Below, piece after piece: positions 1-64,000 of a stretch of 64,000 bases of DNA. Each line of letters begins with the position of its first letter. Within the stretch, counting starts at the first letter, position 1. The stretch covers positions 1-64,000 of the forward strand of contig WTXD01000085.1 in assembly GCA_022496205.1 (NCBI GenBank). Reading direction: 5' to 3'. The position numbers and the translations under genes were made by a program. The DNA comes from Gloeopeniophorella convolvens (taxonomy: Eukaryota > Basidiomycota > Agaricomycetes > Russulales). The notes below the pieces were generated by a model, which was not told the DNA's origin, did no database searches, and was given only the letters and a program-made list of their open reading frames with translations.

Positions 1-1509
1 CCACCAGCGCCCGCGCCGTGGCGTTGCCAGCTCACCATCAGCAACTCATCATAATTCCGCACCCCCCTTGCTATGCGTACCCCCCAAGTGTCATCGAAGG
101 GCTCTTGATCTCGGAAATGCTTCCAAGTCATGAACTCACAATCTCTTCCTATCCCGCGCCCTGATGTGTGCGTGCGTCTTCCTGCAGTACCTCATGATGG
201 GGCCTCTGTCGCTGATTATAACTTCACATTATCACCTTTCGTCCAATAGCTTAACCGCGAGCCAGCTCATCCTATCCTTGTCAATCTCCGCCTCATCCAA
301 GCCTCCGTCTATCTCATTGATACTTTCTCCTCTCGGCGGAGCTACGTTCTTCTTCGGCCTCGATGTGGCTTCACGTGGGCTCCGAATGAGTCTGGCACTG
401 TAACTGGGACCATAGTCTCCGCATGGAGTCCAGGGTCGACTCCCTGTACCGTCAGTGCCGCGAGCATCTTCGCTTCGGTACTGCTAACCTTGGATGCACC
501 CTTTGACTCGTGTTGGGGTCTACTATGCACTGCTGCAGAACTATCTCCTCAGCTCCGATCATCGGATTGGCGTCGTCAGTCCTCATCTTCTCCGTTGATC
601 TCGCATATCGGTGCTTCAGCAGGTCGCTATTCGTGGACACGACTAATTATCTCTTGACCGTATGTCTATATCTTTCGGTCGACTGTGCTCCCTGACTGAT
701 CCCAGCAGAACCCGCACCGACACCTATCTGGAGGTTCCGCTTGAGCAAGTAAGTTGGATTGTCTGGGTAAATTCTGTAGTCTAATGGTTGGCCAGGGACA
801 AGATCAACTCGTTGGATAGGGATGGGTGTCATACTCAAGGCCGCCAACATCGAGGAGTTCAATGGCGGGAGGATGATGGCGTGCTAATGAGGTAGCATCC
901 CGACTGTACTAATAACGTGAGCAAGCCGGCAGTCGCCTCTGCATACCCTGCTGCAGCGACATTAATGATTCTCCACCTCATACTTGACCACATGGGCCCC
1001 TCAAATCGCAAGGTGGAGATGTGACAACATTGGGACGGTCAGCGATATCTTCACCTCGAATGACAGCAGTGAAATTCGGTGTCTTGGGCCCGGATATCTT
1101 GTGCTGCACAGCAGAGTTTCGGCATGAGACGTATCTCATCAGTTCCGTGCGGAGATACAGTAGAGCTAACTGTGAGAGCCTGAATCAGCCATGATATCTG
1201 GCGCCAGGAATGAGAGATTCGTCTTATGATGGGACGCAACTCTACAAAAACCTCCCCCTCTTATAGCAGGAAATAAGATCTTAATAAGTTATTATTGGGA
1301 ACTGAGCTTATTTTGTCCTTATCCATCTAAATTGCCACACTAGTCATAAGACCTACATCTTATTAGCATCTTTAAAAGAACTCTCAAAGATAAGGCACAT
1401 AATAAGACATGAATAAGCTAGTCAAAAGGTGATCACACTATGATATAAAAGCAATGAGAAAGGAGCTGATATTCCAATATACACTACTAACATTCTACAC
1501 TAAAATAAC
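1..1509. other. no confident gene; AT-rich towards the right end
   Basis: I see no convincing gene here. A minus-strand reading frame at 647-862 has a protein-like stretch (YRIYPDNPTYLLKRNLQIG) and may continue into 452-640 or 342-530, but I could not join these pieces with good splice sites or recognise a family. From about 1260 the sequence becomes AT-rich (many TAAT, ATAAG and TTATT words) and stays so up to the telomere-like tract. This could be a gene remnant next to a decayed repeat. Confidence 0.3.
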
Positions 1510-1514
1510 TAATA

Positions 1515-1558
1515 CTAACCCTAACCCTAACCCACCCTAAAGACCTAACCCTAACCCT
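1515..1558 (+). repeat. interstitial telomere-like CCCTAA tract
   Basis: The tract reads as three tandem CTAACC units, a short interruption (ACCCTAAAGA) and two more CCTAAC units. This is the C-rich strand of the TTAGGG telomere repeat found in most filamentous fungi. It is directly preceded by AT-rich DNA and followed by unique sequence, so it is interstitial and not a chromosome end. Possible origins are break repair, an old telomere fusion, or the end of a mobile element. Confidence 0.85.
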
Positions 1559-1859
1559 CAATCACAAGTCATCCAGCCAGGAACCAAGGAGTCTGCTACT
1601 CAATGGAGTCAACAATGGTGCATGAAAGAGTGAGAAGACATACCTTATATCAGCCAGAGGACTAAGAGCTAAGAGAGAGGGAGGGAGGCGAGGCAGCAGC
1701 AAGCCAGCAAAGTGTTGTACTAATAGCAAAGTCAGCAAAACCGTGCAGGACATGCTGAGCACTCACTCCTGTGCCCAGTTCCATCCTATACAAACCTTGG
1801 CTTGCAGGTACTGCAGGAGGGAGAGGGAAGAGGAAACGGGAGAGGGAAAACGGGGGAAG

Positions 1860-3010
1860 ATGGAGGGAGGAGAAGACAGTGAAGTGACGAGGCAGCGCGC
1901 GCTGCAAAGGTTGCACGACACCGGGTTCGGCCGGGTAGTTCACACGCACGTCCCACATTGTCACGCACCTAAGTCGATTCGACTTGGTCATTTCTGGGCC
2001 CGAGTTGACCTCGGCGAGTTCACCGCCGTCCTCACCGACAAGCTCGCCGCCTCCCTCCTTCAACCTTCCCGTCCGCTCTCCGACCTGGTCCCCGAGCTGT
2101 TGAACACGGCTCGTGTTCCCATGTAAGTGCTTCTTCTGTTGAACTCGCTGACTCCTACCACATTGCAGGCCTCCGGCGTCGCTCCCCATCCTCATCACCG
2201 TCACTCCCGCTGCTGCCCGCCGCCATCACTGCCTTTCCCCGCGCCCTCTATCTGCCGTCGCCGGATCATTGCCACGAGACTTCGGTGCAATGTAAGGTGC
2301 GTAGCTACTTGATACACAACACGCAGCTCGCTCACTGCGCTCCTCCCTCGCCCTCGCCCTCGCATCACCCACCCCTCCCCCCCACGTCTCCCTGCACTCT
2401 CCTGACATCCCCAGCCCTTGACCTCTCCCACGATTTTCCGCAGAACAACGTGCGCGCCCCACACCCCCCATCTGCGCTCAAATGCCCCTTCGCGTGCTTC
2501 GACACGCGCATTGTGCTCATGTGGTGCGCTCACGCCCCTCCCCATGCCACCACGACCAGCACGACCAGACCCACCACTGCACAGCCCAGCCAACTATGCG
2601 CTGCACGCGCTCCCGCCCACGCTCCTCTCCTACGCGCTCGGCACCACCACGTTGCGCCGCGCCGCGCACAAGGTGTGCCCCGCGCCCGCGCTCGCCGCGC
2701 TCATGTGCGCTGCGTTCGTTGACGCGCACTGGGTCCCCGTTGTCGTCGTCAGCGCGCGCCGCGCCCACGTGGGCACACCTTGGAGCTTTGCGGGTGCCAC
2801 CGTGGTGCGCGTGCCCGAGCTGTGCGGGCACGATGTGCACTTCTGGGCGCGCGAGCACGGTGCGGGCGCCGCGGTACGGCGGGTATGCGCATGGCGGCAG
2901 AGACGGCAGCGCTCGGGGTGTTACCGGGCGTGGACAGCGCGTTGCCCCGGCTTGCGCGTGGTGCGGCAGACGCGCTTAAGGGTGGGTTCCGCACGCCTGA
3001 GGGTGCATAG
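1860..3010 (+). CDS. uncertain GC-rich hypothetical gene, possibly frameshifted
   Basis: The open frame from ATG 1860 runs to a consensus donor (CCCAT|gtaagt, about 2125). It can be spliced at ttgcag (about 2168) and again between gtaagg (about 2290) and ccgcag (about 2443), keeping frame throughout. The predicted protein is rich in Ala, Arg and Pro, with plausible globular segments such as ALPPTLLSYALGTTTLRRAA and DAHWVPVVVVSARRAHVGTP. Near 2880 the best continuation (MRMAAETAALGVLPGV) lies one base out of frame and ends at 3010, so either an intron was missed or a frameshift is present. I recognise no family. At this GC content long open frames arise easily, so the gene may be spurious. Confidence 0.3.
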
Positions 3011-4778
3011 TCATGTGCGCTGTGTAGAGCATGTAGGTGTGTGTATGCATTGTATAGTATCATTGTCATAAGCTATGGTGTGGGTATATTGTCAGTGGGG
3101 TGGCATGGTGTCCTCAGACTTGTTATGGTAAAATAGCATGGTTGAGCAAGCTTTAATGACTCAAGTGATACAAGACATTGGTAAGGAAGGCATAAGCAGG
3201 GCAGAAGACCCAGGTAAGCTAGGGGCTGTAAGATGGCTGCAAGCAGGCCTAAATTTAGCTCTAAGAGTGGAAAATCTTAAGATAAGGAAGATAAGACCAG
3301 TAAGCATGGTAAGCAAGGAGTAAGATGGGGAGGTTTTTGTAGAGAAGGGCGCCTAGCCAAACCTTGCCACCCCGACTGGAGATTGGTGATTTGGCCAGAA
3401 GCTGAGTAATGGGCGCCCACACGGGCTGACGAGCCCGGGACGTGTTGCATAGGTTTGCTCTGGGATTTTGGGATGGGGTTTGGTGATGATTCGTGCCTTG
3501 GTAATATCAGCTTCGTTGCAGTGCTAAACTTCATGCCGGATTGAACTTAAACACGAATATCATGATTAGTGGCCAAAAACGATTAGGGCCACACAAACAG
3601 AATCCCAGTCTGGTTGCGATACTCAACTTGACGAGAGCGTAGTCAGCCAGAGCCCAAGGTGTGTCAGCACCGCAACGAGAGGAGAGGTTGCCTGCATACA
3701 TCGCGCGGAGATCGAGGGTGCAGAAAACCGACAGTAGGCTTTTAGGTGTAATCGGTTCATCATTGGAGACGCACTTTCCTGCAAGAGACAATGGCATGCT
3801 CAGTCACTCTCGAGCTCAGGCCAATAGGTCAGGGGCCAGAAAACTGCTGCTAGACAAGGACACTTGTTGAACGCAGCCAAGGTCAACCTTGCGGCGTTGC
3901 CATGACAGTACGGCGGTTGCCCTGGCCCCATGTTCTTCCACTGCTGTTTCCGGCAAGCCCCGCAATGCCAACCGGGACTTACCGGGACCCCCGACTGAGC
4001 TCCGCTCCGCTGGCAGACTCAGCTCACACTGCCGCTACTAAGTAATGGCAATCTATTCTTGTAATTCACGACCACCGCCGCCACAAGTATTGCAGGTATG
4101 GTGCTACGAGAACTGATATACAACACATGTTCAGAAATCGCACCACTTCCCTGAACAACGCAGGCGAGTATTGCCTGATCGTTTTCATTGACATGCCGCC
4201 GGACAGCAATGTTGTCGGATGTGCCTCGGGCGGTCCAGAACCCGGTCCAGTCAAGTCTGCATGGCCTCAGAACCTCGCGCTGGCATTTCACCCCGAGGCA
4301 TTGCATGATCGACAAATGTGTTCGATTCTTTGACGCGTCACCTCTGGTCGCAGGGGAAAGGAAGAGTCCCATGGTCGAACAAGTTGTAGGGGAACCGAGG
4401 AACGGAGCCCTGTGGTGCATGACCAATGCATGACAACACACTAGTTTCCAACCGAAACTCTTACCTGCTTCCCCCTTGTTCAAACGCAGGTTCCGCTGCC
4501 CAAAGCTCGGGGCAGAAACGCCGTGCCTTGGCATCGATGAGTCACTGGCCAACCTTCTCGCTCGCAGGCATTATGGATCACGTGGGTTCCCTCGCGGCAT
4601 CCGGGCGGCAAAGGTACGGGATCCTGCAAGCCGGGCACGGGCAACTCTCGTTCCGTGCGCGTTTAATAACGGGCTTCTGCGCGCGACAACTTTTAACCCT
4701 CCCCAGACCTCGTCCGCAGGATCGCGTGTCCAGGCGCCAAGCAGTGCAGCTAGATCCTTTCTAGGCCCCAAGAGAGGG
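3011..4778. other. intergenic; no supported gene
   Basis: Purine- and AT-rich DNA at 3120-3320 is followed by ordinary sequence. A minus-strand open frame of 177 codons (4019-4552) has no recognisable domain or clear exon structure, and I do not call it. The right end should carry the promoter of the oxidoreductase gene. Confidence 0.4.
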
Positions 4779-4785
4779 TATATCA
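4777..4785 (+). promoter_or_regulatory. TATA-like box upstream of the GMC oxidoreductase
   Basis: GGTATATC lies about 110 bases before the ATG at 4895 and is the only TATA-like element in the proximal upstream region. The spacing fits a fungal core promoter with a short leader. The assignment rests on position and motif only. Confidence 0.4.
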
Positions 4786-4822
4786 GGCGTTGAGTCTAGG
4801 GTTCGGCCCTGCATCATCGTAA

Positions 4823-7359
<2,537 letters not shown>

Positions 7360-7623
7360 CACGGACTTAGCGCTCAGAGAGCGGTTCCACCTGTTTGTTA
7401 CAGTACGTTACTATACCATCGGACTTGCACGATACAGCACTACATACCCTTCGGACTTGAAGCTTCGGACTCACAGTAGTACACTCTATTGACTGTAGTA
7501 TATCCGGATGTGCTAGGGCATACCCCACACTGTTCTTAATTGAATCCTACACAGTTGTTTCACTAACGCTTCTTGCTCAATCACGCCTACCACCAGGAAG
7601 GTGGAGACTCTCACTGTCGATCA

Positions 7624-8641
7624 TCAACCTCGATTGTCTGGGTATCCTATCCACATCCCCCAGCGTGGTCCGAGCAGGCCCTCACCCACACTCCACATGT
7701 GCCATCCGTCCGCCAGCCACCCCGCCAAAAACTCGCGCAGGACGTCCTCAGCGCGCAGCTCCGCGACGACGAGCGCAGGCGCACCGAGCGCGCGCAGCGT
7801 TTCGAGCAGCGGCCGCACGAGTGTGGGGTGGTAGATGCAGTCCACTACGAGTACGAGGTCTGGCGGCCCTGTGGACACGTCGAGCTGCCGCGCGGCGGGG
7901 AGCGTCCAGTCGAGCGCGGCGGCAGCTGTGCCTGGCACTGCGACGAGGTTCTTTCGCAGGAGCGGGACGAGCGCGGGGATGTCAGTCGCGGTGTACCTGC
8001 GCACAAGAGGTGCCAGAGCGCGCGCGAGGAGGCCCGTGCCGGCTCTGCGCGGAAGTTAGACAGTGAAGCACGCAAGTGCAGAACGGGGTGCGCACCCGAG
8101 CTCAAGAACATGTGCCGCGCTGAGCCCCACGTAGTCGAAGAGCGTGTACTCCGGCGGGAAACGGTGCTGCTGCAGCACCAGCGTCAAGAACTCAATGCTG
8201 TTTGGGGGAGGAGGCCTCGTATGAGCCTAGGTCGCGACTACGAGCTAGCAAACGCACCTGCACGCACCTCGCTTTCCACAGCACGCTGCCCGTGTCACCG
8301 CGCCGGCTGTGCAGCGCCGTGCGGTCCTGGAACAACTCGTACTCGAGCACGACCGGCTCGTCTGCGCCCGCTGCGCGCCTTGCTTTGCCCCGGCGCCGCG
8401 GCTGGTCGCGCGGGCGAGCAGGCGGCGTCAGCTCGATGCAGACCGATATCGTGTCCTCGTGCGAGTTCTCGAAGCCGAGGCCGTGGAAGTGTCCCGCATC
8501 GCTGCTGTCGGCCGGCTTGAGCGCCGCGAGGCTCGTGTAAAGCAGGAAGATCTCCTCGTCGGCGTCGGTGACACGCACCGCGGATGCCGGGAGGTTGAGC
8601 GGCCCCAGCGCGTTTTTCAATAGCTCCGGATGCTCTTCCAT
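7624..8641 (-). CDS. METTL21-type protein-lysine methyltransferase (Methyltransf_16 family)
   Basis: Three exons (8268-8641, 8096-8197, 7624-8044) give 298 residues. The family hallmarks appear only after splicing: QDRTALHSRRGDTGSVLWKA before the core, the S-adenosylmethionine-binding motif VLELGAGTGLLA spanning the second intron, the acidic motif TATDIPAL, and the motif VDCIYHPTLVRPLL that replaces the usual post-II region. Relatives (METTL21, yeast Efm enzymes) methylate lysines of elongation factor 1A or chaperones. Which target applies here is not resolvable. It lies tail to tail with the oxidoreductase (264 bp between) and on the same strand as the next gene, so it should have its own promoter in 8642-8906. 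Confidence 0.85.
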
Positions 8642-8906
8642 AGGTCACCCGATTGTTATTGGTGAGGAGGTGGTCTGCGATGACATGTGTGCTGAAGTGA
8701 GCGTGCTTAGCGGCGCGCACAGTTTGCAACACGCCGCCAGCGCACACCGCCGGCACCGGGCCGAAGGACCAGATATACGCTTACTAATCTACATATACAG
8801 CGATATGAGGCTCACGACTGCCAGTGGCCGCTGCTCGGGCGAAGGATGAGCAGAGCGCATGCGCGTCCAGGCGGCACACCGATACCCACACGGACGGCGG
8901 ACAAAG

Positions 8907-9587
8907 CTACCCGTCCGAGATCTCCATCCCTTCGTCACGCAGCTCGTCGTCGCGGCCGCGACGCGCGTCCCCATTCCGCTGCGGCTCCTGGACTTCTGAA
9001 GTGGCGTCCTGCGGCCCATGCACGCCGTTCACCTTCGGATCCTCCTCTGTTTCGTGCCATAAGTAAAATGCTGAAGTACGTAGATACCGCGCACCTGGTT
9101 CGCCCCGTGAGCGCCTTACGAGCCCTTGCGCGTGCCTCCGTAAGCCAGCAGCGAACGCAGGGTCTGCGAGCGCGGGCACATCCGCGACGGCGCGCTCAAC
9201 GAGCGGGAACCTGTCCCCATAAGCCCGCGCAGAGGATCAAAGAAGGTGTACATACCGATCGAGCTCCTGCAGCAGCTCACGATGCAGCGTGTCGGCCGCC
9301 TTGAGGTGTAGCTTATCTTCAGCCTCGAGACGCGCACGGGCTATATCCTCCACCCGTTCCCAGAATGCATCCGTTCCGGGCTTCAATATATGAGGAAAAT
9401 TTAGAGTTTGTACCAGGAGAGGGTGTGCGCACGGCGTTTTGGAACTGTGAGAGCAACTCGCGGCGGAGGCGGTCGAATTCGCCTGACTTTTTGAATCTGA
9501 TTGCGATCATTTGTGTACAATTTATTAGTGGGAGAGCAACACCTACTCTTTCACAAGGTCATCAGGTGTCTTTATGGGGTCCGGCAT
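8907..9587 (-). CDS. SHG1: COMPASS histone methyltransferase subunit Shg1
   Basis: Exons 9547-9587, 9433-9496, 9256-9380 and 8907-9210 give 177 residues. An optional in-frame 48-nt intron (9047-9094, gtgcgc...aaacag) would give 161. The start is a 41-nt first exon (MPDPIKTPDDLVK) whose last codon is completed by the next exon, producing the Shg1/BOD1 hallmark FKKSGEFDRLRRELL. DAFWERVEDIARARLEAEDK and LHRELLQELDR follow as the helical part of the domain, and the C-terminal tail is acidic and low in complexity. Shg1 is a small, non-catalytic subunit of the Set1 complex that methylates histone H3 lysine 4 in the nucleus. The length suits the family. Confidence 0.82.
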
Positions 9588-9986
9588 GGTCCTTTGCACC
9601 CCTTGACAGATTGTGCATAGGCATTGATAGAGGCGCAGCGGAGATCGAGGTCAAACGAAGCAGGCCATTTATCCGGCCCGGCTGCCGGACTCTTGCCCGT
9701 TCGGAGAACAGGTGCGCGTCGAAGCGCGTCACTGACACATCTCACGGGTTTTCGAGCTAGCAGACATACAGCTAGCAGCGTCACGAACGACGCACAGAAG
9801 CCATCTATATCGACCGCTCGCTACTAGCTAGGCACAGAGTAGAGAAGATGGTAGGGAATGGAGGATCAGGAGATATAAGACCAACAATGTATCATGACAG
9901 TCCACTGAGTCATATTAGCAAACGGGTGTAGGGTTAGAGCGCGGCAAGAGACACACCAAATAGACTATTTTCGTAAGGGCGCGAGC
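9588..9986. other. intergenic, promoter of SHG1 and 3' region of the phosphate carrier
   Basis: About 400 bases contain no supportable gene. The part next to 9587 must hold the SHG1 promoter, because SHG1 is transcribed leftward. The part next to 9986 is the trailer-side flank of the phosphate carrier's neighbour space. No TATA box or repeat stands out. Confidence 0.5.
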
Positions 9987-11150
9987 TTACTTGCCACCAG
10001 TCGTACCCATACCCATCGTGGCCTTGAAGGTATCGTAGATCCACCATTGGAAGCCTGTATCCGTATTTTTTAGTACCGAACAATAAACCAACGTGATGTG
10101 TACATACCGGTGAGAGTACCGATCATCACAACACGAGTGCCGAGACCCTTGGTCGCAAGAGTACCGAAACCAACCTCGCTGACGATCGCGCCGAGGCTCT
10201 TGCCCTTGTTCGCCGGCTTGCCAAGCTGGGAGACGAGCGAATCGGCAGGGTGCGAGACAATGGCGCAAACAACACCAGAGAGGTAACCGGAGGCGAAGGT
10301 GACACCGAGCTGCGTGCCCTTGCTGTAAGTGTCCTTGGGCTCAGTGAGGACGTGCGTGTAGAAGAGCTGGACAATCTTCTCGAAGCAGAAGAACTTGGCC
10401 ATCGTGTATGGGATCTGCTTGCGGAGTTAGCGAGTGCTCAGTAACTGCACGTGACGTAAGCGTACCTGGCGGGACCACAGAGGAACGATAGAGCCGAAGG
10501 GGAAGCGCGTCTCAACCTTGGTACGGGACATCTCTGCCCAGGCAGCACCGAAGGGGACAGGGAAGGTGCCGTGGGGGCTGGTCTGGATCTTGACCTTGGT
10601 CATTTCAAGAGGGCAGAGAGCCATATCGGCGAAAAACTCGGCGGAGGCAGAGCCAGCGAGCCAAATGGCACCCTTGTACTTCTCACTCGCCTCCTCACCA
10701 GCGAGGTTCATGTACATGTCCTTGAAGAACTCGTAGAGGCCATACTTGAACATGCCCTGGAGGGAGTATCCGATGAAGGTCGGGCCGAAGCCCTTCCACA
10801 CGCCCTTGGTACCCTCCTCTGCGACAATGGTCTTCAGAGAGCTGATGGAACCCTTGTACTTTTCAGGGTTGACCTAGCGCAGCGAAAATAATGAGGTTCG
10901 CTGAAGTACGGAGGGTTATGGCACCACCCACCTGCATGTTGCACTTGGCGACATCGAGCGGCGTGATGCCAGCGTGGGTGATACCACAGGCAAGGACACC
11001 ACCAAGCATACACTTAGCATAGTAAGACGCGTCGTGGGGGACGGGGCCGAGATACCTAGTGCGTACGTCGTCAGCGTGGCACTCCAGATACGAACCATGT
11101 GTGACAGCTCACCGGGCATCCCACTTGCCAGACGGGGAGAGGTGCGACAT
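9987..11150 (-). CDS. MIR1: mitochondrial phosphate carrier protein
   Basis: Exons 11113-11150, 10932-11055, 10466-10873, 10108-10414 and 9987-10054 give 314 residues, the usual length of this carrier. Three mitochondrial-carrier repeats are visible through their signature helices: [10 protein letters not shown] after [20 protein letters not shown] after FADMALC, and PADSLVSQL after VVCAIVSH. Their order and the third, Lys-free signature are typical of Mir1/PiC and distinguish it from nucleotide carriers. The protein brings inorganic phosphate with a proton into the mitochondrial matrix for ATP synthesis. The first exon encodes only [12 protein letters not shown] plus part of a codon. The gene is divergent from the anion transporter at 12807. 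Confidence 0.95.
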
Positions 11151-12806
11151 GTTCGTGAATTAACCGGGGGCGAGAGTAAGTCTACGAGGAGAGTATAAGT
11201 CTAGCTTGTCTGGATGACCTGTCCGAGAGCAAGCGGGAGGAGGGCGGCGAAGGAGCTGACAGTGGGTGGTGGTTGAGAGAGGTGACAGCGCACGCCCGGA
11301 GGTCGACCAAAAATTGTGCCGGCATTCGCGCTCCGAATTCCGCCGGCCCACCACCTCTCCGCCCGGACTTATGTGGGTGGCCTCCCACTGCAAACCTATC
11401 TCCCACCAACCCCCGCCGCCCTATCAGCTATCGCGGTCGTCTGCACGTCAGTATCACGCGCACCCCCTCTCGAAACAGGGTGTTTCTGAATGAACCAGAG
11501 CGTTGGGTCGTTTTCAATGCCTTTTGCTGCTTTGCTCGCTCGCGGTCCCGGCGCCGGACGCGCCGATGCACGTTTGATGCACCAGCTGCCCTCGTCCACC
11601 GGTGCAGCTCGCGGCAGTACGTCGCCCAATCAAAATTGATCAATCATTATTCAATCACCAGCATCGCCAGCCTGTGCGTGCGTTGAATGCACGGCGCATG
11701 GATCACTGCCACGACCGGTCAGTCTGATCTTCAACTTCCATGATACATAACCAGGGAATGAACGGTAATAACGGGCGTTGCTGAGGGGTCCCTGACAAAC
11801 GGGCGCGTTCTTGGCGACGTTGCTGCTGCGCGTAATGATAAGGCGACATGGAGACAACTGACTCGCTTATAGCCAATCAGGAAGCCCGACGTTGTCCCCG
11901 GACTCAAGGAACCTCAAGCTGCAAGGCCTCAAGACCTCACAACTGCGTCATCATTGCCACCGGCATTCGCGCTGCGACGGTGTTACGTCCCGAGTCTTAT
12001 CTTCACGCTGCCCGAAATCACCTGCTTGGCCAAGTTGCTCAGAGACAACACCGTCGCGGCTTGTCAGATTGCAGCCGACATGTCCGTTCTTACCGCTTGG
12101 CATGCAGCACAGCGCGTCAACCACCCGGCGAAGATACTGCGGCCAAGCTTAAAATTTGCCGAAGGCGACCTACTTCAACAATGATCTGATGACGATGATG
12201 CAGATGTTGAGGCGACTCGGAATGGTCGAACGTGTTCGGGGCGGACTTGAACTTCGGAAGTCCGATCGAGATCGCGCGGTACCAGCTCCCTGAATGTCAA
12301 CATGTCACGTTCCGGCCAATCAACTTGTTAGCCTGAGTCCAGCTTACAGTCGTGCTCAATGATCAGCTCCCTTGAAGCTGTGGTGAGTTCTTGCCAAGGC
12401 TTGGGCGCTGGCTTTGTGCAGAGCGTGTCTCAATCAGAAGCGCTGTGCTGTCGCATTCTTTGTGGATATCGCCACACGCAACGCGCCCCAAGCCTTGGCA
12501 ATCTAGAAGCTACACAATGCACTCGAAGCGAAGCTATGCGAATGCCACCCTTGGCATCGTAGTCGCCGCCACAATGGTTCCCTTACTAAAGGGCCCTGGG
12601 AGTCCGCCTCATGAATCTGGCGAGACCGTTCGCCGCGTCCTTCGTGCGCGGGCAGTTCCAAGCTTCCATTACCGACCCATCGACGGCCCGCTGGACGGCA
12701 CCGATCGACTCTCTTGTACACTCTTATACGCCGCTCGCCTACGCTCGTTCTATCCAACCACCTCTTCTCCTCGCTCCCCACGTTTTTTTTCTCTCTGTAG
12801 CACCAG
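11151..12806. promoter_or_regulatory. 1.65 kb divergent intergenic region
   Basis: This segment separates the leftward phosphate carrier from the rightward anion transporter and should hold both promoters. No gene is supported. It contains a 15-bp perfect inverted repeat (12391-12405 with 12487-12501, 81 bases apart). A pyrimidine-rich stretch ending in a T run (12763-12795) precedes the transporter ATG, as is common before fungal start codons. Confidence 0.4.
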
Positions 12807-14750
12807 ATGCAGTCTCCCGAATATCTCCCACAAGACCGGGCCATTCAGAATTCCCCATCCGTGCCGATTCCTTCTCATTCTCAACGTCCAGATCACGTCG
12901 AGGGCGAAGCAAGCGCCCGGTCCTCTTTCTCCTACGCCGCCACGGCTGTCGAACGGCCGTCGCCCGCGCACCAGGGATCTGCTGGTCCTGCGCCTCCCGT
13001 CAGCACACTAGCGCGCCGGATTCATGGATGGTCCTGGCAGGCGGTATGGCGCTATCCCCTGCCGATTATGACGCCGTATCAATACTAAGCGTCGTCATAC
13101 ATAGTTTCCTATAGGCATGGGCACTGGTGCCGTATACGTGACGCTGTCTGGCCTCAAGAACCATTCCACAGCATTCACCCGCATCGAGACCGTCTTTTTC
13201 TTCATCAACCTCTCGCTCTTCCTCCTCAACTCATCGACTCTCTTTCTACAAGCAATACGTCCGTCTAATTTGGGAATTAATTGTGTTCATGCCCAACTGA
13301 CCCGGCGTTTCACTGCAGTGTATCCCCGGCAGTCCTGGCGACTCATAAACGATCCCGTCAAAGGCATCTTTGTCCCTCTCTTTGTAGGCACCATCATCGA
13401 TGCTGTACTACATACGACTAATGGTCTTCAACAGGTTTTGTCCTTCGCAACCATTCTCATCGGGACAATCAACTATGGTGTGCCACCGGGGCATATATCT
13501 CCGAACGGAATCTACGCTCTCTACTGGTAGGCGCATTGTCTTATTTGAAGTGCATAGCTTTACTTTGTCTTACCTCGGACAGGGTCTATGTCTCTTTAGC
13601 TCTGGTTGTGTGCTTCCCGATGCTTATGATATGGTACAACAAGCCACATGATGTGAACACCTTTACGCCGGCATGGGCCTTCCTCGTTCGTAGTGCTAGA
13701 TTTACGGCACATTCCCGCCTTTCTGACGTTGGCGCTTGCAGATTTTCCCGATGGTGAGGCCGACTTTGCACATCTGACGTAACCTGCAGGACTCGCGCGC
13801 TGATCAACGCCCGCAGATGCTTGTTGGTGTCGTCGCGTCAAATGTCTTGCGTGTCATGGACCTTTCGGACACCCGCGCCATTGGCGTATTACTCGTTGGT
13901 TACTTCTTTCAGGGCATCGGCTTCTTCATCACCATGTTCTACATCTGCATCTACATCCTCCGGTATGTATATTGTTTTCCGTGCTTACCTCCACGCGTGC
14001 TGATCACGTGCGCCACCTGCAGAATCATGACGGTAAGTTGTTACATCCCCTGAGCCGCTGCTGTCGGGCTTTACGGTCTCAACCCGTCAATCACAGACAG
14101 GCTTCATGGAAGGTCACCAGGCCAACGGAGCGTTCGTCGCTTGCGGTCCTCCAGGGTTTACCGCACTCGCTCTCATCAACCTCGGCGCACACGCGCGGAA
14201 AATGTACGTGATTCTGGGCCGCGTTGCTCCCGTGGTATACGGAGACCTGATGTCGAGGGGCCGGACAGCCTTCCTCAACACGACCTCGTTTCACCCCTCG
14301 CAGGGGAGATCTGGTTCTCGTCTAGCGTGCTCTTCGGACTCCTCCTTTTCGGCCTTGCTGTTTTCCTTTTCGCGTTCGGCGTGCTTCCGTACTGGTTCAA
14401 ATTGCACAAGCACCTCGGAGAGATCCTGGGATGTCAGTGTGGCTCTCCTCATTCAATCCCGCCTCCGTGTTCTGACTGTCCTTTTTTTCAATCCCTTCCG
14501 TCCATATGAAATAGGCTGGGCGTTGACTTTCCCGAATGTCGGCTGGATCTCGACGCTGCGTGTGCTCGGAGATGCACTGAACATCCCCGGTTTCTTCGTG
14601 ATCCACAAGATTATGGCTGTGGTGATGTGTACTACATGGGTGATCCTCTTCGCTCTCACTGCACTCGCATTTTGGCGCGGCAAAATTTTCCTTGCGACAG
14701 AAGCAGATGTCCTCCGGGACGAAAAGCGTATGTATCAGGACTCGGTTTAG
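12807..14750 (+). CDS. TDT-family (SLAC1/Mae1/Ssu1-like) anion transporter
   Basis: Eleven exons join in frame: 12807-13043, 13105-13258, 13319-13383, 13435-13526, 13583-13685, 13742-13753, 13817-13962, 14023-14032, 14097-14203, 14269-14432 and 14515-14750, giving 441 residues. After a polar 80-residue N-terminus comes the family signature WSWQAFPIGMGTGAVYVTL. A series of hydrophobic helices follows (INYGVPPGH, AWAFLIFPMMLVGVVASN, GEIWFSSSVLFGLLLFGLA, FPNVGWISTLRVLGDAL), about ten in all. The family includes malate/dicarboxylate permeases and sulfite efflux pumps of the plasma membrane; which anion moves here is open. Two exons are only 12 nt (IFPM) and 10 nt, and both are required to keep the conserved core. 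The first acceptor is catacatag at 13104, not the tag at 13114, because only it restores FPIG. Confidence 0.9.
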
Positions 14751-15007
14751 ACGATACAACAATAGATTAAATATTTTTCTCGCCGCTACCGCCCCCCCTC
14801 CCCCCAATTCCCTTTCTTTAAAACTTCTATAGGACCGCGGCTCGTCCTGCCCCTATACTCGTACAACCGTGAACCTAGATATCGTGTGTTACGTTTAGGC
14901 GCAGCCCCAGACGTTAAATTAAAGCACGGAACCGATCGAACTAAGCCGGGGGAAACAGTAGACTGCTGCATTTGTGCGTTTAAGTCTCATGGAAAACTCC
15001 AACGCCA
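14751..15007. other. convergent 3' region
   Basis: The transporter (+) and the first GATA gene (-) meet tail to tail here. The segment includes AATAGATTAAATATTT just after the transporter stop, which may serve in polyadenylation. Nothing else is seen. Confidence 0.4.
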
Positions 15008-15980
15008 CTAGTAGAACGGCGGTGGAGCGGTGAACGTGTACTCATCCTGGTAATGATCAGGGTCAGCCCTGGAAGACTGGGATGAGTCTGAAAGCGCTGC
15101 GCCCCGCCCAACGTGGGCAGGTGCGTGTATGACTCTTTCTCTGATCGGTGGGAGGGAGGCGCCGTAACTGTTGGAAGACCCTGAGAACGCGCCGGGGTCT
15201 AGTCCAGTGCGAGCAGGTGGTGTAAGGAACCCGGAAGACGGCGAGGGCTGAGCTGCTACAGGTGGGATGCCTCTCGCCACCAGCCATGCTGGCTCCCGAG
15301 AGGGGATAGACACACGCGAGCGAGGGATCTCGGCGGGGCGGTGCTCCCCGTGCGTGCGTTCGTAGAGGCCGCATTTGTTGCACACCTGCATACCGTAAAG
15401 ACGATCAGAATAATCCCCAGATATGACATGAGCGTGCACCAACCATTCTTCCCTGGGTCAATTGGGAACGACGCCAGGAGACAGTCTCCGTCGCGCTGCA
15501 GTTGGAGCACTTGCGCCTGATGTTGTGGCCCGTTTTGACGCGAGCATCGTCGGTGTACATCACTGCGGATGTGCGATAGGGCTGATACTCGAATCCCCGG
15601 GGGTCGTCGTGCTGGCGTGGAGCAATGGGAACGAACGCAGGACTAGCTGCGGCATAAGTGTGGTGCCCGCCGTGTACGTTAGGTTGTGGAATCTGGCGGT
15701 CGCGATCCAGGGCACCCTCGATGAACTCCCGGCTGGAGGTATTTGTGGAGGCTTCTAATGGGCGCCTAGTTTCTGCGCGAGGATCTTCGGCATACGGTGC
15801 GGCGTGAGACATATCAGAGGCGACGCTCCGAGGGGAGTTAGCGAGGTCTTGTGCCGGGTATCCCCCAGCTGAATTGCGTCTGCGATGCTGTCCCTCGTAT
15901 GTCCTGCCAAGTGTTGTTGTAGTGGATTAGTTAAACGTCAAACAACAAACTTACAATGGGAATGGAGGCTGACGTTGCAT
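15008..15980 (-). CDS. GATA-type zinc-finger transcription factor, copy 1
   Basis: Exons 15955-15980, 15444-15903 and 15008-15385 give 287 residues. One GATA finger is present near residues 150-175. Its CSNC half (CSNCSATETVSWRRSQL) and its CNKC half (VCNKCGLYERTH) are on different exons, giving the C-x2-C-x19-C-x2-C spacing of many fungal GATA factors. The rest is Pro/Ser-rich and low in complexity, with a short basic stretch after the finger (RPAEIPRSRVSIPSREP). It should bind GATA sites in the nucleus; fungal members control nitrogen, iron, light or developmental genes, and which applies is unknown. The start is uncertain: upstream codons remain open before ATG 15980, so another first exon may exist. 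A paralogue lies at 17874-18818. Confidence 0.78.
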
Positions 15981-16487
15981 TCCTAGGAGCTCTTTGAAGG
16001 ATGGCTTGACAAAGTGGGGGTGAGAGTCGGTTAGTCGGAGGCCTTTTGTTCCTATTTATGTCTTCAATGCACTCGATAGCGAGTGAATCGGGCGCAGATG
16101 CACTTATTGTGAAGGGTAACTGTACGTTTGGTTACTTAGGTATTAAGTACAAATAGAGCCGTATCAGTTATGCTGCTGGCGTGATGTGCTTACGGCTTCA
16201 ATGCGGAGCGCTTTGGTCTTTCTACCAACCAGTCTCGGGCCTCCATTACATCAATCACCTGTCCCTGATGAGGCAGACGAGTGACCTGGGTGTAGCAGCA
16301 TACATGACTGGAGGTCCGAAATGGACGCGTTGCCTCTCACCGTCGGTAAGGATGGGCGGGCGCAGATCCATATGCACCTGAGATAAGTGCCGGCTGTTAA
16401 GATAGTCAGCCGAGTTGAGCCCGAGGATCTTCACACAAGGTGAGATAGCAGCGGGATGGAAACGTTCCCATCCTACGAGGCCTCGCA
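15981..16487. other. upstream region of GATA copy 1
   Basis: About 500 bases lie upstream of the leftward GATA gene. The frame preceding ATG 15980 stays open for about 30 codons back to a TAA, so part of this segment may still be coding. No other feature is seen. Confidence 0.35.
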
Positions 16488-16906
16488 TCATTGGGGTACA
16501 CTCGAAGAGATATCAAAGTACTGTGAGAGCTTTGAAGGCTGCGAATGAGTTTCAAAACTAAGAAGCGATAACCTTAGCACTGGCTTACGACGATTCAGGC
16601 AACAAGCGTTTCGCTTCATAGCACTGGTTTCGAGGGTGGCAAAGTCACTTACGGCATTGTAACCATGATCATGATGGTGCCCCTTTGGCTTCGCGGGGGT
16701 GATGTGATCGCGCACTGCTCAGGCAGAATTTGGAAGGACCCAGTTTGGCATTGCATCAGTACTTGATCTTCGAATCCCGGGGGTATGTAAGGCGAACTGT
16801 CGTGGGCATCGAGACAAACCGTTAGCCGACAAGTTGTCCCTGTCCACATGTCAAAGGGGAGCTGTGGCGGACCGTCGCATTCGTCACGTCCTCGTACTTC
16901 CGGCAT
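16488..16906 (-). CDS. possible two-exon small protein between the GATA genes
   Basis: ATG 16906 opens a frame to a strong donor (ATGCC|gtaagt, exon end 16653). Splicing to cttcttag (exon 16488-16557) keeps frame and ends in a stop, giving 107 residues. The sequence (for example PFDMWTGTTCRLTVCLDAHD) matches no family I know. The consensus donor is the main support. It could equally be a 3' piece of a longer gene or chance. Confidence 0.25.
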
Positions 16907-17873
16907 CGCAAGCGCATGGAGAGGAGGCTGAAATATGCGGGAGGAACGAATCGTAATCGTTTCCCCAACTTCATTAGTAGATATTTGATGGGGTTGGCTT
17001 TAGGTTCGAAGAATATACGTGATCTCCGTAGGTAGAAGTCCAGCTTGGTCGAGGTTCAATGAAGTCCTCTGGAAGCAGCGGCAGCTTAAGCCGGTGGAAG
17101 GGGGACCATCATTTCGAGCGTTGAGTTGCGAGACCACAAGGGCGTAGGGCGTAGCTCTTCTCCACGAGTCGCGTCAGCTGCCCTATTTTTTTTCCCCCTC
17201 AGACAGTCAAAAAAGGTTTCGCTTGATAGGCACACTCGCTTGAGAGCGTGTTTGTGGGGAGGGAATATGTTGCAGCTCCGAGGGGTGGTGTAGTGAATAC
17301 GCGAGGCTGCGGTGCCGCTTTACAGCCCTCGTCGGAGGTCTCGGTTGCACTTACGTCATCTCTCGCACATGCTCCCTCGGTCGCCATAGGGTGTTAGCAT
17401 TATGGCCATGGGCCCGGATCACGGATACACTTGCTCCCGACGCCTCTGTCTGCCGCTGCCGCGTTCTCCTGTTCCATCCGTTTACTTCGTGATCGGAACA
17501 GCAGGCACAGCAGCTTGGAAACCAGACATTGATACGCTCGACTTAACACTGGCATCGATGGATGTGGGGACATTGTGGCGTATGAGGACAGGTACCTCCA
17601 GCGGATGCTACTGCTACTATACACTGCAAAATAATTTACCATAATCCATACAGGCGTAGTAGGGGCCCCGCAAGCAAAACAAGCATACACTGACAAAACA
17701 GAGTAGTGAGACAGTAGACGAATCGCGAGTTAAAGCCAGCTCTGCGAGGGGGCCAACTATAAGGATCGACACTACAACGGGGGGCAAACTTCAATAAATT
17801 ATAGATTGTTCGGCGGGGATATCAGATGACGTGTTTTTGTGGATCTATAGATGCGAGGAATGAGAGGCAAGCC
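16907..17873. other. region between GATA genes; possible finger remnant
   Basis: No complete gene is seen. On the minus strand, around 17646-17681, an open frame reads CFACGAPTTPVW. This matches the first half of a canonical GATA finger (C-x2-C-G-A-x-x-T-P-x-W), but no second CNxC half follows. A T-rich run (17187-17200) and a pyrimidine tract occur to the left. It may be a remnant of a third GATA copy or coincidence. Confidence 0.3.
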
Positions 17874-18818
17874 TTAGATCCATTCGTGCTGCGAAGAGGT
17901 GGGCGGCATTGGCCGATCAGCGTTGTACACTGTTGGTTGGCGGCCAGTGGGATAGCACGGGTTTACTCGGGCGAGGGAGGTAGTGGCATCGGGCGGACTG
18001 TGGGGCATCCAGTGGGACTTGTTTTGTGAAAATGGCTCAAGGATATAGTCCGACTGGGAAGGAAGTGGCAAGGACGAAGCATGCACAGGCTGATGATAGT
18101 GGTGGTCCGCGGGAATTCCAACTGGCGGAATACCGTGTACGGAGGAATGCGGGTTGTATGTATTCCTCACAACTGGGGTCCGTCTGCGGGGGAACTTCTT
18201 CGGGCGCGGGATGGAATGTGTGCGCTCAAAGAGACCGCATTTATTGCAAAGCTATGCAAGGATTAGACCAATAGTCGTAGAAGATAGGTGTCGATGAGGA
18301 CGTACCAATTTCCCAGGACTAAGGATTGAGCGACGCCACGTCGAGGTCTCCGTTGCTTTGCAGTTGAAACACTGGCGACGGATGCGGTCGCTGAGTTTCG
18401 TGTTGGCGTCGTCCGTGAAGATAATCTCATACTTCTGGTGACCGTGGAGGAAGTAGTCGAACTCGCTCCTTGGACTGCTGTACAGCTGAGATGGTACAAC
18501 AGGGACGTCCGTAGAGAACTCGACCACACGAGGCCGTGAGTAGTCGCCTTGGATGGGCTCGCTGAACTCCGACTTGTAGTGATAGGTGCCACGGCTGGGA
18601 TGGTCGTAGCCTTGTAGGCCCGTACTATATGCCATTGCGTCGGAATATGGTTCAACAGGGAGGTCCGTCACGGATCCCGAATCGGTAGACGACTCGGAGG
18701 AGATGTCCCAGGAGGAGGACAGAAGCGGCGACTGGGGAAACGACGTGAAAGGTGGAAGTGGCGAAGGTTGGGCGAGGTTTTCGACGTTTTCGCCGTCAGG
18801 ATACCTGATAAGCGGCAC
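17874..18818 (-). CDS. GATA-type zinc-finger transcription factor, copy 2
   Basis: Two exons (18306-18818 and 17874-18251) give 296 residues from ATG 18818; an upstream exon cannot be excluded. The single GATA finger is again split by an intron between its halves: CFNCKATETSTWRRSILSP, then LCNKCGLFERTH, with 19 residues between the Cys pairs. A basic patch follows (RPKKFPRRRTP), which probably contacts DNA or acts as a nuclear signal. The flanks are rich in Ser, Pro, Tyr and His. Exon 2 is 378 nt, exactly as long as the last exon of copy 1, and the finger intron sits at the same place, so the two genes are duplicates that have diverged strongly outside the finger. Confidence 0.78.
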
Positions 18819-21800
18819 ATTGTTAGAGCGTGTCTACTATGGTCTCCAAAGAGACAACAACCTTGTGGCAAATGTATCAGACTCGACACGTGTGGGCATA
18901 TCCAGCCTCCTCGTAGGTTTCTTGAGTCAGTTTCTCCTTGGGGAGTCTCCAAACAGCAGTGCGTTGTCGTCGTGCTATCCGTTGACTGGATCGTCGCTGG
19001 CAGCGAATGGTGAGGTGATGGCACTCTATGGAATGCATGGGGCTACTCACTGGAATGAGCGCGAGGGATGTGATGCGCTTGGGCGTCCACTATTAGATCA
19101 AGGGCGGGGGGGCTGAACCGGATGGACGAGGACTGAGATACCGAAACCTTTGATGGTTTTATAGAGCAAGGAGGCCATCTTGGGAGCAAGATGCCGAAGA
19201 GGTGATTGAAACACTCTGGGCCAATTCCTGATGAACCAAGAAAGACAATCGCGGGACCGGAGAAACGGTTCAGCGAGATGGGGTCCAGTACAGGAGGACT
19301 GCTTCAATCATGCCGAATCCACGAAGGGCAATGCCGGTAATGGACTCAGGAGAAGAAAGCGGCACTTGCTGATGACATAAACAAAGAGATGCCAATAAAC
19401 TTTATTGGGCAGTCGTGGGGAGAATCTGGCGCGTGAACCCAAAGATCAGAAGACCAAAGACCAAAGGACAGGGATACAATCGAAGCGCCATTGAGGGGTT
19501 CTGAACATATGGGCTCTCGGTACTCCGAGGCTTACTGCATCCGTGTTCTGGACCTCCACATTTTGGGTGCGTGGGCCAATTCAGGCGGCGCACATTTACG
19601 ACATTCTCCGCGACTCAATCTTACTCCGGCATCCACTCCTCCCTCCGACCACCTCGACTGCCAGGAACCCCGAATATGCCACACGCTGGCGTTCAGAGAC
19701 TTCCCAGTGGATCCTTTGAAAGGAAGTAATGCACTTATCTGCCCTCCAGTATGGATGCTCGTGAAACGGGGGCATCACTTGCGCGGCCATCATCTGACGT
19801 CTGCGGGCCGTGCTTCTCCAACCCAGCCCCTGCAACGCGATACGCTCCCGCTGCGCGCTTTCAGGACCAAATATAGCGGCCCACAGGTGTTGCACAGCAT
19901 CGGCCGCTATTGGATCTCGTTTTCTTCCAGCAGGATCTCAGATGGTACACATTCTGCCTGCAAGCTGATGTCAGTCACCCATGGACCGTTTTCCCGGAAA
20001 AATATCTTCTCCAGCGCATATAGATTTGTTGATTTCCCATTCTCGGCCCATGTGGAATCACCAAGACATGCTGAACACCCCACGTTTGAGCGTCCGCTCT
20101 GCGTACCTATCTTTCTCTTCGTCTTCTCGCGCCCGGTGCACACCTCCGTGAACGAAGACGTTCAGTCAGTAGTGACGCATGTGCCCTTCTCAACCCTGCG
20201 GGGCGTGTTTCCAAACGTGGTAGGCTGTCATTTGTCGTCCTTAATGCGGAACTCCGGCTGCTCTCGACCACAGGTGCTGGACGTCTCCATTCTCCAGCTC
20301 TCGACTGTGAGACGTGGCTCCGCAGCGAGCACGTAACCCAGGAGCCTCGTTCCGATGGTCGACGTTGTGCGCGGAGTTCCGGGGTCCAGCACGCCTTAGA
20401 AACGATCACACTTCCCCCTTATCCAGGCCCCATGGTTGCCAATATAGGCCCGTGAGCAACTGACGTTGTATCGCCACCTTGCGCTTCGCCCCAGTTCGGC
20501 GTCTCCCACGCACCCTGCCAGCTGATGCTGCTGCGTTGCTTCTCCATCCCGATCAAAGATGGACTTGTCCCAACACATACTGCACTATACGTGCATCACT
20601 TCTGGTGGAACGAACTTGCTACACTCTCAGGAGCCGTTTTTCATGCTGGTTACCGGGCGCGCCCATGGTACTCGCCCGTTCTGCTCTGATGTTCTCGCCT
20701 CACGTCTTTCTTTGGCCCAAGGCACGCCTCCGAGTTTCTGGGAGTCTGTCTTGCTACGTGGGGCTCCGAAGAATCATGCGTCTCCGTCCAACCGCCGAGG
20801 CACGACGGAAGGGGATACTTGAGGCGCACTGCTTTATTGCTTCGAGGAGGAGCTGGGGGCACCCACAGCATGGCTCCTTACATATGGCCAGGCGTATGAG
20901 AGCCGCCCATTTATTACTGTGTGTCTTCGGACACGGCGTTGCGCATTCTGGCGGACCGGGCGGACCGGACACGCCAATAAGCTCGCCTGACGATGTGGTC
21001 CTGTCAAATGCATCCTCGCTTGTAAGCTTGTTCAAGCACGTTGCGATCGGAGACGCATGGTCAACGTTATTGCAGTGCGCTTTGCACTCGATAGCGTAGC
21101 TTCGTGGCTGCCAGGTCCCGATAAGCTGCACCGCAGCTGTGGGGAGATGCACCCGGGTTTAGCCTACGGCGTTTGCCAATCTAATGCAGGTGTGAGCAGA
21201 CATGCTTCTCTGATATTCGGAATTGCCGTTCACTGAGGGCTTACGAAAGGCAGATGTCATGCTCTCAGAGGCGCAGCACCAAAACGGGTGAGCACCACGG
21301 AGAGACCCTCGGCGCAAATGTTACTGGAGGGCTTCTCTGGGCACCGGCCCGCCACAGACGTGATGTCCAATGGCTGATCGAGATCTCGGGTCAGCGCCCC
21401 ATGCACGATCTTGATAGGGAGGCATCCGCATCGTACGGGGCGCTGCGGTGCTTAGATGATGCGTCTTCAAGAAACGATCAGGTATCTGTCAAGGAATGTC
21501 GTCCATCTCCCGTCCATCTCCGCCCAAAAACTGGCGGTGTAAAGGAAGTGTGGCTCTGCACACGTGCATACTGCGCTGCGCGTTGCTCTCACAGGCTGCC
21601 GGCATGCCGGGAACGCTTCGTGGAACTCGGCCCCCTGCTTCTGCGCGAGGCACAGGCGGCCGTACCAAGGGCATATGAAGTACTATTGGGGTAATGTTCC
21701 ATAGTTGGATACAAGTCGCGGCGTTGCACTCACAAAAGTCCGATGCAGGGTGTGGGTTATCCACAGAGTCTCGCGCTGTCCGTTTTCACGCTGCCAAGTT

Positions 21801-24800
21801 TAAATTATCCGCGATTTGAAAGACGTACGCCTCCCGATATGGCACCCCCACTGGGACTTGAATCTTTCATGGGTCTCTTAGACTAGCTTCGTTACTCCGG
21901 ATGCAAAGGTCTATGATGCGGGGGATATTTTCCTGTTAGGTGGTGTGCATGTCACCAATGTTGTGTTGGGGCAAGTCGCGCCCACACCGGGTGCCCCAAG
22001 GGCGGCAGCAACCTCCGGATAGCACGACAGCGATAAGCTCACAAGCAGATACAGCTTCCTGACAACAAGTGCTCGACAGGGCGGGGCAACAATGGAAACC
22101 TCGAGTTTGGAGCCGTGGTGGCACTGAGAGGAAACCTTGAGGCCCACGAACATGTCTCCAAGGCGCGAATGCAGCACCACGTCTGGTGGTTGACGTATTC
22201 GGAAACATCAAAACCCAATTTCTATCTATGGACAGAGCGCTAGAGCCTAGCACAGCTGTTTATGCGAAGTATTGAACGTATACTCGACTGCCTGAACGGC
22301 GCGCCGTAGCGCGCGTACAAACTTCCTCTTCACGCGCGAGTACTTGGGTATTGGCGCCGGTTCGCGAGGTTCAAGGATCGCGTCGTATGGTATACTGACA
22401 GTTTAGGAGATTAAATTACTTGCCAAGAAAAATGCCCTTGTCTTCTCCGGTTGAAGCGCAACGAAGCATGAACAGCGGTGATAATTGAAATATCTGCTGG
22501 ACAAATTGACCTTCCGGAAGCGAAATGAACCGAAACTGTATGCCAGAATCTGGACATGGCGCGACAACTTCCGCGAACTCCATTCTACGGGAGTCGAGAA
22601 ATCATCAGATCTCTGGGCTAATGATGCCACGCAAGAACGAGCAGTGGGGATGGGATTCGAACAATGAGAGTCATTCATGAGGACCTGATGTATCTGAGGA
22701 CGTCAGATCGTCTCGAACGCGCCAATATGACCAACGTAAGGTGTCTACGGAAGTGGAGGAGACCTCCCCAAGTAAAATCCCATCCACGTTGCTGTCGAGG
22801 GCCCCTGTGGTGATAGATCAATCAATGCCACAGGTCGATGGTACGAGTAGGTCGTGTGCGACTTTGAAGGCCATACGCCACCGTGGAGGTGTGTGAAGAA
22901 GAGGCGGCGTCCCATTTTGAGCCCCCGTCGAATCTTGAAGAGTCATCGAGTCACCGAGTGGCGAAGATCTGGATCACTGAGTGCAATCATACGTCGAGGC
23001 TAAAGAACCCTCTCAGCGAGAACATTACAGCAAAAGAACTCGATTCTATACTCACGCAACATGCCGATGTCTGATATGTCGAGGAGCCGAGTAGCTGACC
23101 TTAATTTTCACTGGCCGTCACCGGACACACAATCAAACAAGTTCGAATCTGAGTATCAGAGTCACCGAACGATAGATAGGAACCAGCAAGAGATGAGATC
23201 GTTTTCCAAAGTGCTCCCCTGGAAGCGTTGTTCGCAGAGGTGTTATTAGGATAATGCGCGCGGTGTCGGTTTTGGGCGCGGTATTTTCCGTCCTGGCGCG
23301 TCAAATTCACGAGAGACAGGTTAAGGAACATGACATACATGCTGAGTCTAGGGACCCTTAGCAAGGCCGACCAGGGGGGCACCGTCACCGTGCGGCGGGT
23401 ACCAGGGCGATCACAGATGCAAGGTCAAGTCAGATACACTACGTACGACGAGGGCAGATGATAGAGCAGCGGGGACTAACATGACAGGGGAAATTGTGAC
23501 AAACAAAGAGCACCCTGTAGTGACTCGCATGGCGCAGAACGAGAAGAATACCAAAGTCGGCGCTCCGAGTGACCGCCACCGCGAGCTGTCGCCGCTTCAA
23601 GCCAGGCGCCGCTTGAATGTCCGCGTCACGTGTGGCGGTGTCAGCAGCCTCCATCAGGAGAAAGCCGTGCTGCAGCGCCGGTCCACCGCCCAAGGTTCGC
23701 TATCATCTTCCAATCGCCGCTTCAAGGTTCTCTTCTCCCCCTATCCAGAGGTATTGCGCGCTCGTCTTGTTCCGGTTAACACAGGTCCTGTGAAGTCTTT
23801 CTGACGGCCTTACTGAGAGTGGAATCGGAAGAATGGCGGTGTATAACTTGATCCCCGTGGATGCGCACGGTAAGCTTGAAGTCGCCGGGGCTTCTCTGCA
23901 GGAACGGGCGTTGCAACATGAACCTACGCGCCCTCGTACAACACCCACCACGGAGCGCACCCCCGATATCAAACTTCTGTGTGCGCAGTGGACTCAATAC
24001 CTTGTCTCTGGCTGGGAGTCTGCAGCAACCTCCGACTTTATCGCTCCGCCTGTTTTATCTTCCGTTCCGGGCGCTTGGAACATGCTTAGCATCCCAGCAC
24101 TCCAGTGGAGGTCCTCGTTTCAGCGTAATTGCCCACTTACGACGTTGACGTCTCCAGCACCGAGTCGCCCGTCCGAGCTCAACGGTCACAGAGCTATTCC
24201 TGCCAGCCGAGGAAGCACCACATGACGTCGGTCGCTGTCAGCCGGGATCTTTCGAGGTTCTGCACCCCGCTTGTACGGCGTTCCGTGCTGCCAAACATGC
24301 GGTACTCCCGGAGTCCTGCCTACCTGCGTAACAGCGGCGCTCGGATTATTCCTATCAACAACGTGCAATGGCCGACTCTCGTGCGAAGCCCAGTCATCAG
24401 TCGGAACTAGCCAGGAACTGGGGGTTCATCGCCTTCTTTTCCCACAGCCACTGAGGTTTGATCTGGGCATACTGAATTGGCAACACGTTGTAGGAAAGCT
24501 TGGTGCGTCTACGTATCGTTGACACCCTGGGCTGAACTACCGGCCTAGGCGCGCTCTACCGAGTTTCGCGTGCGGCAGGCACGCGCGCCGTGGATGTCCC
24601 GCGAATTTTGCGTGGAGTGCGGCACCACATCCCGTTGAGTTCTGAGGGGATCACTGCGCAGAGCTAAGCCGCAGTGACCGCAGTGAGGAATAAAGGCTTA
24701 AAGGGTGCGGGTACTCCCAAGCTCTCGCGAGGAGTATTTGCTTTTTGTCTACTGGTGCTGGTCGTCCTTCTTTCTCGCCCTTTACCGGCTCTACATTCTT

Positions 24801-24841
24801 GAATTTCGTCCGAAACGCCAACTTTGTTAGTTGTATTGATC
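18819..24841. other. 6 kb decayed region without a supported gene; possible MYND-finger remnants
   Basis: No complete gene can be built. Many short frames exist on both strands; the longest (19491-20336, plus) has no family character. On the minus strand at about 19680-19760, KCITSFQRIHWEVSERQRV resembles the second half of a MYND zinc finger (normally YC-x3-CQ-x2-HW) with its second Cys replaced. A CNTCG in another frame lies upstream near 19870. Similar Cys-containing scraps lie near 20090, 21720 and 23920. I read these as old gene remnants, not functional genes. The last 150 bases should include the promoter of the next gene. Confidence 0.35.
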
Positions 24842-25615
24842 ATGTACTCCTCCCTGCTGTCATCTGTCCTGGCAACCTCCTTCCTCGCGTCGTTGGTCCC
24901 CTGTGAGTCGTCATAGTCCGTTGGCGCTGGTCCCCTGACTCATTATGAACGATAGAGGGATCAATCCGTATGTCTGATGGTACCGCTTCCATTCGATGCG
25001 TTATTGAGTCTATTGTAGGGTGGCGGCGTTGGAGCCCATTGGTGGAGCAAACGGGTGGGTTTAATGTAATTTAACCTTTCGTACTGCTAGCAAATCGCCT
25101 TCTCGCATTCTTTCTACAGGACTCGTCCCTTGACAGGCTTCAGAATACCGTAAGTCACGCAATGGATACCCCTTCGTGCCGCAGAGTCCGACGAAGCGCA
25201 CCCTAGGTTCCCCGAAGGTCCCTTTGGTTTTGGACCAGGCCCCGTGTGAGTCCCTTGGCTTCTTGACAAGTTCAGAAAAGCGAGGGACAAGATCTGATCG
25301 GGAGACTGTTCCCAGCGTTTTGCCTAAGCCAAGTTCTGGATATGGAGGTACGCCAAAGCTAGGCCGTTCTCTTTGTTATCGTTAAGTAACGCTTACTTTC
25401 CTAGGTTCTGCTACGTGAGTCTTTCGTCAGAGACGATAATCCGCCTACGCCTGGCTGGGGGTAAGGGGGGTGTGCTAATTTTTTTAACCTCTCCACGCAG
25501 CACCACACTAGCTCTCGTCACACCTGCCCCTCCGACTACCACCCAAAGGCCAATCTTTGAGAGCCTTCTTCCGCCAGCACTTGCGACGGTCTCCCTCCTA
25601 TCGTTTTTCCAGTGA
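24842..25615 (+). CDS. small secreted or membrane-anchored protein with eight short exons
   Basis: Eight exons splice in frame: 24842-24902, 24958-24967, 25019-25054, 25120-25149, 25207-25245, 25292-25347, 25405-25414 and 25501-25615, giving 118 residues. All seven introns are 46-86 nt, and most donors are near-consensus (gtgagt, gtatgt, gtgggt, gtaagt, gtgagt, gtacgc, gtgagt). The product starts with a signal peptide (MYSSLLSSVLATSFLASLVP). It continues with a Gly/Pro-rich segment (FPEGPFGFGPGP) containing one N-glycosylation sequon (NGT) and a Ser/Thr/Pro-rich stretch. It ends in a hydrophobic tail (LLPPALATVSLLSFF) that could direct GPI attachment. There are no cysteines, so it is not a typical effector or hydrophobin. 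Two exons are 10 nt. The fourth acceptor (25206) is chosen because nearer ones give stops. I recognise no family. Confidence 0.65.
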
Positions 25616-26589
25616 GGATAAATCCTCAGGGACCTTGCTTTAGCTGACCTTTTTCATCACAATTTATGCAGGAGTGAGAACGTCCAGCAGTTGACAATGG
25701 TTGAGGCCGCAAGAGTCTAGACCCTGACAACGGTAGCCATCTGATCATCCATTCTCCTAGGTATTGACTTACCTGACCTGCGTCATGAGAGTACTAGCCA
25801 TATAATTTCAGAGCCATCTCTTCTCGCTATAGTGTCGCCGTTCGCACCTGACCAAATAGACACATCCGGTTTCACCGAGAAACATCACCTGAACGCGTAA
25901 CGGGGCTCCCATAACACTGGAGAGCCGCGCGGTCTCGCTCTATCAGAACGCGGCAGAAGAATGCTGTCCGCGCATTTCCGGCTCACCTAAAGGCGGAGAT
26001 GAACCCTGCTGAGAATATCGCGCCCAGCCCCTTCCCACAGAGCCGCATGGTGCGCGAAATCTGGTAGAGAAGCAGCAGAGCTACACGTATCGGACGGGCT
26101 CTGATCGATGCCTGCTGCGAGCACTAATTAACGGTGCTGCGGCACGAGTCACGCAGCCGTCCCGGGTTTTAATAACTCCAACTCCAACAACGAAGGCCGA
26201 GTCAGGGCCTCTGATAGGCTGATAGCAACACGCTGGCACAGTTACGGTTTCTGTATGGAGGGCACTGATGCGAGCGTCGATTCGGTGGCTTTCCGCTGTC
26301 GACTTGAATATGTAGGTTGGGACGCAGAGCGTTCCTGCGCCATCGCCATCGCGCGCGATGGAGCCGCCCGAAATTGCAGCACTGTTCGCATCGCGCGCGC
26401 AGTGGAATCAGAATCGCGCCTCCACGCGCGTTTCCACGCAACCGCACGCCACCAAGTGCCTGGCGGAAAGAAACAAAGAGAAGAGAGCAGAGGAGACTAG
26501 AGACGGCGGACAAAGGCGGAGATAAGGTAGAGTACAGTGCGAATGCGAGTGTGGGTGCTAGTACGCGTGCGCTGCCGCTGCGCCACCAA
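25616..26589. other. intergenic; nothing recognised
   Basis: About 970 bases lie downstream of the small secreted-protein gene and downstream of DBP9, which runs leftward. The segment is the convergent 3' region of both. GC-rich frames near 26200-26510 show no domain. No repeat or RNA gene is seen. Confidence 0.5.
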
Positions 26590-28906
26590 CTAGCGGAATT
26601 TTTTCAGCGGGTCGCTCTTTTTCTTCCCGCCGCGGCCGCCCGCGCCCAGCCTGCCTCCCCGCCCACGCCCGCGCCCACGCCCACGGTTCTTCGAGAACGG
26701 CACGAACGCAGGCTCGGCGGGCTTCTCGCCGCCCGCGCTCGCGCCCGCGTTCGCAGCGCCCGCCACCTTCGGCATCAGGTACTTTGGGATGTGCTTCATG
26801 TGCGGCTGCACACGCGTGGGGTGCAGCGGCTTGTCGTGCCGCAGGAACTCGAGGTCGTGCGGATTATCTTCGAAGTGCGCCTGCGGCCTCATCAGCCCCC
26901 GCCCCAAAAAACTCGCCAAAAAAAATAAAATTCAGCACCTTGAGCTTGTCCGACGCGAGCAGCTCCTGCTTGATCTCCTTCAGCCGTGCCTCGCGCACGG
27001 CATAGCGCGTCACCGCGCGCAGCGCGTCCTCCATGCGGTACCGGAACGCGTCGACCTGCTTCTGCTCGAACACGTACTCCTTGACGCGCCCGCGCTGCGC
27101 ACGCGCGATGCGCTCCCACACCGCCTCGTCGTGCTGCGTGCTCGGGACGCCCCCGACGGCGCGGTGGCGCCCAAACTCGGCGGCAGGGAGCACGAACGAG
27201 AGCGCGGTGCCCGCGCGCCCGGCGCGCGCGGTGCGCCCCACGCGGTGCGTGTATGCGCGCGCAGACGTCGGCAGGTCGAAGTTGAGCACGCAGGCGACGT
27301 CGACAAAGTCGACGCCGCGCGCGACGCCGTACTCTGCGTCCGGGCGCGCTGCGCGCCGCTTTTTGGAGCTGCGTTTGGAGGACGCGGCGGTGGGTGGTGG
27401 GGTGGGCGCGCGCTTGCGCTTTTGGGTGCTTGGGCCGGCCGCGGGGGCGATGTCTGCCTCCTCGTCGGCTGGCTCGCGCTGGGTTGAGGTGACTGTGGGG
27501 GCGCGAAGTCAGGGCGGTGATATATGCATATATGCGGGGGGACATACACTCTTCGGTCTCTTCCTCTTCCTCCTCATTTTCATCTTGCTCTCCGGCGTCG
27601 GGCCCTTTGTCATCGTCGCCATCTTGCTCGCCACCGCCCTCGTCTGTCGCAATGATATAGTCGTACACGCCCTTGTTGAATTCCTGGACCACGTGATACC
27701 TAACCCCCCTTCAGCACGGACATCCGATTCGGATCTAAAAAAGATTTACCTCGAGTTCAACGGCAGCTCTGAGTTTAACACACAGCTCTTGATTGAGAAC
27801 TGCTCGAGGAACAGTTTCACGCGGTAACAACGGTCGACGTCGTTGACGAATATGATACACTTCCCCTGGATGAGCTTGAGCTTGAGGATAACATAAGTCA
27901 GGAGGAACTTGTCGGCCTCAGTTGTCCTGTGCACAGCCTGGTCAGCCGCCACGGAGATCATAGGCAGAAGATGGCACAGACCGGACGACATATTGCACCA
28001 GATTGGCAGCCTCGTCCTCACCCTCTTCTAGTTTCAGCGTAACCTGTACATCAGCCGCAAGTTAACGAAACGACACGACAAAGCACCCAGAGCGGAGACG
28101 CACAGGGTTCCGTAACGCTAGCCCCTTAAGTGCCTCTACGTCCTCGGTCATGGTGGCGCTCATGAGGAAGCTCTGGTACACCTTCGGGAGGAACCCGCCG
28201 CTAAAAATCGCGCGTACGTCTTCATCGTGGCCGTACGACAAGATGAGATCTGCCTCGTCGATGACGAGGGACTCGAGGTGTGCCAGCGATAGCGCCTAGC
28301 CGTGTGTCAGCCCGGGGCAAAGCTTGGTCCGCACGAGGACGCGTACCTTGGCCTGTAGCAGCGCGAGCACCTTGGAAGGCGTGCCGACGACGACGTCCGG
28401 CTTGTCCGCGAGGAGCACCCTTCACCCCGCATCAGCATCCATCCATCGGTCAAAGGCAAGAAAAAGCGACGCACCGTTGCAGCTGCGCCGCCGCGCCACC
28501 CGCGACATTCGCAAGCACCACCCCGTCCTCGCAGTACTTCACGAGCCCGCGCAGGTGCCCTACAACCTGCTCCGCAAGCTCGCGCGTCGGTACTAGCACG
28601 AGCGCCCTTGTCGCGCGCTCGCCTCCCTCCTTCATACAGCGATCAGCACGGGGCACCAGCGCAGCACGGCGAGAGCGCACCTACAGCGTTGGCGAGGAGC
28701 ACCTTCTGCACGAGCGGGACGCAGTACGCGGCGGTCTTTCCGCTGCCCGTCCGTGCGCGCGCGAGCACGTCGCGCCCCTCGAGCGCGAGCGGGATCGCCT
28801 GCTGCTGCACGGGCGTCGGGCGCGCGAAGCCGAGGTCGGCGAGCGCGCGGAGCAGGAGCGGCGAGAGGAGGTGCGCGAGGGTGGTGAAGGTTGCGTGTTC
28901 GCTCAT
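26590..28906 (-). CDS. DBP9: ATP-dependent DEAD-box RNA helicase Dbp9
   Basis: Nine exons (28685-28906, 28475-28629, 28347-28419, 28104-28295, 27982-28043, 27750-27926, 27548-27699, 26939-27492, 26590-26880) give 625 residues. DEAD-box motifs appear in order: Q motif [16 protein letters not shown], motif I ARTGSGKT, Ia PTRELAEQ, Ib [24 protein letters not shown], and [12 protein letters not shown]. The segment [20 protein letters not shown], with the following [20 protein letters not shown] and [18 protein letters not shown], is diagnostic of Dbp9. The acidic, low-complexity insert before motif V (Glu/Asp run at 27550-27620) and the Arg-Gly-rich tail (RGRGRGRGG) are also usual. Dbp9 unwinds pre-ribosomal RNA during 60S subunit assembly in the nucleolus. 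It shares a 319-bp upstream region with the gene at 29226. Confidence 0.95.
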
Positions 28907-29225
28907 CGTTTACGGTGTAGCTTGCTGCGCTTTCGAGGTCGGCGGCTCAGCTCAGGCCAAGCTCCGGTTGTCTTGCTGCAGTGAACGTCGCCACACAGAC
29001 TCAGCGATGGCGAGAATTGCTGCGGTCACGTGGTGGATTAACGCCCTGCTCCGGAAGTCCGCGCTCCCGCGGCGGCGCTCGCTGTCTCTCCGCTACCATC
29101 TCGCCCTGAGGCCCGTCCGCTCATTTACGATACGTACCTTCCCCTCACCCTCCGCCACCAATCCCCAACTCTGAAACGCTAACGCCCGCCGCCGCCACCA
29201 TCATTGCCTGCCCATTGAAATATCA
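28907..29225. promoter_or_regulatory. shared divergent promoter region
   Basis: DBP9 is transcribed to the left and the 129-residue gene to the right from this 319-bp space, so it very likely acts as a two-way promoter. No clear TATA box is present. The segment ending at 29215 is rich in C and T, as is common in leaders of highly expressed fungal genes. Confidence 0.5.
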
Positions 29226-29615
29226 ATGCAACAAGCCTCCGAAACCCCCGAGCGACCACCCCTGGTCGGCGGCGACGCAATCATCCGCCGACGCGGCGCG
29301 CACTTCGACGCGGCGTGCAAGGCGCTCAGGCACTGGCGCTATCACAAGTGGCTGGAGGTGCACTCAAAGGCGCCGTGGGGCGTCGAGGGGGTCCTCCCCG
29401 ACCAAACGCTGAGCAGCCTCGCGGCGGAGGGCGACATCATGACTATCATGGACATCAAGGACGCAGGCATCCGGTGGCTCTGGAGCGAAAAGTATGGCGC
29501 AGAGGTGCTCGCACTACTGGCGAACCTCGATAGCGAGTTGGCGGCCGCGCGCGAGGCCGAGGCGCAACGTGCCGCGGCCGCTGTGCCCGCCGCTCCGCAC
29601 GAGCAGGACCAGTGA
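29226..29615 (+). CDS. 129-residue hypothetical protein
   Basis: A single uninterrupted frame starts at ATG 29226, right after a CCATTGAAATATCA leader. The protein is mixed alpha-helical in appearance (HFDAACKALRHWRYHKWLEV, IMDIKDAGIRWLWSEKYGAE) and ends in an Ala/Glu-rich, probably coiled stretch (ELAAAREAEAQRAAAAV). It has no signal peptide or membrane segment. The Trp/His-rich core is not low complexity, which argues for a real gene. The divergent arrangement with DBP9 also supports transcription. Its function is unknown. Confidence 0.6.
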   Translation: MQQASETPERPPLVGGDAIIRRRGAHFDAACKALRHWRYHKWLEVHSKAPWGVEGVLPDQTLSSLAAEGDIMTIMDIKDAGIRWLWSEKYGAEVLALLANLDSELAAAREAEAQRAAAAVPAAPHEQDQ

Positions 29616-29745
29616 AGCCAACGATGGGATAATACCAACATTATTTTACTCAACCCTACAACTACTACCTACTATCCGGCACAGCGTCCGTATGCACGAT
29701 GTTGATGATAAGTTATACAAGATGGTATGAATGGAAACACAGCCT

Positions 29746-31183
29746 CTACCGACGCCCGTACGCCGGCACCTCGTACGCCTCGTCCTTGAGCCCGAGCGGC
29801 ACGTAGTCGCCCTTTGCCCATGAGCCGGTGCCCCACTTCGCATTTTCCTCGAGCCCCTCCGGCGCCGCGGTGGCCTCGAGGGCCGACACGGGCTCGTCCG
29901 GCCCGCGCAGCATGAACCCGGGGTGGAAACAATTGAGCGTGACGAGGGCGGCGGTGCTCATCCCGCCATCGAAGACATCTGCGCGCGCCCAAAAAAAAAT
30001 CCGATCAGCAGCGGTTCAGGCCCAGCAGATAGGCGCCAGCACGCACTGAAGGCCCACTCCGCTCGATGGATGGGGCCGTTGCCACCCTCGCGGAGCTGCA
30101 GTATACGGAAGGAGGAGCTGTGATAAGACACCGATGCGTTTCAGTCAGGCGCCGGGGCGGATAGGATCGGTGGAAGGGAGCGCACCGAATGGTGATGAAG
30201 AGTGTCATCGCGCCAAGTGCCGCGATCATGAGCTTGATGCGCGTGCTCGCGAACCCGCGTACCCTGTATTCCGAGCGTGTATTCACGGGCTTGTCCCTCC
30301 CATAACGCACGAGAAACTCGATCGCGAGCGCGACGTAGATAATGACCGAGACTGTGCGAGGCGGTGTGAGCGTCGGCGGAGGACACGCGGCTGTTGCCAG
30401 GTGGGTGTGCACGCACTGGTCGAGAAGATGATGCCAATCATCGCAACGTGCGAACCCTGACGGGGAGCGAAGACTAAGTTAAACAGTGATGTCGCCGCGA
30501 GGGGTGGGTGCAGGGCTCACGAGAGTCACGCGCGAATCCGAGCTCGCAGCGAGAGCGCTGCCGAACAGCTCGACAATCAGAGAGATAACGTCAGACGTGA
30601 GGAAGATCGTCGTATCTGCACACCATGTGAGCACACCGCCTCGACGCAAGAATGCCGTTGTGTGTGACTCACAAGTCGATGGTTTGATGCGAAGATATTG
30701 GGGCCCCATGCGCCGAACGACGCGTCCCAGGATCGTAAAGTTTGCCGCCGTCACCAAGGTGGGCGCGACCATCAGTAGACAGAACCTGCAAACGCGTGTC
30801 ACATGTGTGTCAAGATCGCATATACGCGACATACTGGAATTTAAACGGGTTGCGGGCGAGCGGGTCATGTGCGCCCTCTAGGCGGAAGACCCAGCCACCA
30901 GTCTGCACAACGCCGCATAGTACGGCGGTGCCCAGGAAGGACCAGAGCCTGAAATGAACAGCCTGTTCCAAGTGCGCGACTGCCAGTGTGCGTTCCTCAG
31001 ACCACAGATAGGAAGAAAGCGGAGGTGCCACATACTGGTAGAGAGGCCAAAGAGCGCGACGAACAGAACGCATATCCGCGCTGTGGGAACAAAGTGGTAA
31101 GGCGAGAGATTGACGATCTCGCCGGGTGGGAAGTCGGTGATCTTGGGGAAGAATGGCAGGCTCTCGTTGACGGTTGCGTTCAT
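29746..31183 (-). CDS. RTA1-like seven-helix membrane protein (lipid-translocating exporter family)
   Basis: Eight exons (31036-31183, 30835-30979, 30673-30785, 30521-30615, 30417-30456, 30186-30351, 30047-30117, 29746-29978) give 336 residues. Hydrophobic segments follow the RTA1 order: ICVLFVALFGLST; FRLWSFLGTAVLCGVVQTGG; LLMVAPTLVTAANFTILGR; TSDVISLIVELFGSAL; IIYVALAIEFLVRYGRDKP; IKLMIAALGAMTLFITIR; and STAALVTLNCFHPGFML. This matches the seven-helix RTA1 family, whose members confer resistance to sterol-active compounds or move lipid-like molecules across the plasma membrane. The link from IAHLEQAVHFRLW needs the acceptor at 30980. The actual substrate is unknown. It is tail to tail with the 129-residue gene (130 bp apart). 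Confidence 0.88.
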
Positions 31184-32029
31184 CGTGGGAGTAGGGAGAG
31201 AGGAAAAGGAGAAGGAGAAAAAGAAAGAGAAAGAGTGGGGGGGAGGCTGGAGGAGGGCAAGGACAAAAGCAAGGGCGGACAATACAAGATCAGCACATGC
31301 GCCCTGGGCGCGGTCTTATACGCATCTGGCAGACAACCACCGCGCATAAGGGCGAAAAGCCGGCTGTCCGCCAATCGCTGGCACGGTCCCAGACGCTCGC
31401 AGAAGCTGTCCACCGGACTCAGATCGGGTCCCACCCTCACCGCTCTTCCGCCCGACATCCCCGCAGGACCTCCAGTCTCCCAACCTGCGGTTTACTCGAC
31501 AGGCGGCACGATCTTGGCACGACCCTCAGCGTCCCTCGGCCATGCGGCAAAATCAGATACAGATCCGACCACCGCCCCAGCCCTGTGCGTGCCCCTTCGA
31601 TCCCGCCATATCCGAATCCGCCTGGGTATAGTAGGAGATTTAAATGCGGCCCGCGACCAGACGGGCGAGCCAATCTGCGCGCGATTGCAGAGAGTTCGTG
31701 CTGCCAACTAGTGAGCGATACGACAACAGAACGAAGGGTATGGGGCGCAACGCACCTTCCAATTGTGGAGGCACCAGCGCCCCGTCTGACAGTGCACATC
31801 GCACAGAGCAGAAACGGAGGCGCCCCCTGCACATACATAATGCAGCAGATGCACAGCGTGCGCCAGGAAGAACAACAATACAGGGTCCAATTTGTCAATT
31901 TGTTTTCCGATCGCGCATCGAGCCATAGAGTCGTCGGAGATCCGCGCTTATACGCGAGCGTGCAGGCCTCCGGACGACCTGGCAAGCCGCAGGATACGGG
32001 TGCTCGCCGTGAGCTACATAGGAGTAGTA
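31184..32029. other. upstream region of the RTA1-like gene; no supported gene
   Basis: A purine-rich run (31185-31260, GAGAAAAAGAAAGAG) lies just before the leftward start codon and is the likely leader and promoter. A minus-strand frame of 198 codons (31437-32033) has no family features and I do not call it. It could be part of the broken gene whose tail lies at 32030-32368. Confidence 0.35.
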
Positions 32030-32368
32030 TCATCGTTCGGGGGAGGGATAGGAGTTAAGTTGGGCTGGGGAATGGGGAGGGTGCTGCATCGGAGCGACGT
32101 GTTCGCTCGTGTGCGGCGTCTCGTCGTCCGAGGTGCCCTCGAGGCGCCTGTCGGGAGAGTGCAGATCAATTCGCGTCCTCGGAGAACGCCTGTGCTGTGG
32201 CGGTGTGGAGAAGCTCACTGCATGTCGTGAGCACCGAGCGCAGCTGCTCGCATCGAGGCTGTGTGATGACGTGGCGGGGTTGACTGGCACTCCGCGCTTC
32301 GGCAGGCCCCGCGTCTCGTCGCGGCTGTTTTGCAGTTGCAGCCTCCTGTTGGATTTCTCGGGATGCAC
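32030..32368 (-). pseudogene. orphan C-terminal tail of a gene cut at the edge of the NLR array
   Basis: The minus-strand frame encodes about 105 residues of a polar, Ser/Pro/His-rich tail (HAVSFSTPPQHRRSPRTRID, then DDETPHTSEHVAPMQ) ending in a regular stop. Before it, the frame is closed by TAA; a usable acceptor (aatccaacag) sits near 32350. No upstream exon can be found. From about 32390 the sequence instead matches the 5' flanks of the NLR genes. It looks like the cytoplasmic tail of a membrane protein whose body was lost or displaced when the array formed. The family is not recognised. Confidence 0.35.
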
Positions 32369-32389
32369 TTATATCCTTGACGCATGAAG

Positions 32390-32817
32390 ATATCGTGTTT
32401 CTCTCTGTGATCTCGCTAGTCGCATGTCAACCATGGGCACGCCATGTCAATAATGACATTTTACAACGCTTTACTCTGAATCGTCCACTTCAACCCCAAC
32501 GACCACGCGACAGTCCTCCCATGCAGGCCAGATATCTGACTTGGCTCAAAGCCACGGTGTTGGAAAGCGGTCCCCTCACAGTAGGATTCATCAAGGTCTA
32601 TGCTACTGCCTCAGGCCCTGCGCCGTCCTCACTGAATCGAGCCAATTGATGGTCCTCCTGTAATAGCTAGGGAAAGAACGCTGTATTGCAATACATGGTT
32701 AATGCCATCATGATGATGCACAGACTGTATCCTCAGCCCTCTTAGGCCCGCGGGATCGTTCGAGGGCTACAGAAACCCTCTTGCGTACCACCACGCGGCT
32801 CCCTCTGAGCAGCCAGA
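32390..32817 (+). promoter_or_regulatory. 5' flank of NLR gene A, shared with the other copies
   Basis: Two blocks recur upstream of the NLR genes. The distal block (GCCATGTCAATAATGACATT, 32441-32460) matches 39345-39366 (B) and 53791-53812 (D). The proximal block (CTGCCTCAGGCCCTGCGCCG at 32606-32625, then TCAGCCCTCTTAGG and GGGCTACAG...CCCTC up to 32785) matches the regions just before B, C and D. Conservation of non-coding DNA right up to the ATG suggests duplicated promoters or very recent copying. Confidence 0.6.
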
Positions 32818-35800
32818 ATGGCTTCCACACCAGGCATGACTCCCCCGTCCGGATCGTCGCGCCTCAAGTGGCTCTTCGGGGCCGCTTTGAAGGAATATCG
32901 CGAAAATACTGGCACAGACCTGGCGTCCCACCCACTCTACGATCAACTGCAGGCCTGCGAATCTGTTGAAACGGTCATCGACATAGTCAAAGAACAAGCG
33001 CAGGCGTTTGACGAGTACCGGAGGGGCGATCGGGCGACGCAACTCATGACAAAGCTCTTACCACTGGTGGATGCCATCTTGGCTCTCAACGAGGGTCTCG
33101 GAAACACTCTCGACGAAGTATGTCGCAGGCCCGTTTTCTCCATCATAAATATTCGATTGTAGGCTTGCTAGGCATTCAAGCCTGCAAAGTCCGTCTGCGC
33201 GGGAGCCGGTCTCCTTCTCAGGGTGAGTCCTTGAACGTCATTCCCCCAAAGATCTCTGTGACAACTAGATTACAGGCGTCCAAGGGTGTTTCAGAGACCT
33301 ATGACTCTCTTGTTGACCTCTTTGACACAATGTCTCGCTTTCTCGAACGCGTCAAGGTCTACACGCTTATGGAACAAACCCCTCCTATGACCGAAATCAT
33401 GGTCAAAATGATGATAGGGACGCTCGATATTCTAGGGCTTGCGACGGAGGAGGTAAAGCAGGGTCGACTTAGTGAGTGGTATTTGGCTTGGGTGCTTCTC
33501 GCCAATGACCTCAGTGACATAGAGGCTTTTGGGAAGAAACTACTGGGATCGAGGAGGATCGAAGATGTCGTGAAGCGGCTCGACAGACTCACGCTGGAAG
33601 AGGGCCGGATGTCGACTACGCATATTCTCATGATTGTCCACACGCTGTTCGAGAATTTGAAGGGCGTCATGATCAGTACGCACTCCATTGACCTAGCTGT
33701 GAACGCGTCTCATCAATCGTTACTGTACAGATGCAGAAGCCTCCGTAGCTATATCTGAAGATGCTCTCGGTATGAACGCGGATTTCTCGTCTTTACATAA
33801 ACTGATATCGATTTCATGGACCAGTATCCATCAAACAAGTCGTGAATAGCGTGAACAAAGTCGATCGTTCGTTGATATGTTACAATCGCCAGTTACCGCA
33901 TACCTGATGCTTCACCAATCAGGGGACACGCTCCATCAGAAGTGCATCAAATGGCTCTCCCCACCTGACCCTTCACCAAATCACGCTACGAAGCGCAGGC
34001 AGTGTCATCAAGGCTCAACAGACTGGTTCATTCATGGAAATGCGTTTGAAGAGTGGAAGTGGTCAGACAGATCTTTCCTGTGGCTTCATGGAAAACGTAC
34101 GCCTTGTCGTCTTTCGCACGCAGCATCATTTCTCATCGTCTATCATACTTGCAGCGGGATCTGGGAAGAGCGTCCTGTGGTATGCTCTTTACATCTTTAC
34201 CCGTCCAACCTTGTTGATATTCTGGAAACCAGTTCGGCGATGATTGATCACTGCATGCGCTATCTGCACCGTACAGGATTCGGAACCGTGGCCTACTTCT
34301 ACTGTGATTTCAACGATTTTGCGAAACAGAGTTTAGACGGGATTCTCTGCTCAATCCTGGTTCAACTCTGCAAACAGTCAGACTCGTACTTGGAGGTCCT
34401 CTCTCGCTTCCACGCAGAAAACAGGGGCCACCCTCCCACCACTGACACTCTCGGACAATGCTTGAAGGAGATGCTGGGGTTCCCCAACGAAGCCGCAAAG
34501 TATATTTTTGTGGATGGGCTGGACGAATGTCCTGACTACGGCTTGCCATCACCGCGTGGTGAGATTCTTAGCTTCCTGAAGGACATCATCGAAGCTTGCT
34601 TCCCGGACGTCCATATCTGTGTTACTAGTCGTCCTGAGGTTGACGTCAGAGAGGTCCTCGAACGTCCGGCATCATTCCGAGTTTCACTAGAGGAGGAGAT
34701 TGGCCAAGAACACGCCATAGTCAACTACATCGTATCATCTGTTGAATCGCATCCCAAGATGTGCAAGTGGAGCGAGACGATCAAAGAGCTAGTTGTTGAT
34801 ACGCTGAAAAGCAATGCTCACGGAATGTGAGTCGAGCTTGGACCCTAACAACGAGCGGTACTCAAGTTGGTGTTTCATTGACGTAGGTTCCGATATGTGT
34901 ACTGCCAGCTCAATGAGCTGTGCGACCTTCAACCGGCGGCCATCCGCCGTACGCTCAAGACTCTCCCGAAGACGCTGTACGCAACATATGAATCAACACT
35001 TCAGCGGATCCCTGAAGGAAGCTGGGAGTTGGCACACCGCATCTTCCAATGCGTGTCCTTCTCACAGCGTCCACTCCGGATCAAAGAGCTCGCGGAACTT
35101 CTAGCGTTCGATTTCGAAGATGACATCCCTACTTATCACCTCGGGTGGCGCCCAAAGGACGTAAAACACGTGCTGACATTCTGCCCTGGAAGCTTCCTTT
35201 CCGTCGCGAAATCCGGGCATGGAGGTTCGGACGTGCGGTTTGCGCACTCCTCCGTGCGGGAGTTCCTGACTTCAACAATCTTGGAGAAATCCCCAGCAAA
35301 TATCCCCCGCTTCCAGGTCCTCCCAAAGCCTTCCCACGCACTCCTGGCGCAGATCTGCCTCACCACGCTGCTTCAGTTCGGCGTCACTTCCGACAGAGAC
35401 AACATCGAGTCAAAGGACCAAGCTCCTTTTTTTGGTTACGCCGCTGATCGATGATCACTGGCACGTGCATGCCCGATTCGAGGACGTAGCGCTCTTGGTG
35501 ATGGACTCGGCAATAAAGGTGCTCGATCCCACCGGTCCCCACTGCGTAGCTTGGCTTTCACAGGGATATTATTTTCGCCGGGAAGTCACTTCCTTCAGTC
35601 CTACGTCGCAGCTGAGAGGAACAACGTTATATTTCGCAGCACTATGCGGCCTTTGGCTCGTCGTAGAGCACCTGGTGGTATCACGTCCGGGGGACGTTCA
35701 TCAAAGGGGCGGTCATTATGGAACACCCCTTGGTGCGGCATCACACTATGGTCATATCGACACAGCGCGATCCCTGCTCAACCATGGTGCCAATCCAAAT

Positions 35801-36727
35801 GCTCTTGCCGGCCCCAATGGAACTGCGCTGCAGGCCGCGTGTCTTGGAGGGAAGATCGACACCGTCCAGCTATTGCTCGAGCGCGCCGCCGATCCAAATG
35901 CTCCCGCAGGCCCCAATGGAACCGCATTGCAGGTCGCGTCTTCCAAATGGCCCATCAACATCGCTCAGCTACTACTCGAACATGGCGCCGATCCGAATGC
36001 TCCCGCTGGTCCCTATGGAACCGCACTCCAGGTCGCGTCTTCCGAAGGACTGACCGACATCATTCAGCTGCTGCTCCAGTATAATGCCGATCCGAATGCT
36101 CCCGCCGGCCCAAGCGGAACCGCGCTGCAGCTTGCGTCTTTCGGAGGGCATACTGATGCCGTTCGGCTGCTGCTTGAGCATGGCGCCGACCCAAACGCTC
36201 CCACAGACTTCAATGAAACCTCGCCGCAGGTCGCGTGTAGTGGAGGAAAGATCGACATCGTTCGGCTGCTGCTCGAACATGGCACCGATCCAAATACTTC
36301 CGCTGGCACCGACGGAACTGCACTGCAGATCGCGTCTTCTGGGCACAAAGATGTCGTTGAACTGCTACTCGAGCATGGCGCCGACCCAAATGCTCCGGCT
36401 GGCCCCAAGGGAACCGCGCTGCTGGTTGCATCTTCCGGAGGGCATACCCGTATCGCTCAGCTGCTACTTAAGCGTGGCGCCGACCCGAATACTCCCAGTG
36501 GCTTCAATGGAACTGCGCTGCAGGCCGCGTCCTCGAGAGGGCACATCGACATTGTTCGGCTGCTGCTCCAGCATGGCGCAGATGTGAACCGCACCGAGGA
36601 CAGTTGGCGCAGTACCGCATTGCAGGTGGCTTTGCGCGAAGGCCACACCGAAGTTGCACATCTGCTTCAAGCTTCGGGTGGAAGTGATACACCGAGCGGT
36701 GGACCAGGTGACCAGATATTCGAATGA
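32818..36727 (+). pseudogene. NLR gene A: Goodbye-NACHT-ankyrin, frameshifted between NACHT and ankyrin repeats
   Basis: Exons 32818-33117, 33172-33222, 33276-33471, 33523-33675, 33731-33769, 33825-33866, 33923-34096, 34155-34179, 34233-34826 and 34887 onward are in frame. The Goodbye-type domain starts at LKWLFGAALKEYRENTGTDL. The NACHT has GKPGSGKSVL, YIFVDGLDECP and CVTSRPEVD. In exon 10 the frame stops at TGA 35452-35454. Compared with B, C and D, a 7-bp CGATGAT insertion lies in GAT(CGATGAT)CACTGG. After it, about 11 ankyrin repeats continue in another frame to 36727. Unrepaired, the product is a 713-residue Goodbye-NACHT protein with no repeat sensor. It may be a pseudogene, a functional short form or an assembly error. 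No splice event that removes the insertion is apparent. Confidence 0.85.
35700..36690 (+). repeat. ankyrin-coding 99-bp tandem repeats of gene A (about 11)
   Basis: Each 99-bp unit encodes 33 residues built on GTALQVASxxGxxDIVxLLL and HGADPNAPAGP. Two units deviate: one has lost two codons (ALQIASSGHKDVVELLL), and one carries DFNETSPQ in place of the usual GP-x-GTALQ. The frame is open for the whole array although it is out of frame with the NACHT part. Confidence 0.85.
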
Positions 36728-37904
36728 GCGGGTATGAGTCACCTTGATGTGCATGATTCTATAGTGCTGACGGTAGCGGAAATTCTAGCCACCGGTACGA
36801 AACGGTTTGGAGCATCGGAGGTTGCATATCTCTTGCTATTCAATGAGCATGGCATTTGTTTTTCCAAGCAATTTCGTGCACATATATACCTGCGACCCCG
36901 CCCCCACCTACAACCGCACCCGCTATCATCTCGACTGCCAAATTTGTGTTCGTTGTGTTGTGAAGATTCTATTGTTACACCTTCGCTTTACATTCGCTTT
37001 CGCGTACGTTATGACACCAGCCTGACGCCAAGTAGCACCATAGCAGATAGAAAGGACCAACGTCGCCTGATTTCAGTTGGTAGTTTGCAGGTTGCGATCA
37101 ATAGCTATAGTGATCAAATCGCTGTTGAGTACAATTGAAGTCGCGATTCGCTCTCGGACTTCTGACCGGACCGACTTCCCGGGTCCCTTCCCGATGCCCC
37201 GCTCACTCCCGCTTCTGCTTCGTTCTACTCTTTTCTCTCTAGTACTCACAGCCAGAAATAAGCTTCAAGTTCCACCTCTACTGTATAATGATGCACAGCA
37301 AGAATAAGCAACCGAAAACGAAGTTATGACGAGCGCGTAGTCATTTTATGCATATTTCTGTTGTGTCCGGCCATCCGAGCCCCAGCCCCCGAAAGACCCT
37401 GTGATTGCCCTAATGTAAATACACCCAAGTACTCCTATAGCCTTATATCGTAGATTGTAGTATGTACCAGCTACGGAGAAAAGCGTTTCTACCTTTCGCG
37501 TCGTTCCTTCTCCTGCGCCCCCTTCATCTGCTCTCCCTCATTCGGTTTTGTTTCGCGCCGCTGCGCGTCCTCGTTCGGAGCCTATCCAAACGACAGTAAT
37601 GTCGATATCCACGTCCTCGTACTCAGTAACGAGACGGAGTACACACGCGCCCTTGAGGGCACATTTTGTCCAGATCCTAATATCTACAAGCCACAGCGCG
37701 CGGGGCTGGATGTTGAGAATACAAATAGTTACACAAATGCTTCGCACATTTCCATTGCGAGCCGTGCATGATGACTCTATCGTCAGTGTTACCACCCAAA
37801 CCTAAGGTATTATTCGGTATCTCCTAAACCCACTAACCCGACAACCACCTGTGGAAATCAGGCATTTTAAGCTAACCTCCAATCAACCTTGATCAGTGCC
37901 TGTA
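36728..37904. other. region after gene A; one unassigned minus-strand frame
   Basis: The flank after A does not resemble the 3' flanks of B, C or D. A minus-strand frame at 37538-37795 (85 codons; RALWLVDIRIWTKCALKGAC, VTEYEDVDIDITVVW) looks protein-like and could be the start of a lost gene, but no exons connect to it. Pyrimidine-rich sequence lies at 37500-37545. Confidence 0.3.
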
Positions 37905-38970
37905 GTACCGCCGACGGGCACAGGGAACACGCACCGGCCCCACTGCGTGCCGCAGTACGGGTTCGTCCAAGATGCGACGTCGGTCAGCCGCGCCGCGCCG
38001 GTGCTGTACAGCAGGGGTTCAAGAAGCCGAACGGGAGCTCGCCCTGCGTGGCAAGGGAGTCATTCAGCAGCGAGATCGCGCACGCCGCGCTGCAAGAGGA
38101 CGAAGCCGAGCCAATCGATGCATGGCTCGTTCGTACTCATCGGCGCGTTCTTGTTCGTCCCGAACGGCAGCGAGCTTCCCGTGCTGAAGCACGCCTTCGG
38201 CGTCGGGAAGGAGACCGACCACCTCCGCATATTGAATGTCGGTTTGTCCCCGACGCACTCGGGTCCCCGCCGCTGTTGGCCTGCATGACAGCGCACCTGG
38301 CTGCGGCCGCGTCGGACGGAAACCGCCTCGAAAGCCGTATAGTTTGGTCCAGGCGACTCGCGAACTCGTCAAGGCGGTCCCTGGAGGCCTTGTCGACCTC
38401 GTTCTGTCCCGCGGTGGCCGGGATGTGCGTGGAGGTGCCGTACAGCGCGCTGGCGTGATGCTCGACGGTACGATTGCATCGGAGTAAACAGCTCCGTGGC
38501 AGGAACAGGGCACCGGAACTCAGGCATGATGTCGTGCGGTATGCCGCGGGAGCGAAGGAGTACACTCGAGTGTGCAGAACGGAGGGTGGTGGGCGGTAGG
38601 CTGTACGCTGTCGCGTGCGGGACCGTCTTGCTCGTCTCATGGCGGCGGAAGATGGCGCTGAGCAGCGCGACGGGTGTGCACACAGGCACGCACTCGAGTG
38701 CGAGCTACATGCTACCGTGCGGGGAGCGCAGGCCCTGCGGTGAGAGCTGCGAGCACCGCGAGCCGTTCGTCCACGGGCGCGAACATGTCGACATGCGGCG
38801 GCACACCCGCCTCGGAGAGGTGCTGGCCAGACTACCTGTACACAATGCACACCCACATGAACTGACATCCCGATGCACAAGACAGAAAACGTACTTCTCA
38901 TGCCGTGGGTCGCTGACCACGAATGCATACGGGACATCGGCGTGCGCGATCGACGTCGGGTGGTGGAGGG
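37905..38970 (-). pseudogene. sedolisin (peptidase S53, tripeptidyl-peptidase-like) remnant 1
   Basis: Minus-strand pieces in several frames match the sedolisin order. From right to left: a pro-domain-like scrap; TVEHHASALYGTSTHIPATAG (cf. the start of the mature enzyme, TPACLQALYGIP-x-TPA); DEFASRLDQTI; AVMQANSGGDPSASGT; NEPCIDWLGF; and the C-terminal block AISLLNDSLATQGELPFGFL followed, after a 1-base shift, by LLYSTGAARLTDV and CGTQ. The part that should carry the catalytic Ser motif is missing between NEPCIDW and AISLLND, so this is a broken gene with an internal deletion and frameshifts. Working sedolisins are secreted acid proteases. Confidence 0.7.
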
Positions 38971-39712
38971 CGGTGGCGCGTCTGGGAGGTTCCAGCCTGG
39001 GCATCCCACGGTTCACCTGCGTGTCATCCCGGCTTAGCGCATTGGCAGGAGTGGGTGACGCGCCGGAGGGCGCAACGAGGGTGAAAAGTGTGGCGAATCA
39101 CTGGCAGGAGTACATTAATCACGGTGCCAAGCGAGAGGATGGCCCTTGGGAGACTTGTAGCGCTGAGCATAGGCGCGCTGGGTCGAGGCTGTGGGAGCAG
39201 CTGGCAAGCTGGCAGTCCGCGTCCCGGACTGTCCCGGTAGACCTCGGCAGACTCGTGCGTTCCCGGTTCCGAGACACGTGCGCTACGTCGTCGTATTCCC
39301 TCTTTTCACATCGCTGGCTATGGCTATATATTCAGTCATGGCCGTGCTATGTCGATAATGACATTGTCAACTCTTTATGTCTCCACCTCGCCTTCAGTGA
39401 CCACGTTCTAGCTCCTGTGCAAGCCAGGGCCACGGGCGGTGCTCTCATAGTAGCATTCACAGGCTCAGGCGCCCAATATCAACAACGTTTCAACGTTCGA
39501 ATACCCATATTCATGGCCCATGCCACCGCCTCAGGCGCTGCGCCGTCTTAATTGCGTCGCGCCTGTGTCTGGCTTTCCCGCAATGGAGAAAGGATGCTGT
39601 GTCGTATCTGCTGTGCACAAGCCGTGTGTCTTCAGTACTCTCAGTTGTCGTCGTTCGTGAGCTACAGGAACTCTCACACATACGGCCGCACAACCTCGTC
39701 TGAATCACCAGA
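38971..39712 (+). promoter_or_regulatory. 5' flank of NLR gene B
   Basis: This segment contains the distal block at 39345-39366 (ATGTCGATAATGACATTGTC) followed by GACCACGTTCTAGCTCCTG. The proximal block CATGCCACCGCCTCAGGCGC (39518-39537) runs on to GAGCTACAGGAACTCTCACA (39658-39677). Both are nearly the same as before gene D. The left end is part of the sedolisin remnant zone and holds no intact gene. Confidence 0.55.
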
Positions 39713-42700
39713 ATGGCTCCTACACTAAACATGATATCTCCAGACGACTCGTCGCGCTTCAGGTCACTCTTTGAGGGCGCCTTGAAGGAATACTACGAAC
39801 ATACTGGCACGGACCTGGCGTCCCACCCACTATATGGTAAACTTCGGACCTGCGAATCCGTCGAATCTGTCATCGATGCAGTCAAAGAGCAAGCGCGAGC
39901 ATTTGGCGAATACCGGAAGGGCAATCGGGCGACGCAACTGATGACGACGAAGCTCTCACCCCTCGTGGATGCCATCCTGATTCTCAACGAGGATCTCGGC
40001 AAAACTCTCGGCGAAGTACGTTGCGGTTCCATTTCCCCCAGTACATATATCTAAACGTGGGTTCGCTAGGTAGTTCAACCCGCGAAGATGGTCTGTGCGG
40101 GAGTTGGTCTCCTTCTCAGGGTGAGTCTTCGAACGCCGTGCCCTCCAAAGACCTCCGTGACAATTAGATTGCAGGCATCCAAGGGTGTTTCAGAGAGCTA
40201 CGACTCTCTTGTCGACCTCTTCGACACAATGAGTCGTTTTCTCGAACGCGTCAAGGTCTACACACGCATGGAGCAGACCCCTGCTATGACCGAAATTGTT
40301 ATGAAAATGATGATAGGGCTACTCAATATTCTCGGGCTTGCAACGAAGGAGATCAAGCAGGGCCGGCTCAGTGAGTGACAGCCGACTGTGGAGTATCTCG
40401 TCAATGACCTCAGCGACATAGAGGCGTTCGGGAAGAAACTACTCGGATCAAAGAAGATCGAAGAGGTTGTGAACCGGCTCGACAGACTCACCCTGGAAGA
40501 GGGCCGGATGTCGACTACACATATTCTCCTAATCGTTCATACGCTGCTCGAGAACTTGAAGGGTGTCATAGCCAGTGAGCGACACCCACTTATCGTGCCG
40601 TGAGTACACTTCACGTGTTCATAGACGCAGAAGCCTCGACAGCTACGTTGGAGGACGCTCTCGGTATGAAGAATAACATCTCCCATCTTCCTCTTTCTAC
40701 GAAGCTTACGCCATGGAATGTGTAGCTTCGATCCAGCAGATCGTGGACGACATGAATAAGATCAAACGTTCGTTCACGTATCTCGATTACTGCTGATCGT
40801 ACATCTGAAGCCCGGTCGAACAGGCGACAGGCTCTATCAGGGGTGCACCCAATGGCTCTCCCCACCTGACCCATTTTCGATCCACGCTGCGAAGCGCAAG
40901 CAGTGTCACAAAGGCTCGACAGACTGGTTCATCCACGGAAATGCTTTCGGAGAATGGAAGGCATCAGATAGATCTTTCCTGTGGCTGCACGGAAAACGTA
41001 TGCCTCGTCTTTCGCACACGGCATCGTTTCTCATCGTCTGTCATATTTGCAGCAGGATCCGGGAAGAGTGTCCTGTGGTACGTTCGTTACATCTCCGTCT
41101 ACTCGACCCTACTGATCGTCTAGGAACCAGTTCGGCGATGATCGATCACTCCGTACACCATCTCCGTCGTACAGGACTCGGCACCGTGGCCTACTTCTAC
41201 TGTGATTTCAATGATGCTGCAAAGCAGAACCTAGACGGGATCCTTCGCTCCATCCTGGCTCAACTCCGCGAACAGTCGGACTGCTATTCGGCGATCCTCT
41301 CCCATTTCCACTCAGAGAACAAGGATCATCCACCCAGCACTGATGCCCTCGGACGATGCCTCAAGGCAATGCTGGCGCACCCCGATGAAGCAGCAAAGTA
41401 TATCTTTGTAGACGCGCTGGACGAATGTCCCAACTCTGGGCTGCCATCGCCACGTGGTGAAATCCTCAATTTTCTGAAGGACATCATCGACTCTCGCTTT
41501 CCGGACGTTCATATCTGCATCACTAGTCGTCCCGAGGGCGACATCAGACAAATGCTCGAACGTCCAGCATCATTCCGTATTTCGCTCGAAGAGGAAATCG
41601 GTCAAGAATACGCCATCGTTGACTACGTCGAATCATCTGTTGAATCGCATCCCAAGATGCGTGAGTGGAACAAGACAATCAAGGATCTAGTCATTGATAC
41701 GCTGAAAAGGAATGCTCAGGGGATGTGAGTTGATTCCTGAGTCAAACAATGAGCGGTACTGATGTTTCGTTGATGTAGGTTCCGATATGTATTTTGCCAG
41801 CTCAACGAGTTGTGCGACCTTCATCCAGCGATCATCCGCCGGACTCTCGAGACTCTTCCGAGAACACTCTACGAAACATACGGATCGACACTTCAGCGCA
41901 TTCCCGAGGGAAGCTGGGATTTGGCGCATCGCATCTTCCAATGCGTATCCTTCTCGCAACGCCCACTCTCTGTTGAAGAACTCGCGGAGATTCTCGTGTT
42001 CGATTTCGAAGGAGACACTCCCACTTATCACCCCGATTGGCGTGCAAAGGACGCACAACAAGCGTTGTTGACCTTCTGTCCTGGAAGCTTCCTTTCCATT
42101 GTCAGGACACGCCGGCGTAGAAGTGAAGTGCGGTTTGCACACTTCTCCGTGCAGGAATTCTTGACCTCGACAATCATCGGAGATTCTCCGGCGAGAATTT
42201 CCCGCTTCCAGGTCCTTCCAAGTCCTTCCCACACGCTCCTTGCACAGATATGCCTCACCACGCTGCTTCAAGTCGACGCCACCTCCGACAGACACGACCT
42301 CCTAAAAGTCTTTCCTCTTTTCAAGTATGCCGCCGATTACTGGGACGAGCATACCCGATTTGAGGGTGTGGCGCTCCCGGTGATGGATTCGGCAATAAGG
42401 ATGCTTGATCCCGCCCATCCCCACTGTATAGCTTGGCTTTCGCAGGCGTATCGTTTTGACGAGGAAATCGGTTACTTGGGTTCCGCGCCGCACGTGGAAG
42501 GCACCACTTTATACCTCGCCGCACTCTGCGGCCTTCAGGTCATCGTAGAGCATATAACAGCGTCTCGTCCGAAGCCCGACATTGACAGGGAGGGTGGCTA
42601 CTACGGAACACCCCTCAATGTGGCGTCACATTATGGCCATATCGACACAGTGCGATTACTGCTCGGCCGTGGCGCCAGCCCAAATATCCCTGTTGGCTCT

Positions 42701-43768
42701 GATGGAACCGCGCTGCAAGTCGCGTGTTTCGAAGGGCACATCGACATCGTCCGGCTATTCCTCGACCACAACGCCGACCCAAATGCCCCTGCCGGTCCCA
42801 AGGGAACTGCGCTGCAGATCGCATGTTCCGGTTGGGACCTCGACATCACTCAGCTGTTGCTTGAGCATGGCGCCGATCCGAATTCTCCTGCTGGCCCCGA
42901 CGGAACCATGTTACAGGTCGCGTGTTCCAGGCGGTACACCCGGTTCGTTCGGTTGCTGCTCGAGCACGGCGCCGATCCAAATGCTCCTGCCGGTCCCAAG
43001 GGAACCGCGCTTCAGATCGCATGTTCCGGTTGGGACCTCGACATCACTCAACTGCTGCTCGAGCACGGCGCCGATCCGAATCCTCCCGCTGGCCCCGATG
43101 GAACCATGCTGCAGGCCGCGTGTTCCAGGCGGTACATCCGCTTCGTTCAGCTGCTGCTTAAGCACGGCGCCGATCCAAATGCTCCCGGTGGCCCCGATGG
43201 AACCGCGCTGCAGGTCGCATCTTCCGGAGGGAACATCAACATCGTTCAGCTATTGCTCGACCATGGCGCCAATCCAAATGCCCCCGCTGGCCCCGATGGA
43301 ACCGCGCTGCAGGTCGCGTCTTCCGGGGGGTGGCTCATCCGCATAGTCCAGCTGCTGCTTGAACATGGTGCCGATCCAAATGCCCCTGCTGGCCCCAAGG
43401 GAACTGCGCTGCAGATCGCGTCTTCTTTTGGATGCGCCAACACCATTCAGCTGCTGCTTGAGCATCATGCTGACCCAAATGCCCCCGCTGGTCCTAAGGG
43501 AACCGCGTTGCAGGCCGCATTGGGTGAGTGGGTCAACACCGATGCTGTGAAGCTGTTACTCGTCCACGGCGCCGACCCGAATGCTCCCGCTGGCCCCAAC
43601 GGAACCGCACTCTACATCGCATCACTCCTCGGACACCTAGATATGGTACCCCTTCTGTTACATTATGATGTAGACGGGAACGCCTCGGGTGACAAGCACG
43701 GTACCGCACCGCATATGGCTTTACGTAAAGGCCACACTAGAATCGCGGCTCATTCAACCCTCACGTAG
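39713..43768 (+). CDS. NLR gene B: Goodbye-NACHT-ankyrin STAND protein, intact
   Basis: Ten exons: 39713-40015, 40070-40120, 40175-40370, 40422-40574, 40625-40663, 40726-40767, 40824-40997, 41053-41077, 41131-41724 and 41779-43768, giving 1188 residues. Residues about 12-260 are a helical Goodbye-type domain (FRSLFEGALKEYYEHTGTDL, SYDSLVDLFDTMSRFLERVK). The NACHT NTPase follows, with Walker A GKPGSGKSVL near 320, Walker B YIFVDALDECP near 418 and the TSRPEGD motif. A winged-helix-like region (FRYVFCQLNELCDL) links to about 13 ankyrin repeats from residue 765 to the end. STAND NTPases with this layout act as cytoplasmic sensors: the repeats bind a ligand, NACHT oligomerises and the N-terminal domain signals. 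In fungi several cause heterokaryon incompatibility. The trigger is unknown here. Confidence 0.92.
42605..43740 (+). repeat. ankyrin-coding 99-bp repeats of gene B (about 13), with an internal 198-bp duplication
   Basis: The units at 42803-43000 and 43001-43198 are a two-repeat block copied in tandem. Both contain IACSGWDLDITQLLLEHGAD followed by a repeat with ACSRRY and FV, and they differ by only a few residues (S to P, V to A, T to I, R to Q, E to K). One unit carries an extra residue (SSGGWLIRIVQLLL). The final repeats (ALYIASLLGHLDM, APHMALRKGHT) are more diverged and act as caps. Confidence 0.9.
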
Positions 43769-44183
43769 TATTGATTCACAGCGCGTTGTACTATTACTAT
43801 TGGCGGTTAATCTACTCGAGATCTCGTCTGTCCACCCCTCCCACTTCCTATCCCAAGGATCGACTGTATGTTTTCTGTGTTTCGAGGATACGTACCCTTG
43901 ACGTGCTTGTCGGTTCCATACAGACGCGGAGTCGGGATTATAGCAGGGCTGGCACAATCGATACTGTCTAAGTCAGTTGGCCGGTTGGTCCGTATGCGTG
44001 GGTTGACAATGCCGGTGAGGGCCATGACGAGACCCTGGTGCGAGCGACAACTTTGTGACCACGTCAAGGTTCCTTTCATTCACGAGTGCACAGTGCGCTA
44101 GCTGCGCGTTCTTTGCCCATATTACGTTGTCAGACCTACTAGCTGAGCCCCTCACCATCACCAACCACGATAAGATAACGCAC
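43769..44183. other. 3' flank of gene B
   Basis: Downstream sequence shared in part with the 3' flanks of C and D. Each includes TATTATAGCAGGGCTGG(C/G)ACAATCGATAC (43938-43966 in B, 50692-50720 in C) and a similar, more diverged block after D near 58600-58625. No gene is present. Confidence 0.5.
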
Positions 44184-45259
44184 CTAGTCCCATTCCCTTA
44201 TCGTTGAAAAGCTCGTACCACAGCCCAGGTGCGTCCTGGGCGTGGTGGCAATCACGCCCGTCGCGCCAATGCTGTACAATAACAAGCCGAGGAAACCGAG
44301 CAGCACCTTACTCCGCACAATGGGGAAGTCGCTCCGCAGAGACCACAGCCGCCGCCTGCCGCACCTCGTGTATTGATAAGAGTGTAGAAATAGGAGGAAG
44401 GAACGCACAGGCAATGCACAACCCGTGCCATCGACGCCGCCACCGCGCTCGCCGACGACAATTTGGAAGTTGTGCGCCTGCGCCGCGATGTCGGAGAACC
44501 GACAGCTTGTCGTGCTATTCATGTGTCAGAAAAAAAAGTTAAACGCGGGAGAAAGCAGGCGTACTTGGATGGCCCCGGATCCTTGTCCATCTTAGTCTGC
44601 AGAAAGCTCGTCCTGGTGACTCGAGAGTGCATGTTACTCACCGAAACGGAACGAAGGGAGTGGAACACTACGTGTCTCTTGCACCGCCGCCGCATCCGAC
44701 AACAAGGGGCGTAGAAGTCGACATTGCCGCCAGGCGCACAAGAAGTATCCTCTGAGATGCAACCTCATGGAGCCACAGACTTCCGCCTGCGCTCAGATAA
44801 CACGCTTCGCCTTGAGGTTGTTGGAGGCTGTGCTACGTGGGTGGTGTCGTTAACATATAGGCGGTAGGTGTTCTGACGGTCTTGAAGGGCGCGGTGTGTG
44901 GTGCGACCAGGTGTTGCGAAGGGTTCGCCGGGAATGACATAGGAGTCCTGTGTTGCGAGTGAAAGTCGGAGTGAGGAGCCTGAGTGAGGTAGTGGCAGCT
45001 GGTGGCGGGCGGGAGAGAAAGGGTGCAACATGCAGTGGATGCAGGAGGGACGCGGCTGCCAGACTCACTCCGGCATGCTCCTCGTCTTGAAGACGCCCAC
45101 ACATGATGCGAATGCCCGAAGCGTGCAGATCCGAACTCTGCATTCCTGGAGGATGACGCTTGCACTTTGATGGCGCCGACACCATATCCGAGTCCGAGTT
45201 CGGGCATGCGCAGCCTGAGCACTACTGGCACCTTCTGGTGTCGCGTACACTGCAAAGTA
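44184..45259 (-). pseudogene. sedolisin (S53) remnant 2
   Basis: The minus-strand frame 44184-44522 reads in sedolisin C-terminal order: RFSDIAAQAHNFQIVV, then GGGVDGTGCALPVRSF. The catalytic motif SGTSxS should be here, but its first Ser is Asp and its central Ser is Gly. Next come SLRSDFPIVRSKVLLGFLGL and LLYSIGATGVIATTP, ending with HLGCG. After a gap, pieces of the amino-terminal part follow up to about 45250. The catalytic Ser is lost and frames are broken, so the gene cannot be active. Its right end is cut by the inverted-repeat element. Confidence 0.75.
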
Positions 45260-46601
45260 CTACAGCTGTTCCGGAAAAGGTTGATACTCGCGTCTCGCGG
45301 CGCGGAATAAAATAAAATAAATCGGAAAAATCGAAAAATCGAAAACCGACGTTCTGTGCACTCTGCATCACAGATTCGACCCTAGAAGTGTATATATAAT
45401 GAAGCTATAAGGTCCGAGAGTACATGCATACACTAGAGTTCGAAAGAAGAGTGATAATTTGCAAGAGCAAGCCGAATTACAGTCCAGCTGGCCCAGAGTG
45501 TGGCCAGTGGGCTACAGTGAGCATCAACTTCCACCCAACGCGATCGACAGTGCACGAGTCGAGCCAGAGTCCTCATTGCCGCCGTTAGCAAGCAGTACAT
45601 TGAGCAGCTGGACAGAGGACTGAGTTGAAGAACGCTTGTTCACACGCTCTGCACCGTCACGGTTCACACACAAATCAGACTCAGAGCGAGTCAGAGGAGC
45701 TCTCTGCTTAAGTCCCACTCAGTCGCTGGTCATCTCATGCGTCTCCAGCAGGCCCAACCAGCGGTGGGATGAAGATCGACTTGCTGTTTCTACTTTCAAC
45801 TACCATGGTGTGCACTGGCAGCACGTCGACGTCTCGCAGCAGGGCATGTTATGAGGTGTAAGGCCATCCGAGTCGGTGACAGATCCCGCAAACACGCTCC
45901 CACCAACGACATGCCCTGCAGCACGTCAGCAACAGCAATCTTGTGAGAGCCGTCGGCGTCCTGCAGGGGCGTGCGGTGCGCTGGCAGTGACGGCACACCC
46001 CACGGGATGCGGTACGTACACCTTAATGTAAGATGTTAGCAACAGCGGCGGCACTCATCAGCGATGGCATACCCTGCAGTGCCATCAGCAACAGCGCCAC
46101 GTTGATAGCATGTCTATAACGTCTTGCAGGGCACAGGACACACTGGCAACACGTACCTGTGTAGCATCCTCAAGTTCTAGCACGTGTGCTCCAGGTGTGC
46201 ACGCTCAGCACACTTTCGGACCTGCAGAACTTGTGCACAGCACTCAACTGGGAGCCAACGAGTCATTCCTCTTATACTACTCAATCCATCAGCAAAGATT
46301 TGTGACAGAGATGCTCAGACAAGCACCCAAAGCTTCGTGGATGTGCTCTAAGTCCCAGCTTTGTAGGAATAGCTCAATTTTCACGATCCTTGATGTCAGC
46401 GTCGATGTTCCGGTTTAGCATGGTGCAAGGGGACGAAAGGCAATAGAAACACGATGTCTCTCGCAATTTTGATGTGGTTTGGTTCATAGAATAGATGGCA
46501 AATGCAAAGATCTTATCCCTTCGCATTTTCGGGATTTTTCCGATTTTTTTTTTTTCCGCGCCGCGAGACGTGAGTATCAACCTTTTCCGGAACAGCTGTA
46601 G
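45260..46601. mobile_element. 1.34 kb non-autonomous DNA element with 48-bp terminal inverted repeats
   Basis: The left end (45260-45307, starting CTACAGCTGTTCCGGAAAAG and running to the GC-rich CTCGCGGCGCGGAA) is the reverse complement of the right end (46554-46601) with one mismatch. Similarity continues inward through an A-rich block and ATCGGAAAAATC on both sides, about 75 bp in all. The interior has no transposase, but it has several imperfect copies of a CCTGCAG...CATCAGCAAC motif (45911-45933, 46070-46094). No convincing target-site duplication is seen. The flanks correspond to non-adjacent parts of the B and D units, so the insertion came with a deletion or later rearrangement. Confidence 0.75.
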
Positions 46602-46791
46602 CCCATCATTGCCACCGCCTCAGGCCCTGCGCCGTCTTCATTGCATCGCACCCGTGTCTGACTTTCCTAGGAAGGGACGCTGTGTCGTATCTGCTATGCA
46701 CAAGCCGCGTGTCTTCAGCCCTCTTAGTCGTCGTTCGTGGGCTACAGGGACTCTCTTACTACGACCTCGCGGCTTCCTCTGAATCACCGGA
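46602..46791 (+). promoter_or_regulatory. proximal 5' flank of NLR gene C
   Basis: GCCACCGCCTCAGGCCCTGC (46611-46630) through GTGTCTTCAGCCC and GGGCTACAGGGACTC (about 46740) matches the proximal promoter block of A, B and D. The distal block found in the others is absent, having been replaced by the inverted-repeat element, whose right end lies only 190 bp from the ATG. Confidence 0.55.
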
Positions 46792-49700
46792 ATGTCCTCT
46801 ACATCAGACAATGTACTCTCCTCGCCCGACTCGTTGCACTTCAGGTCACTCTTCGAGGCTGCCTTGAAGGAATACCACGAAAACACCGGCACAGACCTGG
46901 TGTACCACCCACTCTATGGTAAACTTCGCACCTGCGAATCCGTCGAATCTGTCATCAACGCAGTCAAGGAGCAAGCGCGCGCGTTTGGCGAATACCGGAA
47001 GGGCGACCGGGCGACACAACTGATGACGACGAAGCTCTCACCCCTGGTGGACATTATCTTGGTTCTCAACGACGGTCTCGGCAATACTTTCGGCGAAGTA
47101 CATTGCGAGTCCGTTTCCTCCAGTGCAGATATCTAAATGTGTATATAATAGGTATTTCAACCTGCGAAGATTGTCTGTGCGGGGGTCGGTCTGCTTCTCA
47201 GGGTGAGTCCTCGAACGCCGTGTCCTCCGAGGATCTCTGTGGCAACTAGATTGTAGGCGTCCAAGGGCGTTTCAGAAAGCTACAACTCTCTTGTCGACCT
47301 CTTCGACACAGTGTCTCGCTTTCTCGAACGCGTCAAGGTCTATACGCGCATGGAGCAAACCCCTCCTATGATTGAAATCATCGTCAAAATGATGATAGGA
47401 CTGCTCGACATTCTCGGGCTTGCGACGAAGGAGATCAAGCAGGGCCGGCTCAGTAAGTGACATTCGACTGAGGTGCATCCCGTCAATGACCTCGGCGATA
47501 TAGGGGCATTCGGGAAGAAACTATTGGGATCGAAGAAGATTGAAGACGTCGTGAAGCGGCTTGACAGACTCACTCTGGAAGAGAGCCGCATGTCGACCAC
47601 GCACATCTTCCTGATCGTTCATACCCTGCTCGAGAACTTGAAGGGTGTCATGACAAGTGAGCGACACCCACTTAATTTGCCGTGAATGCGCCTCATATGT
47701 TTCCAGACGCAGAAGCCTCGACAGCTACAATGGAAGACGCTCTCGGTATGAAGAATAGCTTCTCCTATCTTCCTTTGTTGACGAAGCTTACGCTGCGGGC
47801 TATGTAGCTTCAATCCAGGAGATCGTGCATGGCGTGAACAAGATTGAGCGTTTGTCCCCATATCCCGATTACTAGTGACCGCATATCTGAAGCTTGACTG
47901 AACAGGCGACAAGCTCTATCGGGAATGCACCAAATATCTCTCCCCACCTGACCCATCTTCGAATCACGCTGCGAAGCGCAAGCAGTGTCATGAAGGCTCA
48001 ATAGACTGGTTCATTCACGGAAACGCCTTCGGAGAATGGAAAGCATTAGGTGGATCCTTTCTGTGGCTGCACGGAAAACGTATGCCTCGTCGTCTTCCAC
48101 ACACGGCATAGTCTCTCATCGCCCGCTATACTTGCAGCGGGATCCGGGAAGAGTGTCCTGTGGTACGCCTGTTACATTCCTGTCCACTCGACCCTACTGA
48201 TTGTCTAGGAACCAGTTCAGCGATGATTGATCACTGCGTGCGCCATCTGCGCCGTACAGGACTCGGCACCGTGGCCTACTTCTACTCCGATTTTAACGAT
48301 CCTGCGAAACAGAATCTAGACGGGATTATCCGCTCAATCCTGATTCAACTCTGCGAACAGTCGGACTCGTACTCGGCGATCTTCTCCCACTTCCACTCAG
48401 AAAACAAGGGTCATCCACCCAGCACAGACGCCCTCGGACGATGCCTGAAGAAAATGCTGGCGCTCCCCAATGAAGCTGCCAAGTATATCTTTGTAGACGC
48501 GTTGGACGAATGTCCCGACTCTGGGCTGCTACCGCCACGTGGTGAAATCCTCAGTTTTATGAAGGACATCATTGACTCTCGCTTTCCGGACGTTCATATC
48601 TGCATCACTAGTCGTCCTGAGGGCGACATTAGACAGGTCCTTGAACGTCCAGCATCATTCCGCATTTCTCTCGAAGAGGAAATTGGGCAAGAACACGCCA
48701 TCGTTGACTACGTCGAATCATCTGTTGAATCGCATCCCAAGATGCGCAAGTGGAACAAGGCAATCAAGGATCTGGTCATTGATACGCTGAAAAGGAATGC
48801 TCAGGGGATGTGAGTTGATCTCTGAGTCTAACAATGAGCGGTCCTGATGTTTGATTGACGTAGGTTCCGATATGTGTACTGTCAGCTCAACGAGTTGTGC
48901 GATCTTCACCCAGCGATCATCCGCCGCACGCTCGAGAATCTTCCGAGAACACTGTACGAAACGTATGACTCAACACTTCAACGCATCCCCGAGGGAAGTT
49001 GGGATATGGCGCACCGCATCTTCCAATGTGTAACCTTCTCACGCTATCCACTCTCTGTTGAAGCGCTCGCGGAACTTCTAGTGTTCGATTTCGAAGGAGA
49101 CATGCCCACTTATCACTCCGATTGGCGTGCAGAGGATGCACAACAGGCGTTGTTGTCCTTTTGTCCTGGGAGCTTCCTTTCCATCGTGGATACCTGGGGC
49201 GGAAGTGAGGTGCGGTTTGCACACTTCTCCGTGCAGGAGTTCTTGACTTCGACAATCATCGCAAACTCTGCGGCAAGACTTTCCCGCTTTCAGGTCCTTC
49301 CTAATCCTTCCCACACACTCCTTGCGCAGATCTGCCTCACCACGCTGCTTCAAGTCGACGATACTTCCGACGGAGGCAACCTCTCAAAAATCCTTCCTCT
49401 GTTTGATTACGCCGCCGATCACTGGGTTGAGCATGTCCGATTCGAGGACGTGGCACTCTCGGTGATGGATTCAGCAATCAGGGTGCTTGATCACGTCCAT
49501 CTCCACTGTGAAGCTTGGCTCTCACGGTCGTATCATCTTCGCAGGAACATTCCTTACTCGAATTCCACGTCTCACCTGGAAGGCACCCCCTTATACCTTG
49601 CGGCACTCTGCAATCTTCAGCTTGTCGTAGAGCATATAGCAGCATCGCGTCCAAAGCCCGACGTTGACAGACCGGGTGGCTACTATGGAACACCCCTCAA

Positions 49701-50304
49701 GGCGGCGTTATCCCATGGTCATATCGGCATAATGCGAACTCTCCTCGGCCGTGGCGCCAACCCAAATATCCCCGTTGGCTTTTGTGGAACCGCGCTGCAA
49801 CTCGCGTGTTTCGAAGGGCACGCTGGCATCATTCGGCTGTTGCTCGACCACGGCGCCGACCCAGATGCTCCTGCTGGCCCCAACGGAACCGCGCTGCAAG
49901 TCGCGTGTTCTGCAGGGCGCGTCGACGTCGTTCAGCTACTACTCAACCATGGCACTGACCCCCACGCTCCTGCTGGCCCCAACGGAACCGCGCTGCAAGC
50001 CGCGTGCTTCGCAAGGCGCGTCGACATCGCTCAGCTACTACTCAACCATGGCGCCGACCCAAATGCTCCTGCTGGCCCCAACGGAACCGCACTGCAGGTC
50101 GCGTGTTACGAGGACCGCATTGGCATCGTTCAGTCATTACTCAACCATGGCGCCGACCCAAATGCTCCCGCTAGCCCCGACGGAACCGCCCTCTACGTCG
50201 CATCATCCCACGGATACCTAGATATTGTACACCTCCTGTTACATTGTGGTGCGGACAGGGACGCCCCGGGTGGCAAGCACGGTACTGCGCTGCAGGTGGC
50301 TTGA
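46792..50304 (+). CDS. NLR gene C: Goodbye-NACHT-ankyrin, C-terminally shortened
   Basis: Exons 46792-47097, 47152-47202, 47257-47452, 47504-47656, 47707-47745, 47808-47849, 47906-48079, 48138-48162, 48216-48809 and 48864-50304 give 1006 residues. The Goodbye-type part (FRSLFEAALKEYHENTGTDL), P-loop GKPGSGKSVL, YIFVDALDECP and ITSRPEGD are intact. Only about 8 ankyrin repeats are present. In the last one, GTGGCT is followed by TGA where B and D have TTA, removing about 20 residues of the capping repeat; the old frame stays open beyond the stop for roughly 30 codons. The protein may still fold, so I keep it as a coding gene. Its promoter side was changed by the inverted-repeat element. Confidence 0.85.
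49687..50304 (+). repeat. ankyrin-coding 99-bp repeats of gene C (about 8)
   Basis: Units three to six share long identical stretches (CAGCTACTACTCAACCATGG, CTCCTGCTGGCCCCAACGGA) that also occur in gene D, while residues after ALQVAC vary (SAGRVDVV, FARRVDIA, YEDRIGIV). The array is the shortest of the four. Confidence 0.85.
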
Positions 50305-50940
50305 CGCAGAGGCCACATTGAAATCGCGGCTCTTCTTTCAACCCTCACGCAGAATCGATTCACAGCGCGTTGTCCGATGCTGATTGCTGTTCGGTGAATT
50401 GAGGCAAGAGCTATCTTGTCGCGTGTGTTTTCGTGGTACTGATCATATGCTTAGCCGTTCAACGTTCAAGGACCAAGTAACAGTAGTGGTGGCAAATCCC
50501 AGCCGCCGGCCGGGGAGGTGTCTGGGATATTTGAAGCCTATTCTTACTATTGAGCGCCTGAGCGCCTGTATACTCGAAATTCTGTGCCCACCCCTCCCAC
50601 CCCCGATCCCGAGGACTGACTGTATATGTTTCTGTGTTTCGAGACACATACCTTTGACGTCCCTGTCGGTTCTATGCAGACGCAGAGCCGGGATTATAGC
50701 AGGGCTGGGACAATCGATACCGTCGAAGTCAGGTGATCGCTATGCGTGGGTTGACAATGGCGGCGAGGGTCATAGCGAGACGCGGTGCGAGTGACAGTTT
50801 TGTGACGGCGTCAAGGTTCCTTTCGTTCATGATTGCACGGTGCGTCAGCTGCGCGTTCATTGCTCAAACGTTCAACGTTCATGTTCCATTATCAGCGCTA
50901 CTTGCCGAGCCAATCTACATACTCAACCACCTGTAGCTTA
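50305..50940. other. 3' flank of gene C
   Basis: This segment begins with the former last ankyrin codons and then has blocks in common with the 3' flank of D: GTTCAACGTTCAAGGACCAA (50457-50476) and CAGTAGTGGTGGC followed by AACCGCCGGCCGGG-like sequence. No gene is present. Confidence 0.5.
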
Positions 50941-52100
50941 CCGAGATGAGGTGCCTCGAGCATCGTGACCTACGACCATTCAGTCCCCGCATCACTACCA
51001 AACACGGCAGGAAGACGCACCTTGTCCCATTCCTTGACCATCGGGAAGCTCCGCGTGTCGCAGCCCAGGTCCGCCCCGGACGTGATGGCAATCAAGTTTG
51101 TCACGCCGGTGCTGTACAACAGCGTGCTAAGGAAACCGAGCAGCACCTTACTCCGCGCAATGGGGAAGTCGTTCCGCGGAGACCGCAGCCGCCGCCTGTC
51201 GCACCTCGTGCATTAGTAGAAGTGTAGGAAGAGGAGGAGTGAACGCACGGGTGACGCGCAGCTCGTGCCGTCGACATCGGAAACACGCTCGCCAACGACC
51301 ACTCGGAGGTCATCCGCCTGCGCTGCGATATCAGAGAACTAACGGCTTGTCGTGCTACTCATGAGTCGGAAAAATTGCGGAGCACGCGAAAGGGCAGGCG
51401 TACTTGAATGGCCCGGGATCCTTGTCCATCCTCATCCGGGGAAGCTCGTCTCCGCCGCATCCTGATGACCCGAGGGCGCAGGTTACATGCGACGATAAGG
51501 ACTCAGGAGCGTAGAAGTCGCCATCGCCGTGACTGGGTACGCGAGGGGTCCTCTGAGATGCAAGCTCACAGCGCCGCGGACTCAGCATCTAAGTATGAAC
51601 CACGTACTTCAACATGAGGCCGTGCTACGTGGGCGGTGTTGTCAACCTTTGCCAACACGCGGGCGGCAGGCATACTAACGGTCCGGAAAGGCGCGGTGTG
51701 TGGTAAGACCAGGTGTTGCAGTGGGCTCGCCGAGAATGCATAGAAGGGATGTGTTACGAGTGGGAGTCGGACTGAGGAACCTGAGTGGCTCAGGTACGGT
51801 GGTGGGCGGTGGCGGCCGGGAGGGAGGAAAGGGACACGGCGGCCGCGCCCTGCCATGCCGGACTCAGAACGACGTGGCTGTGACAGACTCACTGTGGCTG
51901 GCATGCTCATCGTCTTGAAGACGCTCATAACGCGAATGCCCGAGACAGGTGCAGATCCGAACTCTGCTTTCCCGGAGGATGATGCTTGCACTTTGGTAGC
52001 GCCGATACCATATCCGAGTCCAAGTTCATGCATGCGCAGCCTGAGCACTGCTGGCACCTTCTGGTGTCGCGTACGCTGCAAAGCACATGCCTCTCCTCGT
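50941..52100 (-). pseudogene. sedolisin (S53) remnant 3
   Basis: The minus strand at about 51020-51190 reads RSPRNDFPIARSKVLLGFLS, then LLYSTGVTNLIAITSGADLG, CDTRSF and MVKEWDK, the C-terminal block of a sedolisin with several wrong residues. Rightward, broken frames continue to about 52100 (GLGYGIGATKVQASS near 52000) and match remnants 2 and 5 closely, including CATCGTCTTGAAGACGC (51908-51924). Stops and frame changes exclude a working enzyme. Confidence 0.65.
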
Positions 52101-52289
52101 CGCGCACGACAACGTCCACGCTATCAACGCCTGTAATATACACTGCATCGTACGGAAAGACAATGGCGCCGCGCGCGAGTGGCCGCTTAACATTGAAGCC
52201 CCCATCTACCCAGAAATCGCCTGGAACCTGCCGGAATCAGGTGTCCCAAGCCCTGTAACCTGCAATCTATCCATGCGTCAGCGCCCGTA

Positions 52290-53731
52290 CCACCACCCAT
52301 CAGCGTAGGAACACGCACCGGGTCCGATCCCTTGACCATGGAGAGGCCCTGCATGTCACAGCTCCGGCTCGTCCCGGACGTGCTGTCGCTCAGGCTCGCC
52401 GTGCCGATGCTGTACAGCAGCGGGTTGAGGATGCCGAGCGGAGGCTTGCTCTGCGTGGTGGGGAAGTCGTTCGGCAGCGAGAGCATCCCCAACGCCGTCT
52501 GCCACGCGCATGCATGCGACCGATCGACTGTGCGGGGTGGGTGCAGGAGGGAGGGAGGAGCGCATGGATGATGCCCCACTCGTGCCGTCGACGCAGCAAT
52601 CCAAAAGTTCTCCCGCGCGGCAGTGTTAGGAGACCCGGGGTCCACCATGCTGCGCAGACGCACTTGTTCATGTCAACCTTCGAGCCGCAGGGGTGCATAG
52701 GAAGACGATACGTACTTGAATAACCCACGTCTCCTGCTCACGCTCGTCCTCATGAAGGCTGTTATAGCCGTATTCTGGTACCTCGGGCGCGCGAAGAAGC
52801 TCGAGAAGCAGCTGCCGCTCAGACTCGCTGCGACTCCGGGGTTGACGCGCATCGTGCCACCAAGCCGTACCGAGGGCCGTCACGAACGGGCCTGTGCGCG
52901 CCAAGGATAAGTCAGTGGCAAATACGCGGCAGAACAACACGGGGGGCGCACGAGAGGCTGGGGGGTTTAGGATGGCCTGCTTGCGGTTCGTTCCGTCATT
53001 CGTCGTGGAGGAGCCGCTGCTACCGCCCGAGTCGCCTCTTGAAAAGAACACGGATATGTCCTGTGCGCCGAGCTGCATGAAGAGCTCGCACATGCTCTGC
53101 GTGTAGTCCGGCGGCATTGTCAGTTCGTTGTCTCCGTGTGATGTGGTCGGCCAGGGGACGACGCGCTGCGAGAGGATGAAGTCGAGCTAATCGAAGCATG
53201 GCTCGTCGGCGTGTTCCCGTTCATCCCAAGAAGCGGCGGGTTTCCCATGCTGAAGCACATCCTCGGCGTCAGGAGGGAAGCCGCCTTCACGTATGAGATG
53301 TCGATTTTCCCCCGACGCACTCGGGTCGTTGTGGTCGTCCTCGCCGCTGTTGGCCTGCATGACAGCGAACTCGGGAGCCGTATCTTTTAGTCCGAGCGAC
53401 TCGCGAACTCGTCGAGGTAACCCCTGGAGGCCTGATGTCGACCTCGTTCCTTCCCGCGGTGGCTTGGATGTGCATGGATGCACCGTACAGTACGCTGGTG
53501 TGATGCTCGACGAGCAGCTCGACGGTACGATTGCATCAGGGTGGGCAGCTCCGCGGCAGGAACAAGGCGCCGGGGCTCAGGCGTGACGTCGTGCGGTACG
53601 CCTGCATAAGTAGTAGTCCTAGTCAGTGGCAGTCCGCGCCCTTCCACGCCCCGGCAGGCTCCGCACGCTTCTGTTTGGGGTCCCAATTTCAGGGTCCTCA
53701 ATCTGGTTTCGTTCTCCGCAGAGACATGCAT
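52290..53731 (-). pseudogene. sedolisin (S53) remnant 4, the most complete copy
   Basis: Recognisable sedolisin blocks in minus-strand order are: an Ala/Thr linker (TQATAGRNEVD, about 53470), AVMQANSGEDD (53350), DYTQSMCELFMQLGAQDISV and FFSRGDSGGSSGS (53030-53110, cf. LGARGVSVxFASGDGGVSGS), GPFVTALGTAWW (52850-52880), the catalytic block VDGTSGASS (52580), and LPNDFPTTQSKPPLGILNPL with LLYSIGTASL (52400-52480). SGTSxS is here DGTSGAS. Frames change between blocks, and some changes could be introns, but stops within blocks indicate a decayed gene. It lies antisense to, and upstream of, gene D. Confidence 0.75.
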
Positions 53732-54168
53732 GCGCTACACCGCCGTGCTCCTCTCTCTGGGGACATCGCTGGCCATGCCAGCCACGGCCGCGCCATGTCG
53801 ATAATGTTATTGTCAACACCTTGTTTCTCCAATTCATCTTCAGCGACCACGTCCTAGCTCCTGTGCAAGCCAGACCCACGGGCGGTGACAAGCGGTGCTC
53901 TCCGGCTCACACTGGCAGTCGCATTAACAGGCTCAAGCGCTCAATGTCAACGTTCGAATGTTCATATTCGCGGCCCATGCCACCGCCTCAGGCGCTGCGC
54001 CGTCTTCATTGCGTCGCACCCGTGTCTGGCTTTCCCGCAATAGGAAAGGACGCTGTGTCGCATCTGCCTTGCACAAGTCGCGTGTCTTCAGCATCCTTAG
54101 TCGTCGTCGTTCGTGAGCTACAGGAACTCCCTCACATACAACCACGCAGCTTTCTCTCACTCATCGGA
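53732..54168 (+). promoter_or_regulatory. 5' flank of NLR gene D
   Basis: This segment has the distal block (53791-53812, GCCATGTCGATAATGTTATTGT) and the proximal block (CATGCCACCGCCTCAGGCGC from 53978, to GAGCTACAGGAACTCCCTCA at 54134), almost identical to gene B. A plus-strand ATG at 53730 opens a short frame with a signal-peptide-like sequence, ending at TAA within the distal block. Confidence 0.55.
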
Positions 54169-57100
54169 ATGACTTCTACACCAAACGTGATCTCCCCGCC
54201 CGACTCGTCACGCTTCAGGTCACTCTTTGAGGCTGCCTTGAAGGAATACCACGAGAATACCGGCACGGACCTGGCATCCCATTCACTGTATGATAAACTT
54301 CGGACTTGCAAGTCTGTCGAATCTGTCATCAACGCAGTCAACGAGCAAGCGCGCGCGTTTGGCGAGCACCGGAAGGGCGATCGGGCGACGCAAATGATGA
54401 CGAGGCTCTCACCCCTGGTGGATACCATCTTGGTTCTCAATGACGGTCTCGGCAATACTCTCGGCGAAGTACGTTGTGCATCTATTCCCTCCAATACATA
54501 TGTCTAAATGTGGATTCGCTAGGTATTTCAGCCTGCGAAGATTGTCTGTGCAGGAGTTGGTCTCCTTCTCAGGGTGGGTCTTTGAATGCCGTGTCCTCCG
54601 AAGACCTCCGTGACAACCAGAATGCAGGCATCCAAGGGTGTTTCAGAGAGCTATGACTCTCTCGTCGATCTCTTTGACACAATGTCTCGCTTTCTCGAAC
54701 GCGTCAAGATCTACGCGCTTGTGGAGCAAACCCCTCTGATGACCGAAATCATCGTGAAAATGATGATTGGGCTACTCGAAATTCTCGGACTTGCAACGAA
54801 GGAGATAAAGCAGGGTCGACTTAGTAAGTGATAGTCGACTGAGGTGCATCGCACCATTGACCCCGGCGACATAGGGGCGTTCGGGAAGAAACTACTGGGA
54901 TCGAAGAAGATCGAAGAGGTCGTGAAGCGGCTGGACAGACTCACTGTGGAAGAGAGTCGGATGTCGACTACACATATCCTTCTGATCGTCCATACACTGC
55001 TCGAGAACTTGAAGGGCATCATGACCAGTGAGCGACGCCCACCTATCGTGCCTTAAATACATCTCACGTGTTTCCAGACGCGGAAGCTTCGACAGCTACA
55101 TTGGAAGACGCTCTGGGTATGAAGAATGGCTTCTCCCATCTTCCCTTGTCGACGAAGCTTACGCCATGGGCTATGTAGCTTCGATCCAGCAGATCGTGGG
55201 CGACGTAAACAAGATGAAGCGTTCGTTCCCATATTTCGATTAATGTTGGCCGCATATCTGAAGCTTGGCCGAGCAGGTGGCTGCCTCTATCAGGAGTGCA
55301 CGAAATGGCTCTCCCCACCCGACCCATCTTCGAACCACGCTGCGAAGCGCAAGCAGTGTCACGAAGGCTCAGTAGACTGGTTCATTCACGGAAATGCTTT
55401 TGGAGAATGGACGGCATCAGACGGATCCTTCCTGTGGCTGCACGGAAAACGTATGCCTCGTCGTCTTTCACACACGGCATCGTTTCTCATCGTCTGTCAT
55501 GCTCGCAGCGGGATCCGGGAAGAGCGTTCTGTGGTGCGCTTGTTACATATTTGTACACCTGACTCTACTGACCATCTAGGAACCAGTTCGGCGATGATCG
55601 ATCACTGCGTGCACCATCTGCGCCGCACGGGACTCGGAACTGTAGCCTACTTCTACTGCGATTTCAACGATTCTGCAAAACAGAGTCTAGATGGGATTCT
55701 TCGCTCTGTCCTGGTACAACTCTGCAAACAGTCGGACTCGTACTCGGCGATCTTTTCCCGTTTCCATTCAGAGAATAAGGACCATCCACCCAGCACCGAC
55801 GCTCTCGGACGATGCCTCAAGGCAATGCTGGCGCTCCCCAATGAAGCTGCAAAGTATATCTTTGTGGACGCGCTCGACGAATGTCCCAGCTCCGGGCTGC
55901 CATCGCCACGTGGCGAGATCCTCAGTTTTTTGAAGGACGTCATCGACTCTCGCTTTCCGGACGTTCATATCTGCATCACTAGTCGTCCTGAAGGCGACAT
56001 CAAAGAAGTCCTCGAACGTCCAGCATCATTCCGCATTTCGCTCGAAGAGGAAATTGGGCAAGAATACGCTATTGTTAACTACGTCGAATCATCCGTTGAA
56101 TCGCATCCGAAGATGTGCAAGTGGAGTAAGACGATCAAGGATCTGGTCATTGATACGCTGAAAAGGAATGCTCACGGGATGTGAGTTGAACCCTGAGTCC
56201 AACAATGAGCGGTCCTGATGTTTCGTTGACGTAGGTTCCGATATGTGTACTGCCAGCTCAACGAGTTGTGCGATCTTCACCCAGCGACCATCCGCCGCAC
56301 GCTCGAGAATCTTCCGAGGACGCTGTACGGAACATACGAATCGACACTTCAGCGCATCCCCGAGGGAAGCTGGGATATGGCGCATCGCATCTTCCAATGC
56401 GTAACGTTCTCACACCGTCCACTCTCTGTTGAAGAGCTCGCGGAGATTCTGGTGTTCGATTTCGAAGGAGACACCCCCACATATCACTCCGACTGGCGTG
56501 CAGAAGACACACAGCAGGCGTTGTTGTCCTTTTGTCCTGGAAGCTTTCTTTCCATCGTGAAAACGCGCTGGCGTGGAAGTGAAGTGCGGTTTGCACACTT
56601 CTCCGTGCAAGAATTCTTGACTTCGACAATCATTGCGAACTCTGCGGCAAGACTTTCCCGCTTTCACGTCCTTCCAAATCCTTCCCACATACTCCTCGCC
56701 CAGATCTGCCTCACCACGTTGCTTCAAGTCGACGACACTTCCGACAGAGGCGCCCTCTCAAAAGCCCTTCCTCTTCTTCATTACGCCGCCACTTCCTGGT
56801 ATGAACATGCCCGATTCGAGGACGTGGCACTCTCGGTGATGGATTCAGCAATCAGGGTGCTTGATCCCGTCTATCCCCACTGTGTAGCTTGGCTTTCACT
56901 GCAGCCTTTTTTTCACGATGAGCTCAATTACTGGGGTTCCGCGTCGCACTTGGAAGGCACCACCTTATACCTCGCGGCACTCCACGACCTTCAGCTCGTC
57001 GTAGAGCATATAGCAGCATCGCCTCCGGCCCCCGACGTTGACAGAGAGGGTGGTTACTATGGAACACCCCTCAATGTGGCGTCACGCCATGGTCATATCG

Positions 57101-58215
57101 ACACAGTGCGATACCTGCTCGGCCATGGTGCCAATCCAAATGTTCCCGCCGGCTCTGGTGGAACCGCGCTGCAAGTCGCGTGTTTCAGAGGGCACACCGA
57201 CATCGTTCGGCTGTTTCTCGACCGCGGCGCTGACCCAGATGCTTCTGCTGGCCCTGACGGAACCGCGCTGCAAATCGCGTGTTTCGAAGGACACACCAAC
57301 ACCGTTCGGCTGTTGCTCGACCGCGGTGCCGATCCAGATGCTTCTGCTGGCCCTAACGGAACCGCGCTGCAGGCCATGTGTTCCGAAGAGGACATTGACA
57401 TCGTTCAGCTGTTGCTGGAGCATAGTGCCGATCCCAATACTCCCGCTGGCCCTGAGGGAACCGCGCTGCAAATTGCGTGTTTCAGAGGGCAATCCGACAT
57501 CGTTCAGCTATTACTTAACCATGGTGCCGACCCCAATGCTCCTGCTGGCCCTAGGGGGACCGCGCTGCAAACCGCGTGTTTCAGAGGGCAAATCGACATT
57601 GTTCAGCTATTACTCAACCATGGTGCCGACCCAAATGCTCCTGCTGGCCCTGAAAGAACAGCGTGTTTCAGAGGGCAACTCGACATCGTTCAGCTATTAC
57701 TCAACCATGGCGCCGACCCCAATACTCCTGCTGGCCCTCAAGGAACTGCGCTGCAGGTTGCATGTTCTCATGGGCACCTCGACATCGTTCAGCTATTACT
57801 CAACCATGGTGCCGACCTAAATGCTCCCGCTGGGCCCAACGGGACTGCACTGCGGGTCGCGTGTTCCAAAGCGTTCGTCGAAATCGTTGTGTTGCTGCTC
57901 GAGTATGGCGCCGAACCGAATCCTCCCGCTGGCCCCGATGGAACCGTGCTGCAGGTTGCATGTTCCAGGTGGGACACCGACATCATCCAGCTACTGCTCA
58001 AGTATCGCGCCGATCCGAATGCTCCCGCTGGCCCCAACGGAACTGCCCTCTACATCGCATCGTCCCTCGGATACCTGATTACCGTTCACCTTTTGTTAAA
58101 TTACGGTGCGGATGTGAACGCCCCGGGTGGCGAGCACGGTACTGCATTACAGGTGGCTTTATACAATGGCCACACTGCAATCGCAGCTTTGCTTTCAACC
58201 TTGACGCGACATTGA
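54169..58215 (+). CDS. NLR gene D: Goodbye-NACHT-ankyrin STAND protein, intact
   Basis: Exons 54169-54468, 54523-54573, 54628-54823, 54875-55027, 55078-55116, 55179-55220, 55277-55450, 55509-55533, 55587-56180 and 56235-58215 give 1184 residues. The Goodbye-type domain covers about residues 15-260. The NACHT has Walker A GKPGSGKSVL near residue 320, YIFVDALDECP near 417 and CITSRPEGDI near 453. The helical linker region (FRYVYCQLNELCDL onward) precedes about 13 ankyrin repeats from about residue 767 to the end. Repeats 6-9 are almost the same at DNA level, and repeat 8 lacks four residues (PAGPERTACFRGQ). All introns are 50-58 nt and match those of A-C. Expected to be a soluble cytoplasmic sensor whose ligand is unknown. 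Confidence 0.92.
57061..58190 (+). repeat. ankyrin-coding 99-bp repeats of gene D (about 13)
   Basis: Four consecutive units carry CATCGTTCAGCTATTACT(C/T)AACCATGG with hardly any changes (about 57490-57810), which points to very recent duplication or conversion. One of them has lost 12 bp in frame. Variable codons cluster just after ALQVAC (FRGQS, FRGQI, FRGQL, SHGHL, SKAFV, SRWDT), the part of an ankyrin unit that forms the ligand-facing surface. Confidence 0.9.
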
Positions 58216-58989
58216 TTCACGGCGCAGTGTCTGACACGGGTTACCGGTTCAGATCCTGGTTGATGAGGCGGTGTAATGAGGTAAGAGCCACCTTGCTGTG
58301 TATGTTTTGGTGGCGCTAATCGTATGCTTAGCCATTCAACGTTCAACATTCAACGACCAAGTAACAGTAGTGGTGGCGAATCCTAACCGCCGGCCGGGAG
58401 GAGCCCCGAGTACCACTGAAGATTGGAAGCCTTACTATCATGTACTATACGAGTGATTTGTCTACTCGAAATCTTGTGTGCCCACTCCCTCACCCTCCGA
58501 CCCCCATTTCGAGGACGGACTGTATGTTTTCTGCGTTTCGAGGCCACGTACTTTCGACCTTGCGTGCTTATCAATTCTATACCGCCACAAAACTAAAATT
58601 ATGGCAGAACTGGGACAATTGATACTGCTAAAGTCAGTTGGTTGCCATGCGCCGGGTTGACGATGGCTGCGGGGGTCATGGTTGTGAGGTTTCCGTGGCT
58701 CAAGACCAGATGGTGTTGCCCGTCGAAGTAAGGAGGGATGATTCCATTTGTTTACACAGTCGTGTGTCAAACGGTAAGGAACAAAAGAGTGTACGCCACG
58801 ACTGATCTATGTCCGATATCCTTATCTTATCACTGTCCGACGATCATGATTCCAACAATGGTGAGGTCCTCGGGCGAGCGACAGGGCCCATGTGACCACG
58901 CCGAGGCTCCTTTCGTTCACGATGCGCATGGTGCGTTGTCCATGTTCCATTGTCAGCGCCACTAGCTGAGCCATTCTACATACTCTACC
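58216..58989. other. 3' flank of gene D
   Basis: Sequence related to the flank after C (TTCAACG, CCAAGTAACAGTAGTGGTGGCGAA at 58358-58381, CCGCCGGCCGGGAGG). No gene is seen. Confidence 0.5.
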
Positions 58990-60030
58990 ATCTGTAGCTT
59001 AACAGAATAAGGCGCCTCGAGCTGTAGCCTGCGACCATTCAGCCATAGCACCACCACCCACCAGAGCGCGGAAACGCACCTTGTCCGGAACCCACTCCTT
59101 GACCGTCAAGGAGCTCCGCGTGCCGCAGCCCAGGTGCGTCCCGGACGTGATGGCAATCACGCCGATCGCGCAGATGTTGTACAACAGCATGCCGAAGAAA
59201 CCGAGCAGCAGTTTTCTCCACGGGATGGGGAAGTGGTTCCGCAGAGACCGCAGCCGCCGCCTGTTGCACCTGGTGGATTTGTAGAAGTCTGGGAAGAGGA
59301 ATGAACGCACAGGTGACGTGCAGCTCATGCCCGATAACCACCAACGCGCTCGCCGACGATAATTCGGAAGGTGTCTGCCTGTGCTGTGATATGGGAGAAT
59401 CAACGGCCTGTCGTGCTGATCGCACGTCAGAAAGACCTGCATAGCACGGGAGAGGGCAAGCATAGTTGTCTATCCTCATCCGCAGGAAGCTCGTCACCGC
59501 CACGTCCTGGCAACTTGAGAGCGCAGATTACCCACTGAAGCGGAGCCCAGGAATGGAGCACGCCGTGCTTCCTACATCGCCGCCCCGTCCGACGACAAGA
59601 AGCGTAAAAGCCGGCACCCCCGCTAGGCGCGGAAGAGGCGTCTTTGGAGATGTAAATTCACAGCGTCACTAACTTCCGTCTGTGCCCAGGCCACATACCT
59701 CGACTTGAGGTTTTTGGGTGCTGTGCTATGTGGGCGGTGCCGTCAGCATACAGGCGGCAGGTGCCCTAACAGTCTAGAAGGGCGCGGTGTGATGTAACAG
59801 GCGTTCGGAGGGCTCGCCAAGAACTACATAGAAGTATTGTATTGCGGCCGGAAGTCGGACTGGGGAGCTTGAGTGAGGCATAGTGGCGGGTGAGAGGGAA
59901 GGGGTGCAGGAGCGCGCGGCTGGCTCGAACATGCTCATCGTCTTGAAGACGCCCATGACGCGAACACGACGGCAGGTGCAGATCACTTTGTTTTCTTGAA
60001 ATTGCCTGCACTTTGGTGGCACCGAGAAGC
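58990..60030 (-). pseudogene. sedolisin (S53) remnant 5, last unit of the array
   Basis: The minus-strand frame at 58999-59463 contains SGMSCTSPVRSFLFPDF in the place of the catalytic block, then RSLRNHFPIPWRKLLLGFFG, LLYNICAIGVIAITSGTHLG and CGTRSS, in sedolisin C-terminal order. Further right, scraps match remnants 2 and 3 up to CATCGTCTTGAAGACGCCCA (59936-59955) and GTGCAGATC (59977). Similarity stops near 60030, which I take as the right edge of the duplicated array. Confidence 0.7.
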
Positions 60031-60393
60031 GGGGGTAACCATATTCAAGGTTTGTACGACCTCGAGACCCTTGTTCAAGTGTTCCCCGGAGCTGACTGGC
60101 GAATCTCGGTTTGGTGATGCTCGGTTCGGCCCGACAGATTTACATGTTTTGGATTTTCGTGTTTTGAATTGACCTGGAGGCTGCCGCGGTTGCGTTGCGG
60201 TGGAGACTGCGCCAGACGACGCCCGAGTCGGCAAGGGTCGTCTGCGGCTGCCACGTGCACTCGTGTCTCCCAATCCGAGCTTTGACTCCGTCAGTACAGT
60301 ACTGAAAGACACCCTCACTAGCCGTTCTCTCCTCATCTCCCGGCGACCTCCAACGCCGCCAGCTGTATCGCCACTCACTGTCATCCACACACA
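60031..60393. promoter_or_regulatory. upstream region of the 417-residue gene
   Basis: The sequence is unique from here on. The last 100 bases are rich in C and T (CTCTCCTCATCTCCC, CCTCCAACGCCGCC) and lead to CACACACAATG, typical of a fungal leader. No repeat or gene is seen. Confidence 0.45.
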
Positions 60394-61647
60394 ATGTCAC
60401 ACGATCTTTACGAAGAGGACTCTCGCTTTCTCTCACCATCGTCGTCATCTCCGAGGAAATCGCCATCCAAGCAGACACTCACTCGCAACAGGTCCAACGC
60501 CTCGCTCCGAGGCGGAACCTCATCCCTCGCCCATGAACTCGCGGTGGCACTCCTGCCAGAGCCAACGGCGGGCTCGAAATTGCTAGCGGAGGAGTTTGGC
60601 ATCGAGTATGATGAAGGGGCGGAGGGTATCGACGGTATGCCTCCAGAGGACGGCGTCCCCACATTCGCAGTCACAGACAATCTGGACCCGACCATGGAAC
60701 CCGACGGACCATCAGGCTCCACCACCCCCGGCATGACCGACGACGACCTCGACCCATCCTTCTCCACACCCCCACGCACCCGCGCGCGCTCACGCGCGCA
60801 TCCCGAGCCCGACGCGATGGCGCTCCTGTCGCAGAACCTCGAGTCGACAGACAAGTTCCTCGCGCACCTCCAGCGGCTCGACGCGGACGGCGCGTCAGCC
60901 GCCGCGCTGGAGGGCCTCGCGGCGGGAATTATCAGCCGGCTGAACGAGACGGCGCGGGACCGCGAGGAGCAGGTGCGGGAGCTGCTGCGCTGCGAGCGGG
61001 AGTTCCAGCGGATCGCGGGCGAAGTCGGCGGCACAGATGCACTCGCGGCACTGGACGCGCTGGACGACTTTGGTCTGCTCGTCGACATACCCGCGCCTGC
61101 GTCTGCGCACGCACCCGCGACATCGCACGAGCGGCGCACACTCGAGGCCGTCACGGAGGAAGCGTCGTTCTTGGGCGACTGGGAAGTCGACCCCGACGCG
61201 GCGCACGGGCCCGACGGCGACGAATCCGACGCGGACCCGGACGCGGGCTCGCCACTGAAGGACGCGTTCGCCGTGCCGCCGCCGCCAGCCCCGGTGGGCC
61301 CCGCGACGCCTGCCGCAGCGGTGCCGCAGCTCGCGCACTTACGCACACACACAGCGTCGCTCGCGGCGAGCCTAACGGCCATCTCGGAGCACGCGCAAGT
61401 AAACGGCGCAGCGACGACGGAGGCGGGGCGCAAGATCCGGGCGCTGAAGAACAAGCTCGGCGGGTGGCGCACGGATTGGGACAGCGCGGAGCGCAGCCGG
61501 GTGCGGATCGAGCGGTGGGAGGCGGGAGGCGCGGCTGGCGCGCGGCGCGTCGATGGGCGCGCGGTCGTCGCGGAGCACCTGCGCGAGTTCGAGCGCGTGC
61601 TGTCAGAGGCGAACACCAAGACACAGGCGATTATGGCAGCGTCATAG
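60394..61647 (+). CDS. intronless 417-residue hypothetical protein with coiled-coil parts
   Basis: One uninterrupted frame starts at ATG 60394 (context CACAATGTC). The N-terminus is Ser/Pro/Arg-rich and probably disordered (SPSSSSPRKSPSKQ), followed by an acidic stretch. Residues about 145-210 are strongly helical and charged (LAHLQRLDADGASAAALEGL, then ETARDREEQVRELLRCEREF), which suggests a coiled coil. An acidic Ala/Pro-rich linker leads to a second helical part (GRKIRALKNKLGGWRTDWDS, LREFERVLSEANTKTQAIM). No enzyme motif, signal peptide or membrane segment is seen. It may be a scaffold or complex subunit, but I cannot name it. It is convergent with MMS19. Confidence 0.8.
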   Translation: MSHDLYEEDSRFLSPSSSSPRKSPSKQTLTRNRSNASLRGGTSSLAHELAVALLPEPTAGSKLLAEEFGIEYDEGAEGIDGMPPEDGVPTFAVTDNLDPTMEPDGPSGSTTPGMTDDDLDPSFSTPPRTRARSRAHPEPDAMALLSQNLESTDKFLAHLQRLDADGASAAALEGLAAGIISRLNETARDREEQVRELLRCEREFQRIAGEVGGTDALAALDALDDFGLLVDIPAPASAHAPATSHERRTLEAVTEEASFLGDWEVDPDAAHGPDGDESDADPDAGSPLKDAFAVPPPPAPVGPATPAAAVPQLAHLRTHTASLAASLTAISEHAQVNGAATTEAGRKIRALKNKLGGWRTDWDSAERSRVRIERWEAGGAAGARRVDGRAVVAEHLREFERVLSEANTKTQAIMAAS

Positions 61648-61982
61648 AGGACTCTCAGGATTCCCCGTCGTCTGTCTCCTTCGTTCCTTCGCACCACGAC
61701 TTTGTTGTGTTTTAGATGGTCTGGCTACTATAGCATACCTTCGATCTGCTCGATCTGGCATTCCCTGCATGGTACAAGATTCCCTTTTTTTCGATACATG
61801 TATACCTGTAGCGTACATATACTCTAGCTGACTGCGCCCAGGAAGGAAGGATACGGTTGTGGATTTGGTTTACATACATCCGTCCGCCGCGGTGTACGGC
61901 GCGGATCAATACAGCGCATTCAATGCACTTCACGCAACGCACAGCACGGTTTTCCTGCTTGTTCTTCGCATTAATCAAGGCA
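61648..61982. other. convergent 3' region
   Basis: 335 bases lie between the stop codons of the 417-residue gene and MMS19. A T run (61785-61792) and TATACATATAC-like AT-rich sequence may help 3' end formation. No gene is seen. Confidence 0.5.
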
Positions 61983-64000
61983 TCAGCCGGAGTACGTGAA
62001 CCAGCTTGTGCTGCGAAACTAGAGTGTAAGTGGGTTAATGAGGACGGATGCAAGGGCACGTACCGTGCGTCGACAGCCTCCTTGCGCACCGCACGCTTTG
62101 GGTCGTCCAGCGCCTTCGTGAGCTCGCGCAGTACCGTCGCCTTCTGCGGATGCAGCACATCATACCGCACGATCTTCGGGAGCACCGCGAGGTACTTCAG
62201 CGCGCTGACGCGCACCCTCTGCTCACCGCCACGTCAGCAACCGGGAAATTGTTGTTCAGGGGCGGCTACGCACAATGTCGGGCATCTCGGCCGCAGCACT
62301 GTTGCGCAGCATCACGCCCGTGAGGCTCGCCGCGTGTTCTGCGACGACGTTGCCATCCTTGACCGTCTTTGCACCCGCGTCGACGTCCGCTTGAGCGGCA
62401 GCGAGCAAGGTGTCGATGACGCCCGCACGGAGCGCGGGGTCCGGCAAGGAGAGCCCGCGCAGCAGCAGGGGCATGAGCGTCGGCAGCTCGTGCGCGTACG
62501 CTTGCTTCGGGATCGCTTTGATGAGCGCAGCCAGCGCGACGAGGTAGGCGGTCTGCCGCTGGGGCACTGCGGCGGATGTCAGAACAAACTAGGGCATCGC
62601 GGAGGGGTGGCTGACCGCCGGGATCTTGGGCGCCATCTATGATCTTCGGGAGGACGTTGTTCGCATACTTCTGGGCATGTAGGATCTGGGGGAAGATGAC
62701 TTAGCTGACATCGGCGACGAGCAAACGATGTGCATACCTTGATGACGGCGTGGTTGGGCTTCGTCAGCACCTTGTCCGCCGCGCCAATCTGGCCAATAGC
62801 ACGGGCAGCGTCCCAGCCGACCTCTGCGTCGTTGAAGATCTCGAAGAGCCGGTTGACGAACGTCAGAGACTCTCGGTGGCCCCTGACCAGGAGCGCTCTC
62901 GAGATCTGGGGCAAGTGAGTGAGGGGTCGCATGCAGAGGCTGAAGAGCGCGCACCCATGCCCACGCTGAGATTGCATGTCGCCGCGCGGCGTGGTCGTGA
63001 GCTGTGGCGATCTGATCAAGCCAGAATCTCTGATAAATGGGTGCCAGGAAGCTATCAAGATCTTCCACAGAACATTAGAAGCTTATCTTACTCAAGTTTG
63101 CTATGAAGCCCTCACCAGGTGCGCGTTTATTCACAACGGCGGCTACGACATGCCATGCACACTCCCGCTGCGCGTCGGTATGGGCATGGCGTATGCTCCA
63201 GTTCAACAGATGTATGAGGAACTGGCCCAGATCATCTACCGGCACCTTGACCTATCTCAAGATTAGAAGCCAGAACGATCGTAAGAAGAAAGCACGCACC
63301 TCTGGATGTAGTGCAACTACGGCTTCCGAGAACAATACCACGAGGTTAGCCTGACCCTCGGATGCAGTGGGCTGGCGAAAGAATCAGACCGCGCTGGGAA
63401 TGAACGAGATCATGTATCTACCTCGAAAGGTGCGAAGTTCGTGTCGGCGGGTAGTTTCAGGTCACCTACAGCAAGCACGCCGATCTCTCCTTTCATATAC
63501 GCTGCGAAGAGCGTCGAAGCGAAAGGCTCCTGCTTCCTGCATGACTCCTGTCAGCCTCTTCCCTTCCCATCGGACGTAGGTATAGACTCACGAAGCAGGT
63601 AACGACTGCACGACGAGGTTCACTAAACGCGCAGCGACTCCGATGATGCGTGGGTCCGCCGGCACGCCCTCGCCGTCAGCAGGCGCAAGAACAGCATGCG
63701 CCGTGAGGTTGAACAGCCGCGGTACCAGGCGCTCGATGTATTTCTGCACGTCCGTATCCCCACGCGCGACCTTGCGCGCGAGCACGCCTGCGAGTGTTGA
63801 CAGCAGAGCATGCGCGTATGCTGCAGTAGGCTCGGGGTCCGCCGCTGGCGGACGCAGCAGGCTAAGACGCACGGAGAGACGCACAACGAGCGTCTCGAAG
63901 AGATCCGGATGCTCGCAGAGATGCGCGAGCGCTGCAAGGGCCGCAAGGTAGCGCTCTCGTGAGGTGGCGTCGTCTCGTGCGGGCGCTTGATCTGGGAGTA
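61983..64000 (-). CDS. MMS19: MMS19 HEAT-repeat protein, C-terminal part (runs off the window)
   Basis: Exons 63592-64000 (partial), 63422-63536, 63300-63350, 63116-63251, 62955-63061, 62738-62905, 62616-62685, 62274-62566, 62064-62218 and 61983-62010 join in frame and give about 540 residues. The end is diagnostic: RVRVSALKYLAVLPKIVRYD, VLHPQKATVLRELTKALDDP, KRAVRKEAVDA and the closing ARTSWFTYSG. Repeated helical pairs (HELPTLMPLLLRGLSLPDPA, FVNRLFEIFNDAEVGWDAAR) are HEAT repeats. MMS19 works in the cytosolic iron-sulfur targeting complex, delivering clusters to DNA repair and replication enzymes, and it supports TFIIH function. The last exon is 28 nt; the acceptor tttcgcag is preferred because it yields the conserved ending. 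The amino-terminal half lies beyond 64000. Confidence 0.93.

Follow-up and report, generated by a model that had tools for sequence, protein, structure and literature searches.

A tandem array of Goodbye-NACHT-ankyrin NOD-like receptor genes with S53 sedolisin remnants in its spacers in Gloeopeniophorella convolvens

Gene models and domains of the array

The DNA analysed is a 64,000-nucleotide stretch (the window) of the genome of Gloeopeniophorella convolvens, a crust fungus in the Russulales. Comparison of the window with itself revealed four collinear copies of one gene on the + strand, labeled c1 to c4, with 75-85% DNA identity. For each copy a spliced model was built, in which the introns are 50-62 bases long and bounded by GT-AG. 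The genes c2 (39713..43768) and c4 (54169..58215) both consist of 10 exons and are open, encoding 1188 and 1184 amino acids, respectively. The 10-exon gene c3 (46792..50304) encodes 1006 amino acids with a short ankyrin array, its shortness arising from fewer repeats and an early stop. In c1 (32818..36727), exons 1-9 are open and exon 10 is frame-broken near a T homopolymer: the first frame (32818-35454) yields 713 amino acids until its first stop, and a second open frame, of 485 codons in all, continues to 36727. Exons 2-9 measure 51, 196, 153, 39, 42, 174, 25 and 594 bases in every one of the four models. The first-pass annotation had described four same-strand genes with a single domain order, equal sizes for exons 2-9, and two open, one frameshifted and one shortened member; the spliced models agree, with Goodbye-NACHT-Ank in all four and c2 and c4, c1 and c3 filling those respective roles. 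An independent public model, P0002, corresponds to c3 over 733 of its 773 residues and has the same start codon and splicing over those residues.

A fifth, inverted copy (c5) lies outside the window at contig positions 72757-76709. It has a frameshift in exon 4, and its homologous start is without an ATG, so that two of the five copies on the contig (c1 and c5) carry a frameshift. These frameshifts could be assembly or sequence errors as an alternative to mutation, because single-base indels in two near-identical locus pairs elsewhere in the genome (C171 and C106) resemble sequence error.

The translated models, trimmed to an N-terminal part of 525 residues for c1 and 609-611 for c2-c4, were searched against Pfam. 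All four proteins matched Goodbye at 55-66 bits and NPHP3_N, which describes a NACHT-like NTPase, at 129-138 bits (cut-off 24.8 for each), and the NACHT profile exceeded its own cut-off in three of the four, with c3 at 26.3 versus 26.7. Ank matches far above the cut-off occur in the last exons of all four genes, that of c1 in the second frame behind the frameshift. The profile check proposed with the first-pass annotation found Goodbye, NACHT-type and Ank domains in each of c1-c4, so the refuting outcome named there, a failure of these searches, did not arise. The motifs HGKPGSGKS (Walker A), FVD(A/G)LDEC (Walker B) and TSRPE are likewise intact in all four. In c4, the Goodbye domain (residues 20-146) is encoded by exons 1-3 (54169..54823, + strand) and the NACHT/NPHP3_N NTPase (profile match 291-460) by exons 7-9 (55277..56180, + strand), with the P-loop HGKPGSGKS divided between exons 7 and 8 and FVDALDEC and TSRPE located in exon 9. 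When the six-frame translated genome was searched with the Goodbye profile, only 2 exon pieces were recovered, none of them within the window; introns split the domain, and the spliced models were therefore used.

Fold searches were also performed on a predicted structure. The STAND NTPase core aligns with solved NLR structures, among them the plant and animal proteins NRC2, Sr35, Apaf-1 and NOD2, which differ from the array protein in their sensor and effector domains and are 10-15% identical to it in the fold-search rows. Matches to plant resistosomes start at model residues 122-152, with an rmsd of ~20 A over the whole alignment, and the predicted N-terminal model is helical with low confidence before residue 250. 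MLKL and HeLo structures were absent from the 50 rows listed for either fold search, which carries little weight because the Goodbye domain was modelled as part of a longer chain, and a comparison of P0002 with PDB sequences gave no match at E up to 1. The products of c1-c4 carry the NLR layout of an effector-type N-terminal domain, a NACHT-type NTPase and C-terminal repeats.

Protease remnants and selection on the receptor frames

The spacers contain sequences of a second family, as had been noticed in the initial reading, and these are remnants of S53 sedolisin proteases. All five copies in the window lie on the - strand, antisense to the NLR genes, and all are broken or truncated. By homology, the c1/c2 spacer contains a remnant with stops (37943..38983), the c2/c3 spacer a truncated C-terminal remnant with a stop (44172..44516), and the c3/c4 spacer both a truncated C-terminal remnant with 3 stops (50925..51371) and a second, longer remnant with stops that spans two frames (52209..53614). 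The fifth, after c4 (59056..59451), is a truncated C-terminal remnant with no internal stop and a weak match (E 5e-4). Pfam S53 families were not detected in the window ORFs tested, and the sequences are called S53 because they are homologous to the C223 gene, which has a Pro-kumamolisin profile and corresponds to public model P0121. The word sedolisin occurred in no paper among the matches listed in a literature search for a sedolisin beside a fungal NLR tandem, which does not establish that no such report exists. An NLR and protease acting as a pair was considered and dropped, given the condition of all five protease copies in the window; of copies beside NLRs on other contigs, the check covered P0121.

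The array copies are not recent, as dS among c1-c4 reaches 0.32-0.76 across the three parts compared. Over the Goodbye and NACHT regions, dN/dS between copies is 0.14-0.27, with dS of 0.32-0.73. Together with the long open frames of c2 and c4 and the four intact sets of NTPase motifs, this low ratio argues for selection on the NLR frames. Because every S53 copy is broken or truncated while the Goodbye/NACHT ratio is this low, the sequences indicate that a cassette of NLR and S53 genes was duplicated and that selection retained the NLR while the protease decayed. If the whole locus were instead a decaying, mostly non-functional family carried by segmental duplication, the frameshifts of c1 and c5, the short c3 and the damaged S53 neighbours would be expected. 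That account is very improbable, since low dN/dS despite such dS, frames of the length seen in c2 and c4 and the preserved motifs require selection, and since the breaks in c1 and c5 could be assembly errors.

In a tree, c2-c5 form one clade and the C223 copies another. A test for gene conversion among c1-c5 gave p 0.032 for one of ten pairs (c4-c5), a value that loses significance after correction, and no conversion is claimed.

Repeat change and NLR loci across the genome

The ankyrin arrays, all on the + strand, were located in c1 (35774..36583, 99-base period), c2 (42694..43520, with a doubled 66-residue unit), c3 (49786..50189, about 4 units by TRF) and c4 (57116..58043, about 9.5 units by TRF). 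Extraction yielded 68 repeat units, of which 3 spurious ones (one in c5) were removed and 65 kept; the 38 units of C389 were used. The extractor missed units with indels. Because the c5 mean still includes a spurious unit, mean array identities are quoted for c1-c4, in which repeats share 52-60% pairwise identity and 70-74% identity to their consensus. Local similarity is higher: the pair of 66-residue units in c2 is 89% identical over 132 amino acids, and stretches of three repeats agree with their consensus at 88% in c4 and, over 99 amino acids, at 91% in c5. By a measure of our own, not the program of PMC4986451, these local stretches approach or exceed the threshold set in that paper (>85% over >=100 amino acids), which the whole arrays do not reach. 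The very similar repeats claimed by the first-pass annotation are therefore confined to local stretches and do not extend to whole arrays.

For 15 of the 38 units the nearest relative lies in the same gene, versus 7.1 expected (p 0.012), and for the other 23 it lies in another gene. pN exceeds the mean pS at one of 33 repeat positions (position 10, 1.12, interval 1.04-1.23), but synonymous sites are almost saturated (mean pS 0.59). Position numbering follows the usual ankyrin convention, and no structural claim rests on it. A model of the c4 last exon made without an alignment has a mean pLDDT of 44.4, too poor for mapping variable repeat positions.

Sordariales NLR clusters comprise NLRs <40 kb apart, with under eight other genes separating neighbours (PMC12258605). 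By the distance criterion (>=2 NLRs, neighbours <40 kb apart), c1-c5 form a cluster, their NACHT exons lying within 41 kb with a largest step of about 19 kb. Across the genome, 49 of 69 NACHT-exon loci fall in 13 clusters by distance alone, with intervening gene counts not applied. No near-identical second copy of the array was found in the assembly. Nine near-identical locus pairs elsewhere, a non-exhaustive set chosen by equal or nearly equal scores, may be alleles from the two nuclei of a dikaryon or assembly redundancy. Two of these pairs differ, each by a transposon within an NLR gene, and the other seven are collinear over the stretches compared (about 3.1-3.6 kb). The strict ankyrin motif count is equal between members in all seven collinear pairs, only 5 of which have any such motif. 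The birth-and-death history proposed for the locus is upheld as far as local tandem expansion with decay is concerned, to which the tree, the frameshifted copies and the transposons in pairs elsewhere all point. It is not supported in its original form: the copies are not recent, the repeats are not highly conserved within arrays overall, and most pairs are collinear.

These data also bear on whether the array is an allorecognition (somatic incompatibility) locus that distinguishes self from non-self among conspecific mycelia through alleles differing in ankyrin repeats and copies. Some fungal NLRs do set fusion outcomes (PMC12881547), and the duplication of repeats within arrays and the excess of same-gene nearest units speak for such a locus. 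Nevertheless, the arrays are not highly conserved overall, most units are closest to a unit of another gene, no difference in repeat number was seen in the pairs sampled elsewhere, and the majority of fungal NLRs are not allorecognition genes (PMC12881547). An allorecognition function is accordingly rather unlikely.

Known relatives and a proposed role

The array shares its domain order with Goodbye-NACHT-ANK NLRs of Agaricomycetes, including Amylostereum, Russula, Lactarius and others in the Russulales. Most of the best 120 of 759 homologue matches, judged by eye, carry Goodbye, NACHT and Ank profiles. Among the matches listed, homologues outside G. convolvens are 26-45% identical, and the subfamily at about 80% identity was seen only in the G. 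convolvens genome. The HNWD family and PNP_UDP-NACHT-ANK genes of Podospora anserina are also STAND NLRs with repeat sensors, but they have other N-terminal domains, with WD40 repeats in HNWD. In the ankyrin NLRs of that species, repeat number is polymorphic and concave-face positions are under positive selection (PMC4986451), although the repeats selected there were >85% conserved, far above the pairwise identity in the present array. Goodbye-like domains have a four-helix core in common with HeLo/MLKL-type domains, from which they differ by an N-terminal extension and by having no established killing activity (PMC9815663).

The array is best explained as a set of fungal NOD-like receptors (STAND NTPases) that expanded at this locus and whose Goodbye and NACHT frames have been kept by selection while the co-duplicated S53 gene decayed, a reading to which, with the mode of action set out below, we assign a probability of roughly 0.62. 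It is a member of a known fungal NLR kind, and its new element is the co-duplicated, decayed S53 genes in the spacers. A recognition role is plausible, though unproven. By analogy with the family, the ankyrin array would sense a ligand, which could be a molecule from a microbe or virus or else a fungal protein that is altered or non-self, and binding would release the NACHT module for nucleotide exchange and oligomerisation. Oligomerisation would in turn cluster the Goodbye helical domains, which may be, or act on, a membrane-directed cell-death effector, as related HeLo/MLKL bundles do. Tandem duplication of the NLR and S53 cassette would generate copies, some of which would die; the linker and the ankyrin arrays would be where they diverge most quickly. 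Under a more speculative and unlikely extension, the five siblings would constitute a non-self recognition locus in which reshuffling of the ankyrin arrays, both inside a copy and from one copy to another, keeps pace with a ligand that changes.

A different role is suggested by Ncp, a NACHT protein from Penicillium herquei that is required for unconventional secretion and whose depletion suppresses cell-death features (PMC13311144); the array could similarly encode a stress, secretion or developmental regulator that controls cell state or unconventional secretion. Ncp is annotated there with NACHT only, the word 'Goodbye' does not occur in the text of that paper, its single use of 'ankyrin' refers to another gene, and the same architecture is not shown there. 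Many divergent siblings would also fit a sensor repertoire better than a single regulator, which makes this role quite improbable.

As a receptor expansion, the locus provides a defined set of siblings, each adjoining a decayed protease copy that has diverged to a similar degree, and these neighbours allow selection on the NLR frames to be judged from one genome. Its cluster consists of paralogues, a type rare in the Sordariales survey, where paralogous copies make up 16 of 272 clusters and clusters contain 602 of the 2349 NLRs (26%) (PMC12258605). For basidiomycetes, models of somatic incompatibility are founded on work in ascomycetes (PMC8229728), and what Goodbye-like domains do is described as open (PMC9815663). 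The exact genes and arrays named here can be tracked across isolates. If the non-self reading is true, mushroom-forming fungi would have in this locus a concrete molecular candidate for sensing parasites or for somatic incompatibility, and the S53 genes duplicated alongside it would serve as a built-in neutral yardstick.

Structure of the array and its neighbours

Self-comparison of the window identifies four collinear copies of a Goodbye-NACHT-ankyrin NLR gene on the forward strand, c1 (32818-36727), c2 (39713-43768), c3 (46792-50304) and c4 (54169-58215), and the spliced models give each copy ten exons. As the first-pass annotation had claimed, the sizes of exons 2-9 (51, 196, 153, 39, 42, 174, 25 and 594 bases) are the same in all four; the introns measure 50-62 bases. 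Such agreement is expected of paralogues with 74-88% protein identity and is therefore no independent oddity. The earlier description of two open genes, one frameshifted and one shortened is likewise correct: c2 and c4 are open (1188 and 1184 aa, respectively), the frame of c1 breaks in exon 10, with a stop after 713 aa and the other frame open as far as 36727, and c3 (1006 aa) has an early stop and a short ankyrin array. The public protein model P0002 (‘hypothetical protein BC834DRAFT_669981 [Gloeopeniophorella convolvens]’) is identical to c3 across the first 733 of 773 residues. Among the best 120 of 759 matches, no public model matches c1, c2 or c4, for which the top identities are 75, 85 and 87%, respectively.

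A fifth copy, c5, lies outside the window on the same contig (C389:72757-76709, within stretches L060 and L061) and is inverted relative to c1-c4. Its exon 4 is frameshifted and it has no ATG at the position homologous to the start; the last exon is open for 633 codons and carries a long ankyrin array. The window also holds a GMC oxidoreductase exon (5475-6155, Pfam GMC_oxred_N) and a SLAC1/TDT-type anion channel exon (14037-14750, Pfam SLAC1), and a long open frame with no Pfam profile over the cut-off (60322-61647) adjoins the array. Judged by eye, we take the open frames between c4 and c5 (L060 ~2297-4009; C389:66297-68009) to resemble a mitochondrial NDUFAF7-type protein, and two similar open frames (L061 ~5217-6155 and 9101-10000; C389:79217-84000) presumably resemble a tandem PQ-loop membrane protein pair.

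Protease remnants and selection

The remnants of another family previously noticed in the cluster are indeed present and belong to the S53 sedolisin proteases. Five pieces identified by homology, all antisense to the NLR genes, occupy the spacers between c1-c4 (37943-38983, 44172-44516, 50925-51371 and 52209-53614) and the region after c4 (59056-59451), and every one of the five contains stops, shifts frame or is truncated. Contig C223 of the same genome encodes a full-length relative, the 588-residue P0121. Since S53-family pieces also lie close to NLR copies on contigs C223, C359 and C57, the duplicated unit is most likely an NLR gene with a protease gene in opposite orientation.

Pairwise dN/dS among c1-c4 is 0.14-0.27 for exons 1-6 and 0.15-0.20 for exons 7-9, at dS of 0.32-0.73. 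In exon 10, the ratio is 0.16-0.42 over the first 180 codons and 0.33-1.31 in the linker of ~80 codons ahead of the repeats. Divergence is 0.28-0.31 substitutions per site in three spacer segments and 0.20-0.23 in introns (among c2-c4), and this similarity implies a comparable decay time for proteases and receptors, of which mainly the receptors have retained their frames. The dN/dS ratios, together with the decayed S53 neighbours, are the best evidence at hand that the NLR genes are probably in use.

Repeat similarity and possible allelic variation

The first-pass annotation also described very similar repeats, which holds locally but not overall. Ankyrin units within c1-c4 have a mean pairwise identity of 52-60%, under the 85% threshold for highly conserved repeats in PMC4986451. 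Local doublings are found in c2, where a 66-residue unit is doubled (89% over 132 aa), and as three-repeat runs in c2, c4 and c5 (87, 88 and 91% to their own consensus, respectively). Of 38 units, 15 have their closest match within their own gene (7.1 expected, p 0.012), a modest sign of within-gene exchange. Entropy peaks at positions 10, 33, 12 and 21 of the unit (39 units, one spurious), and of the 33 positions, position 10 alone lies above the mean synonymous rate, at 1.12 (interval 1.04-1.23), with synonymous sites close to saturation.

Variation is judged on loci present twice within the one assembly. Nine NLR loci elsewhere meet this description (97.4-99.8% identical) and may represent either the alleles of two nuclei or redundancy in the assembly; for the c1-c4 array, no near-identical second version was found. 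In two of the nine pairs, the versions differ by a transposon within the NLR gene. In the C225 version (L012, 1-825), the last exon of the NLR gene is interrupted by the 3' end of a presumed LINE-like element, including an A run, which the C223 version (L011) lacks. The C199 version (L023, 2249-2937) contains a 690-base element whose terminal inverted repeats are imperfect and which has TA at either end; its C350 counterpart (L024) is free of it. We presume both element classes from typical hallmarks. The other seven pairs are collinear save small indels over the stretches compared, with equal strict ankyrin motif counts within each pair (five of the seven have any).

Local expansion and proposed mode of action

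A tree of 14 loci groups c2, c3 and c4 (support 99/99), with c5 joining next (96/96) and c1 outside. C225 clusters with four C223 rows in a separate group (87/87), which excludes a fifth C223 row (206k). Expansion has thus been largely local. A genome search with the NACHT exon yields, as lower bounds, at least 83 matches, at least 78 loci after pieces are merged, and at least 69 once nine loci on eight contigs duplicating larger ones are dropped; 49 of these 69 lie in 13 clusters with neighbours <40 kb apart. Goodbye-bearing exons also occur on C90 (L001) and C11 (L002), both of which hold further NLR clusters. The earlier interpretation of a birth-and-death immune locus thus survives in part: local expansion, frame-broken copies (c1 and c5) and the transposon insertions in two of the nine NLR locus pairs agree with it, and overall repeat similarity does not.

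In the NLR family scheme, as outlined in PMC4986451, PMC9815663 and PMC12881547, the repeats serve as sensor, NACHT as an oligomerising switch and the N-terminal domain as signalling or executing part. By analogy, the ankyrin repeats would sense a ligand, the NACHT module would switch and oligomerise, and the Goodbye domain would signal or execute. Goodbye-like domains and HeLo/MLKL have a four-helix core in common, and killing activity is not established for the former, according to PMC9815663. Past domain anatomy and the selection result, these steps follow the family and would be the most likely ones. The array adds to a known kind of locus a five-copy paralogous NLR cluster in a basidiomycete (order Russulales), which, along with the probable NLR-protease cassette and its built-in neutral control, places it above the routine.
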